A stretch of 64,000 nucleotides of DNA from Arenibacter latericius DSM 15913 (GTDB taxonomy: Bacteria > Bacteroidota > Bacteroidia > Flavobacteriales > Flavobacteriaceae), in NCBI RefSeq assembly GCF_000424985.1, contig NZ_AUKX01000005.1, forward strand, positions 1-64,000. Direction: 5' to 3'. The position numbers and the translations under genes are program-made. How positions within the stretch are numbered: position 1 is the first letter of the stretch; every line of letters starts with the position of its first letter. The notes under the pieces are model-generated. The model had not been told where the DNA came from and searched no databases. It saw only the letters and a list, made by a program, of their open reading frames with translations. Shown here in pieces: positions 1 to 64,000 of the stretch.

Positions 1-203
1 CCGTAGCTGAAAGTTTTTTTAAGACCATAAAATATGAATGTATCCATAGACACAACTTTAAGACCTACTTACAAGCTTATCAAATTATTGGAAACTACGT
101 AAATTGGTATAATAATGTTAGAATACATTCTGCCTTGGACTATAAAACACCGACAGAAAAGGAATTAGAACTAAAAATCAAAAACATGTATAATGTAGCA
201 TAA
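1..203 (+). pseudogene. IS3-family transposase (OrfB), 3' end only
   Basis: The frame beginning at base 3 reads about 66 residues to a TAA at 201-203. It contains AESFFKTIKYE, then WYNNVRIHSALDYKTP, the typical end of the DDE integrase core of IS3-family OrfB transposases, including the last catalytic Glu region (AESFF) and the RIHSAL signature. The gene runs off the left edge of the window, so it may be an intact IS outside. A terminal-repeat-like sequence follows within ten bases. Whether the element is active cannot be judged here. Confidence 0.85.
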
Positions 204-208
204 AACAT

Positions 209-233
209 TGTACCAAAATTATTAGGTAGTCCA
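209..233. repeat. probable right terminal inverted repeat of the IS3 element
   Basis: Just after the transposase stop lies TGTACCAAAATTATTAGGTA followed by GTCCA. It begins with TG and ends with CA, and its complement starts TGGACTACC, as expected for an IS3-family end. The left end is outside the window, so the pairing could not be checked. Confidence 0.5.
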
Positions 234-323
234 GGAGGTAGGCGGCCTGGACGGTGCGGCCGTGTAGATTTCACATCCTAATAAGCTAATACATTAAAGT
301 CCAACGCTACAGCTGGCTCCTCT

Positions 324-352
324 AAACATAAGGTACTCCGGTACCTTAGTTT
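324..352. repeat. perfect hairpin in the non-coding region beside the IS
   Basis: TAAGGTAC-TCCG-GTACCTTA (329-348) is a perfect 8-bp stem with a 4-base loop, and AAAC/GTTT extend it across a one-base bulge. A T-rich run (GTTTTTTATT) follows about 15 bases later, so it is not a canonical terminator. The rest of 234-957 has no convincing gene. It holds a GC-rich patch at 234-262, a short AACAGTG tandem, and the repeats listed below. Confidence 0.5.
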
Positions 353-555
353 GTCGGCCCTGGTTCGTTTTTTATTCATGGCTTGTATATTGTTTTTTTA
401 AAAGGAATTCATGAATGCTGCGCATTTCATCAATGGAAAAAATGAACAGAATTAGTTTTTAGAACAGAACTAATCATTTTTATAAATAAATCCAATGAAA
501 AGTATAACTAAATCCATCAAAAATACTGGACAGTTTAAGTTTAGTCATATGATAA

Positions 556-595
556 TGGACAGTGAACAGTGAACAGTAAACAGTTAGCAATAAAC
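556..595. repeat. short tandem repeat of (GTGAACA)-type units
   Basis: GGACAGTGAACAGTGAACAG followed by TAAACAG is an imperfect 7-bp tandem array in non-coding DNA. Nothing indicates a function. Such low-complexity runs are common between flavobacterial genes. Confidence 0.55.
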
Positions 596-635
596 AATGG
601 GTACGTCACTGATATAGGTTAACCACTATTAAGGC

Positions 636-702
636 AACTACCTCGGAGCAAGCCCGCCTGAATTCTACGGGCAGGCCTCGGAGCATTGCAATCTCGATTA
701 TC
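636..702. repeat. dispersed repeat, copy A
   Basis: AACTACCTCGGAGCAAGC is followed by CGCCTG...CAGGC (a short inverted repeat) and a second CCTCGGAGCA, then ATCTCGATTATC. The same ordered blocks recur at 43163-43273 (copy B). CCTCGGAGCA itself is present twice, at 641-650 and 676-685. It does not look coding and is probably a REP/MITE-like interspersed element. Confidence 0.6.
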
Positions 703-916
703 CCCTAGAAAAAATTAATCACCTCCTTTCAATAGAGGAAGGTGGTTTGCAATGATATTTTATAATTGCTAAAAATATCATTATTCTCTTAATTAAGCGG
801 GGTATATTAATAAGTCGAGACCATCTGTGAAGACCTCTTATCAATAGCATTTACCTGACTCGCGAACTCCTACTAATCATTAATCTTACTACTCAGTATC
901 ATGTCCAAATTTTCTA

Positions 917-957
917 ATCAACCAATTGTTACATTGATAAATTAATACATTGACATA
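917..957. repeat. AT-rich 3'-flanking repeat, short copy
   Basis: AATCAACCAATTGTTACATT and following bases (ACATTGATAAATTAATACAT) belong to the same family as the large array at 3340-3748. It directly follows the stop of the minus-strand gene that ends at 958, so it would form that transcript's 3' untranslated region. Confidence 0.5.
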
Positions 958-2094
958 TTATTCCTCAACCATCTCTACCGTTGCTACAGTTCTAAAGCCC
1001 AAATGCTCTAAGGACGAATCTATACTAGAGGCCATTCTTGAAGATATCCTATAACTAGCGCAATAGGAGGCGTTACACAGAAAAGATCCTCCTTTCATTA
1101 CCTTTTCCTTAGCATAAGGCATATTGGGGTTGTAAGGCGTTTTAGCACCGGTAGGATTTACCTCAATAGTATTTTTAGCTGCAACTTCTTTATAATAATT
1201 CGTATTGTACCAATCGCTTGTCCATTCCCATACGTTGCCTGCCATATCGTACAATCCAAAATCATTAGGGGGATAGGATTTTACTTGAGCTCTTGTTTCA
1301 AATCCGTCTGCCATGGTATTTGTCACAGGAAATTCGCCTTCCCAAGTATTTGCCATTTGCGATAGAACGGTATCGTTATCGCCCCAAAAATAAATACTTC
1401 CCTCTTTCTTACCTCGGGCTGCTCTCTCCCACTCTGCTTCTGTAGGTAAACGTCTTCCTGCCCATTCGCAATAAGCCAATGCATCTTCATAGGCCACTTG
1501 TACCACAGGATAATTTTCTTTCCCTTTTATGGAACTCCCAGGACCGTTTGGATGTTTCCAATTGGCACCAATAGTCCAATGCCACCATTGTGAAAAATCA
1601 TACAGATTAGGCACTGACGTCTTTGTTTTTTTAAAGGTAAGTGCACCAGGTTGTAAAATGGAATCGTGTGGTTTTGGGGTACCTTCCGGGACTTGTTTCT
1701 TCATCTCTTCCCAATCTATAGCCCTTTCTGCCACCGTTACATACCCAGTTTCCTTTACAAATTTGGCAAATTGTGCATTGGTAACTTCGGTGATATCCAT
1801 AAAAAAACCGTCTAATCTAACCTTATGGGCAGGCTTTTCATGATGCATGGCAATTTCATCCTGGGGCACAGCTCCTTGTGTAAATTCTCCTCCAGGGATC
1901 CATACCATACCTTTTGGTGTTTTCACCTCTTTTGGTTGCTCTATCAAGAGTTCTACTTTCTCTTCTATAGAGGGGGAATCATTCGTTATTACCGAGTTTT
2001 CCACTTCTTTAGAGACCGCATTCTTATTATTTTCCTTGCATTGGATGATGCTTGCCAATACTAAAAATACACCTATCAACTTTATATATTGCAT
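958..2094 (-). CDS. formylglycine-generating enzyme (sulfatase maturase), lipoprotein
   Basis: This SUMF1/FGE-sulfatase domain protein of 378 aa would oxidise the active-site Cys of Cys-type sulfatases to C-alpha-formylglycine. The C-terminal core carries GGSFLCNASYC...LGFR, with Cys340 and Cys345 matching the copper-binding redox Cys pair of true FGEs (CxxxxC in the family); many FGE-like proteins lack this pair. Other family blocks are visible: WIPGGEF, ITEVTNAQFAKFV, RLPTEAEWERAARG and GNVWEWTSDWY. The N-terminus MQYIKLIGVFLVLASIIQC resembles a lipoprotein signal peptide with Cys19. The ATG at 2094 is preferred over an upstream in-frame TTG at 2130, which would put twelve extra polar residues before the signal. 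It sits in the same orientation as the sulfatase at 3749, its likely substrate, with the M28 gene between. Confidence 0.88.
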   Translation of the reverse strand: MQYIKLIGVFLVLASIIQCKENNKNAVSKEVENSVITNDSPSIEEKVELLIEQPKEVKTPKGMVWIPGGEFTQGAVPQDEIAMHHEKPAHKVRLDGFFMDITEVTNAQFAKFVKETGYVTVAERAIDWEEMKKQVPEGTPKPHDSILQPGALTFKKTKTSVPNLYDFSQWWHWTIGANWKHPNGPGSSIKGKENYPVVQVAYEDALAYCEWAGRRLPTEAEWERAARGKKEGSIYFWGDNDTVLSQMANTWEGEFPVTNTMADGFETRAQVKSYPPNDFGLYDMAGNVWEWTSDWYNTNYYKEVAAKNTIEVNPTGAKTPYNPNMPYAKEKVMKGGSFLCNASYCASYRISSRMASSIDSSLEHLGFRTVATVEMVEE

Positions 2095-2284
2095 TACACT
2101 ATTTTTATCAATAATTAAATTTAAATCCAAAACTACAAGTAGTGTTTGGGAATACTCTAATTAACTTAATTAATTTTTAAATCAATTGGAACAGCTATTA
2201 TCGGTCTCCTACAGTGATTATTTAATGGACACCTTATTTACTAGGGTATAGCTGCCTTCCGTATAACGAAATTGTTCCTGAACT

Positions 2285-3256
2285 CTAATCCTGATCGATG
2301 AATTCCATCTCATAGTCACTTCCTGCTACCGTCATAATAGCATTATAGATATACTCACTCACCAATTTCTGACCCTCAAAATTAATATGTTCCACTGTAT
2401 CTTCAGGCGTATGGTATTGGGGATGCCCACCGGTATGGATACCTAGTACGGAAATACCTTTTTTATAAAACGAAACATGATCAGATCCTCCTACGGAACC
2501 AGCATGAACAATAGGGGTTAGTCCTAATGGAGGTGCTAATTCCTTCATGAGCTCCATCCCGCCAGGAAAGGTCCCTGCACCTCCCATATAAACGTGATTC
2601 TCGTGGTTTAGCCTTCCCACCATATCCATATTAATCATCAATTTAATTTGGGATAGTGGTACCACGGAATTTTCCACAAAATACCTACTTCCAACTAATC
2701 CTTGTTCCTCTGCACCAAATGCCACTAAAAGAATAGATCGTTTTAAATCCGATTTATTTGCCATTAGTTTTTCTGCTATTTCCAATAAGGCGGATGTTCC
2801 ACTAGCATTATCATCTGCCCCGTAATGAATAGCGATCTTATCAGATTTAGAAGAAGGCCCTCCTCCCATACCAAGATGATCGTAATGAGCGCCTAGGACT
2901 ATATATTCATTTTTTAACACGGGATCATTCCCTTCTATTAAACCAATAACATTCCAGGTCTTTACTTCCTTTTTAGGCTCCTCCCCTTCTTTTACCCGCA
3001 GTTTTGTTTTAAAAGCCTGCTTATACGAGCGATTAAATGCAGGAATTCCCGAATTTTTAAAGTCCTTTATGATATAGGAAACTATTTTCCTATTAATCTT
3101 GCCTCCAGGGTAACGACCTAACTTATTTTCAGAAGTCAGGAAAACAATATGATCCTCTAATTCTTTTTCTGTAATATCGGCCTGAGCGATTGAAAAATTA
3201 ACTCCTAATAAGACAATTATCAAGGTGATATAAAATCTACTCTTACAAAACTCCAT
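2285..3256 (-). CDS. secreted M28-family zinc aminopeptidase
   Basis: This 323-aa protein has a signal peptide (FYITLIIVLLGVNFSIAQ) followed by a peptidase M28 domain. Probable metal ligands and catalytic residues are visible as GAHYDHLG (His124, Asp126), GADDNASG (Asp148/149), AFGAEEQGL (Glu183/184), NMDMVGRL (Asp211) and PQYHTPEDT (His282). The family releases N-terminal amino acids in the periplasm or outside. The ATG at 3256 places the signal peptide well; ATG 3262 is also possible, while the farther upstream start at 3271 is a TTG. It lies between the sulfatase and the FGE gene on the same strand, with about 190 bp to the FGE and a long repeat array on the sulfatase side. A poly-G run (mRNA sense) lies about 65 bp upstream. 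Confidence 0.88.
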   Translation of the reverse strand: MEFCKSRFYITLIIVLLGVNFSIAQADITEKELEDHIVFLTSENKLGRYPGGKINRKIVSYIIKDFKNSGIPAFNRSYKQAFKTKLRVKEGEEPKKEVKTWNVIGLIEGNDPVLKNEYIVLGAHYDHLGMGGGPSSKSDKIAIHYGADDNASGTSALLEIAEKLMANKSDLKRSILLVAFGAEEQGLVGSRYFVENSVVPLSQIKLMINMDMVGRLNHENHVYMGGAGTFPGGMELMKELAPPLGLTPIVHAGSVGGSDHVSFYKKGISVLGIHTGGHPQYHTPEDTVEHINFEGQKLVSEYIYNAIMTVAGSDYEMEFIDQD

Positions 3257-3339
3257 AAACATATAATACAATTTTTATAAGTGGGTAAAATTAGCACTAT
3301 TTCCACTTTTAAAGGCATAGCCCCCCCCTTTCAATAGGG

Positions 3340-3748
3340 ATTTAATTCATTTTCAAATCAACCCATTTTCAAATTAACCAATTGCACATTAACTCATTGG
3401 TACATTAACACATTGGTACATTGGTTTACTAACCCTTTTCCAAATCATCAAATTAACCCATTTACAAATCAACCAATTGCTACATTTTTAATTCAACACA
3501 TTGCTCCATTAACACATTGGTACATTGATTCATTGGTATATTGATTTACTAACCCTTTTCCAAATCATCAAATTAACCCATTTTCAAATTAACCAATTGC
3601 TACATTTTTAATTCAACACATTGCTCCATTAACACATTAGTACATTAATACATTGATACATTAACCATTTTCCAAATCATCAAATTAACCCATTTACAAA
3701 TCAACCAATTGCTACATTAACTCATTGGTAAATTGGTACATTGGCACA
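3340..3748. repeat. about 120-bp tandem repeat array, AT-rich
   Basis: The lines beginning 3421 and 3541 are almost identical over 120 bases, sharing CTAACCCTTTTCCAAATCAT, CAACCAATTGCTACATTTTT and CATTGCTCCATTAACACATT blocks. A third, truncated unit begins near 3665 and a degraded one at 3340. Within units a shorter ACATTGGT/CCAATTG word recurs. The array fills the space between the sulfatase stop (3749) and the M28 start, so it would be the sulfatase 3' UTR. No ORF is supported. It is not CRISPR: repeats are long, divergent and without unique spacers of even length. Confidence 0.85.
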
Positions 3749-5326
3749 TTAATTTGTTGGAACATTTACCATCCCTTCCTGTAAGCCGGGAATTTTAAAT
3801 CTATCGTTATCTGGTTCGGTATGTTCTTGTTCTAATATTTCAGCTGCCCGTGCAATTATTTCCGGATGTTCTGCTGCTATATTCGTGGTCTCCCCAATGT
3901 CTGTTTTAAGGTTGTAGAGTTCTATTGTAGATTCCCTTATAGGGTCTTTCAAGTTTGTTCTCACTACTTTATAATCCCCCATACGTATAGCCAACTGTCC
4001 GCCATACTCAGGAAATTCCCAGTACAGAAATTCGTGCTGATCTTGCTTATCATCAGACAGCAAAGTAGGCATAAAGCTAATTCCATCTGAATGTGCTAGA
4101 CTTTCATATCCTGCAACATCACCTAGGGTAGCCATTACATCATAATGCACAGAAACATGGTCTGTTGTGCTTCCTGCTTTTATACGTCCTGGCCACGAAG
4201 CAATCATAGGAACTCGAATACCTCCCTCATAAACAAACCCTTTTCCTCCACCCCGTTCACTTTTAAAAGGTTCTGCACTATTAAACCATGGGGAGTCTGT
4301 TCCTCCGTTAAATGTAGGTCCATTATCAGAAGTAAAAACGATTAAGGTATTCTCATAAATACCTTCTTCCTTTAATTGAGCTACTAACTTACCAATGTTT
4401 TCATCCAAATAGGAAATCATTGCGGCATAACCGGCATGCGGAGTTTGATGTGGAAAATAACCTCGCCCCCCTAAATAAGGGGTTTCTTCCCCAAATTTAT
4501 TCACATAATAATCTACCCATTTCTGCGGGGCTTGTATTGGTGCGTGGGGAATAGGAGTTGCCCAATACACAAAAAACGGATTCTCCTTATTATTAACCAC
4601 AAAACTGCTCAGCTCATTAAAAATAAGGTCAGGAGCATATTCATTTAGCGTGTAATTTGCATAACTATTAGGATCATTGATATCTGCTCCTTTCGGCAAC
4701 TTTGTGTTGGGTGCAATAGTATCGTTGTTTAGATGTACCCTATTTGCATTCTTGTATAAATGCAAAGGGTAATAGGTATGTGCCTGTCTCTGACAGTTAT
4801 ATCCGAAAAAGTAATCGAATCCCATTTTTGTAGGGATAGAATTGGTGTGCGGCGCCCCAAGTCCCCATTTGCCAAAAATACCGGTCTTATAACCTACTTC
4901 TTTTAATTTCTTTGCTATAGTAATGGTACTATCGGGCATGGGACGCTGACCTTCTAAAGTAGAGTCCTTGGCCATAGCGGCATAGTTCCACACCTGTCCC
5001 CGATCTCCCCATTCGTCATTACCCCTTATATGTGCCTTTCCAGAATGGGTCCCTGTGAGCAACATGTATCTTGCAGGCGCACAAACAGGTGCACTGGTAT
5101 AATGTTGAGTAAATAACATTCCCTCTTTTGCCAAAGCATCTATATTGGGGGTCTCTATTTTCTCCTGTCCGTAGGCTCCTATCTCAGCGTAACCAAGATC
5201 ATCAGCCAAAATATAAATGATATTGGGTCTGGAGTCGCTAATTGCTTTTTCCTTACCATTCTTATTGTCTTCCTTACATGAAAATAACTGAAGAGAGATT
5301 ACTAAAATAAAAATTGACTTACGCAT
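3749..5326 (-). CDS. Cys-type (S1) sulfatase, lipoprotein
   Basis: This is a 525-aa arylsulfatase-type enzyme that hydrolyses sulfate esters on glycans. MRKSIFILVISLQLFSC is a lipoprotein signal with the lipid Cys at 17, predicting a membrane-anchored enzyme. The metal site begins with LADDLGY (Asp42, Asp43). The modification signature is VCAPAR with Cys82, a CxPxR motif to be converted to formylglycine. TSDNGP supplies further metal ligands near residue 330. Full length for family S1; the subfamily and substrate cannot be fixed by eye. The FGE at 958-2094 is the evident maturase. A run of eight C (mRNA sense) sits about 35 bases upstream of the ATG. Confidence 0.93.
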   Translation of the reverse strand: MRKSIFILVISLQLFSCKEDNKNGKEKAISDSRPNIIYILADDLGYAEIGAYGQEKIETPNIDALAKEGMLFTQHYTSAPVCAPARYMLLTGTHSGKAHIRGNDEWGDRGQVWNYAAMAKDSTLEGQRPMPDSTITIAKKLKEVGYKTGIFGKWGLGAPHTNSIPTKMGFDYFFGYNCQRQAHTYYPLHLYKNANRVHLNNDTIAPNTKLPKGADINDPNSYANYTLNEYAPDLIFNELSSFVVNNKENPFFVYWATPIPHAPIQAPQKWVDYYVNKFGEETPYLGGRGYFPHQTPHAGYAAMISYLDENIGKLVAQLKEEGIYENTLIVFTSDNGPTFNGGTDSPWFNSAEPFKSERGGGKGFVYEGGIRVPMIASWPGRIKAGSTTDHVSVHYDVMATLGDVAGYESLAHSDGISFMPTLLSDDKQDQHEFLYWEFPEYGGQLAIRMGDYKVVRTNLKDPIRESTIELYNLKTDIGETTNIAAEHPEIIARAAEILEQEHTEPDNDRFKIPGLQEGMVNVPTN

Positions 5327-5360
5327 GGTTATCTTGGTTGTGGTTTGTATTCAGTTTTCA

Positions 5361-5368
5361 GGGGGGGG
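5361..5368. repeat. homopolymer G8 tract (C8 in mRNA sense) in the sulfatase leader
   Basis: Eight consecutive G on the plus strand interrupt an AT-rich leader 35 bases before the sulfatase ATG. A matching C8 tract is at 3321-3328 upstream of the M28 gene. Such runs are slippage-prone; a regulatory role is only a possibility. Confidence 0.5.
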
Positions 5369-5404
5369 CAAACCCAATTTGTAGATTTAACATTTATTAA
5401 ATAT

Positions 5405-5448
5405 GAAATTTACACATTCTCAAATCATCAAATTAACTAATTTCTACG
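5405..5448. repeat. AT-rich 3'-flanking repeat, short copy
   Basis: TCTCAAATCATCAAATTAAC directly follows the stop of the minus-strand gene at 5449. It shares CAAATCATCAAATTAAC with the 120-bp array at 3340-3748, again on the 3' side of a gene. Confidence 0.5.
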
Positions 5449-6831
5449 TTACAGCTTTTCTAGCGAAGTAAAATCTATCTGTGGTTGGACTCCATTTGCC
5501 GTTCTCTCATGAAAGGTGTCTACTGTAGTCATTTCATCAAAAAATCCACAATTTTTCATAAAGAAGGTATTTCCCTTTACTCCACCGGCATAATCGTCCC
5601 TAGATCCCTTTCTTGCTGTGGCGTCTGCAGTGAATTTTGCTTTGGTTAGCTCATGCCACTCTCCATTGGTATCCATTATCCATTGGTTGCCATAATGTGC
5701 CATCCTGGATACGGGTCCCATTTCGGTTCTAAAATTCTCTAAAAATGAGTGTGGCCTTTTTAGATAAGTACTAGTATGTGGTCTCCTAAATCCGGCGATT
5801 AAATTCCACTCCTCCGTTTCGGCATCATAAAAATAGGCAGTATAGTCGGTGGAATTATTTTCCGAAGGCTCCCCTTTCAATAAAAATCGGTAGGTCTTTC
5901 CTGCTTTCCAATTAAACACCTTATAACTCTGTCCGCCAGAACCTTCGTTGCCAAATTCCCCTGTAGTTACACCCTCTCCTTTACCTAATAAAATAATCTT
6001 ATACTCCTCTGGAATACTTTTAGGATCTTGGGTTTCATACGGACTCCATACAGAAAACAATATTCTTCTTTCCGTAGGGGAATTCACCTGAATTCCAAAA
6101 TAACCTTCCCCAAATCCATTGGCCATATAGTAGGTTCCAATAACATCTTCCTTTTCGGGAACGGTAATTTCATTATAAAACCAAAGAATATCTTTCTTTT
6201 CTGGCACTGCGTAATTTAAGTGAACCGAAGGCCCTCTACGTCCCCAATAAAAGTCTTCTTTTACATAAGTAATATCCCCTTCCGTTGCTGCTCCACCTAC
6301 AAGCACATCATTAATCTCCGCAAAACTATCTCCTGATTTATTCACTCCTTGTAATTCTACAAAATGATAACCCGGTTCCTCTATTTTAAAAGTGCCAGCT
6401 TCTACAGTTTCAAAATTGGCATTTGCTACTTCAATAGTTTTAGACACATCTCCTACAGTTATTTTTAGAGTAGAAGTTCCTGCAGGGACTTTTAAGCTTA
6501 GTCCCACATTTAAATCTCCCGTTTCTTCTGTCTTAAAATAGGTCCTTATAATATCGTCAGAATCTTTCCAATCCCGTATTCCCGCATCGGATATAACCTT
6601 ATGATTCTGTTCTAGATTATTCACAATCCAACTGTTCCCCCCAGGCTTTATAGCTACAGGAAGATCTAATGACTTAGTAACCTCTTCTAGATTTTTAGTA
6701 TTCTTTGGCAAAGAGTTACAGGAAGTGCTTAAAAGAAATAGTGAACCAAATGCAATAGGTATAAGCTGTTTGCATGATTTTACAAAAATGGTAGAGCTCT
6801 TAATTGGGCTGAAGGACATGGTTTTAATCAT
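5449..6831 (-). CDS. DUF5077/DUF3472 lipoprotein
   Basis: This 460-aa protein has an N-terminal signal (LIPIAFGSLFLLSTSC, lipid Cys near 38), then a DUF5077-like beta domain (about residues 60-185, starting PVAIKPGGNSW) and a DUF3472 domain (about 190-450) with WGRRGPSVHLNY, WYNEITVPE-like and GGYFGIQ-like segments. This pairing is known from Bacteroidota glycan-degradation loci, but the biochemical function is not established. It may bind or modify the sulfated substrate handled by the downstream sulfatase, 122 bp away on the same strand; this is context only. A start at Met5 (6819) is equally possible. The leader contains TATGCCTTTATAA (6885-6898), resembling one before the M28 gene. Confidence 0.8.
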   Translation of the reverse strand: MIKTMSFSPIKSSTIFVKSCKQLIPIAFGSLFLLSTSCNSLPKNTKNLEEVTKSLDLPVAIKPGGNSWIVNNLEQNHKVISDAGIRDWKDSDDIIRTYFKTEETGDLNVGLSLKVPAGTSTLKITVGDVSKTIEVANANFETVEAGTFKIEEPGYHFVELQGVNKSGDSFAEINDVLVGGAATEGDITYVKEDFYWGRRGPSVHLNYAVPEKKDILWFYNEITVPEKEDVIGTYYMANGFGEGYFGIQVNSPTERRILFSVWSPYETQDPKSIPEEYKIILLGKGEGVTTGEFGNEGSGGQSYKVFNWKAGKTYRFLLKGEPSENNSTDYTAYFYDAETEEWNLIAGFRRPHTSTYLKRPHSFLENFRTEMGPVSRMAHYGNQWIMDTNGEWHELTKAKFTADATARKGSRDDYAGGVKGNTFFMKNCGFFDEMTTVDTFHERTANGVQPQIDFTSLEKL

Positions 6832-7090
6832 AAATTAGTTCCGTTTATTTTAAAAATAGGGTTCGTTAGGTCTTTATGCCTGTTTTTATAAAGGCATATT
6901 TGATTTTCAAAACTAGCTAATCCCACTTCAAAAACATAGCAAAAAATAAATTAAACCAATTTTCTTAAAACACATTGGTCCCTTAACAATATTGAATAAA
7001 AAGTAACTAATTTAGAAATTGATTATACGAAAATGCATCTAAAGCGCTAATAAACTGTCGTTATTTGAAGCATTTTATTTTATAGTAAGT

Positions 7091-10000
7091 TTACTTAGAT
7101 TCAAAGTCGGTTGGATTTATCAAGTCTGTTTTACCCTTATATTTTCCTGGGGTTACCCCATACTCCTTTTTAAAGGTTTTGGAAAAATACTTAGAGTCAT
7201 TAAAACCTACTAAGAAAGCAGTTTCAGACACAGAATAGTTACACTCGGCAAGCAAAACAGCGGCCTTTTTTAAGCGCATGGTTCTAACAAAATCTACAAT
7301 CTTTTTACCAGTTAAACTCTGGAATTTCCTGTAAATAGCAGAATAACTCATATTTAGCTTAGCGGAAAGATCTTCTAGCTTAAAGTCCGGATTACTAATT
7401 TCTTCTTCTATCAGGCCAACTAGTTTTTCCAAAAAGATCTCATCCTGAGATTTGTTAGGTCCACCCTTAGGCGTAGTAATTAAATCGTTTTTATACTTTA
7501 AAACCAATCGATCATTTTTGGTTACTATATTGTTTACTTTAAGAATTAATTCGTTTGTTTTAAACGGTTTCCCTATAAATTCTATAGCCCCTGCACGTAG
7601 CCCTTTTAATTTGCTCTGCTCTGTCTTTTTTGCTGTCAGCATTATAATGGGAATATGAGCCGTAGCCTCATTTTTCTGAAGCGCAGTACTCATCTCTATA
7701 CCATCCATTTTTGGCATCATCACATCCGTAATAATAATGTTTGGTTGATTCTCCATGGCCATCTGTAAGCCTTCTTCCCCATTTTCAGCCAAAACCACAT
7801 TATAATATCCCATAAAAAGATCGCGCAAGGATATTTGCAATTCATAGTTATCTTCAACTATAAGAATCGTTTTATTAAGTCTCTTTGGTTGCTCCTGTGA
7901 TTCTGCAATAATAAGGTCGTGGTTTTCCTTAGCTATTGGGAATTCCAATACTTCCAATTGATTTTCAGTTTCAGATGTAATTGCTTTTCCTTTTATTATA
8001 GGCAAATAAACGCTAAAGCAGGTACCTTCATCTAATTCCGATTTAACATCAATTTTTCCATCGTGTAATTCTACAAGCTCTTTAATTAATGCTAATCCTA
8101 TTCCTGTTCCTATCTTTTGTTTCCCAGAATCGGCCTGATAAAACAATTGAAAAATATTTTCCAATTCGTTTTTTGGAATACCTGGACCAGAATCGGCAAC
8201 ACTTATTTTTATCATCCGTTCTCCTTCTTTCTTTGCTTCTTCTACCTTAAACGAAATAGCACCCATTTTTGGGGTGAATTTAAAGGCGTTGGATAACAAA
8301 TTAAATACAATGTGTTCTAATTTATCCCTATCGTACCTCATTATCAAATCCTGCTTAGGATAACTACAATTATAATTGATTCCCTTAAATTTTGCCTGCT
8401 CATTAAAAGCACTAGCATATTCTTTTAAATCTTCTATAATATTATATTCTGTTGGGCGAAGCGTTAATTTATCCAATTCTTTATCTCTCAAAGAAGTGAG
8501 TTCAAAAACAATACGCGACAATCTTTTCGCATTATTTGATATTAACCGGAGTCGCTGTTGCAGCAATTCATTTCCACTATTTACGGCACGTGCCATCATA
8601 TCTTCTAATGGAATTAAAATCAGGGTTAATGGCGTTTGGATCTCATGTGACATTTTTGCAAAGAAATTCAGTTTCAAGGCATACAACTCCTTTTCATGAT
8701 GGTGTTGAAGCTCCTCTGCCTGTAAGCGATTTCTAAATTTAATCCACATAAATATACCATAAAGTATTCCTAAAGCGAGTAGAGCATAAAATAGATGTGC
8801 CCAACCCGTATTCCAAAAAGGTTCTGAAATATGAATAGCAACCGACTTTTGACCTATATCCCAATTTCCGGTCTTGGTTCCCGCCCTTACTTCAAAGGTA
8901 TAATCTCCAGGGGGAATATTAGTATAGGTAGCTAAACGTTCCTTCCCCGCAAAAATCCATGAATCATTAAAACCTTTCAGTCGGTAAGCATAATTATAGT
9001 TGGGAAAAAGAATATTGTCCATTGCCAAGAAGCGAAAGGAAAAAGAGGACTGATCATAGTTTAGTGACAATTGTTCAATATTCTCTATACCATCTTGTAG
9101 TTGTTCTGGAACGACCTCAATAGCAGGTTGGTTTAAAATCTCCATTCCCTCCATGAACAATTCAGCAGCGTACTGCTCCTTCTCCACCATTTCTGGCTTA
9201 AAATAGTTAACACCGTTTAAGCCTCCAAAATAAAAGTTTCCATCAATTCCTTTGTGTGCACTCCGTTGCATAAAGAAATCATTCTGTAGGCCGTCCCTTT
9301 CCTGATAAACCTTGGTAATGGAATCTGAAATGTTATAATGCCATAGACCTGTAGTAGAGCCCAACCATAAATTATCTTCATCGTTTTGTAGCACCGATCT
9401 AAATACAGGCGATTTAGGGGTCTTATCAAAATCATCATCAGTGGTATTTTGCAGATTCACCAGTTCAAATTCTTCCTTATAAATATCAAATTTCGCCAGT
9501 CGTCCATTAAATGATACTAACCAAATAGTCTTATCTCCAACGCAAGACATTGCCAAGATATCATTGTTTTTATTGGTTAATTCCTCCTCAGTCAATCGAG
9601 TATACCTTCTAAAAGTGGATCTAGAAATATCTGTCTTGTTTTCATTAAATTTAAACAAGCCACCCCCATTGGTGGCAACCCATATAGTCCCATTTGTATC
9701 TTCCACGAGACTTTGGGATATATTACCCACTAAACCATTAGAGTTATTCTTAAACTTCACCAAAAGGGTTTTACTGTCCAAATAAACAAACAAGCCCTGA
9801 TCCGTAGTTACCCACATTCTTTTCTTGGAATCCCGAAAAATAAATCGGACATCTTGTACACTATGTCCATCTACATCTATTAAAGGCTTTTTCTGGAAGC
9901 TTTTTTGCCTACTATTATATATGTGCAGCCCGTTCTGATAGGTCCCTACCCAAATATTATGATCCTCATCTTCATTTATAGAATGAATATAGTAGCCTTT

Positions 10001-11227
10001 ATCATTTAATGTATTCTCGAAAAATTGTTGACTAGGTCCTACAGGGGGCACCTTTGCAAGTCCTTCCCCATCGGTACCAATCCATAAAACCCCATCACTC
10101 GCCTTAAAGGAAGATAAAATACGTGCTGGTTTTAAACTAACTGTTCCTGGATGGTAATAAATATGATTATCCGATTTCCTTAGTACATTTATATTACCAT
10201 AATTGGTGAGCACCCAAAGATTGTTTCTTAAATCTTCATTAATATCAATCACGGTATTGGTACTTAAAGAAAACTTTTTTAAAATATTGTGCTTATAGGT
10301 GGTTAATTCTCCTGAAATAGGGTCTACTCTATACAGGCCGTTCCCATCCGTACCCAACCAAACAAAACCGTCCACATCACAATACATGGAAGTAAACAAT
10401 TCATTAATTTGCCCATAAGGCTGATCTTTAAAAAGGGCATTTTGAATAAAGGCTTCCTTTTTAAAATCGTAAACTAAAATTCCTAAGCTAACATAAGATG
10501 AGCCAATCCACAACCTATCTTGCTTGTCTAACATTAACAAAGTATTGTCGGACAAAGAATAATTATAAGGAAAATCTAATACCTCTGTATCTTTAGATTC
10601 TAGGTTATAGGTATAAATAGGCCCTTTATAGGTACTTAGAATTATCTGCTTAGATTTCCTAACCGCCATGGAACTTATGCCATATCTTCCATGCCCAGAA
10701 ATAGGAATACTAGTTATACTATCCATTGTACCATTGGCATGGTCATAAGAATACACTTCACCGGTTTTTGTAGCCATCCAAATTTTATCACCTTCAGGAT
10801 ACACTACTTCAATTGGGTAGTTCTCAACAAAGCCTTCTATATATTGATCTATAGACAAAAAGGTTCCATTCTTTTGTAAGAAGGAAAGGTCCCCATTTAG
10901 GGAAAGCGCCCATACAACAGCATTACCGTCCTTAAACACCGATTTTACTTCATCTGAGAAATTGGTATTATTAAAAATTTGATCTCTAGGAATGAATTCA
11001 AAATTATAACCATCGTATTTAGAAATTCCAAAGGCATGCGCCAACCAGATATACCCCATATTATCCTGAACTGAATGGGTCACCTTTACACTTTGGTTAT
11101 CTATATTAAAAGGTAAGCTAACAAAATTGGATGGGCTCTGTGAAAATAGTAATACCGCATTCAAATGCATTAACATCACTGCAAAACACCATCTCCAGTT
11201 CACCAACCTAAATTTCTTTTGCATCAT
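7091..11227 (-). CDS. hybrid two-component system sensor/regulator (HTCS)
   Basis: This 1378-aa one-protein signalling system is typical of Bacteroidota glycan loci. In order it has: a signal segment (about 1-30), two Reg_prop seven-bladed propellers (about 40-700, repeats such as VWLGTDGNGLYRVD), a Y_Y_Y domain (about 720-800), one transmembrane helix (about 805-827), HisKA with MSHEIQTPLT (phospho-His near 861), HATPase (DSGPGIP...GTGIGLAL), a receiver domain with ITDVMMPKMDG (phospho-Asp near 1168) and a C-terminal AraC HTH (about 1275-1365). It would sense an oligosaccharide in the periplasm and activate the locus. It is divergent from the GH109 gene across 216 bp, and the sulfatase cluster lies on its other side. 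The ligand is unknown. Confidence 0.95.
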   Translation of the reverse strand: MMQKKFRLVNWRWCFAVMLMHLNAVLLFSQSPSNFVSLPFNIDNQSVKVTHSVQDNMGYIWLAHAFGISKYDGYNFEFIPRDQIFNNTNFSDEVKSVFKDGNAVVWALSLNGDLSFLQKNGTFLSIDQYIEGFVENYPIEVVYPEGDKIWMATKTGEVYSYDHANGTMDSITSIPISGHGRYGISSMAVRKSKQIILSTYKGPIYTYNLESKDTEVLDFPYNYSLSDNTLLMLDKQDRLWIGSSYVSLGILVYDFKKEAFIQNALFKDQPYGQINELFTSMYCDVDGFVWLGTDGNGLYRVDPISGELTTYKHNILKKFSLSTNTVIDINEDLRNNLWVLTNYGNINVLRKSDNHIYYHPGTVSLKPARILSSFKASDGVLWIGTDGEGLAKVPPVGPSQQFFENTLNDKGYYIHSINEDEDHNIWVGTYQNGLHIYNSRQKSFQKKPLIDVDGHSVQDVRFIFRDSKKRMWVTTDQGLFVYLDSKTLLVKFKNNSNGLVGNISQSLVEDTNGTIWVATNGGGLFKFNENKTDISRSTFRRYTRLTEEELTNKNNDILAMSCVGDKTIWLVSFNGRLAKFDIYKEEFELVNLQNTTDDDFDKTPKSPVFRSVLQNDEDNLWLGSTTGLWHYNISDSITKVYQERDGLQNDFFMQRSAHKGIDGNFYFGGLNGVNYFKPEMVEKEQYAAELFMEGMEILNQPAIEVVPEQLQDGIENIEQLSLNYDQSSFSFRFLAMDNILFPNYNYAYRLKGFNDSWIFAGKERLATYTNIPPGDYTFEVRAGTKTGNWDIGQKSVAIHISEPFWNTGWAHLFYALLALGILYGIFMWIKFRNRLQAEELQHHHEKELYALKLNFFAKMSHEIQTPLTLILIPLEDMMARAVNSGNELLQQRLRLISNNAKRLSRIVFELTSLRDKELDKLTLRPTEYNIIEDLKEYASAFNEQAKFKGINYNCSYPKQDLIMRYDRDKLEHIVFNLLSNAFKFTPKMGAISFKVEEAKKEGERMIKISVADSGPGIPKNELENIFQLFYQADSGKQKIGTGIGLALIKELVELHDGKIDVKSELDEGTCFSVYLPIIKGKAITSETENQLEVLEFPIAKENHDLIIAESQEQPKRLNKTILIVEDNYELQISLRDLFMGYYNVVLAENGEEGLQMAMENQPNIIITDVMMPKMDGIEMSTALQKNEATAHIPIIMLTAKKTEQSKLKGLRAGAIEFIGKPFKTNELILKVNNIVTKNDRLVLKYKNDLITTPKGGPNKSQDEIFLEKLVGLIEEEISNPDFKLEDLSAKLNMSYSAIYRKFQSLTGKKIVDFVRTMRLKKAAVLLAECNYSVSETAFLVGFNDSKYFSKTFKKEYGVTPGKYKGKTDLINPTDFESK

Positions 11228-11443
11228 AAATATTTCTTAAATATATGGAATTCTAAGCTCTTAAAATTTCTTTATAATTAAACCCATATTAGGGGGATAA
11301 ATTCAGCGAAAAGGTGGATTTTTTTCACTTAACCCCTATAAATCCTAAAAAACACCCCAACAACGCGAAAATAACACACTTTACTATTTAACACAATCTT
11401 AATATTTGTAAAACACTATTTAGTTTAACCAAATTGAGATTAT

Positions 11444-12808
11444 ATGAACCAGAGAAGAAACTTTATAAAAAAAACAGCCATTACCTCTGCTGGCATTGCC
11501 ATCTTACCTAATCTTTCTTTAGGTAATTCAGGAAGGAAAGCTGCGCAAAAATTAAAGGTAGGTGTTATAGGGGTAGGTTTAAGAGGTACTAATCATTTGG
11601 TAAACCTTTTAAAAAGAGACGATGTACTGGTAACTGCTATTTGTGATATAGATCAAAACAGAATAACTATAGCACAAAATCATATAGAAAAGGCAGGTCA
11701 AAAGAAAGCGAAAGCTTTTGGAAAAAATGATTTAGACTATAGGAACCTCCTGGCTTTGGAAGAAGTAGACGCGGTAGTAATAGCTACTCCATGGTTATGG
11801 CATACTAAAATGGCTGTAGATAGCATGAAAGCCGGGAAGTATACTGGTTTAGAAGTCTCTGCTGCTAACACTTTAGAAGAGTGTTGGGACTTAGTAAATA
11901 CCCATGAAGAAACTGGTAGTCATTTAATGCTACTAGAAAATGTAAACTATAGAAGAGACGTTTTAGCCGTATTAAATATGGTAAAACAAAATGTATTTGG
12001 AGAATTATTACACTTCCGCTGTGGTTATCAGCACGATTTAAGGGGTGTAAAATTCAATGATGGAAAAACTGCCTATGGCAAAGGTGCCGAATTTGGTGAA
12101 AAGGGAATCTCAGAATCCGCATGGCGTACCCAACATTCCTTACTTAGGAATGCAGATGTATATCCCACCCATGGTTTAGGACCAATAGCCGTTATGGCCG
12201 ATGTGAATAGAGGTAATAGATTGCTCTCATTAACCTCACACGCTACCAAAGGAGTTGGCCTTAACAAATATATAGTAGAGACAGGTGGTAAAGATCACCC
12301 CAATGCTAAATTAAAATTTAAGCAAGGAGATATTATTACCTCTACTGTTGAGACGGCAAATGGGGAGACCATTATTATAACACATAATGTAAACAACCCA
12401 CATCCTTACTCATTAGGATTTAAGGTACAGGGAGCACAAGGATTAACCGATTTTGATACCCATACCCAAAGAATACATATAGAAGGTGTTACGGAAGGCC
12501 ATGGCTGGGAAGATATGGACAAATGGTTTGAAAAGTACGACCACCCCTTATGGAAAAAGTATGGTGATGGTGCTACCGAAGCGGGTCATGGTGGAATTGA
12601 CTTTTTTGTGATAAATGCTTTTGTAGAATCTGCTAAAGAAAATATTGCTCCGCCTATGGATGCTTACGATGCCGCCGCATGGAGTGCAGTAACTCCACTT
12701 TCCGAACTTTCTATAGAAAACAATGGGGAACCCCAAGATTTTCCTGATTTCACTAGAGGAAATTGGATTAAGAGGAAACCGTACAACTGGATAAAGGATA
12801 CCTATTAG
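11444..12808 (+). CDS. GH109-type alpha-N-acetylgalactosaminidase (Tat-exported)
   Basis: This 454-aa Gfo/Idh/MocA-fold enzyme belongs to the NAD-dependent glycosidases that remove terminal alpha-GalNAc. A twin-arginine signal (NQRRNFIKKTAITSAGIAI) is followed by the NAD loop GVIGVGLRGTNH (about 39-50). Blocks characteristic of GH109 are present: ATPWLWH, NVNYRRDVLAVLNM, GYQHDLRGVKFN, EFGEKGISESAWRTQHS, YPTHGLGP and NNPHPYSLGFKVQGAQG. Length matches the family, whose members were first characterised as blood-group A-active enzymes. It is the first gene of the rightward cluster and is followed by a hairpin terminator. Folding with cofactor before export is consistent with Tat. The exact substrate, animal or algal, is not known. 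Confidence 0.88.
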   Translation: MNQRRNFIKKTAITSAGIAILPNLSLGNSGRKAAQKLKVGVIGVGLRGTNHLVNLLKRDDVLVTAICDIDQNRITIAQNHIEKAGQKKAKAFGKNDLDYRNLLALEEVDAVVIATPWLWHTKMAVDSMKAGKYTGLEVSAANTLEECWDLVNTHEETGSHLMLLENVNYRRDVLAVLNMVKQNVFGELLHFRCGYQHDLRGVKFNDGKTAYGKGAEFGEKGISESAWRTQHSLLRNADVYPTHGLGPIAVMADVNRGNRLLSLTSHATKGVGLNKYIVETGGKDHPNAKLKFKQGDIITSTVETANGETIIITHNVNNPHPYSLGFKVQGAQGLTDFDTHTQRIHIEGVTEGHGWEDMDKWFEKYDHPLWKKYGDGATEAGHGGIDFFVINAFVESAKENIAPPMDAYDAAAWSAVTPLSELSIENNGEPQDFPDFTRGNWIKRKPYNWIKDTY

Positions 12809-12862
12809 GCCTACTTAGCAATGAATAATAATGATGTGTTTAGTTTAAGTTAGTTTTTAATC

Positions 12863-12895
12863 GCCCATTTCGTAAAAATGGAATGGGCTTTTTTA
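12863..12895 (+). terminator. Rho-independent terminator after the GH109 gene
   Basis: GCCCATT and AATGGGC form a 7-bp stem with a 12-base loop, followed by seven T. It separates the GH109 gene from the SusC gene, implying that the SusC gene has its own promoter in the following 130 bp. Confidence 0.75.
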
Positions 12896-13026
12896 TACCA
12901 ACCGTAGCTTTAAACACTAGAATAAAATAAACCTGAAACCCAATTAAAATCAATATGAAGAACACGCCTAATCGAATTATTAACTTTAAAATTGACCAAA
13001 TATTAAGCTAAAATCAATCTAATTCT

Positions 13027-16000
13027 ATGAAACAAAGAGCTATTATTTATGAAAAGAGACCCTATTCGGTTTCTATTAAAAAGCGAAGGAGGTATGATCT
13101 TATACTTGCTTCCTTTTTAACCGCTTTATTCTTATTACCATTCAGCAATGCCTACGGTTCCGTTGTTGAGGCTAACGACGATATTAACGTAGCACAACAA
13201 ACCAGAACCATTACAGGAACTATTACCGATGAAAATGGAACCATTCTATTTGGAGTAAACGTAGTGGTTTTAGGTTCTACAAGAGGAGTTCAATCCAATT
13301 TTGATGGAGAGTATTCCATTAAAGCCAATGAAGGTGATATTTTAGAATTCTCTTACCTTGGTATGCAATCTAAAAGAATCACTGTTGCCGATAAAGACGT
13401 AATAAATGTAGTCTTGGCAGAAGATGCAGAGGCTTTAGATGAAGTTGTTCTTGTAAGTTTTGGTAAACAAAAGAAAGCCAGTGTTATTTCTTCTGTTTCT
13501 ACTATAAAGCCTGCCGATTTAAAAATACCTTCTAGTAACTTAACCACCGCATTAGCTGGTAATGTTGCGGGAATGATTGCTTACCAAAGAACTGGTGAGC
13601 CTGGAGCAGACAATGCCCAATTCTTTATTAGAGGGGTTACCTCTTTTGGTTATGGAAACAGCCCTTTAATTCTTATTGACGGGGTAGAATTAACCACTCA
13701 GGATTTAGCGCGTTTACAGCCAGATGACATTGCTTCTTTCTCCATTATGAAAGATGCAACTGCTACATCATTGTATGGTGCTCGTGGTGCTAACGGGGTA
13801 ATCTATGTTACTACCAAGGAAGGTGTTGAAGGTCCTGCTAGGATTAGCGCAAGATTTGAGACTACTATGTCCCAAGCTACTCAAAATATAGAGTTCGCAG
13901 ATCCTATTACCTATATGAGAATGCACAACGAGGCAATAAAAACCAGAGACCCTCTTGGAATATCTAGATACTCTTTAGAAAAGATAGATAAAACTATTGC
14001 TGGTGCAAATCCAATCCTTTACCCCGTAACAGATTGGCAAAAGGAATTATTTAAGGATTACACCATTAACAAACGTTTTAACTTCAGTATTAACGGAGGG
14101 GGTAAAGTAGCTCAGTACTACGTTTCTTTAGCTGCTAGCCAGGACAACGGAGTTTTAGATGTGCCAAAAGTTAATAACTTTAATAGTAATATTGACTATA
14201 AGCAATTTCAATTAAGGTCTAATACCAATATTGCTCTGTCTGAAACTACTAAATTAAAATTGAGTTTTATAGGTAACTATGATGACTACACAGGTCCTTT
14301 AGATTCTGGACAAACACTTTACAGAAAAGTTATGCAGAGTAACCCTGTGCTTTTTAGACCTTATTATGAAAAAGATGAATCCAACTCCTATGTAAATCAT
14401 ATTCTTTTTGGAAATTATGACAACGGGAATTATATAAACCCTTATGCTGATATGGTAAAAGGTTATAGAGAGTCTGGTTCTTCTAAAATAATTTCACAAG
14501 TTGAGTTAGAGCAAGACCTAAGTGGTTTAGTAGATGGATTAATGGGGAAAGTAATTGTGAACGCTAACAGGGAATCTGGAAATAGTGTAAATAGATCTTA
14601 TAGACCATTCTTCTACGAGCCTAGAATTAATCCTATTACCGGTAAACAGATCTTGACTCCTATGAATGAGGAAACAGGAACAGAGTATTTAGATTATAAT
14701 GAAACAGGAAAGTTTGTACTTTCTTCCTCGTATTTAGAATCTTCTTTAACCTACAACAAAGACATTACTGAAGACTATGACCTTTCTGGAATGTTAGTGT
14801 TTACTATGAACAACAGAAGAGTTTCTGGTGCCGGAAACCTACAAGCATCCTTGCCTTACAGAAACATGGGACTTGCAGGACGTTTTACTTTTTCTGCACA
14901 CGAAAAATATTTTGGAGAGTTTACTTTCGGTTACAATGGATCTGAACGTTTCCACAAAAAGGAGCGTTGGGGATTTTTCCCATCCGTAGCTGCCGGTTGG
15001 ATTGTATCTAATGAAGAGTTCTTTGAAGACTACACAGATGCTGTAAATTTACTGAAATTTAAAGCTACTTATGGTTTGGTGGGTAACGACCAAATAGGTA
15101 GTGCTTCCGATAGATTTTTCTATTTATCACAAGTAAACCTTAACGATAATAGGTATGGGTATACAACAGGAAGGGATTTTGATAATTTTACCCCTGGAGT
15201 TTCTATCCAAAGATATCCTAATGAAAATATCACTTGGGAAACAGCCACTAAGTTTAACTTAGGTATTGAACTAGGTCTTTTTAATCAATTTACATTGGAG
15301 GCAGATTATTTTACCGAGCACAGAACTAATATCCTAGCTAATAGGATTATTACTGCAAGTATGGGATTAGAGAGCAGCGTTAGAGCAAACATCGGTGAAG
15401 CTAAAAGTCGTGGTATTGATGGCTCTATAGTGTATAACAATAGTTTCAGTAATGGAATGTGGCTACAAGCAAGAGCTAACTTTACTTATTCTACTAATGA
15501 GATCACTAAAATTGAGGAGCCTGATTATACCGATACACCATGGCTTTCTCGTGTTGGGCAGCCTATAAACCAACAATGGGGTTATATAGCTGAACGTTTG
15601 TTTGTTGATGAAGAAGAAGTAAAAAACTCTCCCGTTCAAACTTTTGGTGAATATGCAGGAGGTGATATTAAATATAAGGATATTAATGGGGATGGAAGAA
15701 TTTCTGGATTAGATAGAGTGCCTATTGGAAACCCAACTTCACCAGAAATAGTTTACGGCTTTGGAGCTTCTGCAGGATATAAAGGTTTTGACATTTCTGC
15801 ATTCTTCCAAGGTTTAGGAAACGAATCCTTCTGGATAGACGCATGGAACACTGCTCCTTTTGTGGACGTATGGCCAGGTGGAGACGCAAACAACCAATTA
15901 TTAAAAGTTTGGGCAGACAGCTACTGGTCTGAAAACAACAGAGATATCTATGCAAAATGGCCAAGATTGTCTACCTCTAACATAGGTAATAACACCCAAA

Positions 16001-16239
16001 CTAGTACTTGGTTTATGCAAGACGGAACTTTCCTAAGATTAAAATCTTTAGAAATTGGGTACACCCTTCCAGATAGATTATTGGACAAAATGAAAATGAA
16101 CCAAGTTAGATTTTATGTAACAGGAAATAACTTATTAACCTTCAGTAAGTTTAAACTATGGGATCCTGAAATGGGTGGAAATGGTTTAGGCTATCCTATC
16201 CAAAGAGTTATTAATGCAGGAGTTCAAATTTCTTTATAA
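13027..16239 (+). CDS. SusC/RagA-type TonB-dependent receptor
   Basis: This 1070-aa outer-membrane importer couples to TonB. A signal segment lies unusually far in (about 24-46, after a basic MKQRAIIYEKRPYSVSIKKRRR start). Next are a carboxypeptidase-regulatory-like beta-sandwich (about 60-135, ITGTITDENGTILFGVNVVV), the TonB box/plug (EALDEVVLVSFGKQKK; TATSLYGARGANGVIYVTTK near 240-265) and a 22-strand barrel ending INAGVQISL. The C-terminal aromatic-alternating segment is intact. It is followed by its SusD partner with 10 bp spacing, so both are co-transcribed. The imported glycan is inferred from the cluster (GalNAc-containing), not from the receptor itself. Confidence 0.95.
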   Translation: MKQRAIIYEKRPYSVSIKKRRRYDLILASFLTALFLLPFSNAYGSVVEANDDINVAQQTRTITGTITDENGTILFGVNVVVLGSTRGVQSNFDGEYSIKANEGDILEFSYLGMQSKRITVADKDVINVVLAEDAEALDEVVLVSFGKQKKASVISSVSTIKPADLKIPSSNLTTALAGNVAGMIAYQRTGEPGADNAQFFIRGVTSFGYGNSPLILIDGVELTTQDLARLQPDDIASFSIMKDATATSLYGARGANGVIYVTTKEGVEGPARISARFETTMSQATQNIEFADPITYMRMHNEAIKTRDPLGISRYSLEKIDKTIAGANPILYPVTDWQKELFKDYTINKRFNFSINGGGKVAQYYVSLAASQDNGVLDVPKVNNFNSNIDYKQFQLRSNTNIALSETTKLKLSFIGNYDDYTGPLDSGQTLYRKVMQSNPVLFRPYYEKDESNSYVNHILFGNYDNGNYINPYADMVKGYRESGSSKIISQVELEQDLSGLVDGLMGKVIVNANRESGNSVNRSYRPFFYEPRINPITGKQILTPMNEETGTEYLDYNETGKFVLSSSYLESSLTYNKDITEDYDLSGMLVFTMNNRRVSGAGNLQASLPYRNMGLAGRFTFSAHEKYFGEFTFGYNGSERFHKKERWGFFPSVAAGWIVSNEEFFEDYTDAVNLLKFKATYGLVGNDQIGSASDRFFYLSQVNLNDNRYGYTTGRDFDNFTPGVSIQRYPNENITWETATKFNLGIELGLFNQFTLEADYFTEHRTNILANRIITASMGLESSVRANIGEAKSRGIDGSIVYNNSFSNGMWLQARANFTYSTNEITKIEEPDYTDTPWLSRVGQPINQQWGYIAERLFVDEEEVKNSPVQTFGEYAGGDIKYKDINGDGRISGLDRVPIGNPTSPEIVYGFGASAGYKGFDISAFFQGLGNESFWIDAWNTAPFVDVWPGGDANNQLLKVWADSYWSENNRDIYAKWPRLSTSNIGNNTQTSTWFMQDGTFLRLKSLEIGYTLPDRLLDKMKMNQVRFYVTGNNLLTFSKFKLWDPEMGGNGLGYPIQRVINAGVQISL

Positions 16240-16249
16240 AAAATACATC

Positions 16250-18142
16250 ATGAGAAAAAATAAATATTTATTAATTTTCTTTTTTGTCGCTATGTTAACA
16301 TCGTGCGAAAAAGATTATTTAGACATCGTTCCAGATAACCTGGCAACTATTGATCTAGCCTTTTCTAACCAATACAATGCGGAAAAGTATTTAGCTACTT
16401 GTTATAGCTATTTGCCAAACGAAAGTGGTATAAATCAGAATCCGGCATTAAATGCCGGGGATGAAATTTGGTATCCAGAAGGACATAGAAATAATAATGG
16501 ACCTACAGTTGCCCAAGGATTCCAAAATATTAGTAACCCAAGATTTGATTACTGGGTAGGTCGTAATGGAGGTAAATCTTTATATATTGGGATTAGAAAT
16601 TGTAACATCTTTTTAGAAAATGTTCAAAATGTCCCAGGTGTAGACCAGTACATTAAAGACAAATGGTCCGCAGAGGTAACCTTTTTAAAGGCATACTACC
16701 ACTTCTATCTAACCCGTATGTACGGGCCAATCGTTATTAATGATAAAGCCATATCCGTTTCTGCAGATACTGAAGATACTAGGGTAACTAGAAATACCTT
16801 AGAGGAGTCTTTTGAATATATTATTTCCACTATGGATAAGGCTATTGAAGGTCTGCCAGAAACCCTACAGTTTGAAGATGAGGAATTAGGTCGTATTACC
16901 AAGCCCATCGCTGCTGCAGTGAAAGCAAGAGTATTAATGGAATATGCAAGTCCCTTATTCAATGGGAACCCAGTATATAGCAGTTTTACAAACGCAGACG
17001 GAGAACCCATGTTTCCAACGAGCTATGACGCCTCTAAATGGCAAAGAGCAGCAGATGCTGCCAAAGAAGCCATTGAATTGGCCGAAGGTGTTGGAGCGTC
17101 ACTCTTTCAAAAAGAGGATTATTTAGATCCTTTGGAGCAAAATGACACTACCTTATTAAAATCAGCCTTAAGAGGTAGAGTTACAGAAAGATGGAACAAG
17201 GAAATAATTTGGGGTTCTACTCAAAACACTGGAGGCCTTCAATCTCAATCTATGCCAAGATTGTATTCGTATACAACTAACCCCGTGGCCTCTAACCACT
17301 CTCCAACCTTAAGAGTGGCCGAAATGTACTACTCTGAAAATGGAGTGCCTATTGAAGAGGATATTAATTTTGACTATATCAACAGATATAGAACAAAACA
17401 AGCAAATAACAAGGACCGCTTCTATATTGAGCCAGGACAAAGTACAGCTGTTTTAAACTTTAATAGGGAAGCTAGATTTTATGCAGATCTTTCTTTTGAT
17501 AGAGGTGTTTGGTTTGGAAACGGAAGAGAATTAGATACCGATCCTTGGTATATCCGTGCAAGAAGAGGAGAGTTTGCATCCATCTTTGAAATCAACAACC
17601 ATTCTCCTACTGGTTACTGGCCTAAAAAGTTAGTTAGCATGAAAACAACAGTTAAAAATGGAACATCATTAAGTGCATATACTTATTCATTTCCAATAAT
17701 TCGTTTAGCAGACCTTTATTTATATTATGCTGAAGCGCTTAATGAAGTGAAATCTGCTCCTGATAATGAAGTATACGAATATATTGATCTAGTAAGGGAA
17801 AGAGCTGGATTAGACGGAGTAGTAAACAGTTGGGCACAGCACTCAAAAGATCCAGCCAAACCTACTACCAAAGAAGGGATGAGAGAGATCATTCAGCGTG
17901 AAAGAATGATAGAAATGGCTTTTGAAGGCAACAGGTATTGGGATCTTAGAAGATGGAAATTGTTAGAACAGCATATGAACAAACCTATTAAAGGATGGAG
18001 TGTTTTGGTAAATCCTTTAGACGATTACTATACGGTTAGGGTATTGCATAACCCTACCTTTAATCAAAAGGATTATTTATGGCCTATTAAAGAAGAGGAA
18101 TTAATTAACAATCCAAACCTTCAACAAAATCCAGGTTGGTAA
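16250..18142 (+). CDS. SusD/RagB-type glycan-binding lipoprotein
   Basis: This 630-aa outer-surface lipoprotein forms the lid of the upstream SusC. The signal peptide MRKNKYLLIFFFVAMLTSC gives a clear lipobox (LTSC, Cys19), which decides the ATG at 16250 over an in-frame ATG at 16214 lying inside the SusC gene. TPR-like and SusD signatures include YLATCYSYLP, WSAEVTFLKAYYHFYLTRMYGP, PIIRLADLYLYYAEALNEV and IIQRERMIEMAFEGNRYWDLRRWK. It is somewhat longer than classic SusD (about 550). The C-terminus is intact. A stable hairpin lies 60 bp after the stop. Confidence 0.95.
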   Translation: MRKNKYLLIFFFVAMLTSCEKDYLDIVPDNLATIDLAFSNQYNAEKYLATCYSYLPNESGINQNPALNAGDEIWYPEGHRNNNGPTVAQGFQNISNPRFDYWVGRNGGKSLYIGIRNCNIFLENVQNVPGVDQYIKDKWSAEVTFLKAYYHFYLTRMYGPIVINDKAISVSADTEDTRVTRNTLEESFEYIISTMDKAIEGLPETLQFEDEELGRITKPIAAAVKARVLMEYASPLFNGNPVYSSFTNADGEPMFPTSYDASKWQRAADAAKEAIELAEGVGASLFQKEDYLDPLEQNDTTLLKSALRGRVTERWNKEIIWGSTQNTGGLQSQSMPRLYSYTTNPVASNHSPTLRVAEMYYSENGVPIEEDINFDYINRYRTKQANNKDRFYIEPGQSTAVLNFNREARFYADLSFDRGVWFGNGRELDTDPWYIRARRGEFASIFEINNHSPTGYWPKKLVSMKTTVKNGTSLSAYTYSFPIIRLADLYLYYAEALNEVKSAPDNEVYEYIDLVRERAGLDGVVNSWAQHSKDPAKPTTKEGMREIIQRERMIEMAFEGNRYWDLRRWKLLEQHMNKPIKGWSVLVNPLDDYYTVRVLHNPTFNQKDYLWPIKEEELINNPNLQQNPGW

Positions 18143-18201
18143 AAATGAATTTTATAATTTAATATTATCATAACTAGATTTAGAACAAAATGTTAGATAC
18201 A

Positions 18202-18225
18202 GTGTCCCGAAAAATTTCGGGACAC
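18202..18225 (+). other. intergenic stem-loop between SusD and the next gene
   Basis: GTGTCCCGAAA-AA-TTTCGGGACAC is a perfect 11-bp inverted repeat in the 116-bp gap. It is followed by an ACAACAACAACA run and not by T, so it is unlikely to be a simple terminator. An mRNA processing or stability element, or partial attenuation giving more SusCD than downstream proteins, is plausible. Confidence 0.65.
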
Positions 18226-18258
18226 TTAACAACAACAACAACATTAAATTACAAACAG

Positions 18259-19455
18259 ATGAAAAAAATAATAAGCCTCATGTTCATCAGCCTATTTATC
18301 ATGGCTGGTTGCGAAGAAGATTACGAACATTTGCCGTCTACTAAAGATGCTGTTGCGCCTAAGCCAATAGAAAATCTTCAGTACGAACCAATAAACGGTG
18401 GATTTAATATTATATATGATATTCCTTCAGACAAGGATGTACTCTATGTAAAAGCTACCTATACGAATACTAAAGGAGAAACCTCTGAAGTCCGCGCTTC
18501 TGCCTACAAAAACAAACTACAAATCGTAGGGTTTGGAGATACTACAGAAAGAACTATTAATGTTTATGTAGTTGACCGATCTGAGAATATTTCTAAGCCT
18601 GTAACTTTTACAGCTCAGCCATTAGAATCCCCTGTAAATGTTATTAAAGAAACAATGAGCATTACAGCAGATTTTGGTGGGGCTAAGTATCAATGGCTTA
18701 ATGAATTAGAAACTCCTATTTCAATATTACTATTCACAGAGAATGAAGAAGGTGAATGGCAAGAAATAAGAACGGTTTACACTTCACAGGCAGAAACAAG
18801 CACTTCTATAAGAGGATTTGAATCGGTACCTACGAAATTTGCTGCCCTTATCAGAGATAGGTATGACAATACTACAGATACCATTTACCCTGCTACACCG
18901 GATAAGAAATTGACCCCACTATTCGAGGAGCGTTTGGACAAAACAAAGTTTAAAAAAGTTGTTTTTGCTGATGATACCAATTGGGATGCTTGGGAAGGTG
19001 ATTATTATCACTTATTTGATGAAAAAATGGAAACCATTGTTCATACTCAAGGAGATCACCCTTCTCCACAAATCTACTCCATAGATCTTGGCGTTGTAGT
19101 AAAACTTAGTAGGTTTACTTTGCATCAAAGAGCATCTCATGGAACGTCACATGCTTACACTCACGGAAATCCAAAAACGTACACAGTTTACGGAGCTAAG
19201 GAAATACCTGAAGAACCCGATAATTTAGATAACTGGATTTTATTAAGAGAGTGCGAATCAATTAAGCCCTCGGGCTTACCAATAGGTCAAAATACAGATG
19301 AGGATTTAGACCATTTCCTTGCTGGTGACGAATATACTTTCGACGATTCTCACGAAATTAGATATTTCAGACTAGCGGTACACGACACTTGGGATGGTGC
19401 TGGATACGTAAACGCATCACAAATTACCTTCTGGGGAAATATAATTAGCGAATAG
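18259..19455 (+). CDS. surface lipoprotein with DUF4959, DUF5126 and DUF5000 domains
   Basis: This 398-aa lipoprotein (MKKIISLMFISLFIMAGC, Cys18) has the three-domain architecture repeatedly found after SusCD genes: DUF4959 (about 25-125), DUF5126 (about 125-225) and a discoidin-like DUF5000 domain (about 245-398) with DGAGYVNASQITFWG at its end. These proteins are thought to be surface glycan-binding components, by analogy with SusE/SusF. The ATG at 18259 is chosen because it puts the lipoprotein signal at the N-terminus; an upstream ATG at 18190 would add 23 residues encoded partly by the hairpin. ACAG directly precedes the ATG, as in the next gene. Confidence 0.85.
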   Translation: MKKIISLMFISLFIMAGCEEDYEHLPSTKDAVAPKPIENLQYEPINGGFNIIYDIPSDKDVLYVKATYTNTKGETSEVRASAYKNKLQIVGFGDTTERTINVYVVDRSENISKPVTFTAQPLESPVNVIKETMSITADFGGAKYQWLNELETPISILLFTENEEGEWQEIRTVYTSQAETSTSIRGFESVPTKFAALIRDRYDNTTDTIYPATPDKKLTPLFEERLDKTKFKKVVFADDTNWDAWEGDYYHLFDEKMETIVHTQGDHPSPQIYSIDLGVVVKLSRFTLHQRASHGTSHAYTHGNPKTYTVYGAKEIPEEPDNLDNWILLRECESIKPSGLPIGQNTDEDLDHFLAGDEYTFDDSHEIRYFRLAVHDTWDGAGYVNASQITFWGNIISE

Positions 19456-19571
19456 AATGCTTTTAACTGAAATGTGACTTATTTCTCAAATTCTCCACCG
19501 ATTTACATTGGAGTGAAACGATAAGGATGCCACATTTCAATAGAGCGAAAAAATCAAATACATTTAAACAG

Positions 19572-20990
19572 ATGAAAACAATATATAATACCATTAAATT
19601 GTTTCTCCTTTTGGTTTCCGGGGCATTTATATCTTGCCAGGACATGAACGAGGTTCATGAAGAATATATCAAAGACGGAGAAATTATATATACCAACAAG
19701 GTAGATTCCGTTTCTACTTTTGGAGGGGAAAACCGAGTGATGATTAAAGGTTATATCACAGGAGCGTTTAACGTTAGTGAAATATTAGTGACGTGGAACA
19801 AGGGAGAAAACGAACAAGTTTTTCCTTACACCAAATCTGATCAGGACACAGACCCTTTAGAGCTAATAGTTACCGATTTAGAAGAAAATAGCTATGAGTT
19901 TAAAATAGTTAGTAGAGACACAGACGGTAATGTTTCTATACCCGCCACGGGTTTTGGAACTGCCTATGGGGAAAGATACCGAGCTAATTTGGAAGCTAGA
20001 ACAGTTAACCATATAACTTTTGATGGTGAAAACTTAGAAGTGGTAATGGCGATTGGAAGCGAACTCCAAAGAGGAACTGAGTTTAAATATACCAACACTA
20101 ATAATGAGGAGGTAGTTGCAACAATCCTTAGAGAAGAAAACATAATTCTTTTAGAAAATGCTGATATAGACCAGCCTATTACTTACCGTACATTTTATGT
20201 GCCAACGGCAGCTAGGGATGATGTGGAAACAGCAATTGATGAATTTGACTCTGATTGGCTAACACTTACGCTTCCTCAAATTGGAGATATACTTAACAAT
20301 ATAGCTTTTGAATCCGTTTTAGGTGGTCTTAAGATGCAATGGACCAACCCAGATGCTGCAGCATTAGTCTTTACAGTTGAATATACTGTAAATGGCGAAG
20401 TAAAAACTCAAAAAGTTACTTCTTCTGATGTTGAAGGAGAAGCTATTATTTCTGGAATGGATGAAGGGGAGCAGATTGTAAGCGTTAGCGTTGCAGATCC
20501 TTATGGAAACTCTTTTGGACCAAATGATTTTACTGTAACTCCGACAGCTGCTCAAAAGCTAGACAAATCTGGTTGGACTATAGTAGATTTTTCAACTGAG
20601 GAACCTAACGAAGGAGCACCCAATGGATTAGCTACTGCTATCATAGATGATGATTTAAGCACCTTCTGGCATTCCAAATGGGCTGGTGGCACACCTCCCT
20701 ATCCGCATCATATAACGGTAGATATGGGTGCTGAGAAGACTGTAGCAAGTTTTGAGGCTTTCAGAAGACAAGGAAATGGACAAGGACAAACTAAACATCA
20801 GTTCTTAGTGAGTATTGATGGTGAAACTTGGACAGATTTAGGTACGTTCGATATGGATCCTAGCACTAATGACGGGCAAGTATTTGCTTTTAGCGATATT
20901 GCTACTGCCAGATATTTTAAATATGTTGCCTTGGAAGGTCCTAATGCTTATGCCTTCTTGGCTGAAATCAATGTTTATGGTTTAGAGTAG
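19572..20990 (+). CDS. surface lipoprotein with DUF4998 and discoidin (F5/8 type C) domains
   Basis: This 472-aa lipoprotein has the signal FLLLVSGAFISC (Cys23), a DUF4998-like region (about 25-225), an Fn3-like middle part and a C-terminal discoidin/CBM32-like domain (about 335-472) with DLSTFWHSKWAGG, ITVDMGAEK and ARYFKYVALEGPN. Such domains commonly bind galactose or GalNAc-type sugars. The ATG at 19572 (context AAACAGATGAAAA, like the previous gene) is preferred to 19527, which lacks a signal at the N-terminus. It follows the DUF4959 gene by 116 bp, and a terminator lies 31 bp after the stop, closing the SusCD operon. Confidence 0.85.
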   Translation: MKTIYNTIKLFLLLVSGAFISCQDMNEVHEEYIKDGEIIYTNKVDSVSTFGGENRVMIKGYITGAFNVSEILVTWNKGENEQVFPYTKSDQDTDPLELIVTDLEENSYEFKIVSRDTDGNVSIPATGFGTAYGERYRANLEARTVNHITFDGENLEVVMAIGSELQRGTEFKYTNTNNEEVVATILREENIILLENADIDQPITYRTFYVPTAARDDVETAIDEFDSDWLTLTLPQIGDILNNIAFESVLGGLKMQWTNPDAAALVFTVEYTVNGEVKTQKVTSSDVEGEAIISGMDEGEQIVSVSVADPYGNSFGPNDFTVTPTAAQKLDKSGWTIVDFSTEEPNEGAPNGLATAIIDDDLSTFWHSKWAGGTPPYPHHITVDMGAEKTVASFEAFRRQGNGQGQTKHQFLVSIDGETWTDLGTFDMDPSTNDGQVFAFSDIATARYFKYVALEGPNAYAFLAEINVYGLE

Positions 20991-21021
20991 TATATTAATT
21001 ATTAAAATTGATTGAAAAAAT

Positions 21022-21054
21022 GGGGAGGGAATTGTTTCCTCTCCGTTTTTTTTT
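21022..21054 (+). terminator. Rho-independent terminator after the discoidin lipoprotein gene
   Basis: GGAGGGAA-TTG-TTTCCTCTCC forms an imperfect GC-rich stem (one G-U pair and one mismatch), followed by nine T. It is placed right after the gene ending at 20990. Confidence 0.7.
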
Positions 21055-21167
21055 CGCTATTCCACATTAGAAAACGATTCATTAGAAGATTTTAATTCTA
21101 AAAATCTATCTAAAGTTCCATTAGAAACAAGGCTAATGATCTTAGTTTAATTGAAATTCAATTAGCA

Positions 21168-21620
21168 ATGAAAAACATATTTATTTTACTATTACTAGTT
21201 TCTTTATCGGCCCCAATAACGGCACAGATAAAAGAAACTCATATCCCTATCTCCAATACCTTAGTAGGTATCTGGAAACAGACTGGGATAACAAATCCCA
21301 ACACCGGGAAGCTTACAGAAGTACAAACTGGTAATTACAAAGTAATGAACCCAGATGGCACCTATTATACATTTATAACCTGGGGTACTGGGAATCCAAC
21401 AAACGATACTACCATTGCACAGTATGGGAATTATGAAATTACTTCTGAAAATCTTATTGCAGAGGAAATAGTTGGACATACTATGGACCCTAGATTAAAT
21501 GGAAAAAACAGCACCATAAAATTCGAGTTGGTGGACAGTAATACATTACTGATGTCTTGGAGTCCAAATGATATTGATTGGATAGATGAAAAATGGACAC
21601 GGTTACCATTGTCACTTTAA
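21168..21620 (+). CDS. secreted lipocalin-like protein (DUF4488-like)
   Basis: This 150-aa protein has a signal peptide ending at APITAQ (about residue 20), then a small beta-barrel-like domain. LVGIWKQTG near the start and DEKWTRL at the end are typical of Bacteroidota lipocalin-like/DUF4488 proteins. TGNYKVMNPDGTYYTF and YGNYEITSENLI suggest consecutive strands. No catalytic residues are recognised. It begins the segment 21168-26868 and is followed after 32 bp by the large T9SS protein, so the two are probably co-transcribed. The family assignment is moderate. Confidence 0.65.
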   Translation: MKNIFILLLLVSLSAPITAQIKETHIPISNTLVGIWKQTGITNPNTGKLTEVQTGNYKVMNPDGTYYTFITWGTGNPTNDTTIAQYGNYEITSENLIAEEIVGHTMDPRLNGKNSTIKFELVDSNTLLMSWSPNDIDWIDEKWTRLPLSL

Positions 21621-21652
21621 TAACCAACCAAACACAAAATATTATACTCAAG

Positions 21653-24600
21653 ATGAATAACCATATTTTAAAGCGTATCACAAAATGGATCCCAATACTA
21701 GCATTCCTTGCTCATATTGGAGAGGCCAAAGCACAATTTCCCATCACCCCCTATGATGAATTGCCCGGTATTATAATTACCTATAAGCCAAATTATCAAG
21801 AATCTTTTCCGGACTGGGCCAAAAAACTGTATCAATACCCTGTTAACTACAAAGAGATAGAAGCTGGCTACAACGCATATAAAGCTACGGATCCCGGCAA
21901 GACACCCATTGAACGGTATTATAAAATTTGGAGACGAGTTGTTGCCAACCATGTGCTCTCTGACGGAACCATTGCCCTACCCGGGAAGAAACAAGCTTCA
22001 TTGGTGAAAAAGGGTGGTACCCTTACCCTAAAAGGAAGCGATACCTCTAATGCAAATTGGAGTTTTCTTGGACCTAGAAATACCTATTGGCTAAACGAAG
22101 CCAATCATCCCGAGATTCCTGAAATAGCACCATGGCAAGTAAACGTGTATTCCGTAGCAGTGGCCAAATCTAACCCTAATATTATTTATGTAGGAACCGA
22201 GACTGGATTTGTTAACAAATCCACGAATAAGGGGCAAAGTTGGACGCTAATGGCTCCGGATTATTTATTTTTATCAGGAGTTACGAGTATAGCAGTACAT
22301 CCCACCAACCATCATATTGTTTACGCGGCTGCTTCAAGACAGGTACATAAGTCATTGGACGGAGGGGAATCCTGGACACCAATTCTTAATACCGAATTAT
22401 CTGTAAACCATATTGTAATTGATGAGACAAATCCGAACAAAATTTTTATTTCATCGGATAAAGGAATTCACCTTAGCACTGATGCAGGCACTACTTGGAA
22501 CCAAAAGGTATCTAAGACAGCTTACGACCTTCAAATAATGCCGGGGAACGCTAACAATATTTTTGCGTTGACTAAAAACGGAACGGGGAATTTTGAAATA
22601 CATTCGTCTTCTGATGGTGGCATTAGTTTCACTAAAATGGACAGCTTTCCAACCGGACTTGTGGATCATTCAGGAGGATTATTGGCCATGTCCGCTGCCA
22701 ACACCAATGTCCTATATAGCACCATGCTTAGTATTGACTCTCCCTTATTGTATAAAGGAATATATAACGCGGGCACTTGGACTTGGACGGAAATCATTGA
22801 ATGTGACACCCCAGCCTTTCCCTACAATAACGGTCAAGGTTATTACGATCTAGTTCTAGAAGTATCGCCTAATAACGAAAATGTATTTATGGTGGGTACT
22901 ACTACCTTATTTAAAACTAACGACGGTGGAAATTCTTTTGATGCCATTGGTGGTTACTTTGGGCGATTTAGCATCCATCCAGATATCCAAGATATCTATT
23001 GGATGCCAGATGATACCGTATATGTTGCCACGGATGGCGGTTTAAGCTTTTCCAACGATGCCTTTGAGACGGATTTCCATCCCTTAATCAATGGAATGGT
23101 TGGGTCTGACATGTGGGGTTTTGATCAGGGATGGAATGAGGATATCGTAGTTGGAGGACGCTACCATAACGGGAATACCGCGATGGCCGACTTTTACGGG
23201 CACAAGGCCCTAAGAATGGGTGGTGCAGAGTCCCCTACAGGATGGGTCTTACAAGGAAAAAGCAGGCATGTAGCTTTTAATGATTTGGGCCAAGGATGGA
23301 TACTTCCCAAAACCGCCGAAGGAGCCCCGGAAGGTAGATTCCACTTTAATAAATACCCAAATATGTTAGAGTATGGGGGTAATAGAGGGAGTTTAGTTCA
23401 TCATCCCAACTACCACGAAATTCTGTATATGGGAGAAGGCAATACGATTTGGGTGAGCAATGATATGGGAGTCAACTTCACAGCCCTTAAAACCTTTACG
23501 GATTTGGTCATGGAAGTAGAAGTGAGCTTTATAAATCCTAAGGTAATGTATGTAGATGTAAGAGGAAATGGCTTATATAGAAGTGAGGATGGCGGACAAA
23601 CTTGGGTGCGAAAACCATCGCTTACAAGCTCCGAATTTGGGGGAAGTGGGATGAACGGCAGAATCAGTATGGTTGTATCCCCGTATGACGAAAATACCAT
23701 ATACGCTACGTATGCCAATGGAACCTGGACCTCCAACAAAGGGAAAGTATTTAAATCTACCGATGGAGGTGATAATTGGGAAGACATTTCGGGTAGTGTG
23801 AATGCCAACACAAAGGTCTTGGTAATCCAACCAAGTTCTACGGGAGAAGAGCTTGTATACCTAGTAACTACCAGAGGATGGGGAGCTCCGTCTAAAATTT
23901 ATTACAGAACCCCATCCATGACAGATTGGGCATTATTTTCTAATAATTTCCCAGATAACTTTAGCGTAAATACAGCCTTGCCCTTTTATAGAGATGCAAA
24001 AATTAGAGTGGCAGGGGGAGCCGGCGTATGGGAAAGTTTCCTTCAAGACCAGGATTTTGAACCCGTTCTTAACCCCTGGGTAGAAAAGGGACTAAGTAAC
24101 TGTATGCTAGATACCCTTAACTTTGATGACCACTCCATGTTAAAACACGAAGGGGCCAGCTGGCAATGGGAAATTACCCCCCAACCTAGTTATATTAGTG
24201 ATCCCAATATCCGAAATCCTAAGGTAGTCTTAGGACAACCAGGGTCCTACGATGTAACGATGACTGTTACCCAAAATGGTAAAGTATATTCCAAGACCAT
24301 TGAAAAAATGGTAACGACTACTACTTGTCCGTCCATTACAGACTGTAGCAATCCTGCTTCCCTCCCTAAGGATGAATGGACCCTCTTATACGTCAACAGC
24401 GAGGAAACCAATCAGGGTGGACATGCCTCCAACGCTTTTGATGGCGACCCCAATACCATATGGCATTCCCGATGGAGCACTGGCACAGATCCCTATCCGC
24501 ATGAATTGCAAATAGATTTAGGCAACTTCTACAGTTTAAGTAGGTTTACCTATCAACCACGTATCCATGGCTCCAATGGTCGAATCAAGGAATATCAGCT

Positions 24601-25678
24601 TTATATCAGTTTGGATAATACCAATTGGGGAGAACCTGTGCACACAGGGGAATGGCCCAACAGCTCTAGTCCGCAGCACATTAATTTTGAAGAACCTATA
24701 AAGGGTCGCTATTTTAGGATCGTTGCTCTTTCCGAGGTTAACAATCAAGCTTTTGCCTCTATAGGAGAGTTAGATTTTATAGGGTGTGTTGCAGATAACT
24801 GCCCTGGCATAGACAACCCCGACCAAGCAGATTTTGATGAAGATGGAATTGGAGATGTTTGTGATGAGGACGATGACAACGATGTTGTATTGGATGAAGA
24901 CGACCATTGCCCCGAAACCCCTCTAGGTGCTATTGTAGATGCAAATGGCTGTACAAAGTTTTCGCTGCCGGCTTCAAATTTTACCGTAGAAGTCTTCGCA
25001 GAAACCTGTAGGAGTAGCGACAATGGAAAGGTAGCTATAAGCGCTAAGACTGTAATGGACTACCAAGTTTCCCTGGAAGGGACGAACTATAATACCACTC
25101 ATAGTTTTTCGGAAACTCTAGAAATTGCAGATCTTAAATCAGGAACCTATAAGCTATGCTTTACAGTAAACGGAGAGCCAGATTTTGAGCGTTGTTACGA
25201 TATTTCCATTAGTCAACCACAGGATATCGCCGTCATGTCATATTACGATCCAAGCACCAAGTCTTTATCATTAAAAATGTACAATGGAACCAGTTACAAG
25301 GTAACCATAAATGACAAGGTATGGGAGACCTCGGAAAACGAGTTGACACTCCCCTTAGAAAACGGGATCAATAAAATTGGCGTGACCACTGAAAAGGATT
25401 GTCAGGGGATATTTGAAAAGCAAATTATGCTAGAGAACCAAATCCTCGTATACCCTAATCCAGTAGAGGACTTCCTCTACTTAAACCTTGGTGAAGACAA
25501 CTCTAATTTAGTGTTGCTAGAAATTTTCGATCAAAGTGGGAAGCTAACATTATCTAGAACCCTTGTAGTGAACAACCGTACTGCACAGCTTGAAGTAGGA
25601 TTTATTTACAGTGGTATTTATGCGGCTCGGTTAACTACCCAGGAGGGAAAACACAACTTTAAAATAATTAAAAAATGA
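21653..25678 (+). CDS. T9SS-exported Asp-box propeller protein with PKD, discoidin and TSP3 domains
   Basis: This 1341-aa secreted protein has a signal peptide (ITKWIPILAFLAHIGEAKA), then a VPS10/sortilin-, GH74- or sialidase-like propeller (about 110-800) with at least eight Asp-box repeats, e.g. SLDGGESWTP, STDAGTTWNQ, SEDGGQTWVR and STDGGDNWED. A PKD-like domain (about 810-890), a discoidin/CBM32-like domain (about 900-1035, NTIWHSRWSTG) and a TSP type-3 calcium repeat (DFDEDGIGDVCDEDDDND) follow. The C-terminus (ILVYPNPVEDFLYLNL...IIKK) is a type A T9SS sorting domain. No sialidase RIP motif was found, so activity is open: hydrolase or glycan-binding adhesin. ATG 21653 gives the signal and avoids overlap with the preceding gene. 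The stop overlaps the next ATG (ATGA). Confidence 0.85.
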   Translation: MNNHILKRITKWIPILAFLAHIGEAKAQFPITPYDELPGIIITYKPNYQESFPDWAKKLYQYPVNYKEIEAGYNAYKATDPGKTPIERYYKIWRRVVANHVLSDGTIALPGKKQASLVKKGGTLTLKGSDTSNANWSFLGPRNTYWLNEANHPEIPEIAPWQVNVYSVAVAKSNPNIIYVGTETGFVNKSTNKGQSWTLMAPDYLFLSGVTSIAVHPTNHHIVYAAASRQVHKSLDGGESWTPILNTELSVNHIVIDETNPNKIFISSDKGIHLSTDAGTTWNQKVSKTAYDLQIMPGNANNIFALTKNGTGNFEIHSSSDGGISFTKMDSFPTGLVDHSGGLLAMSAANTNVLYSTMLSIDSPLLYKGIYNAGTWTWTEIIECDTPAFPYNNGQGYYDLVLEVSPNNENVFMVGTTTLFKTNDGGNSFDAIGGYFGRFSIHPDIQDIYWMPDDTVYVATDGGLSFSNDAFETDFHPLINGMVGSDMWGFDQGWNEDIVVGGRYHNGNTAMADFYGHKALRMGGAESPTGWVLQGKSRHVAFNDLGQGWILPKTAEGAPEGRFHFNKYPNMLEYGGNRGSLVHHPNYHEILYMGEGNTIWVSNDMGVNFTALKTFTDLVMEVEVSFINPKVMYVDVRGNGLYRSEDGGQTWVRKPSLTSSEFGGSGMNGRISMVVSPYDENTIYATYANGTWTSNKGKVFKSTDGGDNWEDISGSVNANTKVLVIQPSSTGEELVYLVTTRGWGAPSKIYYRTPSMTDWALFSNNFPDNFSVNTALPFYRDAKIRVAGGAGVWESFLQDQDFEPVLNPWVEKGLSNCMLDTLNFDDHSMLKHEGASWQWEITPQPSYISDPNIRNPKVVLGQPGSYDVTMTVTQNGKVYSKTIEKMVTTTTCPSITDCSNPASLPKDEWTLLYVNSEETNQGGHASNAFDGDPNTIWHSRWSTGTDPYPHELQIDLGNFYSLSRFTYQPRIHGSNGRIKEYQLYISLDNTNWGEPVHTGEWPNSSSPQHINFEEPIKGRYFRIVALSEVNNQAFASIGELDFIGCVADNCPGIDNPDQADFDEDGIGDVCDEDDDNDVVLDEDDHCPETPLGAIVDANGCTKFSLPASNFTVEVFAETCRSSDNGKVAISAKTVMDYQVSLEGTNYNTTHSFSETLEIADLKSGTYKLCFTVNGEPDFERCYDISISQPQDIAVMSYYDPSTKSLSLKMYNGTSYKVTINDKVWETSENELTLPLENGINKIGVTTEKDCQGIFEKQIMLENQILVYPNPVEDFLYLNLGEDNSNLVLLEIFDQSGKLTLSRTLVVNNRTAQLEVGFIYSGIYAARLTTQEGKHNFKIIKK

Positions 25679-26373
25679 AACGTTTTATATTAGCATCATG
25701 TATACTGTTCTCCGTCCTTTCTTGTAGTAAGGGCGGAGACACTCCAAAGGAAGAGGAAAATTTAGATCCTACTGCGGCTAGCCTTGTTTTTCCATTAAAC
25801 AATTCTGAATGTATAGAGGGCGTCATAAAAAGTAAATCTAAAAGTACCGTTACCTTTAAATGGGAAGCTACTCTAAATACAGACGGTTACGAGTTAAAAT
25901 TGAAAAACCTCTCAACAGGGGTTAGCATCGGTTATAACACCTCTAATAGCGAAATCCCCATAGAACTAGAAAGAGGCGTAGCGTATTCTTGGTATGTTAT
26001 ATCCAAAAACAACATTTCTGGAGAAAAAGCGGAAAGTAAGGTTTGGAAATTTTACAACGCCAGTGAGTCCTCATCGTCCTATGCCCCTTTTCCGGCCGAG
26101 GTGGTAGCTCCAGAAATTAATGTAGAGCTTCCTTACTCGGAAAATGGAATTACTTTGGAATGGTCTGCCAGCGACGTAGACAATGATATTAATGCTTATG
26201 ATGTTTATTTTGGTGTTGGTAAAAATCCAAAATTATATAAGGAGAATGTGTCCCTTAATAAGCTAGAAAATGTAGCGGTACAAATGGAAACTATGTACTA
26301 TTGGAAAGTTATTACCATAGATTCTAAAGGGAATACTTCTACCTCCGACCTTTTTCAGTTTAAGGTTAAATAG
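25675..26373 (+). CDS. Fn3-like surface lipoprotein
   Basis: This 232-aa lipoprotein has the signal ILASCILFSVLSC (Cys17) and a charged linker, then two fibronectin type III-like units (about 35-125 and 140-232). In each, a TFKWEA / LEWSASD strand is followed by YSWYVISK / YYWKVITID, the usual Fn3 pattern of Bacteroidota SusE-like proteins. No enzymatic motif is present. It is translationally coupled to the upstream T9SS propeller gene through a 4-bp ATGA overlap, which suggests that the two act together at the cell surface. Confidence 0.75.
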   Translation: MKRFILASCILFSVLSCSKGGDTPKEEENLDPTAASLVFPLNNSECIEGVIKSKSKSTVTFKWEATLNTDGYELKLKNLSTGVSIGYNTSNSEIPIELERGVAYSWYVISKNNISGEKAESKVWKFYNASESSSSYAPFPAEVVAPEINVELPYSENGITLEWSASDVDNDINAYDVYFGVGKNPKLYKENVSLNKLENVAVQMETMYYWKVITIDSKGNTSTSDLFQFKVK

Positions 26374-26427
26374 TTCTTATCAAGTAAAAAACATAAAAAT
26401 AACGAACCTTAAAACCTATTACTTATT

Positions 26428-26868
26428 ATGGAAAAACAACAATCCTTTAACATGAATGTACCCTTTATAGAAGGATATGATGTGTTTTTTGTAAAACTAG
26501 TACTTAGTATCTTCATATTCTGTGCACTCCTTTCAATCATGAATTTTCTGCGAGACAAATTCATCCATAAAACTGCTAATCCTAGAAAAGAAGAATTTAC
26601 CACACTCTTAATCGTTCTCAACAAATTGTTCTACATAGCCGGATTTGGTTTTGTGATAGCAAATATTATTAGTGTACTATTTTCCGAAATAAGACGGAAT
26701 TCAAATTTCCCTAACCTTAGAGTTGGAGGAGAATGGGACTATCTTGTTTTTGGTATTATTCTAATATTTATTGGAATAGCATTAAAATCAAGTAGAAAGG
26801 TGATAAAAAAGGAAAGTTCATTATCTAACAATATAGATGAGACACCCTCACCAACTATAAAAAAGTAG
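26428..26868 (+). CDS. small membrane protein of unknown function
   Basis: This 146-aa protein has three predicted membrane helices: about 21-41 (FFVKLVLSIFIFCALLSIMN), about 60-84 (LLIVLNKLFYIAGFGFVIAN) and about 105-122 (YLVFGIILIFIGIALKS). A lysine-rich C-terminus follows (KVIKKESS...PTIKK), probably cytoplasmic. The family is not recognised. It lies 54 bp after the Fn3 lipoprotein and before a strong hairpin, so it is probably the last gene of that transcript. Its role in the locus is unknown. Confidence 0.65.
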   Translation: MEKQQSFNMNVPFIEGYDVFFVKLVLSIFIFCALLSIMNFLRDKFIHKTANPRKEEFTTLLIVLNKLFYIAGFGFVIANIISVLFSEIRRNSNFPNLRVGGEWDYLVFGIILIFIGIALKSSRKVIKKESSLSNNIDETPSPTIKK

Positions 26869-26929
26869 ACGATTCTAGGGTATTTAATCATCCTCCAGAT
26901 TTAGAGCATTGTACGGTTACAGTAATCAA

Positions 26930-26985
26930 AGTAATAGTTTAAAGAATAATTATACCAATACCTTTAAACTATTACTTCTTTTTAC
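26930..26985 (+). terminator. long hairpin terminator after the small membrane protein gene
   Basis: AGTAATAGTTTAAAG (26930-26944) and CTTTAAACTATTACT (26962-26976) form a perfect 15-bp stem with a 17-base loop, followed by TCTTTTT. The stem is AU-rich but long, consistent with a Bacteroidota terminator. Confidence 0.65.
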
Positions 26986-27098
26986 CGGGAAATCCCTATG
27001 ACTAAACACCCTTAATTTTATCGGATTCACCTATAAAAGAGCTTTAATTAAAACTAGTACACTAAAATACGAATGTTAAATTTTAAAACGAATACAAT

Positions 27099-29315
27099 AT
27101 GAAACCCAAACTATTAATATTATTATTAACCTTTTTCCTTTTTTCTGTAGGATGTTCAGAAAAAGACAACCCAGTGATTTTACCAGACGAAGAGGGTGGA
27201 ACTGTTACCCAAAAAGATCCTGATTACTATGCCCCCGCTAGTGTTAGTAGCATAGATAAGGATGCACAAATAACTCCTAGTTCAGCATCTGCTAGTGAGC
27301 ATCAAAATGGAACGGATATAGATAAGACCTTAGACGGAGATAAAGGAACAAATTATCATAGCAGATGGGGAAACCAAACAGAATACCCGGTTGACTTAAT
27401 ATATGATTTTGAAAAGGATATAGACGAAATAGATTATTTTGTGCTATATCCTAGAAGTGATGGGAATAATAACGGGGCCATCCTACAGCTAACTATTTAT
27501 ACTAAAACTCAAGGAGAAAGTGAGTTTGTAAAGTTTAATGAGTACGAGTTCAATAATGGAATGACACCAAAGATTATAAGCTTTCCCGAAGGTTTTAAAA
27601 ACCCAGAATCTATTAAACTATCCGTTACAAAAGGAATTAATGATTTTGTAAGCTTAGCAGAAATAGAGTTTTATAAAAAAAGTGCTGCTTTAGAAGCTAG
27701 TCTTGGTGTTTTTAGCGACAAAGCCTGTACCCAATTAAAACCTGGCGTGACTAAAGACGATATTTTGGCAATTGAAAATGTCTTTATTAAAACCATGGCA
27801 CTTGCTATCTTCAACAACGTTTATGACGAATTTAGAATAGGTGACTTTAAAAGTTATCCAGACCCGGGGATAATTGCTAAAACAAACAAAACAAGCACCT
27901 ACGGCATTTATGATAATGTTACTGGTATTTACGTTAAACGAGGAAGTGAAATGGTTGTTTTCATGGACGACTTTGAAGGAGAAATATCCCTAAGTGTTGT
28001 TAATCATAATGAAGGCTTTGGGGGTGTAGATTATGTAATGCAGCCCGGGCTTAACCGCTTTAAAGTAAATACTGAAGGACTTGCTTATTTAATGTATCAA
28101 GATGAAAATGAATACCAAGTTAGAGCCAACTTCGCCACTGGTACAATAAACGGATATTTTGATGTAGCCAAGCATACCAATGATGACTGGAAAGATCTAA
28201 TTACTAATGCAGAATATAGTTATTTTGATGTTCTGGGTGAATTTGCACATTTATCTTTTACTACAGACGACCTTCGTCAACATACTACTGATATTATAGA
28301 ACTAATTGGTCTCTATGATGATATAGTTGATTTAGAACAAGACTTTTTAGGCCTATACAAATATAATAGAGCTAATAAGACCCGCATGTATTTTAGAACC
28401 AACACCCATCAGGATATGTATATGTATGCAACTTCCTATAGAACGGAGTATAGTAAAGGTACCATGCCTGCACTCTGTAATCCTAGTACCCTAAAAGCTT
28501 CTCCATGGGGACCTGCACATGAGGTTGGGCATGTAAACCAAACAAGACCTGGTTTAAGATGGTTGGGTATGACCGAGGTTTCTAATAACATTTATAGCCT
28601 TTATGTACAAACCACATGGGGTAATGAGGCTAGAATTGACGCAGAGCAGCTTAATCCGTATAACAACCGTTACGAAAAGGCTTTTACAGAAATTTTAGCT
28701 AATAATCTTCCGCATGGTGAGCATGGGGATGTATTCTGTAAACTAGTACCCTTTTGGCAATTACAACTATATTTCTCCAATGTATTGGGTAATGAAGATT
28801 TTTATAAAGACGTACACGAAAGAATTAGAGTAAGCGACAATCCATCTTCTCATGGGGCTGCTCAGGTTGAGTTTGCTAAAATATGTTCTGATATTGCAGA
28901 AACAGATTTAACAGAGTTCTTTATAGACTGGGGATTTCTTAAAGCAGTTAATGCAGACTTAGATGATTACGGACAGGGAACAATAAACGTTACACAATCC
29001 ATGGTAGACGATGCCATATCCTATATTAAAAGTAAAGGCTATCCAGAACCTGAGATGAAATTGCAGTTTTTACACGAGCAAAGTTTAAACACATTTAAAA
29101 ATAAAGGTGCTCTTAGTGTAGGGAAAGCATATGTATCTAATACAAAAGTTACTATTTCTGGAACAAATAACGCTGCCGTTTATCAACAAGAGCGAGATGG
29201 TAATATTATTTATATATCGCCAAGAGCTACTTTTACAGTTGCCAATTTTGAATCCAATGACAAAATATTTGCAGTTGGCTATGACGGGGAGCGTATAGAA
29301 TTGTCCGTAAATTAA
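27099..29315 (+). CDS. M60-family (mucinase-type) metallopeptidase with discoidin domain, lipoprotein
   Basis: This 738-aa lipoprotein (LLLTFFLFSVGC, Cys19) has a discoidin-like domain (about 55-195, GTNYHSRWGN) and a peptidase M60 domain (about 215-620). The zinc motif HEVGH is at residues 474-478, with the distal Glu493 (GMTEVSNN), fitting HExxHx(8,28)E of M60/enhancin-type proteases. Family members cleave mucin-like O-glycoproteins, usually aided by a carbohydrate-binding module as here. Beside a GH109 GalNAc-ase this suggests an O-GalNAc glycoprotein target, which is inference. The C-terminus (about 650-738) is a small beta domain. The terminator lies about 60 bp after the stop. Confidence 0.9.
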   Translation: MKPKLLILLLTFFLFSVGCSEKDNPVILPDEEGGTVTQKDPDYYAPASVSSIDKDAQITPSSASASEHQNGTDIDKTLDGDKGTNYHSRWGNQTEYPVDLIYDFEKDIDEIDYFVLYPRSDGNNNGAILQLTIYTKTQGESEFVKFNEYEFNNGMTPKIISFPEGFKNPESIKLSVTKGINDFVSLAEIEFYKKSAALEASLGVFSDKACTQLKPGVTKDDILAIENVFIKTMALAIFNNVYDEFRIGDFKSYPDPGIIAKTNKTSTYGIYDNVTGIYVKRGSEMVVFMDDFEGEISLSVVNHNEGFGGVDYVMQPGLNRFKVNTEGLAYLMYQDENEYQVRANFATGTINGYFDVAKHTNDDWKDLITNAEYSYFDVLGEFAHLSFTTDDLRQHTTDIIELIGLYDDIVDLEQDFLGLYKYNRANKTRMYFRTNTHQDMYMYATSYRTEYSKGTMPALCNPSTLKASPWGPAHEVGHVNQTRPGLRWLGMTEVSNNIYSLYVQTTWGNEARIDAEQLNPYNNRYEKAFTEILANNLPHGEHGDVFCKLVPFWQLQLYFSNVLGNEDFYKDVHERIRVSDNPSSHGAAQVEFAKICSDIAETDLTEFFIDWGFLKAVNADLDDYGQGTINVTQSMVDDAISYIKSKGYPEPEMKLQFLHEQSLNTFKNKGALSVGKAYVSNTKVTISGTNNAAVYQQERDGNIIYISPRATFTVANFESNDKIFAVGYDGERIELSVN

Positions 29316-29331
29316 AGTTTCAAGGAGATTA

Positions 29332-29358
29332 CGTCTAATTGATAAAGTAAATTAGACG
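29332..29358 (+). other. hairpin just downstream of the M60 gene
   Basis: CGTCTAATT and AATTAGACG form a 9-bp stem with a 9-base loop without a T tract. It precedes the terminator at 29377 and may protect the 3' end. Confidence 0.45.
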
Positions 29359-29376
29359 CTACCTCATTAAAAATAT

Positions 29377-29422
29377 AATGGTATGTGAAAGGGAAATTTC
29401 CCAATCGCATACCATTTTTTTA
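29377..29422 (+). terminator. Rho-independent terminator closing the M60 transcript
   Basis: AATGGTATG and CATACCATT pair (9 bp), with a nested perfect GGGAAATTTCCC palindrome in the loop, and are followed by a T-rich run. The rest of 29423-29776 before the next SusC gene is AT-rich leader or promoter DNA without an ORF. Confidence 0.75.
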
Positions 29423-29776
29423 TTACAAAAAACTTAAGAACTGCCGACTATGGCATAAAAAAACAAGCACCAAAAAGGGCTCATGAGATATAATTAGATG
29501 AGATTTTACACAAAGAAATCCTCTTAAAACCAAATTAAAATAGCATTATAAAATTTGGTTAACATTGAAAAATTGTACAGCTTTACGACTTTTTTCCGTC
29601 AGAATTCATATTCTATTGTATAAAACAGAGTATAATTCTTAGCCTAACAGAAGACTTTTATTTTTTTTTAAACAACAGCAAAATCAATAATTAACAATGA
29701 AGAACACATCACTATTAATGAACACTTAAATTATTCACCTTTTAAAAATTAACACCTAATTAAATTAAACTAAACA

Positions 29777-32700
29777 ATGAAAAAAACAATTAACAAAGGA
29801 TTATTCCTACTTATGCTAATCTTCACCTTTGCAGCTCAGGCTCAAGAAATTAGCATAACAGGAGTGGTTACAGACGCAAGTTCAGCCACTCCAATTCCAG
29901 GAGTTAATGTGGTAGAAAAAAACACAACCAATGGAGTAGCAACAGATTTCGATGGAAATTATTCCATCAATGTAACTAGCGGAAGTGTATTGGTATTTAG
30001 CTCACTTGGGTATTTATCTCAAGAAATTACTATTACAAATCAAACAAATATAGATATTAGCCTAGTTGAAGATGCTGCCCTATTAGATGAAGTAGTGGTT
30101 GTAGGATATAGCACTCAAAAGAGAGAAAGCTTAACCGGATCTTTACAAACCGTTGATGGTGAAGAATTACGCAACGTAACGACCCCTTCTGTAGAAAACA
30201 TGCTAAATGGTAAAGCTCCTGGTGTATTTGTTGCACCTGGATCCGGAAGGCCTGGTTCTAGAGGGGGTGTGGTTATCCGAGGACAGGCTACATTAAGTGG
30301 TACTACTAGCCCGCTATGGGTTATAGATGGTGTTATTGTAGGGTCTGGAGCAGGTGAACTAAACCCGGAAGATATTGAGTCTATGACCATATTAAAAGAT
30401 GCCGCTTCAACTTCTATTTACGGATCTCAGGGAGCAAACGGGGTTATTGTAGTGACCACTAAAAGAGCTAAAATGGGGAAAACTAGCGTGAATATTTCCA
30501 CAAAATTAGGCTTTAGTCAACTTAACAATGGAAACACTAAAATGATGAACGGGGCAGAATTGTACGATACTTACGCGTCCTTCTCTAATGCCGATCAGAT
30601 TTCTTTTCCTCGCTGGAACGCCGACTTGCGCAATAGCAATTTCGATTGGTGGAACCTTGCAACCCAAAGTGGTTTAACACGGAATTACAATGTTTCCATT
30701 GAAGGTGGTTCCGAAACACTACGCTCCTTTATGTCCGTAGGATTATACGATGAGCAAGGCGCAGTTAAAGGATATGATTATAAGCGTTATAATTTCCGCT
30801 TTAAAACAGAATACAAACCTTTTGATTGGTTAACGGTAAAGCCCGCCTTAGTAGGTTCGCTTCGTGATGTGGAAGACAAACAGTATTCTACTACAGCTAT
30901 GTACTCTAATTTGCCATGGGATAGTCCTTTCGACGAAAACGGAAACTTAGTACCCCATCGTTATAATGGATGGGTAAACAGTGCAAGTACCAACTACTTG
31001 TACGACTTACAATGGAATCACTCCGCCAATAAAAACTATGAATTTATGGGGAACTTTGATTTCGATATTAAATTGACCGACTGGTTAACTTTCTCATCTG
31101 TTAATAACATTCGCTACAATAGTTACAAGGCAAAAGGTTACACAGATCCCCGTTCTAACGGAGGCGAAAGTGTAGGCGGACGAATTACAGACTACAGATC
31201 GGAGTACACCCGACAGTACACTAACCAAATTTTAAGATTCAATAAAGGTTGGGATAAACACTACCTAAACGGTTTACTTGCTTATGAATTTAACGATTAC
31301 CGCAGTGAAACTCTAGACGTTTACGGAACCGGATTTATTCCTGGTTTTGAAGTGCTAGACGTAGTCTCTAAACCAGAACGAACCAAAGGTGGTATAAATG
31401 AGTGGGCTGTACAGTCGGTACTTTTTAATGGAAATTATTCTTATGATAGTAAATACATGGGGCAGGTATCTTTCCGTAGGGATGGAGCATCTAATTTTGG
31501 TGACAATGCCAAGTATGGAAACTTCTTCTCAGTAAGTGGAGGATGGAACATAGACCAAGAAGATTGGTTTAAGGCAGACTGGGTAGATGCGCTAAAATTA
31601 CGTGTTGCTTACGGTTCTGTAGGAAACCGTCCAAGTTCCCTATACCCACAATATGACCTTTATGCCGTTTCTACAGGGGCTGGATACAATGAAAATCCGG
31701 GGGCACTAATCAGTCAAATTGGAAACAAAGACCTTACCTGGGAAAAAACATATACTAGTGGAGTGGGTATTGATGCAAGAATGTTTAATGACCGTGCAAG
31801 ACTTACGGTAGATTACTATGAGAAAAATACAGATAATATCCTATACCAAGTTCCAGTTACTGGATTAACTGGAGTTACTAGCATTTGGCAGAACATAGGC
31901 GAAATGAAGAACAAAGGTATAGAAGTTGCCTTTGGAGGTGATATTATCCGCAATGAGGATTTCATCTGGAGCCTAGATGTGAATATGGGTCACAACGTAA
32001 ATAAATTAACAAAACTATATAAGACAAAAGATGCCAGTGGAAATTATGTAGTTAGACCAATAATCATTAGTGATGGACTAGGTATTGCTGGTTCTGCACA
32101 GCGAATGCTAGAGCCGGGTCGCCCAGTAGACACCTATTATCTAAAAGAATGGGCAGGGGTAAATTCTGAAAACGGATTACCTATGTGGTATAAAGTAGAA
32201 AGAGACAATGAAGGTAACGAACTTTCTAGAACTACCACTTCTAACTATTCCGAAGCTACCTTTGAAAAAACTGGTAAAGTTTCTCCCGATCTATTTGGAG
32301 GGTTTACCACTGCCTTATCTTATAAGCGATTCGACCTCAACGCAGTTTTTGGCTATTCTATAGGTGGAAAGATCTATAATTACTCTCGTCAAGAATACGA
32401 CTCAGACGGTACCTATACAGACCGTAATCAAATGCGTCTTAGACCGGGATGGAGTCGTTGGGAAAAACCAGGCGATATAGCCACTCACCCAATTGCAAGG
32501 TATAATAACCAAGACAAAGGAAATGCTACCTCAACCCGTTTTTTAGAGAAAAGTGATTTTTTAAAGATGCGCTCTCTTACTTTGGGTTACAATCTTGATC
32601 TGAGCCAGTATAATATTGACAACTTACGTATTTCATTCACTGGGGAAAACCTATTTACTATCACCGATTATTCTGGGGTAGATCCTGAAATTCCAGTTAA

Positions 32701-32788
32701 TGATAATGGAGCAATTATGGGATCCACAGGACCAGGGGTATATCCGGCAACACGTAAATTTATGCTTGGCCTTAACTTGAAATTTTAA
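29777..32788 (+). CDS. SusC/RagA-type TonB-dependent receptor (second)
   Basis: This 1003-aa receptor has the signal peptide GLFLLMLIFTFAAQAQ, a carboxypeptidase-regulatory-like domain (about 24-100, ITGVVTDASSATPIPGVNVV), the TonB box (ALLDEVVVVGYSTQKR), a plug with ASTSIYGSQGANGVIVVTTK and a full barrel ending LGLNLKF. It differs clearly from the first SusC, so it probably imports another ligand or fragment. The SusD partner follows after 11 bp. A 460-bp gap with a terminator separates it from the M60 gene, so it forms an independent transcription unit. Confidence 0.95.
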   Translation: MKKTINKGLFLLMLIFTFAAQAQEISITGVVTDASSATPIPGVNVVEKNTTNGVATDFDGNYSINVTSGSVLVFSSLGYLSQEITITNQTNIDISLVEDAALLDEVVVVGYSTQKRESLTGSLQTVDGEELRNVTTPSVENMLNGKAPGVFVAPGSGRPGSRGGVVIRGQATLSGTTSPLWVIDGVIVGSGAGELNPEDIESMTILKDAASTSIYGSQGANGVIVVTTKRAKMGKTSVNISTKLGFSQLNNGNTKMMNGAELYDTYASFSNADQISFPRWNADLRNSNFDWWNLATQSGLTRNYNVSIEGGSETLRSFMSVGLYDEQGAVKGYDYKRYNFRFKTEYKPFDWLTVKPALVGSLRDVEDKQYSTTAMYSNLPWDSPFDENGNLVPHRYNGWVNSASTNYLYDLQWNHSANKNYEFMGNFDFDIKLTDWLTFSSVNNIRYNSYKAKGYTDPRSNGGESVGGRITDYRSEYTRQYTNQILRFNKGWDKHYLNGLLAYEFNDYRSETLDVYGTGFIPGFEVLDVVSKPERTKGGINEWAVQSVLFNGNYSYDSKYMGQVSFRRDGASNFGDNAKYGNFFSVSGGWNIDQEDWFKADWVDALKLRVAYGSVGNRPSSLYPQYDLYAVSTGAGYNENPGALISQIGNKDLTWEKTYTSGVGIDARMFNDRARLTVDYYEKNTDNILYQVPVTGLTGVTSIWQNIGEMKNKGIEVAFGGDIIRNEDFIWSLDVNMGHNVNKLTKLYKTKDASGNYVVRPIIISDGLGIAGSAQRMLEPGRPVDTYYLKEWAGVNSENGLPMWYKVERDNEGNELSRTTTSNYSEATFEKTGKVSPDLFGGFTTALSYKRFDLNAVFGYSIGGKIYNYSRQEYDSDGTYTDRNQMRLRPGWSRWEKPGDIATHPIARYNNQDKGNATSTRFLEKSDFLKMRSLTLGYNLDLSQYNIDNLRISFTGENLFTITDYSGVDPEIPVNDNGAIMGSTGPGVYPATRKFMLGLNLKF

Positions 32789-32799
32789 TTAGAAACAAC

Positions 32800-34509
32800 A
32801 TGAAAAAAATATTTATATCCATATTAGCTATCGCAGGACTTTCTGCCTGTGATATTGACCGCTACCCTTATGGAAGTATGGACTCGGAAACAATTGTTCA
32901 AGATCCAGATGCTTCCCTAGAATCATTACTAAACGGAATGTACGCTCAGTTAAAAGCATGGTCAGACCCCATGCATCGTATGGGGGAATATGCCGGAGAT
33001 AATATGATGATTCGTGGATCCTCTACAGATGCATTCTACGAATTTATTTCCTATTCTCGTACACCAAATAACTATCGTTTAACCCAGTTTTGGAATTCGG
33101 GATATAAAGCTATTGCACAGGCCTCTAATATCATTGATATGATTGACGAAGGACAAAGTCCAGAAATAGATAATAAAATTGGTGAATCTTACTACGTACG
33201 TGGTATGATGTATTTTTACCTTACCCGTGCATTCGGTCGTCCATATTATCAAGATCCAGAAACAAATTTAGGAGTGCCTATAGTTAACGGAACTCCTGAG
33301 GATGTAATTAATTTGGAGTTAGAGGATCGTGCTACTGTTAAGGAATCGTATGAGCAAGCCATCAGCGATTTAAAGAAGGCAGAAGAATTACTCAATTTAG
33401 AGAAAGATCCAATATATGCTACCAAAGAAGCGGCTCAGGCTATGCTTTCTCGTATTTATCTCTTTATGAGTGGCACGTATACATCACCCAATACAGAATA
33501 TGCTCAACTTGCAGTAGACTACGCGGATAAAGTAATTAATTCAGGGAAGTATTCTTTATTGCCAAGGGAAGATTTTATGAAGTACAATACTTTTATCCCT
33601 GAAAATAATGAAGAAACCATTTTCGCTATTAAACGTGTGGCTTCGGAATTTTCTGGATTCGATCACTACTATGGAGTTGGAGGAATGTATGCCAACCTAG
33701 GTGGTATGGGCTGGGGTGAAATGTACGCAAGTGCCAAATATATTGATTTACTAAACGAAACCGGTCGTAATGACTGGCGCTCGGACAGTTATAATTTGGT
33801 TGATGCACGGGCTGCTTTTATAGAGCCTACCTATGCTAAAGATGCAGATACAGGGGAGTTCACCGAGGTATTCCGTTTCATCAAAGATGATAATGGAAGT
33901 TTAAATTACGTTCAAGCAGAGATTAGCCGTAATGCTGGTATCATAAGCTGTAAAGAAGGAGACAACACCTATATCTTGACTCCTGTTGATACCGAGCAAG
34001 AAATTTATACCATCCTTTATAAAGATGGTAAAACCTATAAGGGTGTTATAGATAACTTTATAACTCTTAATCGTGTGTATCCACAGTTCTACATCACCAA
34101 AGCATCTCGTGAAGGAGAGGAATCTCACTTGCATTCTCCAGTTATTAGCCGTTTGGGTGAAATTTACCTGAACCGTGCCGAAGCATATGCTAAACTAGGA
34201 AATTATGAAGCTGCTTTAGGTGATTTAAACAGAATTAGAGAGCGTGCTATTGTAGATGGAGGATATAACTCTTTGGATGCTACTAACGCAAGTACGCGTA
34301 TTGATAAGGAGCGTCAATTAGAGCTAGCCTACCAGGCAGAAAGGAGTTATGATGTATTCCGTAATGGAAAAGAATTAACTCGTCAATATCCGGGACCTCA
34401 TAATCAATTTGAAGACATCTCGGCTAATGACTTCCGTGTTATATACTATATTCCACAAGATGCTATTAACTCGTACCCTGGAACTCTTACACAGAATCCA
34501 ACACAATAG
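32800..34509 (+). CDS. SusD/RagB-type glycan-binding lipoprotein (second)
   Basis: This 569-aa lipoprotein has the signal ISILAIAGLSAC (Cys17). SusD family blocks are present: SLLNGMYAQLKAWSDP, YYVRGMMYFYLTRAFGRP, RLGEIYLNRAEAYAKLGNY and ERQLELAYQAERSYDVFRNG. It partners with the SusC directly upstream. The last gene of a two-gene operon, it ends 40 bp before a strong terminator. No extra surface glycan-binding protein or glycosidase accompanies this pair, so its ligand must be inferred from elsewhere. Confidence 0.95.
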   Translation: MKKIFISILAIAGLSACDIDRYPYGSMDSETIVQDPDASLESLLNGMYAQLKAWSDPMHRMGEYAGDNMMIRGSSTDAFYEFISYSRTPNNYRLTQFWNSGYKAIAQASNIIDMIDEGQSPEIDNKIGESYYVRGMMYFYLTRAFGRPYYQDPETNLGVPIVNGTPEDVINLELEDRATVKESYEQAISDLKKAEELLNLEKDPIYATKEAAQAMLSRIYLFMSGTYTSPNTEYAQLAVDYADKVINSGKYSLLPREDFMKYNTFIPENNEETIFAIKRVASEFSGFDHYYGVGGMYANLGGMGWGEMYASAKYIDLLNETGRNDWRSDSYNLVDARAAFIEPTYAKDADTGEFTEVFRFIKDDNGSLNYVQAEISRNAGIISCKEGDNTYILTPVDTEQEIYTILYKDGKTYKGVIDNFITLNRVYPQFYITKASREGEESHLHSPVISRLGEIYLNRAEAYAKLGNYEAALGDLNRIRERAIVDGGYNSLDATNASTRIDKERQLELAYQAERSYDVFRNGKELTRQYPGPHNQFEDISANDFRVIYYIPQDAINSYPGTLTQNPTQ

Positions 34510-34544
34510 TAAATAATACAGGTTATTAGTTAAATTTACTCTGC

Positions 34545-34583
34545 AAAAAAAGCCCTTACGAATAAAATACGTAAGGGCTTTTT
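34545..34583 (+). terminator. Rho-independent terminator after the second SusD
   Basis: AAAAAAGCCCTTACG and CGTAAGGGCTTTTT form a perfect stem with a 9-base loop. Flanking A and T tracts could make it act in both directions. Confidence 0.9.
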
Positions 34584-34716
34584 ACTTAATGATTCCTAAC
34601 CTCATTTTATATAATTCTCATTGTTTTGCTATGTTCCTTTTTTGTAAAAAAATAGTGTAGGTGAAATTCAACTATAAAAAAGACACCATGATCGTGGCCT
34701 AACCATTGACAACAAC

Positions 34717-34763
34717 AAAAAATCCCAAGCCCTCTTAAATCTTAAGAGTACTTGGGATTTTTA
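34717..34763 (-). terminator. terminator of the minus-strand Gfo/Idh/MocA gene
   Basis: AATCCCAAG / CTTGGGATT pair, with CTCTTAA / TTAAGAG pairing inside. Both flanks are A/T runs, so read from the minus strand the stem is followed by T. It is located 20 bp beyond the stop at 34783. Confidence 0.8.
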
Positions 34764-34782
34764 TTATACTACTTACTTAAAA

Positions 34783-36129
34783 CTAAATCACCAGAGTCTT
34801 TCCAGGCATTGGAATATTATAAGTGCCATCTGCATTTGGCTGCACCGGCGCTGGGGAATCCCATGTCAGGTTATCTGGAACTAAAGCGATGTTAGACTGC
34901 ATTGCTTCTTCCAGTTTAATAACCTTCCCAGAATACGTAGCCATACGTCCAATAATTGCGCTCATAGTACTCTTAGCACCATTTTCCGCATCGCTAATTA
35001 CTCCTTTGTTTCTAATGGATTGGAATAGTTTTACATGCTCTACCTGATATGGGTTAGGATCGTCTTTACCTCTATGAGTAAATATATCCCCGCCATTATA
35101 ATCTTTAATAAAGGTATTATCGCCATAAGTCTCTATAGTTCCTTTAGTACCTTGGAACACCTCTGCTACCCTATTCATTGTTTCTGGATGGTGCCTACAC
35201 TGACTAGCAATTACAGCTCCACTTGGATAGGTGTATTCTACAAAGTGATGGTCATAAATTTCTCCATGGTCTTTTCCGGTACGTACCTGTCTTCCTCCCA
35301 TACCTTGAGCTGAGATAGGATATTCTCCAATAAACCAGTTAGCCACATCAATATTGTGGATGTGCTGCTCTAATATATGGTCTCCGCACAACCAGTTAAA
35401 GTAATACCAGTTACGCATTTGGTACTCCAATTCGGATTGTCCAGGCTGTCTCTCACGTACCCATACGCCTCCACTATTCCAATATACTTGTCCGGAAACA
35501 ATTTTCCCGATCTTATTTTCCTTAATTTGTTGGAGTCCGGCCAAATAATTGTCCTGGTAATGTCGTTGTAACCCCACTACCACATTTAATTTTTTCTCCT
35601 TAGCAACCTTTGCGGCAGCCAATACTTTACGTACCCCTGGCACATCTGTTGCAACCGGTTTTTCCATAAATACGTGCTTCCCTGCATTTACGGCAAATTC
35701 AAAATGCTGAGGCCTAAATCCAGGAGGAGTTGCTAAAATAACTACATCGGCAAGAGCCATTGCTTTTTCTGCTCCATCAAAACCTACAAACTGATTTTCC
35801 TTGGGAACATTCACCCTTTTAGAACCGTCAAAAGCCTTTTTCACGTTAATTAAACTTCCCTGTAGCCTATCCTCAAATGCATCAGCCATAGCAACCAGTT
35901 CGGTATTTGGATCGGCCTTTAAAGCCTGTATAGCAGCTCCCGTACCTCGACCACCACAACCTACCAAAGCAATTTTCAACATTTTATCGTTAGCTACGTT
36001 TACCATAGCGTTCATTTGCATACCCGGTAAGATCATAGCACCCGTAACTAAAGCACTACTCTTACAAAAATCCCTTCTGCTATTTTTTTTATTAGCAGGA
36101 GATTTTTTGGAATTGTCATTAATTTTCAT
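34783..36129 (-). CDS. Tat-exported Gfo/Idh/MocA-family oxidoreductase
   Basis: This 448-aa protein carries a twin-arginine signal (NSRRDFCKSSALVTGAMIL), the NAD(P) loop IALVGCGGRGTG (about 53-64), the EKPV motif (MEKPVATDV) and a C-terminal alpha/beta domain with NWYYFNWLCGDHILEQHIHN, a set conserved in one periplasmic Bacteroidota branch. The family acts on sugars, often inositol- or uronate-like, by NAD(P)-linked redox; no specific substrate is assigned. It is convergent with the second SusD and divergent from the glucosidase at 36471. It lacks GH109-specific blocks, so a glycosidase call is not supported. Confidence 0.85.
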   Translation of the reverse strand: MKINDNSKKSPANKKNSRRDFCKSSALVTGAMILPGMQMNAMVNVANDKMLKIALVGCGGRGTGAAIQALKADPNTELVAMADAFEDRLQGSLINVKKAFDGSKRVNVPKENQFVGFDGAEKAMALADVVILATPPGFRPQHFEFAVNAGKHVFMEKPVATDVPGVRKVLAAAKVAKEKKLNVVVGLQRHYQDNYLAGLQQIKENKIGKIVSGQVYWNSGGVWVRERQPGQSELEYQMRNWYYFNWLCGDHILEQHIHNIDVANWFIGEYPISAQGMGGRQVRTGKDHGEIYDHHFVEYTYPSGAVIASQCRHHPETMNRVAEVFQGTKGTIETYGDNTFIKDYNGGDIFTHRGKDDPNPYQVEHVKLFQSIRNKGVISDAENGAKSTMSAIIGRMATYSGKVIKLEEAMQSNIALVPDNLTWDSPAPVQPNADGTYNIPMPGKTLVI

Positions 36130-36403
36130 TCGTAGAAGTTTATTTGTTTTATATCAAGATTCCGATTTGTGGTTTTCTTATTAAACCAAAATCATTTTAT
36201 ACAAGCTGTTAAGATAAGTATTAAATAGCAACCGTACAATTTACATTTTAAATTTAAACACTTACTTTTTAGCTGTCATAAAAAATTACACTAATCTTAC
36301 TTTTAAACAACCTAAAAAATATAGATTACTAAATATTGATTTAGCCCTCTAAATGCTTATTATTACAAGAAAACATAAGATTTCTTAGTTAAAGAACAAA
36401 TGT

Positions 36404-36411
36404 TATCTTTA
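36404..36411 (+). promoter_or_regulatory. candidate -7 box (TATCTTTA) of the GH63-like gene
   Basis: It matches the flavobacterial TAnnTTTG box at seven of eight positions and lies 60 bp before the ATG. No clear -33 TTG is seen at the right distance. The rest of 36130-36470 is AT-rich divergent leader with no ORF. Confidence 0.3.
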
Positions 36412-36470
36412 AGACCGAAAAAAAATAAGCCGATAATAGGATATACCCTTAAAACCAAGAGCAAGCAGAG

Positions 36471-39110
36471 ATGAAAAGTAACAAGCTAACAAATGAGGAA
36501 AAGCGCTTAGAGGAAAATCTAGTCAATACTAAAGATTGGTATAAATGGGGTCCGTATTTAAGTGAGAGACAATGGGGTACCGTAAGGGAAGATTATAGCC
36601 CAGGTGGAGATGCATGGAATTATTTTTCTCATGATAGCTCTCGTAGTAGAACCTATCGTTGGGGTGAAGATGGAATTGCAGGTATCTCGGACAAATATTG
36701 TAACATTTGCTTCGGTGTGGCGCTATGGAACGGGAAGGATTCTATTCTAAAAGAGCGACTTTTTGGGCTTACTGGTCCACAAGGAAACCATGGGGAAGAT
36801 GTAAAGGAACTTTACTACTATCTAGAAAATACCCCCACCCATTCTTATATGAAGCATCTTTATAAGTATCCGCAAAACGAATTTCCTTATAAAGATCTAG
36901 TTGAAGAAAATAGTAGACGCGGCAAACAAGATCTGGAGTATGAAATTTTGGATACGGGCATCTTTGATAATAACGAATACTTTGATGTTTATACCGAGTA
37001 TGCTAAAGCAGATGAGCAGGATCTCCTGATAAAAATAACCGTTAGCAATAGAAGTGACAAACCTGCTCCCCTATATTTATTACCCACCTTGTGGATACGG
37101 AACTTCTGGAGCTTTGTGGGAATGCCAGAGAAACCTAGCATAAAAAAAGAAGTTAAAAATGGAGTACCCTATGTATCCGTAGATCACATTTACGTTGGTA
37201 AATACAATATGTATTTTGAGGAGCCTTCTCAATTACTCTTCACCGAAAATGAGACCAATATGGAGAAGCTCTATTTACAACCTAATGATCATCCCTATAA
37301 AAAAGATTTTTTCCACGATACAGTAATCAAAGGGGATTATTCAAAAGCGAAATTAAAACAAGAGGGCACCAAATTTGCTCCTATGTACAAAATGCAGCTT
37401 AAAGCAGGGGAAACCAAAACAGTAAAATTAAGACTAACAAATGGTTCCTTAGAAAACCCCTTTGACGAAGGGTTCGATACCGTATTTGCAGAGCGAGTAA
37501 AAGAGTCACAGGAGTTTTTAGAAGCCACTTTCCCCGACTCTGATAAAGAGTCCCTAGAGATTCAAAGACAGGCCATAGCAGGATTATTATGGTCTAAACA
37601 ATATTATAACTATGAGGTTGAAAAATGGTTGGAAGGCGATTTTAAAGAATTCCCCCCTTCCCCTAGTCGTTACCACGGTAGGAATAACCAATGGGAAACC
37701 CTTAGGATTCACGATATATTATCCATGCCAGATAAATGGGAATACCCATGGTTTGCAGCATGGGATACTGCCTTTCATTGCGTTTCTATTGCTTTAGTAG
37801 ACGCTAATTTTGCCAAGGAGCAATTGCTTTTATTTACAAAGGAATGGTATATGTCTCCTAGCGGGCAGATTCCGGCTTACGAATGGAATTTCAGCGATGT
37901 TAACCCTCCCGTACAGGCTTGGGCTTCCCTACAAGTATTTCAACTCGAAAAAAAGAAGACCGGGAAAGGGGATATTCGATTTTTAAAAAGGATGTTCAAT
38001 AAATTAGCTCTGAATTTCACTTGGTGGGTAAACCGAGTAGATAGAGAAGAGAAAAATGTTTTTGAAGGCGGATTTTTAGGTCTAGATAATATAGGAGTAT
38101 TTGACCGTAGTAACGGGGTGCCAGGCGGTGGTATATTAGAACAGGTGGATGGGACTTCGTGGATGGCTCTTTACTGCCTAAACATGTTGGAGATGGCCTT
38201 AGAGATATCCTTAGAAGACGATTCTTTTGAAGATATGGCAATGAAATACTTTGGCCATTTTGTCTTTATTGCTGAAGCGTTGAATACCTTGAAAGAAGGA
38301 TATAAAGGTTCTTGGGACCAGCATGACGGCTTTTTCTATGACAATCTTATCCTACCCAATGGAGAGTCGTTTCAAATAAAAGTAAGGTCAATTTCTGGAT
38401 TATTATCCCTTGCGGCAGTACTAAACATTAAGAAAGAGTATTTAGAAAAACTCCCTCGCTTCCGTAAAAGTATGCAGTGGTTTAGAACACACCGTATTCA
38501 GACTGCAAAATACCGAGTAATGGAAGAATTTAATGAAGGGGAGGATGTGCTCCTATCATTAGTTCCTAAAGCTCGACTTAATATATTGATGAGTAGCATG
38601 CTAAGTGAGAAAGAGTTCTTATCCCCACACGGTATACGCTCCCTTTCTAAGGTTCATGAAAAACCCTATAATATTAATATAGCAGGAACTAATTATTGTA
38701 TTAATTATGAGCCGGCGGAGTCCTCTACCCGACTATTTGGTGGTAACTCCAATTGGAGAGGCCCTATATGGATGCCTATGAACTATTTGTTTCTAGATTC
38801 GCTACGGGAATATCATAGTTATTTTGGAGACAGTCTTACGTTTAATTTCCCGACAGGAAAAGAGGATAAAATGAACCTAAGAGATATAAGCGATGAAATA
38901 GGGACTCGGCTAACCCAACTATTTAAGACAGACGCTAAAGGAAACCGCCCCATACATAAGCTACATGAGAAGCATTACAAAGACCCCCATTTTAAGGACT
39001 TGGTTCTCTTTTACGAGTATTTTCATGGAGATAATGGTCGTGGTGCAGGTGCTTCCCACCAAACTGGATGGACAGCACTTGTAGCTAATCTATTAGCAGA
39101 CATTGAATAA
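36471..39110 (+). CDS. GH63/MGH1-like glucosidase, cytoplasmic
   Basis: This 879-aa protein without a signal peptide belongs to the large bacterial 'glucosidase' branch related to mannosylglycerate hydrolase and GH63 (alpha/alpha six-barrel). Landmarks are RWGEDGIAGISD, WPEKPS-like N-domain strands, WFAAWDTAFH (general-acid region), PAYEWNFSDVNPP, GTSWMALYCLNM, GSWDQHDGFFYDN and NWRGPIWMPMNY. Activity is expected on alpha-linked glucosides or mannosyl/glucosylglycerate-type solutes, but it is not proven for this branch. It stands alone between divergent and convergent genes, with its own hairpin terminator. Confidence 0.8.
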   Translation: MKSNKLTNEEKRLEENLVNTKDWYKWGPYLSERQWGTVREDYSPGGDAWNYFSHDSSRSRTYRWGEDGIAGISDKYCNICFGVALWNGKDSILKERLFGLTGPQGNHGEDVKELYYYLENTPTHSYMKHLYKYPQNEFPYKDLVEENSRRGKQDLEYEILDTGIFDNNEYFDVYTEYAKADEQDLLIKITVSNRSDKPAPLYLLPTLWIRNFWSFVGMPEKPSIKKEVKNGVPYVSVDHIYVGKYNMYFEEPSQLLFTENETNMEKLYLQPNDHPYKKDFFHDTVIKGDYSKAKLKQEGTKFAPMYKMQLKAGETKTVKLRLTNGSLENPFDEGFDTVFAERVKESQEFLEATFPDSDKESLEIQRQAIAGLLWSKQYYNYEVEKWLEGDFKEFPPSPSRYHGRNNQWETLRIHDILSMPDKWEYPWFAAWDTAFHCVSIALVDANFAKEQLLLFTKEWYMSPSGQIPAYEWNFSDVNPPVQAWASLQVFQLEKKKTGKGDIRFLKRMFNKLALNFTWWVNRVDREEKNVFEGGFLGLDNIGVFDRSNGVPGGGILEQVDGTSWMALYCLNMLEMALEISLEDDSFEDMAMKYFGHFVFIAEALNTLKEGYKGSWDQHDGFFYDNLILPNGESFQIKVRSISGLLSLAAVLNIKKEYLEKLPRFRKSMQWFRTHRIQTAKYRVMEEFNEGEDVLLSLVPKARLNILMSSMLSEKEFLSPHGIRSLSKVHEKPYNINIAGTNYCINYEPAESSTRLFGGNSNWRGPIWMPMNYLFLDSLREYHSYFGDSLTFNFPTGKEDKMNLRDISDEIGTRLTQLFKTDAKGNRPIHKLHEKHYKDPHFKDLVLFYEYFHGDNGRGAGASHQTGWTALVANLLADIE

Positions 39111-39124
39111 AACTAAATATATAT

Positions 39125-39165
39125 ACACTCCACTTAAAAAGATGTTTTAAGTGGAGTGTTTTTAC
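39125..39165 (+). terminator. Rho-independent terminator of the GH63-like gene
   Basis: ACACTCCACTTAAAA and TTTTAAGTGGAGTGT pair over 15 bp with a 5-base loop and continue into TTTT. It lies 15 bp after the stop. Confidence 0.85.
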
Positions 39166-39292
39166 AACTACCTAATTAACAACACCTTAACAAATCATTT
39201 CTTGGTGATTAATTCTGATTATTAAAAACTATCATTACTTTCTTCTTGGCCCTCCAGTTCGCTTATCACAAGGATTTTAAAAGCAAAGAATA

Positions 39293-39550
39293 TTAAAGAG
39301 GAAAGAAACTTTTGGGCACAAGGTGGAACCCTAAAGCACTAACCTTCTTTTCTATATCGGATATCTGTACCACTTTAGAAGTGTGGACCTTAAACTCTTT
39401 GGGAAAACCTTCAATTAATATTACCTCCGTAATGCCTTCTAATTTCATCAATTCCTTCTGAATCTGTTCTAGATCCCTTTTCTCCTTGGCATCCGTTCCA
39501 AAAGTTTTACCATAATTTCCGGGAATTACATTTTCTGAAATATAGCTCAT
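39293..39550 (-). CDS. small HMA-like (ferredoxin-fold) protein without metal cysteines
   Basis: This 85-aa cytoplasmic protein has a beta-alpha-beta pattern. ELMKLEGITEVILIEGFPKEFKVH and SDIEKKVSALGFHLVPKSFF resemble the heavy-metal-associated fold (typical '...GI..V.v....v.v.....i..i...G'), but the CxxC metal-binding motif is absent. It may be a degenerate chaperone or a regulatory domain. It is downstream of the permease, on the opposite side from the glucosidase. No neighbour indicates metal transport. A real gene is likely because of the clean ATG and the domain pattern. Confidence 0.6.
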   Translation of the reverse strand: MSYISENVIPGNYGKTFGTDAKEKRDLEQIQKELMKLEGITEVILIEGFPKEFKVHTSKVVQISDIEKKVSALGFHLVPKSFFPL

Positions 39551-39771
39551 GATTTCGATTCTTTATTTATTTCCTGGTTTCGGCTTGGAGGAGATACTAA
39601 TTCCACCTAGATGGAAAGACGCCCACGGGGCAAGTCCCTATATAAATATACAAAATTAAAAATTACCTAATCCAATGTTTTTTTAAAGAATTACCTAAGT
39701 AGATTCTTAGTTAAACTTACCGGTCAATATTTAAATTTAAATCCCTTAATACACCAAAGTATAAACTCCAA

Positions 39772-41502
39772 TTAAACAATCATCCTAACCTCTCCCAACT
39801 CTTGAATTTTATAGGGAAACTTTTCACTAGGAGAACCTATAAACATAAAATTAGTAGGGATGCCCCATCGTTTTGAAAACTCCTTAATTTTTGCAGGGCC
39901 AAAGACTCCATCCTCAACAATAAATTGAATATCGATCTCTGGATAGGCTCTATTTAGCACATCTATATCCTGCTTTAACCTGATAGGAATAGTATCGTTT
40001 TTATCCAACACAGAAACAATCTTCAGGATCTTGGAGGGTTCATTCCTCGTAATATAAAGCATTACCTTGTTTAGGGTAGCTACATTGTCATCCTTGGTAA
40101 AAAAGACAAATTGCTGTTTATTTATTGCGGTAAGCATACGTTGGGTATATCGATGTAAGGTTTTAAAAAGAGGCCCCCTATTAGGAAAAACATAGGTTAA
40201 AACTACTAAAACGATTTTAAAAATAGCGGTCCGGTACAACATAAAGAATACCACCAATAAGGTTGGAATAAGATATTCGGCAAAAATCATCAAATAATAA
40301 GGGTTAAGGATAACATTCCCGAGCATGGCAACCAATACTGCAAAAATCGCTAAAAGCAGTCCCGGCCAGCTTGCTCTTTCGGGACGAGGTAATTTGGCAC
40401 GATTGATCTTGAGTAACATATTTCCAATCCCAAAAAGAACCATTACGGACAGAAAGGCAATAGTATAGACTCCAGCCAATTTTGCAAGGTTGCCTTTAGT
40501 TACTAATAAGATAGAAACACATAATAAAAAGAAAATAATATAAGTCATGTAAGGACTACTCCTCCGGTTCCTTTTCAACATAAATTTTGGTAAAATTCTA
40601 TCCAAGGCCATACGTTCCATTAGTCCGCCAACCCCCACAAAGGAAGTAAGCACTGCTCCACTTAAAACCAGTGCCGCATCAATTCCTATCAGCAGTGAAA
40701 GCCAATTGCCTCCCGAAACACCCCCTAAATAGGATAATAAGGCATCTTGATTGGAACTGATATTAGCTATTGGAACAATTGCCAATGCCAAAAAGGCGAT
40801 CAACGGATTAAAAACAGTAACTACTACCCACATATTGCGCAGTGTCTTTGGAAAAACTCCATCTTGTTGCTCCTCCACATAATTGGCAGAACTTTCAAAA
40901 CCGCTTATCCCCAACATGGCCGCCGAAAATCCTAAAAACAAGGCGTTTAATATACTTCCCTTCATTGGAACTCTAAAATTCAACAAAAGAATATCCACCC
41001 CATTTTTCATGAAAAAGAGAACACAGAATACACATAAAAGGGTTAAGGAAAAAAGATGAAAAACAAAGATTATAATGGCAACTTTAGAAGATTCCCCAAT
41101 CCCAATGAAGACCAATCCCATAAAAACGGCTAAGAGACCTATGGTAATAGGAACTACAGGGAAAACAGACCAAATACTATAGGCATACTTTACCGCCTCG
41201 CTAGCAGATATAACCGCAGTAGTCATATAGGAAAGCACAGTTAAGGAAGCCGCCAAAGAAGCCGTAGATTTTTTGGTGGTATTCAAAAGCGCATTGTAGG
41301 CTCCCCCATTCAAGGGAAGCGCCCCCACAACCTCTCCATAAATTTCTCTAAACAGATATAACACTCCAGCTACCATTAAAAGTGATATCCAGGCATATTG
41401 CCCTGCATAAACAATGGCCAAAGCGGACACATATAAACAAGAAGAGCTTATATCATTGCCACAAATTGCGGTAGCTTCTAGTTGATTCAGTTTTTTCTTC
41501 AT
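39772..41502 (-). CDS. APC-superfamily amino-acid/polyamine permease
   Basis: This 576-aa inner-membrane transporter has about twelve hydrophobic helices. The first begins QLEATAICGNDISSSCLYVSA, with the glycine-rich unwound TM1 typical of APC carriers, and GALPLNGGAYNALL fits the TM2-TM3 region. The C-terminal 115 residues (after YTQRMLTAINKQQ) are soluble and look like a small alpha/beta (USP-like) domain, seen in some Bacteroidota APC proteins. The substrate is unknown. It is divergent from the Gfo/Idh/MocA gene at 41752, sharing a 249-bp intergenic region. Confidence 0.85.
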   Translation of the reverse strand: MKKKLNQLEATAICGNDISSSCLYVSALAIVYAGQYAWISLLMVAGVLYLFREIYGEVVGALPLNGGAYNALLNTTKKSTASLAASLTVLSYMTTAVISASEAVKYAYSIWSVFPVVPITIGLLAVFMGLVFIGIGESSKVAIIIFVFHLFSLTLLCVFCVLFFMKNGVDILLLNFRVPMKGSILNALFLGFSAAMLGISGFESSANYVEEQQDGVFPKTLRNMWVVVTVFNPLIAFLALAIVPIANISSNQDALLSYLGGVSGGNWLSLLIGIDAALVLSGAVLTSFVGVGGLMERMALDRILPKFMLKRNRRSSPYMTYIIFFLLCVSILLVTKGNLAKLAGVYTIAFLSVMVLFGIGNMLLKINRAKLPRPERASWPGLLLAIFAVLVAMLGNVILNPYYLMIFAEYLIPTLLVVFFMLYRTAIFKIVLVVLTYVFPNRGPLFKTLHRYTQRMLTAINKQQFVFFTKDDNVATLNKVMLYITRNEPSKILKIVSVLDKNDTIPIRLKQDIDVLNRAYPEIDIQFIVEDGVFGPAKIKEFSKRWGIPTNFMFIGSPSEKFPYKIQELGEVRMIV

Positions 41503-41654
41503 CTAAAAAAAGATTACAGAAAAGAAATCTTACTTAAAGGTACGAGTAAATCGGTGATTTTAAGGCTATTCGGGCTTATAAATGAATTGCTTTTAATTTA
41601 TAGAATGAACATGATTTAAAATTTTTAGTAAGAAACCCATAAATCATTTTTTGC

Positions 41655-41662
41655 TATCTTTA
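41655..41662 (+). promoter_or_regulatory. candidate -7 box (TATCTTTA)
   Basis: The same seven-of-eight match to TAnnTTTG as before the GH63-like gene, 90 bp upstream of the ATG at 41752. No good -33 box is visible. Confidence 0.3.
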
Positions 41663-41751
41663 AATGGTTGCACCCCTTTCCAATAGCAACAATTAGACTA
41701 TATCAAAACTAAATACAGCACTTACCAAGCAAGTAAAATAACTAACAATAC

Positions 41752-43128
41752 ATGGATCAGAACATATTCAACATCAATAGGAGAAATTTTATAAAAGGAG
41801 CTACAGCATCTATGGTACTCTCATCATTTGGTGCCTATGGGTTTGAATTGATGCATCGCAATAGGCCTTGGCGGGTAGGCCTCATAGGAACTGGATGGTA
41901 CGGAAAGAGCGACCTGTTTAGGTTGATGCAGGTAACCCAGGTAAACGTAGTTTCTATTTGCGATGTAGATAATAAACTCCTTTCCGAAGCGGCCGCCTTA
42001 ATCAGTCAGCGACAACAATCTAAAAAGATGCCTAGAATGTATAGGGATTATAGAAAAATGCTCGCAGAAAAAGATTTAGATATCGTTATTATTGGTACCC
42101 CTGACCATTGGCATGCCCTACAGACCATAGAGGCTCTAAAATCTGGCGCCCATGTTTACGTGCAAAAACCCATAAGTACCGATGTGGTAGAAGGTGAGGC
42201 TATGGTGGCTGCAGCTCGAAAATACAACAGAATTGTACAAGTAGGTACCCAAAGGAAAAGCACTCCTCACCTTATAGAGGCCAAAAAGAACATTGTAGAT
42301 GCCGGCTTATTGGGAAAAGTCTCCCATGTAGAAATGTCCTGCTACTACCACATGAGAGCTAATGACAACCCTCCCCTACAACAAGTCCCCGAGTATTTGG
42401 ATTATGAGATGTGGACCGGCCCAGCACCCCTAAGACCCTATGATGGACTCCCCCATAGACGTTGGTGGCGTACATTTATGGAATACGGAAATGGGATAAT
42501 GGGCGATATGTGTGTACATATGTTAGATACTGTACGTTGGATGCTCGCATTAGATTGGCCAAAAAGAATCAGCTCAACCGGAGGAATCTATGTGCAGAAA
42601 GAGGGGAAGTCAAATATAGCCGATACGCAGACAGCAATTTTCGAATTTGAAGACCTAAACTGCGTTTGGCAACACCGTACATGGGGCACCCCCGCAGATC
42701 CCGAATATCCATGGTCTTTTAAACTGTACGGCGAAAAAGGAACTCTCATGGGTAGTACCATGAAATACGATTTTATTCCTCATGGTGATGGAGAGAAAAT
42801 ACATAAAGATGTGGTCTATGAGAAGGAGAAGTACCCAGAGGATCTTACCGAAAAGGATATTGAATTAAATGCCGCTCCGGCTACACGACTTCACATGTTA
42901 GATTTCTTAGCTGCAATTGACCAGAATAGCTTGCCTATTGCCGATATCCGAGAAGGACATATCTCTTCGGCAAGTTGCATTTTAGCCAACCTATCCATGG
43001 CCACTGGTAGGCCGTTGGTCTATAATCCTAATAAAATTATAGTGGTAAACGATGAGGAAGCTACCGCCCTTTTGCAAAGAGAATACAGGGCACCTTGGAA
43101 ACATCCTCATCCCAAGGATTTTTTATAA
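41752..43128 (+). CDS. Tat-exported Gfo/Idh/MocA-family oxidoreductase (third)
   Basis: This 458-aa protein has a twin-arginine signal (INRRNFIKGATASMVLSS), the NAD loop VGLIGTGWYGKSD (about 43-55), IIGTPDHWH (about 119-127), VQKPISTDV (the family's EKP-type Lys position, here QKP) and RRWWRTFMEYGNGIMGDMCV followed by HMLDTVRWM. The last block is typical of the branch called 'oxidoreductase, Gfo/Idh/MocA, Tat signal' in marine Bacteroidota. The substrate is unknown. It stands as a single gene. The dispersed repeat copy B follows the stop. Confidence 0.85.
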   Translation: MDQNIFNINRRNFIKGATASMVLSSFGAYGFELMHRNRPWRVGLIGTGWYGKSDLFRLMQVTQVNVVSICDVDNKLLSEAAALISQRQQSKKMPRMYRDYRKMLAEKDLDIVIIGTPDHWHALQTIEALKSGAHVYVQKPISTDVVEGEAMVAAARKYNRIVQVGTQRKSTPHLIEAKKNIVDAGLLGKVSHVEMSCYYHMRANDNPPLQQVPEYLDYEMWTGPAPLRPYDGLPHRRWWRTFMEYGNGIMGDMCVHMLDTVRWMLALDWPKRISSTGGIYVQKEGKSNIADTQTAIFEFEDLNCVWQHRTWGTPADPEYPWSFKLYGEKGTLMGSTMKYDFIPHGDGEKIHKDVVYEKEKYPEDLTEKDIELNAAPATRLHMLDFLAAIDQNSLPIADIREGHISSASCILANLSMATGRPLVYNPNKIIVVNDEEATALLQREYRAPWKHPHPKDFL

Positions 43129-43162
43129 AATATAGTTTGAAGATGGGAAATGGTATAAAGTA

Positions 43163-43276
43163 AACTACCTCGGGGCAAGCTCGCCTAAAATGGTAGGGAC
43201 AGGCCTACAAGGCATTAAAAGGAAGAATTATTGATTTCGAGGTTCGCCTCGGAGCATTCAAATCTCGATTATCGAG
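43163..43276. repeat. dispersed repeat, copy B
   Basis: AACTACCTCGGGGCAAGC, CGCCT and then CCTCGGAGCATTCAAATCTC plus GATTATC repeat the order of copy A at 636-702. Over the last 27 bases the two copies differ at two positions. Copy B is longer because of an insertion between the blocks (43186-43246). It occupies most of the 237-bp gap between convergent genes. Confidence 0.6.
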
Positions 43277-43365
43277 TGAAAAATTGATTCGCAAAAGACC
43301 CTTAAGGAAAACAAGGTACGCACTCCACACTTTTTGTAGATAGTACATATAGAAGCTAGGAAGCC

Positions 43366-43950
43366 CTAATCCATCTGCAATGCCAAATCAAAATCTATGC
43401 TAATAGAATCGTGGACCACAATGAGTCCCAACATTTTTTTGGGGGCCTTAAGCTTAAAATCGCCCAAACTTAAATTTAATTTTCCAGAAACACTACTAGG
43501 ACTATTTTCAGCCAAGGTAACGGGAATGGTATACGAATTGGTATGGCCAGAAATTTTTATATCTACCGTGGCATTTAATGGAGAGTCCTTAAAGGGGTTT
43601 CCTTCTATTTCCTTAAGTTTTAATAATATTTGTGGGTACTCTTCAGATTTTAACAGCTCATGAAAGTCACTATTTATTCCTTTGCTCCCACAATTAAAAC
43701 CGGAGTTATTTAAAACTAAGGTTGCTTTTTTAAAAATGTACTTTTCTCCTACTTTTTCATAATGCACTGGAATAGATTTCTGTAATCTTTCTATATCAAA
43801 TTCACAATTAAAAGTATTGACATTGGTAGTTCCAGAAATCATCAATCTGCTCTCTGGGGCAATATATACCGTAGTACGGTTCACTAAAGTTTCTTTATTA
43901 TTAAAAGCGAGCAGTAAAAATAATGTAGCGAAGTAAAAGATCTTTTTCAT
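43366..43950 (-). CDS. YceI-domain secreted protein
   Basis: This 194-aa protein has the signal peptide MKKIFYFATLFLLLAFNNKE, then a YceI-like lipocalin fold (about 35-194): SRLMISGTTNVNTFNCEFD near the start, VDIKISGHTNSYTIPVTL and DSISIDFDLALQ at the end. YceI proteins bind amphiphilic or polyisoprenoid-like molecules in the periplasm. ATG 43950 puts the signal at the N-terminus; an upstream in-frame start at 44025 adds 25 polar residues. It follows the beta-barrel gene by about 95 bp and is a paralogue of the YceI at 45341, which has the same length, flanking the barrel gene. Confidence 0.85.
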   Translation of the reverse strand: MKKIFYFATLFLLLAFNNKETLVNRTTVYIAPESRLMISGTTNVNTFNCEFDIERLQKSIPVHYEKVGEKYIFKKATLVLNNSGFNCGSKGINSDFHELLKSEEYPQILLKLKEIEGNPFKDSPLNATVDIKISGHTNSYTIPVTLAENSPSSVSGKLNLSLGDFKLKAPKKMLGLIVVHDSISIDFDLALQMD

Positions 43951-44045
43951 CGGTATTGTTTTAAAGGCTATTTTTCTGTGCTTAATAAGATGCCCGAGCG
44001 ACATTAACCTATCGCGCTCGGGCAAATTAATTTTAATTACTGAAT

Positions 44046-45314
44046 TTAAAAACTAATAACCGCCTCTAGCATCAAGCCTTTAAACTCACCATCATTTAAG
44101 ATACTTGTAGTTGGGTAATCATTATACTGCTGATTAACATATTCTACCTTAGCAAGTATATTTTTTGTCATAAACCAACCAGCTCCTAATTGGAATCTTG
44201 ATATTTCAATGTCATCGCCACTCATTTCCTCTCCATTTACTTTATTATATCTTCCTCCTAAGAAAAAATTCTCGTCATGCCCAAATCGATATACCAATTC
44301 CCCAGCATATTGAGTTGCTGTTCTTTTAGAAGTTTCAGTATTCGCTTTTCCACTTGTATGCTCGTAAGTTCCGAAAAACTCTAATCCTCTATACTTTACA
44401 AATGGGTTGATCATAAAAGCTGTTATTTGATTCTTCATATTAGGATTATACCTTCCTGACCTGAAATTACCGCTAGTAGAAGCGTTTTCATCTTCCATTA
44501 CAAAATAGTATCTAGATCCAGCACGGTCTGCGCTGTATAAATACGAGTTTGGCACATATCCTGTAGTATAAACCGATCCAGTGATTCGGTATCTTAAATC
44601 TTCTGTTCTCTGCTTATCATACCCTATTTTTGCCAAGAAAGAGGCTCCACCTGTAGATCCATCCACTTCGTTAACAGCCTGATTTAATTTACCGTTAGAA
44701 ATCCCCACCATACTTATAAATCCATTCTTCTGGAAGTAAACTTCCCCTCCTACCTCAGTAGTAAAAGCATCCATAATAAGGTTTCCTACAAAAGGATTGT
44801 ATATGGCTTGGGCATTATCCGTTCTTCTAAAATGGGCATCTCCATAGTTATTTTCCATATGTCCCACCTTAATGGTTACATACTTCATTACATCTTCCAT
44901 AAACCCTTCACGAATAAAATCTAGCTTGTCTATTTGGAAATACCCTCCTTTAACATAGGGTTCAGGATGGTGTCTAGAAGACAAATAGGTTCTTAAATGC
45001 ATCCTTATCCCATCAAACAATGCTACATCCAAATCAAGGTTCGCTGTTGCTAAATTAAAATTGTATCCAATATCTTTTAGCGCTACTGCACCAGAATTGC
45101 TATGATCTACTGCTTGAAATTGCAAGGTAGACGACCCCCCAATTCTTACTTTCACTCCATCAAAAGTTGAGACGGTATCTTTAGGTGCCTCAAAAACATT
45201 GATTCCACTTTTATCAGGTTGTCTATAATTGTCCAGGTTACGGTCTTGTGCATTTAAGCCTAATCCGGCTAAAACTAGTGTTGCACATACAGCGTTTTTA
45301 ATAATTGATCTCAT
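44046..45314 (-). CDS. outer-membrane beta-barrel (porin-like) protein
   Basis: This 422-aa protein has the signal peptide ATLVLAGLGLNAQ and then alternating aromatic/polar strands ending FKGLMLEAVISF, the terminal Phe signature of outer-membrane barrels. Segments such as FDGIRMHLRTYLSS, EFFGTYEHTSGKA, ENFFLGGRYNKVNG and FQLGAGWFMTKNILAKVEYV read as consecutive strands. It is probably a 16-18-strand specific channel; the substrate is unknown. It lies between two YceI genes, 26 bp after the one at 45341, with all three on one strand, so it is likely co-transcribed and functionally linked. Confidence 0.8.
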   Translation of the reverse strand: MRSIIKNAVCATLVLAGLGLNAQDRNLDNYRQPDKSGINVFEAPKDTVSTFDGVKVRIGGSSTLQFQAVDHSNSGAVALKDIGYNFNLATANLDLDVALFDGIRMHLRTYLSSRHHPEPYVKGGYFQIDKLDFIREGFMEDVMKYVTIKVGHMENNYGDAHFRRTDNAQAIYNPFVGNLIMDAFTTEVGGEVYFQKNGFISMVGISNGKLNQAVNEVDGSTGGASFLAKIGYDKQRTEDLRYRITGSVYTTGYVPNSYLYSADRAGSRYYFVMEDENASTSGNFRSGRYNPNMKNQITAFMINPFVKYRGLEFFGTYEHTSGKANTETSKRTATQYAGELVYRFGHDENFFLGGRYNKVNGEEMSGDDIEISRFQLGAGWFMTKNILAKVEYVNQQYNDYPTTSILNDGEFKGLMLEAVISF

Positions 45315-45340
45315 ACTTCTATCTTTAATTGATTATAATT

Positions 45341-45925
45341 CTATTTAGTTAATACGGTATTAAATTTTATGGTGATGTCATCACCAGTAGTAATTGTCCC
45401 CAAAAGTGCTTTAGGAGGGTCGATTTTAAAATCGGTCATTTTTATTTTTTTCGCTCCGCTAAGCGTTGCCTTGTTACCCGTTAGCGACACATCCAAATCC
45501 AAGGTGATAGCTTTCTTTACCCCGGCAATAGTTAAGTCTCCTAAAGTTTTTACCTTAAATTTTCCTGTACCATTCGGTTTAACCTCCTTTACTTCGGTTA
45601 GCTTGAACAAAATTGTTTTATGGCTTTTGGTGTTTAAGGCTTTATAGGTGTTTTTATCCATGGCGGACTTTCCACTTTTTAGACTTTCTGCATTCACCGT
45701 TATAGCTAGTTGCCCTATCTCCCCAGTGTCTGCATTATTAACAACCAATATTCCTGATTGTTTTTCGGCAGCAACTTCCCAATCGTGTAAACTAGAAGTA
45801 CCTAGAACAAGTAAAGAAGACTCCCCATTAGCTAGGTTGTATTGTTGAGCAGTAAGGTTACTAGAAAATAGTAAGACCATAAATAACATTCCTGTAATGA
45901 TCTTGTTGAAATTAAATCCTCTCAT
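45341..45925 (-). CDS. YceI-domain secreted protein (first of the operon)
   Basis: This 194-aa protein has the signal peptide IITGMLFMVLLFSSNLTAQ and a YceI domain (about 27-194) with SSLLVLGTSSLHDWEV, VNAESLKSGKSAMDKNTYKA, GDLTIAGVKKAITLDLDV and GDDITIKFNTVL. The SLHDW...MDKN..AL pattern is typical of the Bacteroidota YceI branch. It starts the YceI-barrel-YceI transcription unit. A carrier for a lipid-like molecule passing to or from the outer-membrane barrel is a reasonable inference. The 452-bp region upstream (45926-46377) contains no gene, only AT-rich DNA and the terminator of the next gene. Confidence 0.88.
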   Translation of the reverse strand: MRGFNFNKIITGMLFMVLLFSSNLTAQQYNLANGESSLLVLGTSSLHDWEVAAEKQSGILVVNNADTGEIGQLAITVNAESLKSGKSAMDKNTYKALNTKSHKTILFKLTEVKEVKPNGTGKFKVKTLGDLTIAGVKKAITLDLDVSLTGNKATLSGAKKIKMTDFKIDPPKALLGTITTGDDITIKFNTVLTK

Positions 45926-46316
45926 AATAGTTTGCTTTAATATTATGGGACAAATCTCTATATTATAAAACCTGAAAAGAATGAGTTTTGTCAGTTTTCA
46001 GTTAAAAAGTACAGGTTAAAATCATTTTCAGGTCGATCATTCATGGGTATATATCAAAATTTTAAACCTAACATCCTATATCTCAACCCCTAACCCATAT
46101 AATCCTTATTGAGAACAATTTTGTCTCATTCAACAAAAAAAATTAACCAGATTTATTTTTAGGCAAGTGAAAGAAATATCCGACTAATAATGGTGAAGAC
46201 TTTACAAGATATGATATGTTTACTAGAGCTTAGTAGATAAAAAGGCGGAAGGCAAAATAATCCAACTATGTAATGGATACTCCTACAGCATTAAATAATT
46301 TAGGATCCCCCTTTTA

Positions 46317-46351
46317 ACAAAAAAACTCCTTCCCTTTAAAAGGAAGGAGTT
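46317..46351 (-). terminator. Rho-independent terminator of the aldo-keto reductase gene
   Basis: AACTCCTTCC / GGAAGGAGTT form a 10-bp stem with a CTTTAAAA loop. On the minus strand it is followed by seven T (A run at 46317-46323). It ends 26 bp from the stop at 46378. Confidence 0.85.
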
Positions 46352-46377
46352 AATACTACATACTATATAAAAAAATA

Positions 46378-47394
46378 TTAGTCTATTACCTTTTTTATTG
46401 CTGCCAATTCGGTCTCAGAGAAACTTAGGTTTTTTAAAGCTTCAATATTATCTAGTAGTTGATCTTCTCTACTTACACCAACTAATACGGTAGAAATCCG
46501 TTTATCTTTCAACAACCATGCTATAGCCATTTGAGCTAGACTCTGCCCTCTATTTTTCGCTATGGTATTTAATTTGGCTACCTGCTCCAATACTTCAGGT
46601 GTTATTTGCTCCTCCTTAAGGTAACGCCCATCTTTTTTTACTCGACTGTCTTTTGGGATACCATTTAAATACTTATTCGTTAAAACACCTTGTTCTAGGG
46701 GAGAAAAAGCAATAGACCCTATACCCTGGTTTTCCAATTCATTTAATAACCCATCCTCTACCCAACGATCTAACATATTATACCTAGGTTGATGGATTAG
46801 TAAAGGGGTTCCAAGGTCTTTCATGATTTTGGCTGCTTTTGCAGTTAACTCTGCTGAATATTGAGAAATACCAGCATAAAGTGCCTTCCCACTTTGCACC
46901 AAATGATGTAGTGCTCCCATAGTTTCTTCTAGTGGGGTATCTGGATCTGGCCTATGATGGTAAAAAATATCCACATACTCTAGCCCCATACGTTTAAGGC
47001 TCTGATTACAGGATGCTACCAAATATTTTCGGGATCCATAATTTCCATAGGGCCCAGGCCACATATCCCATCCTGCCTTACTAGAAATTAAAAGTTCATC
47101 GCGATATGGCTTAAAGTCCTCTTTAAAGAGTCGCCCAAAATTTTCTTCGGCAGCACCATAAGGGGGACCGTAATTATTAGCCAGATCAAAATGGGTTATT
47201 CCATTATTAAAAGCACAGCGTAACAGACTACGCCCAGTCTCCAAATCATTGGTGTGACCAAAATTATGCCATAAACCTAAGGAGATTAGTGGCATAAGAA
47301 TACCACTATTGCCACATCGGCGGTATTGCATACTATTATAACGGGCATCATTTGCTTTATATGGTCCTGGACCAAAAGAATCGTTTACTTGCAT
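46378..47394 (-). CDS. aldo-keto reductase (L-glyceraldehyde-3-phosphate reductase/YghZ-like)
   Basis: This 338-aa cytoplasmic enzyme reduces aldehydes with NADPH. It has the AKR barrel with ITHFDLANNYGPPYGAAEENFG (catalytic Asp and Tyr), LISSKAGWDMWPGPYGNYGS (catalytic Lys), YVDIFYHHRPDPDTP (catalytic His), HQPRYNMLDRW and IAFSPLEQGVLTNKYL. NYGPPYG and GPYG blocks place it with the AKR14/YghZ-type branch. Length is normal. The gene is monocistronic with its own terminator, divergent from the phosphatase gene. Its link to the glycan genes is unclear. Confidence 0.88.
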   Translation of the reverse strand: MQVNDSFGPGPYKANDARYNSMQYRRCGNSGILMPLISLGLWHNFGHTNDLETGRSLLRCAFNNGITHFDLANNYGPPYGAAEENFGRLFKEDFKPYRDELLISSKAGWDMWPGPYGNYGSRKYLVASCNQSLKRMGLEYVDIFYHHRPDPDTPLEETMGALHHLVQSGKALYAGISQYSAELTAKAAKIMKDLGTPLLIHQPRYNMLDRWVEDGLLNELENQGIGSIAFSPLEQGVLTNKYLNGIPKDSRVKKDGRYLKEEQITPEVLEQVAKLNTIAKNRGQSLAQMAIAWLLKDKRISTVLVGVSREDQLLDNIEALKNLSFSETELAAIKKVID

Positions 47395-47645
47395 TATATT
47401 TTTTTCTTTAGGGATTTATCTACATAGATATAGCAATTTACTAAATCCAAACATCCCCCTAAGATAAAAAATCTTATGGATTTGGAGTTCTTCCTAGGTC
47501 CACCGTTCCATGACTGACAACAAATAATACCTATTGTTAAGACTAATTTTCATATTTCGATGCAATTATGTACTTTCATTTTGTTTTAGATTACACTCAA
47601 CAAATAGAACGTTCCCATCAAAATTTTAATAAAAATCAAATAAGT

Positions 47646-49289
47646 ATGAAGTTTAAAAGTTGCTTGTTGGCCTTAGCCATCCTATTTATTAGCAATGGTT
47701 TTGCTAGCCCGACAGAAAATGACCCCATTCCACGCCCAAAATTAGTAGTAGGTATTATGGTAGATCAGATGCGATGGGATTACCTATATCGATATTACGA
47801 GAGATATGGTTCGGACGGATTTAAAAGAATACTCAAGGAAGGATTTTCCAATGAAAACACCTATATAGACTACATCCCAACCGTTACAGGAATTGGGCAT
47901 AGCACGGTTTATACTGGTTCTGTTCCCGCAATTCATGGCATAACAGGGAATAGCATTACTTTTAATACTACCGGAGAAACCGTTAATTGTGTGGGAGATG
48001 CCACGGTAGAGAGTGTAGGGACTACTTCTGATCATGGGAAGCGATCTCCTGTGAATATGCTATCTAACACCATTGGAGACGAACTAAAATTGGCCACCAA
48101 CTTTAGATCAAAAGTTATTGGAATTTCTTTAAAAGATAGAGGTGCAATACTACCCGCAGGCCATGCTGCAGATGCTGCATATTGGTTTGAAGCCAAGACC
48201 GGAAAATGGGTTTCTAGTACTTATTATATGGACAAACTACCCAAATGGGTAGATAATTTTAATGATAGGGACTATGCTAAAAGGTATTTAAAAAAGGATT
48301 GGAATACGCTATACGACATTAAAACCTATACCCAGAGCACCGCAGATAACAAACCTTATGAAGGAACGCTTAAGGGTCAAGACGAGGCCGTTTTCCCAGT
48401 AAAAACCTCAAAATTGTTTTCTAAAGACGATTATAGTGTTATCTATACTACCCCTCACGGAAACAGTATTTTGCTCGATTTCGCAAAAGAAACTATTGAT
48501 AAGGAAGACTTAGGAAGAGGAGACGATACTGATCTTTTGGCCATTAGCCTATCCTCTACCGATGCCATAGGACATACCTTTGGGGTAAACTCAGTTGAGG
48601 TTGAGGATACTTACCTGAGGTTAGACAAAGATTTAGGAGCATTTTTTAAGCATCTAGATCAAAAGATAGGTAAGGGCAACTATACTATCTTTCTTACCGC
48701 AGACCATGGAGCAAACCATAACCCACAATTCCTGCATGAAAACAAGTTACCTGTACATACCGTAAAGTCCAATCTAAAAGATGACCTGAATCTATTATTA
48801 CAGAAAAATTTCCAGGTTGATGGTTTAGTTAGTAGTACGGGTTATAATCAGGTTCGATTTAATTATAAACTTATTGAAGAGCACCAATTGGACGAACAGA
48901 AAATGCGCGACATATGTATGAAGTATCTCAGAAGAAATCCAGAGGTGCTATTTGTAGCCGATTTTAATAAGATTGGGGATGCTTCTATTCCTGAGCAGAT
49001 TAAACAAAGAATGATCAATAGCCATCATCCAGAGAGAACAGGTGGTATTCATTTTATTTTTAATGCCGATGCAAAGTCCCTAACAACAAGAGGTTCTGGC
49101 CATTCGGTTTGGAATCCGGACGATGCTAGGATCCCTATGTTATGGATGGGTTGGGGAATAAAGAACGGCAAATCGTCTCAGCAGACACATATGACCGATA
49201 TAGCCCCTACTTTAGCTTATCTATTAAAAATTCAGGTGCCCAATGGAAGTATCGGAAAGGTCTTAAGCGAAGTGTTAATAGAGGAGTAA
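47646..49289 (+). CDS. PafA-type alkaline phosphatase (secreted)
   Basis: This 547-aa phosphate monoesterase has the signal peptide MKFKSCLLALAILFISNGFA, then the alkaline phosphatase-superfamily fold. GIMVDQMRWDY (Zn-ligand Asp near 40), IPTVTGIGHSTVYTG (nucleophile Thr near 79-81), GITGNS (Asn near 102), SLKDRGAILPAGH (the Lys-x-Arg pair diagnostic of PafA-like monoesterases) and TADHGAN/SGHSVW metal ligands are all visible. ATG 47646 is preferred because an earlier ATG (47568) precedes the signal by 26 residues. It supplies phosphate from organic phosphate; it is not evidently part of the glycan locus. Confidence 0.9.
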   Translation: MKFKSCLLALAILFISNGFASPTENDPIPRPKLVVGIMVDQMRWDYLYRYYERYGSDGFKRILKEGFSNENTYIDYIPTVTGIGHSTVYTGSVPAIHGITGNSITFNTTGETVNCVGDATVESVGTTSDHGKRSPVNMLSNTIGDELKLATNFRSKVIGISLKDRGAILPAGHAADAAYWFEAKTGKWVSSTYYMDKLPKWVDNFNDRDYAKRYLKKDWNTLYDIKTYTQSTADNKPYEGTLKGQDEAVFPVKTSKLFSKDDYSVIYTTPHGNSILLDFAKETIDKEDLGRGDDTDLLAISLSSTDAIGHTFGVNSVEVEDTYLRLDKDLGAFFKHLDQKIGKGNYTIFLTADHGANHNPQFLHENKLPVHTVKSNLKDDLNLLLQKNFQVDGLVSSTGYNQVRFNYKLIEEHQLDEQKMRDICMKYLRRNPEVLFVADFNKIGDASIPEQIKQRMINSHHPERTGGIHFIFNADAKSLTTRGSGHSVWNPDDARIPMLWMGWGIKNGKSSQQTHMTDIAPTLAYLLKIQVPNGSIGKVLSEVLIEE

Positions 49290-49334
49290 ATGAGACTGTG
49301 CCTATATTTAGGTACTCTAATAATTAAATTATAA

Positions 49335-49378
49335 ACAACAAAAGCGGCTATCCTTACGGAATTAGCCGCTTTTGTTGT
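49335..49378. terminator. bidirectional terminator between convergent genes
   Basis: ACAACAAAAGCGGCTA and TAGCCGCTTTTGTTGT pair over 16 bp with a 12-base loop. A- and T-rich arms suit termination in both directions, and the site lies between the phosphatase (+) and the SprB-repeat gene (-). Confidence 0.9.
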
Positions 49379-49389
49379 CTGTAATTACT

Positions 49390-52300
49390 TTACCTATAGA
49401 GGGTAAAATGCCCCATAAACCTTTGTTTGTCCTGGTCATTCGCATTTACTTCATACCAATAATCACCAGATGGCATTTCCTTACCTTCATAGGTACCGTC
49501 CCAGCCAGATACCTGATTTAAAATAGCCACAACTCTACCGTAACGATCATAAATCTTCACCTCCATATTAGGGAAGAAGCTCTTATTTCCGGGGATCCAA
49601 GTATCATTCTTTCCATCTCCATTTGGAGTAAAGAAATTAGGTATCTCTAACGTGCCAGTAAATTTAAAGGGTATGGAAACTGTAGCCTCACATCCGTTTT
49701 GGTCTACCACACGAACGGTTACATTAGCATCCTGATTAGATAGGAAAACATTATCACTACCTTGGGATTGTCCTTGAAAGAAAAATTCGTATCCCCCAAA
49801 CCCCCCGGTTGCAGTCGCCGTTACTTCATTGGGACCTGTTTTTATTGCCACTAGGGTAAGCGGATCATAGGCATCAACTGAAAATTCTACGTATGTGCTA
49901 CAACCATTCTCATGATAGATATACACCGTATGGTCTCCAGATGGCAATTCCCCAAAACTCGTCTGTGTATTGGCCACGCTTATATCATCTACATCCAAAG
50001 AAAATAATAACTTGGGAAGTAGGCTATCATCTGCCATTCTAATACTTACAGTACTATTAGGGAAAATACCCTCACATCCATATGCTATTATAGCTTCCGA
50101 AGAAAGATCTACTCCAATTGGTATTGTCACAATAACATCAGTCTCACACCCCATGGCATCTCGAATAAAGACCACATAGGTCTCTCCCCCTATAAGGTTA
50201 TCCATGAACAGCGTGTCATTCCTTAAAAATACCTCATCACCAATAGAATTAGGACCTATAATTTTAGTCTCATAATAGGTTGCTCCACTAAGGCTATCTA
50301 AAAATGGCGTCCCGCCGTTAATGGACAGCTGTGCAGAACCATCCGAAGCGTTTATACAGGTTTCGGGAGAAGAAATATACGAAGCAGACAAGACATCTGG
50401 TTGTGATATGGTTAACGTACTCTTCTCGCTACACCCTTTAGCGTCCTGAATCAGTATTTCATAAGTACCAGGGGCTAGATCTGTAAATGTATACGTATGG
50501 GGATTTACCGGGTCACTATAAAAATTATTGAAATCTGGGGAAATAGCAAATTGCACTAGTCCTTCCCCGCCAGAGGTTAAATCTATAGTAATAGATCCAT
50601 CTTCTTGCCCATAACAACTTACCTGATTGGCAACAAGGTTGAATTCGATGGGAGCTGGCCTTACTATCTGCATAGGACCTTTTACATCTCCACAACTAAG
50701 ACCACTTGTTACCCCTATATAATATTCCATTCCCTCTGGCAACCCTTCAAAGGTGCCATGATCTTGCGCAGGCCTAAAGATAGTTGACGTAGCAGAAGGC
50801 GAAAAAGGATCACCAGGATCGCCTATATAAAGAGTGTATTGATAACTACCAACTCCACCAGCTGCAAAAGATTCTATTCTACCATCCAATTCGGAAGCAC
50901 AGGATATATCATCTGGTAAATTAGGAACCAACTCTACCATTTCCGCATCAACAAGACTAATTCCTTGCGACCTAACACTTTTGCAAACATTAGCTCCAGA
51001 AACATCTTTCTTACGAATATCATACTGGTAAAAACCAGGTCCAACATCCATCAATACCGAGGTGCCAATCATTTCTACATATGGGTCAGATGGAGCAGCA
51101 TTATGTGCCCTATATTCATACACATATCCAACTTCTGGATTTTGTACGCTAAGTCTAATTTGTCCGGTTCCTCCACACCCTGGAGCTTGTACCTGTACTA
51201 GCCTTGGCTGAATGGGTGCAGGCGGATTAACATAATATGGTTGAGTATAACCTACACACTCATAACTTGAAGAAACTTCAATAGCATACCAACCTGCACT
51301 TATAAAACCTCCTGTTGAACCTTCAAAAGACGGTGAATCTTGTAATCCACTTCTAGATAACTCGTCATTAATATCATTACTACCCAAATAAAGCAATTGA
51401 TATTTATAGCCAGCTCCTACAACTCCCCCAGAAGCACCTGCAGTAGCCGTAACAATATCGCCTGTGCTAGGGTCATAGGCCTCCAAAATTGCATTGTTTC
51501 CACCAGGGCAAACTAAACCCTGAGGTTCTCTAATTTCTGCAACTACAGGATCTATAGGCTTAAGTAATATGTCATAGGTTGCTTCACATCCTTCTAAATC
51601 TCTGATAGAAATTCTATAATTACCACTAGGGAGATTATCAAACTCATTGCTCGCCCCAAAGGCTACGGTTTCCACAAAATTATTGCTCCCCAATGGAGTT
51701 TCTACCAAAAGTGAATACTCATAAGGTGCAATATCCCATCCGCCAAGTCCTGTGGCTTCTATCTTGCCGCTATTGTTGTTGCAACTTACGTTACCTATTT
51801 CAACACCACTAACAGATAAGGTGCCATTTGGCGTTCTAACGGTAGTTACATTGCTACTCCCAGAACAGTAAGGAACTTCTTGTGAACTGATAATAACATA
51901 AAAATTACCTCCAGGCAAATCGGTAATTCGCTCAGGATTATTACTAGTATTAAACGTACCTGCTTTTAAGGAATTAGAAGCCGTTACATCGTCACTTTTA
52001 TAAACATTATAGCTGTACTCTCCTGTGTAATTTGTTACTTCTATGAATAGTTCTCCATCATTTGAGCCAAAACAAGTAATTGGTTTAGCTTCGCTGATGA
52101 CCACTGTAGGCTCTTCTGGTTCATCTACCGTATGTTTCGGCAAAGGATAGGTACAACCTCCAATATTATCTGTTATTTCAAATAGATAGTCCCCCGCTGC
52201 AGGTAAATCAATTAAGACAAAACTGCTCCCTGAAACCGTTATAGGCGCCATGGGGACTACAGAATTAATGGAAACGGTAAAGTTAGTGGTGCCAACCACA

Positions 52301-55300
52301 TCTATCCTAAGCTGTTCAGGATCCCTACAGTCTAAGGGCTTTTCCACAGACAGTGTAGGAATCACATCCGTTGGCGGGTTAATAGTTGGTATAGTAAATT
52401 GAGTTCTACATCCATTACCATCCACAGCATAAACTGTAATATCTTGTGGATTTCCGTTATCTATTATCTCAAAAGTATTGGACGTCTGATAATTTTCATG
52501 TCCGGTAATACTATACTGATACCCAGAGCCCACGGTTCCAGGATCCTCTACATTAACTGTTATTATAGTAGAGCTATACCTGTTGGCTCCTACTTCACAT
52601 GCAAAATCCGGTGCACTGGCAGATATTGTAAAGTTATCGGGCTCCGTAATTTCAATATTTCCTGATAAAACTTCACAGTTTCTAGTAGAAACAACTGCTA
52701 CTTCATAACTTCCCGAGGATAGATTTCCAAAGGAACCAGTATTATTACTAGCAATAATCGCCCTAGTATTAAAATCTAACAAATTGTAATCCATAGGACC
52801 ATTTATTTCAGTACCAGCCTGAAGGGAAATATTAATACTTCCGGTATTAGCACCATTACAAAAAATATCTTGTTTATTAATGCTAGATATAACTGGTGCT
52901 ACAGGGGTGCCTAGATTGATATTAACAGTATCTTTACATGTAGTTTCAGTATCTTCTATGTAAATTCTATAATTACCTGCAGTAATTCCTGTGAAAACTC
53001 CAGCTGTTCGGTCCCCAAAAATAGGAGCTCCTATATTACTTCCAAGTTCATCTTGCAATTGATAGCTAAAATTGTCACTACCCCCTACTACTTCGGCTGT
53101 AATTGTTCCATCTGCATCAAAGCAATTCGGGTCCGAAGAAAATCCGCCACCTACGGACAGGAATTCATATACCTCAGCGATTGCCTGGCTAGTACAACCA
53201 TTTCCATCTACAAGTTCTACGGGATAAGATCCAGGGCTATTTACATAAAAGGTAACCTCATAAACGGCACCATTTAAAACTCCAAATTGAGAATTTCCAC
53301 CCAAGGTAAATCTAGGTGTATTTACAGTACTAGGCACAGAAATTTTCACCTCAAATGAGGTTGCGTTAACATCACACTGATTAATCACATTTATTGCTGG
53401 AGGTGTTAAATCTGGTTCTAACTGAATTACCGTAGCAATATTAAATGAGGTACAACCATTGGTGTCCTTAACATAAACATCGTAATTACCTGCAGCAGCA
53501 AAGAAAGTGGTTTCTGTTACAAAGTCAGCCAAGGTGGGAACATCCCCTTGATTCATAAAAGCAAATTCATACGGTCCTCCTGCTCCGCCTGTGCCTTGTA
53601 CAGTAATGGAACCATCGGCATTACAATTCGCTGGATGCTCCGCTAAAATATCTATCGATGGTAGGTTTGGGTCAATTGAAATAGAGGCTGAATCCGTACA
53701 TTCATCGGTAATATTGGTTACCATTATCTGGTAGTTTCCAGACAATGCTAAATGATTATTAGAATATGGTATCGATGATGGCGTCACTGTTTCTAATTCC
53801 ACCCTAGATCCACTGCTATTATTTACTAGCTCTATTCTAATTTCATCCCCGAGGTTAAATCCATCAACGTTATAAATTATTTCCCCATTTCTATCAACAT
53901 CACAAAATCCTGCAGTAGATACCGCTGTCACCCCTAACAAAGATGGACCATCTACTGGGTCTATATCGTCTCTGTAAATACAGCCTGTACTTTTATCCTG
54001 TACCTCAACGGTATAAGTAATTCCAAATTGCAGTCCATTAAAAGCATGTCTTCTTGGTGCATCGTTAACTGCTTCAAAAGAATTTATGGGATCTTCTACC
54101 AACCGAATTTCAAAAGGGCCAACACCACCATTAATTTCCACGGTGTTTGTAAATCCTGTAGCGCTACAAGTTAGTGGGGTTATGGGATCTGGAGTAACGG
54201 TTACCATAGTTTGATGGATACTAACAGTATCTACATCTCTACACCCAGATGCATCCATAGTTACCACGGTATAGGTGCCGGGAATGAGTCCAGCGAAAGT
54301 GTGGGAAGTAGATGCGGTAGGCCCAGTACGGGTTAGCTCCACTCCTGACTGATTTTGTAAGATATAGGTGAAATTGGGACTTCCATCAGTAACATTTGTA
54401 ATTTCTATTTCTCCTTGAACTCCACTAGGAGTACAGCTAGCATCAACTGCTGTAACGGTTGCATCGGGTGGTAGAGTGGTATTGGAACCAATAGTCTCGC
54501 TTCCTGAAAATATACAACCTCGAGAATCCCTAACCGTATAGTAATAGGTTTGTCCAGCATTTAAATTAGAATAAGTAGTCTGAGAAGAAAAGCCTCTTCC
54601 ATCAAAATTAACCTCATAGGGAGGTATACCAACTGCCGCATTTGGAACAATAGTAATAATCCCATTATTGGTTCGCCCACAACTAGCATCTACTACATTT
54701 GCCGAAGCGTCGATTCCAACGGGGGGATCCATAACCAAAGGATTTGACTCTGAAACACAGCCCTCATTATCAGTTACACGGAAGATATAAGTTCCGGGAA
54801 CTGAAGTATTAAAAGGAAAATTACTAGAACTCAACACCTGAGGCGCGCCAAAGGTTACACCGTTATCCGAGCTAACTTCAAATATTTTAGGGCCAGGTCC
54901 TGAAAGGTATCCTCCTGAAACACGCACACGAATCTGACCTGGATCAGTACCACAAGGGATATCGCTTTCTATAGCGGTGGTCACCCGCAACCTACCTCTT
55001 ACAGTAAGATTTAAACTTTGACTACAATTATTTCCATCTCGTACCTGAATTGTATGGTTCCCTTGAGGTACTCCTGTAAATATAGGATTAGACTGCCAAG
55101 ATGTAACTCCATTAATTCTATACTGATGACTACTTAAAGGTGCTGTCCCTTCTGTAGAACTCACGGCTACAGTAGCCCCTGAACCAGAAACATAACATAA
55201 GTCAGAAGCACCGGGATCCAATTCAAGGGTTGGAGCGCTTATAGACGTAAGGTTAAAAGCAAACATTTCTGTACACCCCTCAGAATCAGTAACGGTTAAA

Positions 55301-57864
55301 GTATATGCGCCTTCTTCAGTGAGATTTCCGAAGGTTCTATTGGATGTGGGACCCGTTATAGCACCGGATGGCCATGTTAAGGTATATCTATGGCTACTCC
55401 AGCCTCCGGATGAAGTGGCCACTACTCTTCCTCTATTGCCATTGGCACAGCCCATATCCGTGACTGCACCAGTTAATGTTAGCGGATCTAAAGGTTCTAC
55501 GATAGTAATTATCGCAGTATTGGTACATCCTGTATCAGTATCGGTTACCGTAATTTCATAGGTACCCGCTCCAGATGGAGGCAACACCACTTCACTTCCA
55601 TTTTGTAGAGCACTTTCAGGTCCGCCATTAATATTATAGGTATAATTATTGGCAAATCCATCTATGATAAAACTACCACTACCATCAGTTGCTCCTGTAC
55701 AGACTTGTGTATCTCCGCCCGACTTAACCCGTGCACGAATAGAACTAATATTGGCTGCTGTAAAGCTTTTAATATAAGTACAGCCATTTATATCGGTAAC
55801 TTTAAATTGGTATGCCGTTCCAGTATTTAATCCTATAAAGGTATCATTCGTCCCATTATCAATATTAGGACCGGGGCCTACAACCTCAAATTTCGCTATT
55901 GGATGATTGCTAGTTACAGTTAATTGTATATCAACTGTACCTGCAGAACAGTTTATATTACTTTGGGTAAAAGCAATTGCCTTTGGGGGATCAATATCAT
56001 GTATTGTTATCGGGGTCAATTCTAATCTACACCCACCGCTATCCCTTATTATTGGGGTATAAGTTCCTGGCGCCAAATTACTATATACAGTTTGTGTACT
56101 AAAGTTAGCAGGCGCATCTCCAGAAATACTAAAAACATAACCGCTACCAGAACCTCCTGAGAACGGACCTTGGAATTCAATTTCCCCTCCATTGGTCCCT
56201 CCACTACCATCACACGTCCTATCAGTAATTTTTACCGCATTTCCAGATATAGCTCCAGTGGTTGCAACCGTTACAGAATTAGGCATATCTAAAATACAAT
56301 CGAAACCTCCCTGCTGATACCGCACTTGTATTGTATTGTAGCTACCAGCGGGTACAGTAATAATAGGATTACTACTCCAACTATCACTTGGCGATGCCCT
56401 AAAAGATAGGTTATATCCTTTGGCATCTATTACATTAAAATCTAATTTAGCTCCCCCGTTGGTACAGGTACCATCTACCCCACTAACCGTAATATCTGGA
56501 GGTGTTAATTCTTCTACGTTGGCAGAAGCTGTAATAGTACATCCCTTGCTATCTGTAATTAAAAAGTCATAAGACCCTGGGTTAGTTACAGTATAAATTG
56601 TTTCATCGGTAAAAGGTGCACTTGAAGGCCCAGTACCATTTACTACAAAGGTATAAGGAGCTGTCCCTCCTGTTGTCCTAACCGTAATACCTACACTGCT
56701 TACACTACATCCAAAACTATTATTAACCTCCGTTGATGCATCCATAGCCACCATTCCGTCCCCTATTATTACAGGGTCTCCATTAACATCACGGTCTTGG
56801 GTAGGAGGGGCAATACCTAGAGCTGCATCTCCATTACATTGTTGGGTTTCTACTCTTACGCTATATTCTCCAAAACCAACGGCACTAAACACATAATTAT
56901 CGGCAGCAATAAAGGAAGTAAATTCCTGAGGAGATCCACTAGCATCCAACAAAGTATATTTATAAGGACCCGGCACATTATTTACGGCCACGGAGATACT
57001 TCCAGTATCCCCGCTACACTGTGCGTCTACAAAAGTCATTTGGATATCAATGTCCCTTTGTTCTATAACAATAGGGTCATATAGATACTCACAAGTATTC
57101 TGGGTATTTTGCAATCTAGCCTTTACAACATAAGTGCCTGGTACCAAATCATTAAATATAGCGCCTTGCCAGGGCCCAAAACCACTTCCATCATCTATAC
57201 TATACTCATAAGAACTAGAAAGATTGGTAATCTGAATCCTTCCAGGTGTACCACAAACAAAGTCTCTCTTTACATAGGTTTGGGTAATAGTACTTTTCTT
57301 TACATTAAAATAATGATAAGAACCCGTTCCATTTACTCTTACTCTATAACCAGCTCCTGTAGAAGAACTAATACTACTTGCATCTATATTAAAAGTATTA
57401 TTTGTACTTATGGTAGTCCAACAACCTAAATTGGTATTGGCACACTTATCATCTACATTAAAAGTACATCCACTACCTGGCGTAAACTGTTGCCAATCGT
57501 AACTACTGTACGAACCCTGTAACTCCACAAGTCGATCATCAAAATCTCCACAAAGAGTATAACTAGCCATGGAACTACCATCATTGTTACAATTATCATA
57601 TGCATCTGCATTGGTAATTATAGTGGAGAACATTACAACAGGGGTAGCAATGGGGGTCACAAGTTTTGTATCGTTTTTTGTGAAAGTCGCTAGCGTTTTT
57701 GCCTTTATATTTAGCGCTACTTCTGCATTTATCATTTCTAGCGCTGTGGAAATATCCGTTGTCATTTTATGAACTACGGATTTCGCTATTGCAGTGCTAA
57801 ATACTATTGATATCAAAAGTAAAAATACGGCATACCAGAAATGTCGAGAGTTGGGTGATAGCAT
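49390..57864 (-). CDS. giant SprB-repeat surface protein with T9SS type B sorting domain
   Basis: This 2824-aa protein has an N-terminal membrane/signal segment (YAVFLLLISIVFSTAIA, about 12-28), a Cys-containing domain (to about 190), then a long run of SprB-type repeats, each of roughly 75-90 residues with the pattern G.Y...V.D..GC (at least 20 recognisable units, such as GSYDFLITDSKGCT and GTYTVVTMDASGC). The C-terminus (IPNFFTPNGDGKNDTWIPG to GHFTLYR) is a type B (gliding-motility-type) T9SS sorting domain. It is probably exported and held at the surface as an adhesin, similar to SprB of gliding flavobacteria, but its partners are not in the window. Each repeat has one or two Cys, suggesting disulfides. 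ATG 57864 gives the signal. Confidence 0.88.
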   Translation of the reverse strand: MLSPNSRHFWYAVFLLLISIVFSTAIAKSVVHKMTTDISTALEMINAEVALNIKAKTLATFTKNDTKLVTPIATPVVMFSTIITNADAYDNCNNDGSSMASYTLCGDFDDRLVELQGSYSSYDWQQFTPGSGCTFNVDDKCANTNLGCWTTISTNNTFNIDASSISSSTGAGYRVRVNGTGSYHYFNVKKSTITQTYVKRDFVCGTPGRIQITNLSSSYEYSIDDGSGFGPWQGAIFNDLVPGTYVVKARLQNTQNTCEYLYDPIVIEQRDIDIQMTFVDAQCSGDTGSISVAVNNVPGPYKYTLLDASGSPQEFTSFIAADNYVFSAVGFGEYSVRVETQQCNGDAALGIAPPTQDRDVNGDPVIIGDGMVAMDASTEVNNSFGCSVSSVGITVRTTGGTAPYTFVVNGTGPSSAPFTDETIYTVTNPGSYDFLITDSKGCTITASANVEELTPPDITVSGVDGTCTNGGAKLDFNVIDAKGYNLSFRASPSDSWSSNPIITVPAGSYNTIQVRYQQGGFDCILDMPNSVTVATTGAISGNAVKITDRTCDGSGGTNGGEIEFQGPFSGGSGSGYVFSISGDAPANFSTQTVYSNLAPGTYTPIIRDSGGCRLELTPITIHDIDPPKAIAFTQSNINCSAGTVDIQLTVTSNHPIAKFEVVGPGPNIDNGTNDTFIGLNTGTAYQFKVTDINGCTYIKSFTAANISSIRARVKSGGDTQVCTGATDGSGSFIIDGFANNYTYNINGGPESALQNGSEVVLPPSGAGTYEITVTDTDTGCTNTAIITIVEPLDPLTLTGAVTDMGCANGNRGRVVATSSGGWSSHRYTLTWPSGAITGPTSNRTFGNLTEEGAYTLTVTDSEGCTEMFAFNLTSISAPTLELDPGASDLCYVSGSGATVAVSSTEGTAPLSSHQYRINGVTSWQSNPIFTGVPQGNHTIQVRDGNNCSQSLNLTVRGRLRVTTAIESDIPCGTDPGQIRVRVSGGYLSGPGPKIFEVSSDNGVTFGAPQVLSSSNFPFNTSVPGTYIFRVTDNEGCVSESNPLVMDPPVGIDASANVVDASCGRTNNGIITIVPNAAVGIPPYEVNFDGRGFSSQTTYSNLNAGQTYYYTVRDSRGCIFSGSETIGSNTTLPPDATVTAVDASCTPSGVQGEIEITNVTDGSPNFTYILQNQSGVELTRTGPTASTSHTFAGLIPGTYTVVTMDASGCRDVDTVSIHQTMVTVTPDPITPLTCSATGFTNTVEINGGVGPFEIRLVEDPINSFEAVNDAPRRHAFNGLQFGITYTVEVQDKSTGCIYRDDIDPVDGPSLLGVTAVSTAGFCDVDRNGEIIYNVDGFNLGDEIRIELVNNSSGSRVELETVTPSSIPYSNNHLALSGNYQIMVTNITDECTDSASISIDPNLPSIDILAEHPANCNADGSITVQGTGGAGGPYEFAFMNQGDVPTLADFVTETTFFAAAGNYDVYVKDTNGCTSFNIATVIQLEPDLTPPAINVINQCDVNATSFEVKISVPSTVNTPRFTLGGNSQFGVLNGAVYEVTFYVNSPGSYPVELVDGNGCTSQAIAEVYEFLSVGGGFSSDPNCFDADGTITAEVVGGSDNFSYQLQDELGSNIGAPIFGDRTAGVFTGITAGNYRIYIEDTETTCKDTVNINLGTPVAPVISSINKQDIFCNGANTGSINISLQAGTEINGPMDYNLLDFNTRAIIASNNTGSFGNLSSGSYEVAVVSTRNCEVLSGNIEITEPDNFTISASAPDFACEVGANRYSSTIITVNVEDPGTVGSGYQYSITGHENYQTSNTFEIIDNGNPQDITVYAVDGNGCRTQFTIPTINPPTDVIPTLSVEKPLDCRDPEQLRIDVVGTTNFTVSINSVVPMAPITVSGSSFVLIDLPAAGDYLFEITDNIGGCTYPLPKHTVDEPEEPTVVISEAKPITCFGSNDGELFIEVTNYTGEYSYNVYKSDDVTASNSLKAGTFNTSNNPERITDLPGGNFYVIISSQEVPYCSGSSNVTTVRTPNGTLSVSGVEIGNVSCNNNSGKIEATGLGGWDIAPYEYSLLVETPLGSNNFVETVAFGASNEFDNLPSGNYRISIRDLEGCEATYDILLKPIDPVVAEIREPQGLVCPGGNNAILEAYDPSTGDIVTATAGASGGVVGAGYKYQLLYLGSNDINDELSRSGLQDSPSFEGSTGGFISAGWYAIEVSSSYECVGYTQPYYVNPPAPIQPRLVQVQAPGCGGTGQIRLSVQNPEVGYVYEYRAHNAAPSDPYVEMIGTSVLMDVGPGFYQYDIRKKDVSGANVCKSVRSQGISLVDAEMVELVPNLPDDISCASELDGRIESFAAGGVGSYQYTLYIGDPGDPFSPSATSTIFRPAQDHGTFEGLPEGMEYYIGVTSGLSCGDVKGPMQIVRPAPIEFNLVANQVSCYGQEDGSITIDLTSGGEGLVQFAISPDFNNFYSDPVNPHTYTFTDLAPGTYEILIQDAKGCSEKSTLTISQPDVLSASYISSPETCINASDGSAQLSINGGTPFLDSLSGATYYETKIIGPNSIGDEVFLRNDTLFMDNLIGGETYVVFIRDAMGCETDVIVTIPIGVDLSSEAIIAYGCEGIFPNSTVSIRMADDSLLPKLLFSLDVDDISVANTQTSFGELPSGDHTVYIYHENGCSTYVEFSVDAYDPLTLVAIKTGPNEVTATATGGFGGYEFFFQGQSQGSDNVFLSNQDANVTVRVVDQNGCEATVSIPFKFTGTLEIPNFFTPNGDGKNDTWIPGNKSFFPNMEVKIYDRYGRVVAILNQVSGWDGTYEGKEMPSGDYWYEVNANDQDKQRFMGHFTLYR

Positions 57865-57949
57865 ACCTTAAGTAGGTTTTTAGAAAAATATATTTGGACT
57901 GGGGTCAAAGTATATTTTGTAGTAATAGTTTATACTTATATTTTATAAT

Positions 57950-57957
57950 TATCTTTA
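57950..57957 (+). promoter_or_regulatory. candidate -7 box (TATCTTTA) of the sugar dehydrogenase gene
   Basis: A seven-of-eight match to TAnnTTTG, 40 bp before the ATG at 57997. No -33 TTG at a normal distance was found, so it is weak. Confidence 0.3.
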
Positions 57958-57996
57958 TCGTTTAAAGCCAAATTATTAATTACTAAACGTTTAAAA

Positions 57997-59118
57997 ATGA
58001 AAAATAGTATCTCATTCCTCGTCTTGGTGCTGATAAGCTTGAACATTTCCTGCGGACAAAAAGATGAAAACGAAGTGAATACACCAGATAAGGTTGCTTT
58101 TACTCCACAACTCCTTATAGAGGATTTACCAATTGCTTGGGGTATGGCATTTTTACCAGATGGGAGTATGCTGGTTACCGAAAAATCTGGTGAATTGATT
58201 CATTTTAAAGGTGGCAAGAAAACTATTATAGATAACTCCCCTACCATTTATTTTAGAGGACAAGGTGGATTAATGGATATAGCAATAGATCCAGATTACC
58301 AAAACAACGGTTGGGTATATATCTCCTATTCTTCAGACGATGGAGATGATAAGGGAGGGAATACCGCTATAATGCGTGCTAAACTAAACGGGAATAGCTT
58401 AACTAACAGCGAAGTTCTCTATAAGGCGAGCCCCAACTCTACAAAAGGGCAACATTTTGGTTCGAGAATCGCATTTGATAATGACGGGTATTTATACTTT
58501 TCTATAGGAGATCGTGGAGATAGAGATATTAATCCACAGGACATTAAACGAGATGGAGGTAAAATCTACCGTATAAACAGAGATGGAAGTATTCCTTCGG
58601 ACAATCCATTTGTTAATTCGGAAGGAGCAAAAACGGCAATCTACAGTTACGGACACCGAAACCCACAAGGTATGGTTAAGAACCCATATACCGGAGAGAT
58701 CTGGACTAATGAACATGGGCCTAAAGGGGGGGATGAAATTAATATTGTAGGAAAAGGTAAGAACTATGGTTGGCCAGTGGTTACCTACGGAGTGAACTAT
58801 AGTGGCACACCCATTACCGACCAGACCCAAAAAGAAGGTATGGAAGATCCACTTTACTATTGGGTTCCTTCTATTGCCCCAAGTGGAATGGCATTTGTAA
58901 CGAGTGACAAATATCCTGATTGGAAAGGAAGTTTATTAGTAGGCTCATTAAAATTCCAATATCTAGAACGCTTGGAACTGAAGAATAACAAAGTAGTTTA
59001 TCGTGAAAAGCTTATGCCAGACCTTGGAAGAATTCGCGATGTAAGACAAGCACCAGACGGATTTATTTATGTTTCAGTAGAAGGCAAGGGTATCTATAAA
59101 TTAGTCCCAAACAAATAA
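57997..59118 (+). CDS. PQQ-dependent aldose sugar dehydrogenase (soluble type), lipoprotein
   Basis: This 373-aa protein of the GSDH/YliI six-bladed propeller family has the lipoprotein signal FLVLVLISLNISC (Cys19). Family blocks are visible: AWGMAFLPDGSMLVTEKSGEL, GGLMDIAIDPDYQNNGWVY, GSRIAFDNDGYLYFSIGDRGD, YGHRNPQGM, NEHGPKGGDEIN and GKNYGWP, in the normal order. The enzyme would oxidise free aldoses with PQQ and pass electrons to the respiratory chain. PQQ synthesis genes are not in the window, and many flavobacteria import the cofactor. It is convergent with murQ. Confidence 0.88.
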   Translation: MKNSISFLVLVLISLNISCGQKDENEVNTPDKVAFTPQLLIEDLPIAWGMAFLPDGSMLVTEKSGELIHFKGGKKTIIDNSPTIYFRGQGGLMDIAIDPDYQNNGWVYISYSSDDGDDKGGNTAIMRAKLNGNSLTNSEVLYKASPNSTKGQHFGSRIAFDNDGYLYFSIGDRGDRDINPQDIKRDGGKIYRINRDGSIPSDNPFVNSEGAKTAIYSYGHRNPQGMVKNPYTGEIWTNEHGPKGGDEINIVGKGKNYGWPVVTYGVNYSGTPITDQTQKEGMEDPLYYWVPSIAPSGMAFVTSDKYPDWKGSLLVGSLKFQYLERLELKNNKVVYREKLMPDLGRIRDVRQAPDGFIYVSVEGKGIYKLVPNK

Positions 59119-59146
59119 TTCATTTCTAACATAGAAGATAAATCTA

Positions 59147-59189
59147 ATATGGGAGAGTGGCTTTTTGCTATTTCTCCCATATTTTGTTT
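59147..59189 (+). terminator. Rho-independent terminator of the sugar dehydrogenase gene
   Basis: ATATGGGAGA and TCTCCCATAT pair over 10 bp with a 16-base loop, followed by TTTGTTT. The rest of 59190-59489 has no supported gene: only a 25-codon ORF at 59256-59333 and a partial match to the dispersed repeat. Confidence 0.75.
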
Positions 59190-59397
59190 ATTGATATTAG
59201 ATTTACTCCAATTTTTGTGTTAGCGCCCTATTTAAAAAATGGGAATGGAGTAGAAATGAATTTTCCATTCTTTGGTAAAACCTACTATTTATTAAAAGAC
59301 AGAGAAGAAAGTATTGCCTACAAAGAAAAGTAGTAGTTATTGTGATTACTTAGTATAATACCATGCCTATCATGGGATTATTTAATGAAAATCAGCG

Positions 59398-59432
59398 AAT
59401 GGTATAAACTACCTACTCAATTTTTGGGGCAA
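59398..59432. repeat. possible degenerate third copy of the dispersed repeat (start only)
   Basis: AATGGTATAAACTACCT and GGGGCAA appear in the same order as the beginning of copy B (AATGGTATAAA...AACTACCT...GGGGCAA near 43149-43177). The remaining blocks are missing. Confidence 0.3.
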
Positions 59433-59489
59433 CAACAAAAAAAGCATTGTTACCCCTGAAGAAGTATCTATTATAATGAAGAGAAAGTA

Positions 59490-60305
59490 CTAGCCTTTTA
59501 AGACATCGATTACCTTTTTAACCGACCCATATTTTTTCAAAAGAGTTTCGGCCTCCTTATAATCTAAGTTAAGTTCCTCAACTAAATATCGGGTACCTCG
59601 GTCTACTAGTTTAATATTACTAAGCTGCATATTTACCATCTTATTTCCCTTTACCCTACCTATTTTGATCATTAGGGCAGTGGAAATCATATTGAGCACC
59701 AATTTTTGTGAGGTACCACTTTTCATCCTAGTACTTCCAGTAACAAATTCGGGTCCTACGTTCACCGCAATAGGAATTTCAACTGCCTCTGCTAATGGAG
59801 AGCCTGGATTATTGGTAACACAAGAAGTAAGTAATCCCTTGGCTTTTGCTTCCTTTACCCCTCCAATAACGTAAGGTGTAGTTCCCGAAGCAGCGATGCC
59901 TACAACGGCGTCATTTTCATTAATGTCATATTCCAAAAGATCTTTCCATGCTTGATTAGGATCGTCTTCAGCATTTTCCACTGCTACTCGGATGGCTGTA
60001 TCTCCACCAGCAATTAATCCAATAACACGATCGTGAGGCATTCCGTAGGTAGGCGGAATTTCTGAGGCATCTAGAATACCCAACCTACCACTAGTTCCCG
60101 CTCCGATGTAGAACATACGTCCTCCTTTATTAAATCTTTCTACCAGAGCATCAACCAATTTTGTAATGTTTGGAATCTCCTTTTCTACCGCCTCTGCAAT
60201 TTTCTTATCCTCCTCATTAATGTTAGATAGAATATCATTGGTACTCATCAATTCTAAATCATCGTAATGAGATGGCATTTCGGTAATTCTATTGTACTCT
60301 GACAT
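59490..60305 (-). CDS. murQ: N-acetylmuramic acid 6-phosphate etherase
   Basis: This 271-aa cytoplasmic SIS-domain lyase cleaves MurNAc-6-phosphate to GlcNAc-6-phosphate and D-lactate. FYIGAGTSGRLGILDASEIPPTYG contains the sugar-binding SIS loop and Glu82, VENAEDD contains Glu113 (matching the two catalytic Glu of MurQ), and the family signature GPEFVTGSTRMKSGTSQKLV is complete. Slightly shorter than the E. coli enzyme (298), but without an internal gap. It is downstream of the DeoR regulator on the same strand with 215 bp between, so it may have its own promoter. No anhMurNAc kinase (AnmK) or MurNAc PTS gene is in the window. Confidence 0.95.
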   Translation of the reverse strand: MSEYNRITEMPSHYDDLELMSTNDILSNINEEDKKIAEAVEKEIPNITKLVDALVERFNKGGRMFYIGAGTSGRLGILDASEIPPTYGMPHDRVIGLIAGGDTAIRVAVENAEDDPNQAWKDLLEYDINENDAVVGIAASGTTPYVIGGVKEAKAKGLLTSCVTNNPGSPLAEAVEIPIAVNVGPEFVTGSTRMKSGTSQKLVLNMISTALMIKIGRVKGNKMVNMQLSNIKLVDRGTRYLVEELNLDYKEAETLLKKYGSVKKVIDVLKG

Positions 60306-60520
60306 GCTTATTTATATTGAGTTAAATATTTAATATTAAATTAAAGATGACTGCGGTGTTATAAACTCAGCCTGGCTTTAAAAAGCTGCAAAAATACTTT
60401 TCCAAGGGATACTAATAAAGAAAATGGGTTATAAATTAACTCCCACACCTCCATATCAACCCACAAGAACCTAGTTATAAAAGCCTTAATCCCTTTAAAC
60501 AATTAATAAACCGCTGACTA

Positions 60521-61270
60521 TTACAGGATGTTAAATCTTTTATTCCGATACATATCTAAAAGCGTATTTTCGGGATCTAATTCAGTTATCAACGTATCAA
60601 TTTCTTCTATATCGCATATTTTATACCGTTGGATGGTATTTAGTTTTTCTGAAATAACTGGAGCTACAATTTTTCTAGAAGCTTTAATCATAGACTTCTT
60701 CAACTGCACAATCTCCCAGTCAAACTCCGATAAGCCATAAGAAAGATCAATAGAATGTGTACCTAAGAAACACAGATCAACCGAAAACTCCGACAACATA
60801 TGAATAGCACTACCTCCTACGGTTATCTGAGAATCCTTGGAAACCCTTCCACCAATAAAAATTATTTCAACATTAGGCTTGGTCAACAGCTGAGTAGCCA
60901 CTGGCAAACTAGGAGTAAAACAAGTTAACTTTAAATTTGTGGGCAACAATCTGGCCATTTCCATATTTGTAGTTCCACCTGTTAACAATATAACCTGTCC
61001 GTCCCTTAAAAGAGTAATAGCCTTCTCTCCTATTATTGACTTCTCATTTTTGGAATATATCTCAACCCCCTGAAAGTTATAATTATGAAAACCCAAGGAA
61101 ATAGCACCGCCATGAACTTTTCTCAGCTTCTTTTTTCTATGTAATTCAGTTATATCCCGCCTAACTGTATCAACCGATACATTAACCAGGTCGGCCATAT
61201 CTGGTAACAACACCCTATTATGCCTCCTAACTTCATTAAGAATAATTTGTTGCCTTTCTGCTTTTAACAT
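60521..61270 (-). CDS. DeoR/GlpR-family transcriptional repressor
   Basis: This 249-aa regulator has an N-terminal winged HTH (about 5-60; LPDMADLVNVSVDTVRRDIT, LRKVHGG) and a C-terminal ISOCOT sugar-phosphate sensor domain (about 75-245; GQVILLTGGTTNMEMARLL, DLCFLGTHSIDL). Such proteins usually sense a sugar phosphate. The ATG at 61270 is preferred to the TTG at 61300. It is divergent from the third SusC gene across about 300 bp with two TTGCA-type operators, and upstream of murQ. A role as repressor of the SusC gene with an amino-sugar phosphate as signal is inferred. Confidence 0.92.
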   Translation of the reverse strand: MLKAERQQIILNEVRRHNRVLLPDMADLVNVSVDTVRRDITELHRKKKLRKVHGGAISLGFHNYNFQGVEIYSKNEKSIIGEKAITLLRDGQVILLTGGTTNMEMARLLPTNLKLTCFTPSLPVATQLLTKPNVEIIFIGGRVSKDSQITVGGSAIHMLSEFSVDLCFLGTHSIDLSYGLSEFDWEIVQLKKSMIKASRKIVAPVISEKLNTIQRYKICDIEEIDTLITELDPENTLLDMYRNKRFNIL

Positions 61271-61343
61271 AATTATAACAATAAGAACAAATATAAACAA
61301 TTAATCATGCGATTGCAGTAAACAGAATAAAAATTAAAAAATA

Positions 61344-61360
61344 ATTGCAAAAAATTGCAA
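61344..61360. promoter_or_regulatory. candidate DeoR operator 1
   Basis: ATTGCAAAAAATTGCAA: two TTGCA words ten bases apart, one helical turn, and also partly self-complementary (TTGCA...TGCAA). It overlaps the putative -33 TTG of the SusC promoter. A lone ATTGCA is at 61312-61317. Confidence 0.6.
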
Positions 61361-61378
61361 ATAATACTATTTATTGCC

Positions 61379-61386
61379 TACTTTTG
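61379..61386 (+). promoter_or_regulatory. flavobacterial promoter of the third SusC gene (-7 box TACTTTTG)
   Basis: An exact match to TAnnTTTG, with TTG at 61355-61357 about 21 bp upstream as the -33 element. Transcription would start near 61390-61395, leaving a roughly 180-base leader before the ATG. Confidence 0.65.
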
Positions 61387-61404
61387 AAAGGCGAGGTATT
61401 TCTA

Positions 61405-61420
61405 ATTGCAAAAAATTGCA
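61405..61420. promoter_or_regulatory. candidate DeoR operator 2
   Basis: ATTGCAAAAAATTGCA is an exact repeat of operator 1, 61 bp downstream (about six helical turns), just after the predicted start of transcription. The two sites flank the promoter, a layout suited to repression by loop formation. Confidence 0.6.
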
Positions 61421-61571
61421 GTCTAAACAAGGGGTAATTCTCGTAATTAAATGCTTTATTAACCAAATATTAACGAACTAAGATTACTCTAAAAATCTTG
61501 CATTTACCAAACCATTTATTACTAGGCTTTTTCAAATGATTTTAAACTAACTAATTAAACTAAAACAGATT

Positions 61572-64000
61572 ATGGAAAAAAGATTTCAAAAATCATTTTT
61601 GTTTTTGGTGCTCCTGTGTTCCATACAAGTATGGGGACAGACCAAAACCGTCACTGGGGAGATTTATGACCCTGAAGGGGTACCTATTCCTGGAGCAGGG
61701 ATTTACGTGAAAAATACATCTACTGGTACTGTATCAGATTTTGACGGGAAATTCTCTCTTCAAGTGCCAAGTAGCGGTAACACAGTACTTGTATTTTCCT
61801 CTCTTGGATTTCTACAACAAGAAGTTACTATTGGCAACAAAACCAATTTCACCATTACCCTTCAAACTAATGTAGAAGGCTTAGACGAGGTAGTGGTTGT
61901 TGGATATGGTAGTCAGAAAAAAAGGAATGTTACTGGAGCCGTAGCCGGAGTAAGTACAGAGGTACTCACCTCTAGACCTATTACTGACGTGGCTAGAGGA
62001 CTACAGGGAGCTACTCCAGGCCTTACCATTACTTCGCCTAGTGGACAAATTGGAGAAAACCCCACTATTAAATTAAGGGGTTCTGTTGGTACTTTGGGTA
62101 CAGGTGGTGGAGCACAACCGTTAATCTTAGTAGACAACGTAGAAATTCCAAACCTACAGTCTATTAACCCTGAAGACATTGAAGAAATATCCGTATTAAA
62201 AGATGCAGCTTCTACTTCTATTTATGGAGCTAGAGGAGCTTGGGGAGTTATTCTGATTACTACTAAAAAAGGACGTAAGAACAGAGCTCCTTCAGTAAAC
62301 TACTCCAATAACTTCTCATGGGCTACTCCAACCGTGACCCCAAAAGTAGCACCCGCTGCTGAAGGTGCCGAGATGGCATTTGCGGCAGTAAACAGAAGAA
62401 TACCTTCTTTACAGTCATTTGGTGTAGTAGGGATGAGAATAGACCAATTGGCTATCGAAAAGATGAGAGAATGGGACCAACAATACGCAGGTCAAGATCT
62501 AGGAATGGAAATGGTTGAAGGTAGAGATTACGAAATTAGAGATGGAAATCTTTTCTTCTACAGATCTTGGGACCCAAGAAAACTTTTTGTTAAAAAATGG
62601 GCTCCACAGCAAAAGCAAGACTTTTCTGTTACCGGTGGTGGAGAGAACACTACATACTACCTAGGATTAGGTTACTTAAATCAAGGTGGGGTATATAAAA
62701 CTAATCCCGATAAATACGAACGTTACAACCTTAACCTTAGTATTAACTCAACCGTAACGGATTGGTTAGATCTTAGAGCTAAGGTGATGCACAATAATTC
62801 CTCACAGGAAGATCCCTTTAAGTTTGGTTCTGCAACTTATGACGCATGGTACTACACCACAAGATGGCCTGCGTTCTACCCATATGGTACTGTAGACGGT
62901 AAACCGTTTAGGAACCATATTTCAGAAGTAGAACAGGCTAAAATGAATGAAAACAATTATAGCCTATCTAGAATTAATTTAGGAACTACCATAACCCCTA
63001 TTGAGGATTTAGCAATTAATTTTGACTTTACCCATGACAGGGTTGAAAATCACGATAAGCAAGTAGGAGGAACTTTGTACGCCTATAATTTTTGGGCACA
63101 GGGAGCAGACTTCTCTTATGTACCGTATAGCAGCTCTGCTTATGACCGTGTGCAATACAACTCTAGCTGGAGTAGAAGAAATACCGCAAAAGCATATTTA
63201 GTTTACGATAAGACTTTTGATGATCACCAACTTAAATTCACTTTCGGTGGAGATATGGAAAAATATGACTATTGGTACCACTATTCTCAGAGAAGAGACC
63301 TTCTTAACCCTGATCAAGGTGAATTAGCACTGGCAACAGGAGATATGTTTGTTGGTGGCGATAGAAATAAATGGAACACTTTAGGGTTCTTTGGTAGAAT
63401 TAACTATGCCTATAAAAACAAATTATTATTAGAGCTAAATGCTAGATATGATGGTTCTTCTAGACTTTCCTCTGATAACAAATGGGGGTTCTTCCCATCT
63501 GTATCTGCGGGATATATCTTAACCGAAGAAGAATTTATGGAATCTTTAGAGCCCACATTATCTTTCTTAAAAGTAAGAGCTTCTTATGGTTCTGTAGGAA
63601 ACCAAAATACCTATCTATCTAGTATTTACAGGATTATGTCCTCTAGATCTTCTGGATGGCTAATAAACGGAAACAATCAACTTACAACAGGAACTCCAGG
63701 TGCATTACCATCTTCCCTAACTTGGGAAACTGTAACCACCTTGGACTTTGGTTTAGATGCTAAGTTTTTTAATAATAAGCTTGGGATGACATTTGATTGG
63801 TACGAGAGAACCGTTAGTGATATGCATAGTTCAGGGGTAACCCTTCCAAGCAGCTTTGGCACCTCTTCTCCAAGACGTAATTACGGAGAGCTACAGACAA
63901 AAGGTTGGGAATTAAGCTTAGACTACAAACACCAGTTTGACAATGACCTTAGAGTTAGCGCAATGGTGACTTTGACAGATTTCAAAGAGAAATTGACCAA
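61572..64000 (+). CDS. SusC/RagA-type TonB-dependent receptor (third), cut by window end
   Basis: Open from the ATG at 61572 (MEKRFQKSFLFLVLLCSIQVWGQ, signal peptide) to the last base, 809 codons. It has a carboxypeptidase-regulatory-like domain (about 25-100, VTGEIYDPEGVPIPGAGIYV), the TonB box (GLDEVVVVGYGSQKK), a plug with AASTSIYGARGAWGVILITT and barrel strands such as LELNARYDGSSRL and WGFFPSVSAGYIL. The end, and any SusD partner, lie beyond 64000. A clear promoter with two flanking repeats and the divergent DeoR gene indicate control separate from the HTCS-linked cluster. The imported compound may be an amino sugar, judging from the DeoR and murQ neighbours. Confidence 0.93.
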   Translation, partial: MEKRFQKSFLFLVLLCSIQVWGQTKTVTGEIYDPEGVPIPGAGIYVKNTSTGTVSDFDGKFSLQVPSSGNTVLVFSSLGFLQQEVTIGNKTNFTITLQTNVEGLDEVVVVGYGSQKKRNVTGAVAGVSTEVLTSRPITDVARGLQGATPGLTITSPSGQIGENPTIKLRGSVGTLGTGGGAQPLILVDNVEIPNLQSINPEDIEEISVLKDAASTSIYGARGAWGVILITTKKGRKNRAPSVNYSNNFSWATPTVTPKVAPAAEGAEMAFAAVNRRIPSLQSFGVVGMRIDQLAIEKMREWDQQYAGQDLGMEMVEGRDYEIRDGNLFFYRSWDPRKLFVKKWAPQQKQDFSVTGGGENTTYYLGLGYLNQGGVYKTNPDKYERYNLNLSINSTVTDWLDLRAKVMHNNSSQEDPFKFGSATYDAWYYTTRWPAFYPYGTVDGKPFRNHISEVEQAKMNENNYSLSRINLGTTITPIEDLAINFDFTHDRVENHDKQVGGTLYAYNFWAQGADFSYVPYSSSAYDRVQYNSSWSRRNTAKAYLVYDKTFDDHQLKFTFGGDMEKYDYWYHYSQRRDLLNPDQGELALATGDMFVGGDRNKWNTLGFFGRINYAYKNKLLLELNARYDGSSRLSSDNKWGFFPSVSAGYILTEEEFMESLEPTLSFLKVRASYGSVGNQNTYLSSIYRIMSSRSSGWLINGNNQLTTGTPGALPSSLTWETVTTLDFGLDAKFFNNKLGMTFDWYERTVSDMHSSGVTLPSSFGTSSPRRNYGELQTKGWELSLDYKHQFDNDLRVSAMVTLTDFKEKLT

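Follow-up and report, generated by a model that had tools for sequence, protein, structure and literature searches.

A predicted GalNAc-glycan utilisation locus in Arenibacter latericius with a constant hub and a variable slot

Gene organisation of the locus

The window is a stretch of 64,000 nucleotides from Arenibacter latericius DSM 15913. Pfam profiles were run against 30 of its 32 listed open reading frames of at least 120 residues (those at 23410-23811 and 35801-36184 were omitted), and a SusC-like frame cut short by the right edge of the window (61572-63998) lay outside the scan. A sequence-only reading had named an HTCS, a GH109 enzyme, SusC/SusD, a propeller, an M60 peptidase, a sulfatase and a maturase; all are present and well backed by family models. 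Four genes occupy the minus strand between 958 and 6831 and read away from the plus-strand GH109 block: an FGE-type sulfatase maturase with a lipoprotein-like start (958..2130; PF03781, E 9e-77), an M28 peptidase (2285..3271; PF04389, E 6e-46), an S1 sulfatase with a Cys-type active site, CAPAR (3749..5326; PF00884, E 7e-58), and a DUF5077-DUF3472 protein (5449..6831; PF11958, E 2e-109). The next gene, also on the minus strand and divergent from GH109, encodes the HTCS hybrid sensor-regulator (7091..11227; Reg_prop, Y_Y_Y, HisKA, HATPase_c, Response_reg and HTH_18). The sulfatase and maturase are thus next door to the GH109 block, as had been proposed, but on the other strand and divergent, with M28 between the two of them and the DUF3472 protein between the sulfatase and the HTCS. 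The DUF3472 protein matches PDB 4qhw (E 1e-113), labelled 'uncharacterized protein'. Structure models of this protein and of the sulfatase were too poor for use (mean pLDDT 38 and 30, respectively).

On the plus strand, the GH109 gene (11444..12808; PF21252, E 4e-79; PF01408, E 8e-12), whose product begins with a Tat-type signal (MNQRRNFIKK), is followed by SusC1 (13027..16239; Pfam and cassette comparison) and SusD1 (16214..18142; PF07980, E 3e-56), which form slot cassette B. Two candidate surface lipoproteins come next; the earlier reading spoke here of discoidin-domain surface proteins. The second (19527..20990; DUF4998-DUF5126-discoidin, CBM32-like) does carry this domain above the cut-off (F5_F8_type_C, 2e-17), but the first, a candidate glycan-binding protein (18190..19455; DUF4959-DUF5126-DUF5000 by Pfam), has a sub-threshold discoidin match only. 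Further downstream lie a DUF4488 protein (21168..21620; PF14869, E 2e-18), the Asp-box propeller (21593..25678; Pfam matches to Sortilin-Vps10/BNR repeats, discoidin at 5e-29, TSP_3 and a T9SS tail at 3e-10), its partner, an fn3-type lipoprotein (25675..26373; Pfam and locus comparison), and a small membrane-type protein without a Pfam match that is conserved beside M60 or propeller genes in the locus comparison (26428..26868). The M60 lipoprotein (27099..29315; PF13402, E 2e-43) consists of a discoidin domain, the M60 catalytic domain and an M60 C-terminal domain. After a gap of 461 bases, a second SusC/SusD pair occupies 29777-34509: SusC2 (29777..32788, plus strand; Pfam and cassette comparison) and SusD2 (32800..34509, plus strand; Pfam and cassette comparison). 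This pair, slot cassette C, is the sole cassette in another locus (G009) and is probably a separate unit. A Gfo/Idh-type Tat protein on the minus strand (34783..36129; Pfam and locus comparison) forms the right boundary of the slot. The DUF4488 protein, the fn3 lipoprotein, the small protein and the second SusC/SusD pair were missing from the earlier account.

A DUF4488 gene also lies near M60 in L003. The propeller was considered as a GH33 sialidase and rejected, its matches to sialidase structures being confined to residues 923-1063, the discoidin domain; BNR_2 has 12 matches in the genome. A homologue of the fn3 lipoprotein adjoins a T9SS sialidase-like protein at G000:C17 (1eut, E 1e-60), and another M60 gene lies roughly 14 kb from the latter. 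The intervening reading frames appear unrelated by eye, and we therefore claim no link.

Predicted active sites

The GH109 protein aligns with the alpha-GalNAcase 2ixa, whose source we take to be Elizabethkingia, at E 3e-144, with 160 of 308 compared residues identical. Seven 2ixa chain positions that we take to be active-site residues (E149, Y179, H181, R213, Y225, H228 and Y307) are all conserved, lending residue-level support to the proposal that the enzyme is GalNAc-directed. Its Gfo/Idh/MocA fold would also suit an oxidoreductase-type enzyme of another specificity in a general sugar locus, and NCBIfam returns only dehydrogenase matches, weak and below cut-off; given the far stronger match to 2ixa with every tested position kept, we regard that explanation as very improbable. 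Enzyme measurements argue in the same direction: in the available text of PMC3721217, alpha-GalNAcase is described as the second-ranking activity in all its Arenibacter strains, 16 in the table, although there it ranks lower for KMM 6685; that text reports no glycoprotein test. The activity may stem from the other GH109 paralog. The published N-terminus of an A. latericius alpha-GalNAcase, GAKYMGGFSAPKLDT, is present at G000:C12 and belongs to a second GH109 type.

The M60 peptidase had been credited with an HExGH motif and a distal glutamate, and both were found: HEVGH at residues 474-478 and Glu493. In addition, Trp470, Asn497 and Arg512 match in their spacings Trp321, Asn347 and Arg362 of AM0627, the residues that hold GalNAc (G1') in AM0627 and BT4244 according to the available text of PMC9325726. 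The same three residues are kept in the homologues from Gelidibacter, two Salegentibacter and the Arenibacter locus G003. Zinc site and Trp/Asn/Arg triad, both as in known O-glycopeptidases, suggest that the M60 protein is GalNAc-directed, as had been supposed. Further GalNAc contacts in AM0627 are Asp318, Tyr288 and Phe390. Asp318 is without a positional match, the residue three before the tryptophan being Ala in the window protein, and an equivalent of Tyr288 could not be placed. In a PDB search the top six rows were the Bacteroides caccae O-glycopeptidases BcM60C, K, F and B, with one row unnamed (best E 7e-114). BcM60C and BcM60K are the nearest solved relatives, and AM0627 (7yx8, 2e-65) and BT4244 (5kd8 sequence, 7e-45) match more weakly. 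The NCBIfam match to the ImpA family is far below its cut-off (21 bits versus 250).

The maturase carries C-x4-C in GGSFLCNASYCASYR, a spacing that we take to mark an active FGE. Among solved sulfatase structures, the window sulfatase is nearest to PDB 7ana, that is BT1622 (E 1e-176, compared with 4e-101 for BT1636), with 261 of 473 aligned residues identical (55%). It shares FNGG with BT1622, where BT1636 has EEGG, and like BT1622 it has Phe at BT1636 chain position 334, where the Glu of BT1636 is presumably a ligand of Gal O2. The available text of PMC10154620 identifies 7ANA and 7ANB as BT1622, an S1_20 sulfatase that prefers 3S-GalNAc (PMC10154612, PMC13383068, PMC10154620, each in its available part). 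The available text of PMC10154612 describes the biological substrate of BT1622 as unidentified, suggests the O3-sulfated Tn antigen, and states that 3-O-sulfo-GalNAc has so far not been identified in biological samples.

A fixed hub and a variable slot in Arenibacter

Comparing 15 Arenibacter loci, the window locus included, shows that the maturase (77-92% identical in the 14 other loci), M28, sulfatase, DUF3472 protein, HTCS and GH109 are fixed; together they make up the hub. The stretch 3' of GH109 is a slot in which five or more types of SusC/D cassette occur; the SusC/D genes, surface proteins, propeller and M60 gene of the window all lie within it. M60 is intact in two loci, a fragment in one and absent from 12. 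The propeller is an optional unit: it is missing from the otherwise colinear, M60-bearing locus G003, and three congeners carry the propeller cassette on contigs of 20 to 105 kb for which neither a hub-type GH109 nor an M60 domain is listed.

The HTCS might have been expected to change with the cassette. The most similar sensor (89%) belongs to G007, which has another cassette, and that of G003, with the cassette type of the window, is 79% identical. HTCS identity tracks the flanking genes rather than the slot cassette. The motif TTG-17/23-TANNTTTG, which we assume to be the form of the Bacteroidota promoter, occurs in none of ten intergenic gaps and eight times in the whole window on both strands.

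Since the hub is kept while uptake and protein-cutting genes are swapped among relatives, the earlier proposal of one dedicated mucin block holds only in part. A locus of the BT4240-50 type, with every gene from HTCS to M60 serving a single O-glycoprotein substrate, would agree with the colinear G003 locus, with Gelidibacter salicanalis, where HTCS, GH109, SusC/D, a discoidin surface protein, M60 and DUF3472 are united, and with the way BT4240-50 works in Bacteroides (PMC11992087, available text). We nevertheless consider it unlikely, because the hub lacks M60 in most Arenibacter loci, the propeller cassette is also seen apart from M60 and hub-type GH109, and neither a galactosidase able to uncap core 1 nor a GalNAc kinase was found among the 30 scanned frames.

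Sulfatase and GH109 beyond the genus

In Gelidibacter salicanalis the HTCS is divergent from GH109, which is followed by SusC/D, a discoidin-type surface protein, M60 and DUF3472, but the SusC/D differs from that of the window. G030 has the same order without the surface protein, and its M60 is only a fragment; the DUF3472 gene adjoins the M60 gene or fragment in both. In G640, from another family, an HTCS diverges from GH109 (83%), SusC/D, an unassigned protein and the sulfatase (62%). The partners in G620 are more distant (GH109 50%, sulfatase 46%), and the G131 sulfatase has other sulfatases around it and a different GH109 subtype (34% identical) beside it. The constant theme is the sulfatase together with GH109.

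We also surveyed 395 genomes of the class, scoring up to three candidates per genome for the window-type sulfatase and up to four for a control. GH109 is present in 25 of the 27 genomes with a window-type sulfatase, compared with 69 of all 395. Four of 58 sulfatase-GH109 pairs, in four genomes, lie within 10 kb of each other. Uniform placement would predict 0.22 such pairs, but as a null it is lenient, since genes for glycan use are clustered. The control, a different Arenibacter S1 sulfatase (from G015) searched at the same threshold, was found in nine genomes, five of them with GH109, and in none of the nine within 10 kb of it. The association is thus partly that of a general glycan-degrading lifestyle. 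With so small a control, the difference between 25/27 and 5/9 (Fisher p 0.02) supports a specific association, though not overwhelmingly. Co-occurrence thus supports the view that the sulfatase belongs with GH109.

M60 is rarer, with 12 of the 395 genomes. This rarity beside the commoner GH109, the patchiness of M60 next to a fixed hub, and slot types D and E, whose further sulfatase, FG-GAP and arylsulfotransferase-type proteins suggest other substrates, would fit a hub for a non-protein glycan, such as an algal or bacterial polysaccharide with alpha-GalNAc, in which M60 is a recent passenger of the slot. We think this quite improbable: GH109 occurs in eight of the 12 M60 genomes compared with 61 of the 383 others, M60 accompanies GH109 in Gelidibacter, as an M60 fragment does in G030, and the hub itself includes an M28 peptidase. 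Against the reading favoured below, only two of the 12 M60-bearing genomes have M60 and GH109 within 20 kb.

Proposed function

On balance, we favour a GalNAc-glycan utilisation locus in which a fixed hub is joined to an exchangeable slot, equipped here with a predicted O-glycopeptidase; the hub would probably act on 3-O-sulfated alpha-GalNAc. At the surface, M60 would cut peptide bonds beside Ser/Thr bearing O-GalNAc, and SusC/D with the surface binders would take up the glycopeptides through a cassette that depends on the species. The BT1622-like sulfatase, matured by the FGE-type protein, would take the 3-O-sulfate off GalNAc before the Tat-exported, NAD-dependent GH109 frees terminal alpha-GalNAc. 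M28 may trim the remaining peptide, and the HTCS would be the sensor of the hub. APH-type genes occur in the genome only at G000:C8 and C10; the C8 gene is NahK-like (4ocu, E 2e-51), and such a HexNAc 1-kinase could bring GalNAc into metabolism. Likely targets here are Tn/core-1-like O-glycoproteins from marine animals, with or without sulfate. Of the earlier interpretation, the GalNAc-directed look of the enzymes and the pairing of sulfatase with GH109 find support, but a single dedicated mucin unit does not.

More tentatively, 3S-GalNAc S1_20 sulfatases across Bacteroidota might partner GH109 on 3-O-sulfated alpha-GalNAc (sulfo-Tn or sulfated termini), a glycan that would then be present in marine animals or algae. 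A constant sensor and two enzymes would be combined with swappable SusC/D cassettes, with or without an O-glycopeptidase, that pick the carrier. If true, this would give the 3S-GalNAc branch of the S1_20 family its so far missing biological role. The locus and the class-wide association tie a BT1622-like sulfatase to an alpha-GalNAcase, making the O3-sulfated Tn idea testable and pointing to marine sources. The fixed hub with swappable cassettes also offers a natural experiment that could tell which of the two, SusC/D or the sensor, determines the substrate range.

Comparison with known systems

The window GH109 is of the same alpha-GalNAcase type as 2ixa, and the described A. latericius alpha-GalNAcase is a GH109 of the other type (PMC4410403, PMC3721217). 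BcM60C and BcM60K (PMC13355702) align with the catalytic part of the M60 protein through HExGH and the downstream region; unlike them, it is marine flavobacterial and has an N-terminal discoidin domain. Unlike BT1622, which is Ser-type, the window sulfatase is Cys-type, has an FGE gene nearby and is fixed near GH109. We found no paper on this hub or slot among the titles and abstract openings listed from an open-licence collection, and do not claim its absence from print. To call the exact combination an inference, as the sequence-only reading did, understates prior work, since the available text of PMC11992087 describes a locus, BT4240-50 of Bacteroides thetaiotaomicron, that unites GH109 and SusC/D with a surface lipoprotein of family M60 and a surface protein of the CBM32 kind. 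We view the window locus as a variant of this type. According to that text, BT4240-50 is regulated by an ECF sigma/anti-sigma pair and encodes a GH2 galactosidase, an inner-membrane sugar transporter and a kinase. None of the latter three was found in the window locus, and the 30 scanned frames include no sigma factor and no GH2 (beta-1,3-galactosidase). The window locus instead has an HTCS, a BT1622-like sulfatase with its FGE, M28 and DUF3472, and its cassettes vary between species.

Gene layout of the locus

The gene families named in the sequence-only reading, which had proposed a locus for degrading GalNAc-bearing glycoproteins, are confirmed by Pfam, the scan covering 30 of the 32 ORFs of at least 120 residues. 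The minus strand carries, from left to right, an FGE-type maturase, an M28 peptidase, a sulfatase, a DUF5077/DUF3472 protein and an HTCS. The HTCS is divergent from GH109, with 216 bases between them, and the plus strand continues with SusC1, SusD1, two surface-type proteins, DUF4488, an Asp-box propeller with a T9SS tail, an fn3 lipoprotein, a small unassigned protein and M60. Intergenic gaps from GH109 through M60 do not exceed 230 bases by ORF coordinates, which would suit one operon without proving it. A 461-base gap separates M60 from another SusC/SusD pair, which is followed by a Gfo/Idh protein in convergent orientation.

Several neighboring features were also noted. An open-ended ORF at the left edge (3–203), beside the FGE gene, resembles a transposase end by eye, and a 2824-residue protein at 49390–57864 combines SprB repeats with a CHU_C tail for type IX secretion. 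The fn3 lipoprotein (25675–26373) has a homologue in another locus (L018:9869–10561); each lies directly 3' of a large T9SS-tailed protein, the propeller in the window and a sialidase-like protein on contig C17 of the same genome. The lipoprotein may partner or anchor cargo of the T9SS. The DUF3472 protein (5449–6831), whose fold is solved but uncharacterised (4qhw), accompanies GH109/M60 loci in Arenibacter, Gelidibacter and another genome, G030, and is a candidate enzyme or binder for GalNAc glycans.

A constant hub and a variable slot

We compared 18 Arenibacter genomes, all that the search returned. In 15 of them, the window's included, FGE, M28, sulfatase, DUF3472, HTCS and GH109 occur in constant order, and GH109 in the 14 other loci is 88–96% identical to that of the window. 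Fourteen of the 15 loci also have Gfo/Idh as their right flank; in the last, G015, the stretch compared ended before it. SusC/D-led cassettes of five or more kinds lie between GH109 and this flank: with fasciclin and DUF5007 (eight loci), SusC1/D1 as in the window (three), SusC2/D2 (three), with another sulfatase (two) and with an FG-GAP protein (two). Two kinds occur together in the window genome, G007 and G015. M60 is intact in only two loci (the window and G003) and a fragment starting at residue 485 in G007; a whole-genome search finds none in the other 12 hub genomes.

The edges of this slot are clean in DNA alignments. The G003 alignment with the window is interrupted only by two missing blocks inside the slot, propeller plus fn3 and SusC2/D2, and the G007 alignment diverges just 3' of GH109 and rejoins within M60. 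The HTCS sensor domain tracks the flanking genes, not the cassette. In the G005 slot (L062/L061), SusC is read as two ORFs of 224 and 745 residues. Over its first 217 residues this SusC is 52% like SusC2, the remainder being only 27% like SusC1, so that it appears broken or mosaic.

Among the remaining genomes, G008 and G012 carry several GH109 copies, some truncated by contig ends, in the order GH109, SusC2/D2, second GH109, Gfo/Idh, MGH1, with the left flank out of view. A genome search of G010 gives no hub-type GH109 (best match 39%). All three have the SusC1/D1-propeller cassette on contigs for which the searches list neither hub-type GH109 nor an M60 domain; in G008 and G012 it adjoins another HTCS. 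At a different site in G012, a sulfatase (68%) directly follows GH109.

Beyond the genus, the L001 locus of Gelidibacter salicanalis contains HTCS divergent from GH109, SusC/D, a discoidin surface protein, M60 and DUF3472, plus a second GH109, and G030 has HTCS divergent from GH109, SusC/D, an M60 fragment and DUF3472. Two Salegentibacter loci carry SusC/D, a surface protein and M60, plus a second M60, with no GH109 found in the flanks covered; one (L003) additionally has GH2 and a partial sulfatase. In G640, from another family, HTCS is divergent from GH109 (83%), SusC/D, an unassigned protein and a sulfatase (62%); a protein with weak resemblance to the propeller (23%) is also present.

The M60 peptidase

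The six best PDB rows for the window M60, one of them unnamed, are O-glycopeptidases from B. caccae: BcM60C (E 7e-114), BcM60K (E 1e-109), BcM60F and BcM60B. BcM60C and BcM60K are described as cleaving Tn and core-1 glycopeptides (PMC13355702). The zinc site is HEVGH 474–478 with distal Glu493, and the start is lipoprotein-like (FSVGCSEKD). Trp470, Asn497 and Arg512 occupy the places of Trp321, Asn347 and Arg362 in the solved M60 AM0627, which are reported to touch the acetamide and O3 of GalNAc (PMC9325726). The same pattern is found in M60 homologues of Gelidibacter, two Salegentibacter and G003. The contacts match only in part: Ala stands in the place of Asp318, and no residue was assigned as the counterpart of Tyr288.

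M60 fragments, C-terminal part only, lie at the same locus position in L027:10096–10407 (G030, from residue 635) and L004:10013–10765 (from residue 485). They are apparently independent of each other; in these loci the peptidase is lost and GH109 kept. A second, shorter M60 (531–532 residues) occurs in L017:15125–16720 (contig C17 of the window genome, with a transposase-like ORF nearby by eye), L002:11780–13378, L003:12386–13984, L023, L024 and L025. Arenibacter and Salegentibacter copies are 80–84% identical, compared with only 64% for the window M60, suggesting that the shorter M60 was transferred.

GH109 and the sulfatase

For the window GH109, the solved alpha-GalNAcase 2ixa gives a match of E 3e-144, with 160 of 308 compared residues identical. 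All seven active-site positions checked are conserved. The N-terminus of the window GH109, MNQRRNFIKK, is a Tat-type signal, as would be expected if the enzyme binds NAD intracellularly. A second GH109, on contig C12, includes GAKYMGGFSAPKLDT, given as the N-terminus of a characterised Arenibacter latericius enzyme (PMC3721217, PMC4410403); thus, the genus's characterised enzyme is this paralog, not the window GH109. According to the text of PMC3721217, alpha-GalNAcase ranks second in activity in every strain; the paper's table has 16 strains, and by its numbers KMM 6685 is an exception.

The nearest solved relative of the sulfatase is 7ana (E 1e-176; 261 of 473 aligned residues identical), which a table in PMC10154620 assigns to BT1622. 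BT1622 is an S1_20 enzyme preferring 3S-GalNAc; a review describes its natural substrate as unidentified and proposes O3-sulfated Tn (PMC10154612). The window sulfatase is Cys-type and the FGE-type maturase lies two genes away, a coherent pair.

Co-occurrence of all three families was surveyed in one and the same set of 395 genomes from the class to which the window belongs. M60 is present in 12 and GH109 in 69 (one under the curated cut-off), with both in eight (Fisher p 2e-4, the genomes in this survey not being independent); two of the eight, the window genome and G465, have them within 20 kb. In an order-level sample, 8 of 296 genomes have M60. Window-type sulfatases (E 1e-100 or better) occur in 27 of the 395 genomes, 25 of which have GH109 (p 5e-19). 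The two lie within 10 kb in four genomes (the window's, G131, G640 and G620); uniform placement, a lenient null, predicts 0.22 pairs. For a control sulfatase, GH109 is present in five of nine carriers and never within 10 kb. The sulfatase-GH109 association is real but partly reflects lifestyle.

Proposed working and comparison with known systems

We infer the following scheme, including all its enzyme activities and regulation. Surface M60 would nick O-glycoproteins next to Ser/Thr bearing GalNAc, and SusC/D with surface binders would import the glycopeptides. The sulfatase would strip 3-O-sulfate, GH109 would free GalNAc and M28 would trim the peptide. GalNAc could be channeled by a HexNAc 1-kinase homologue on contig C8 (E 2e-51 to 4ocu), which adjoins an ORF that by eye looks nucleotidyltransferase-like; BT4240 is described to act in this way in Bacteroides (PMC11992087). 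In species without M60, the same hub may be fed from other carriers.

The Bacteroides mucin locus BT4240-50 combines GH109, M60, SusC/D and a CBM32 protein (PMC11992087), a core common to the window locus; the authors describe both operons combined as known only in three Bacteroides species. The galactosidase, kinase and sigma-factor regulation of BT4240-50 have no counterpart in the window locus, where the sulfatase, FGE, M28, DUF3472 and HTCS are extra. Unexpected against this background are the hub-and-slot layout and the tie of 3S-GalNAc-type sulfatases to GH109.
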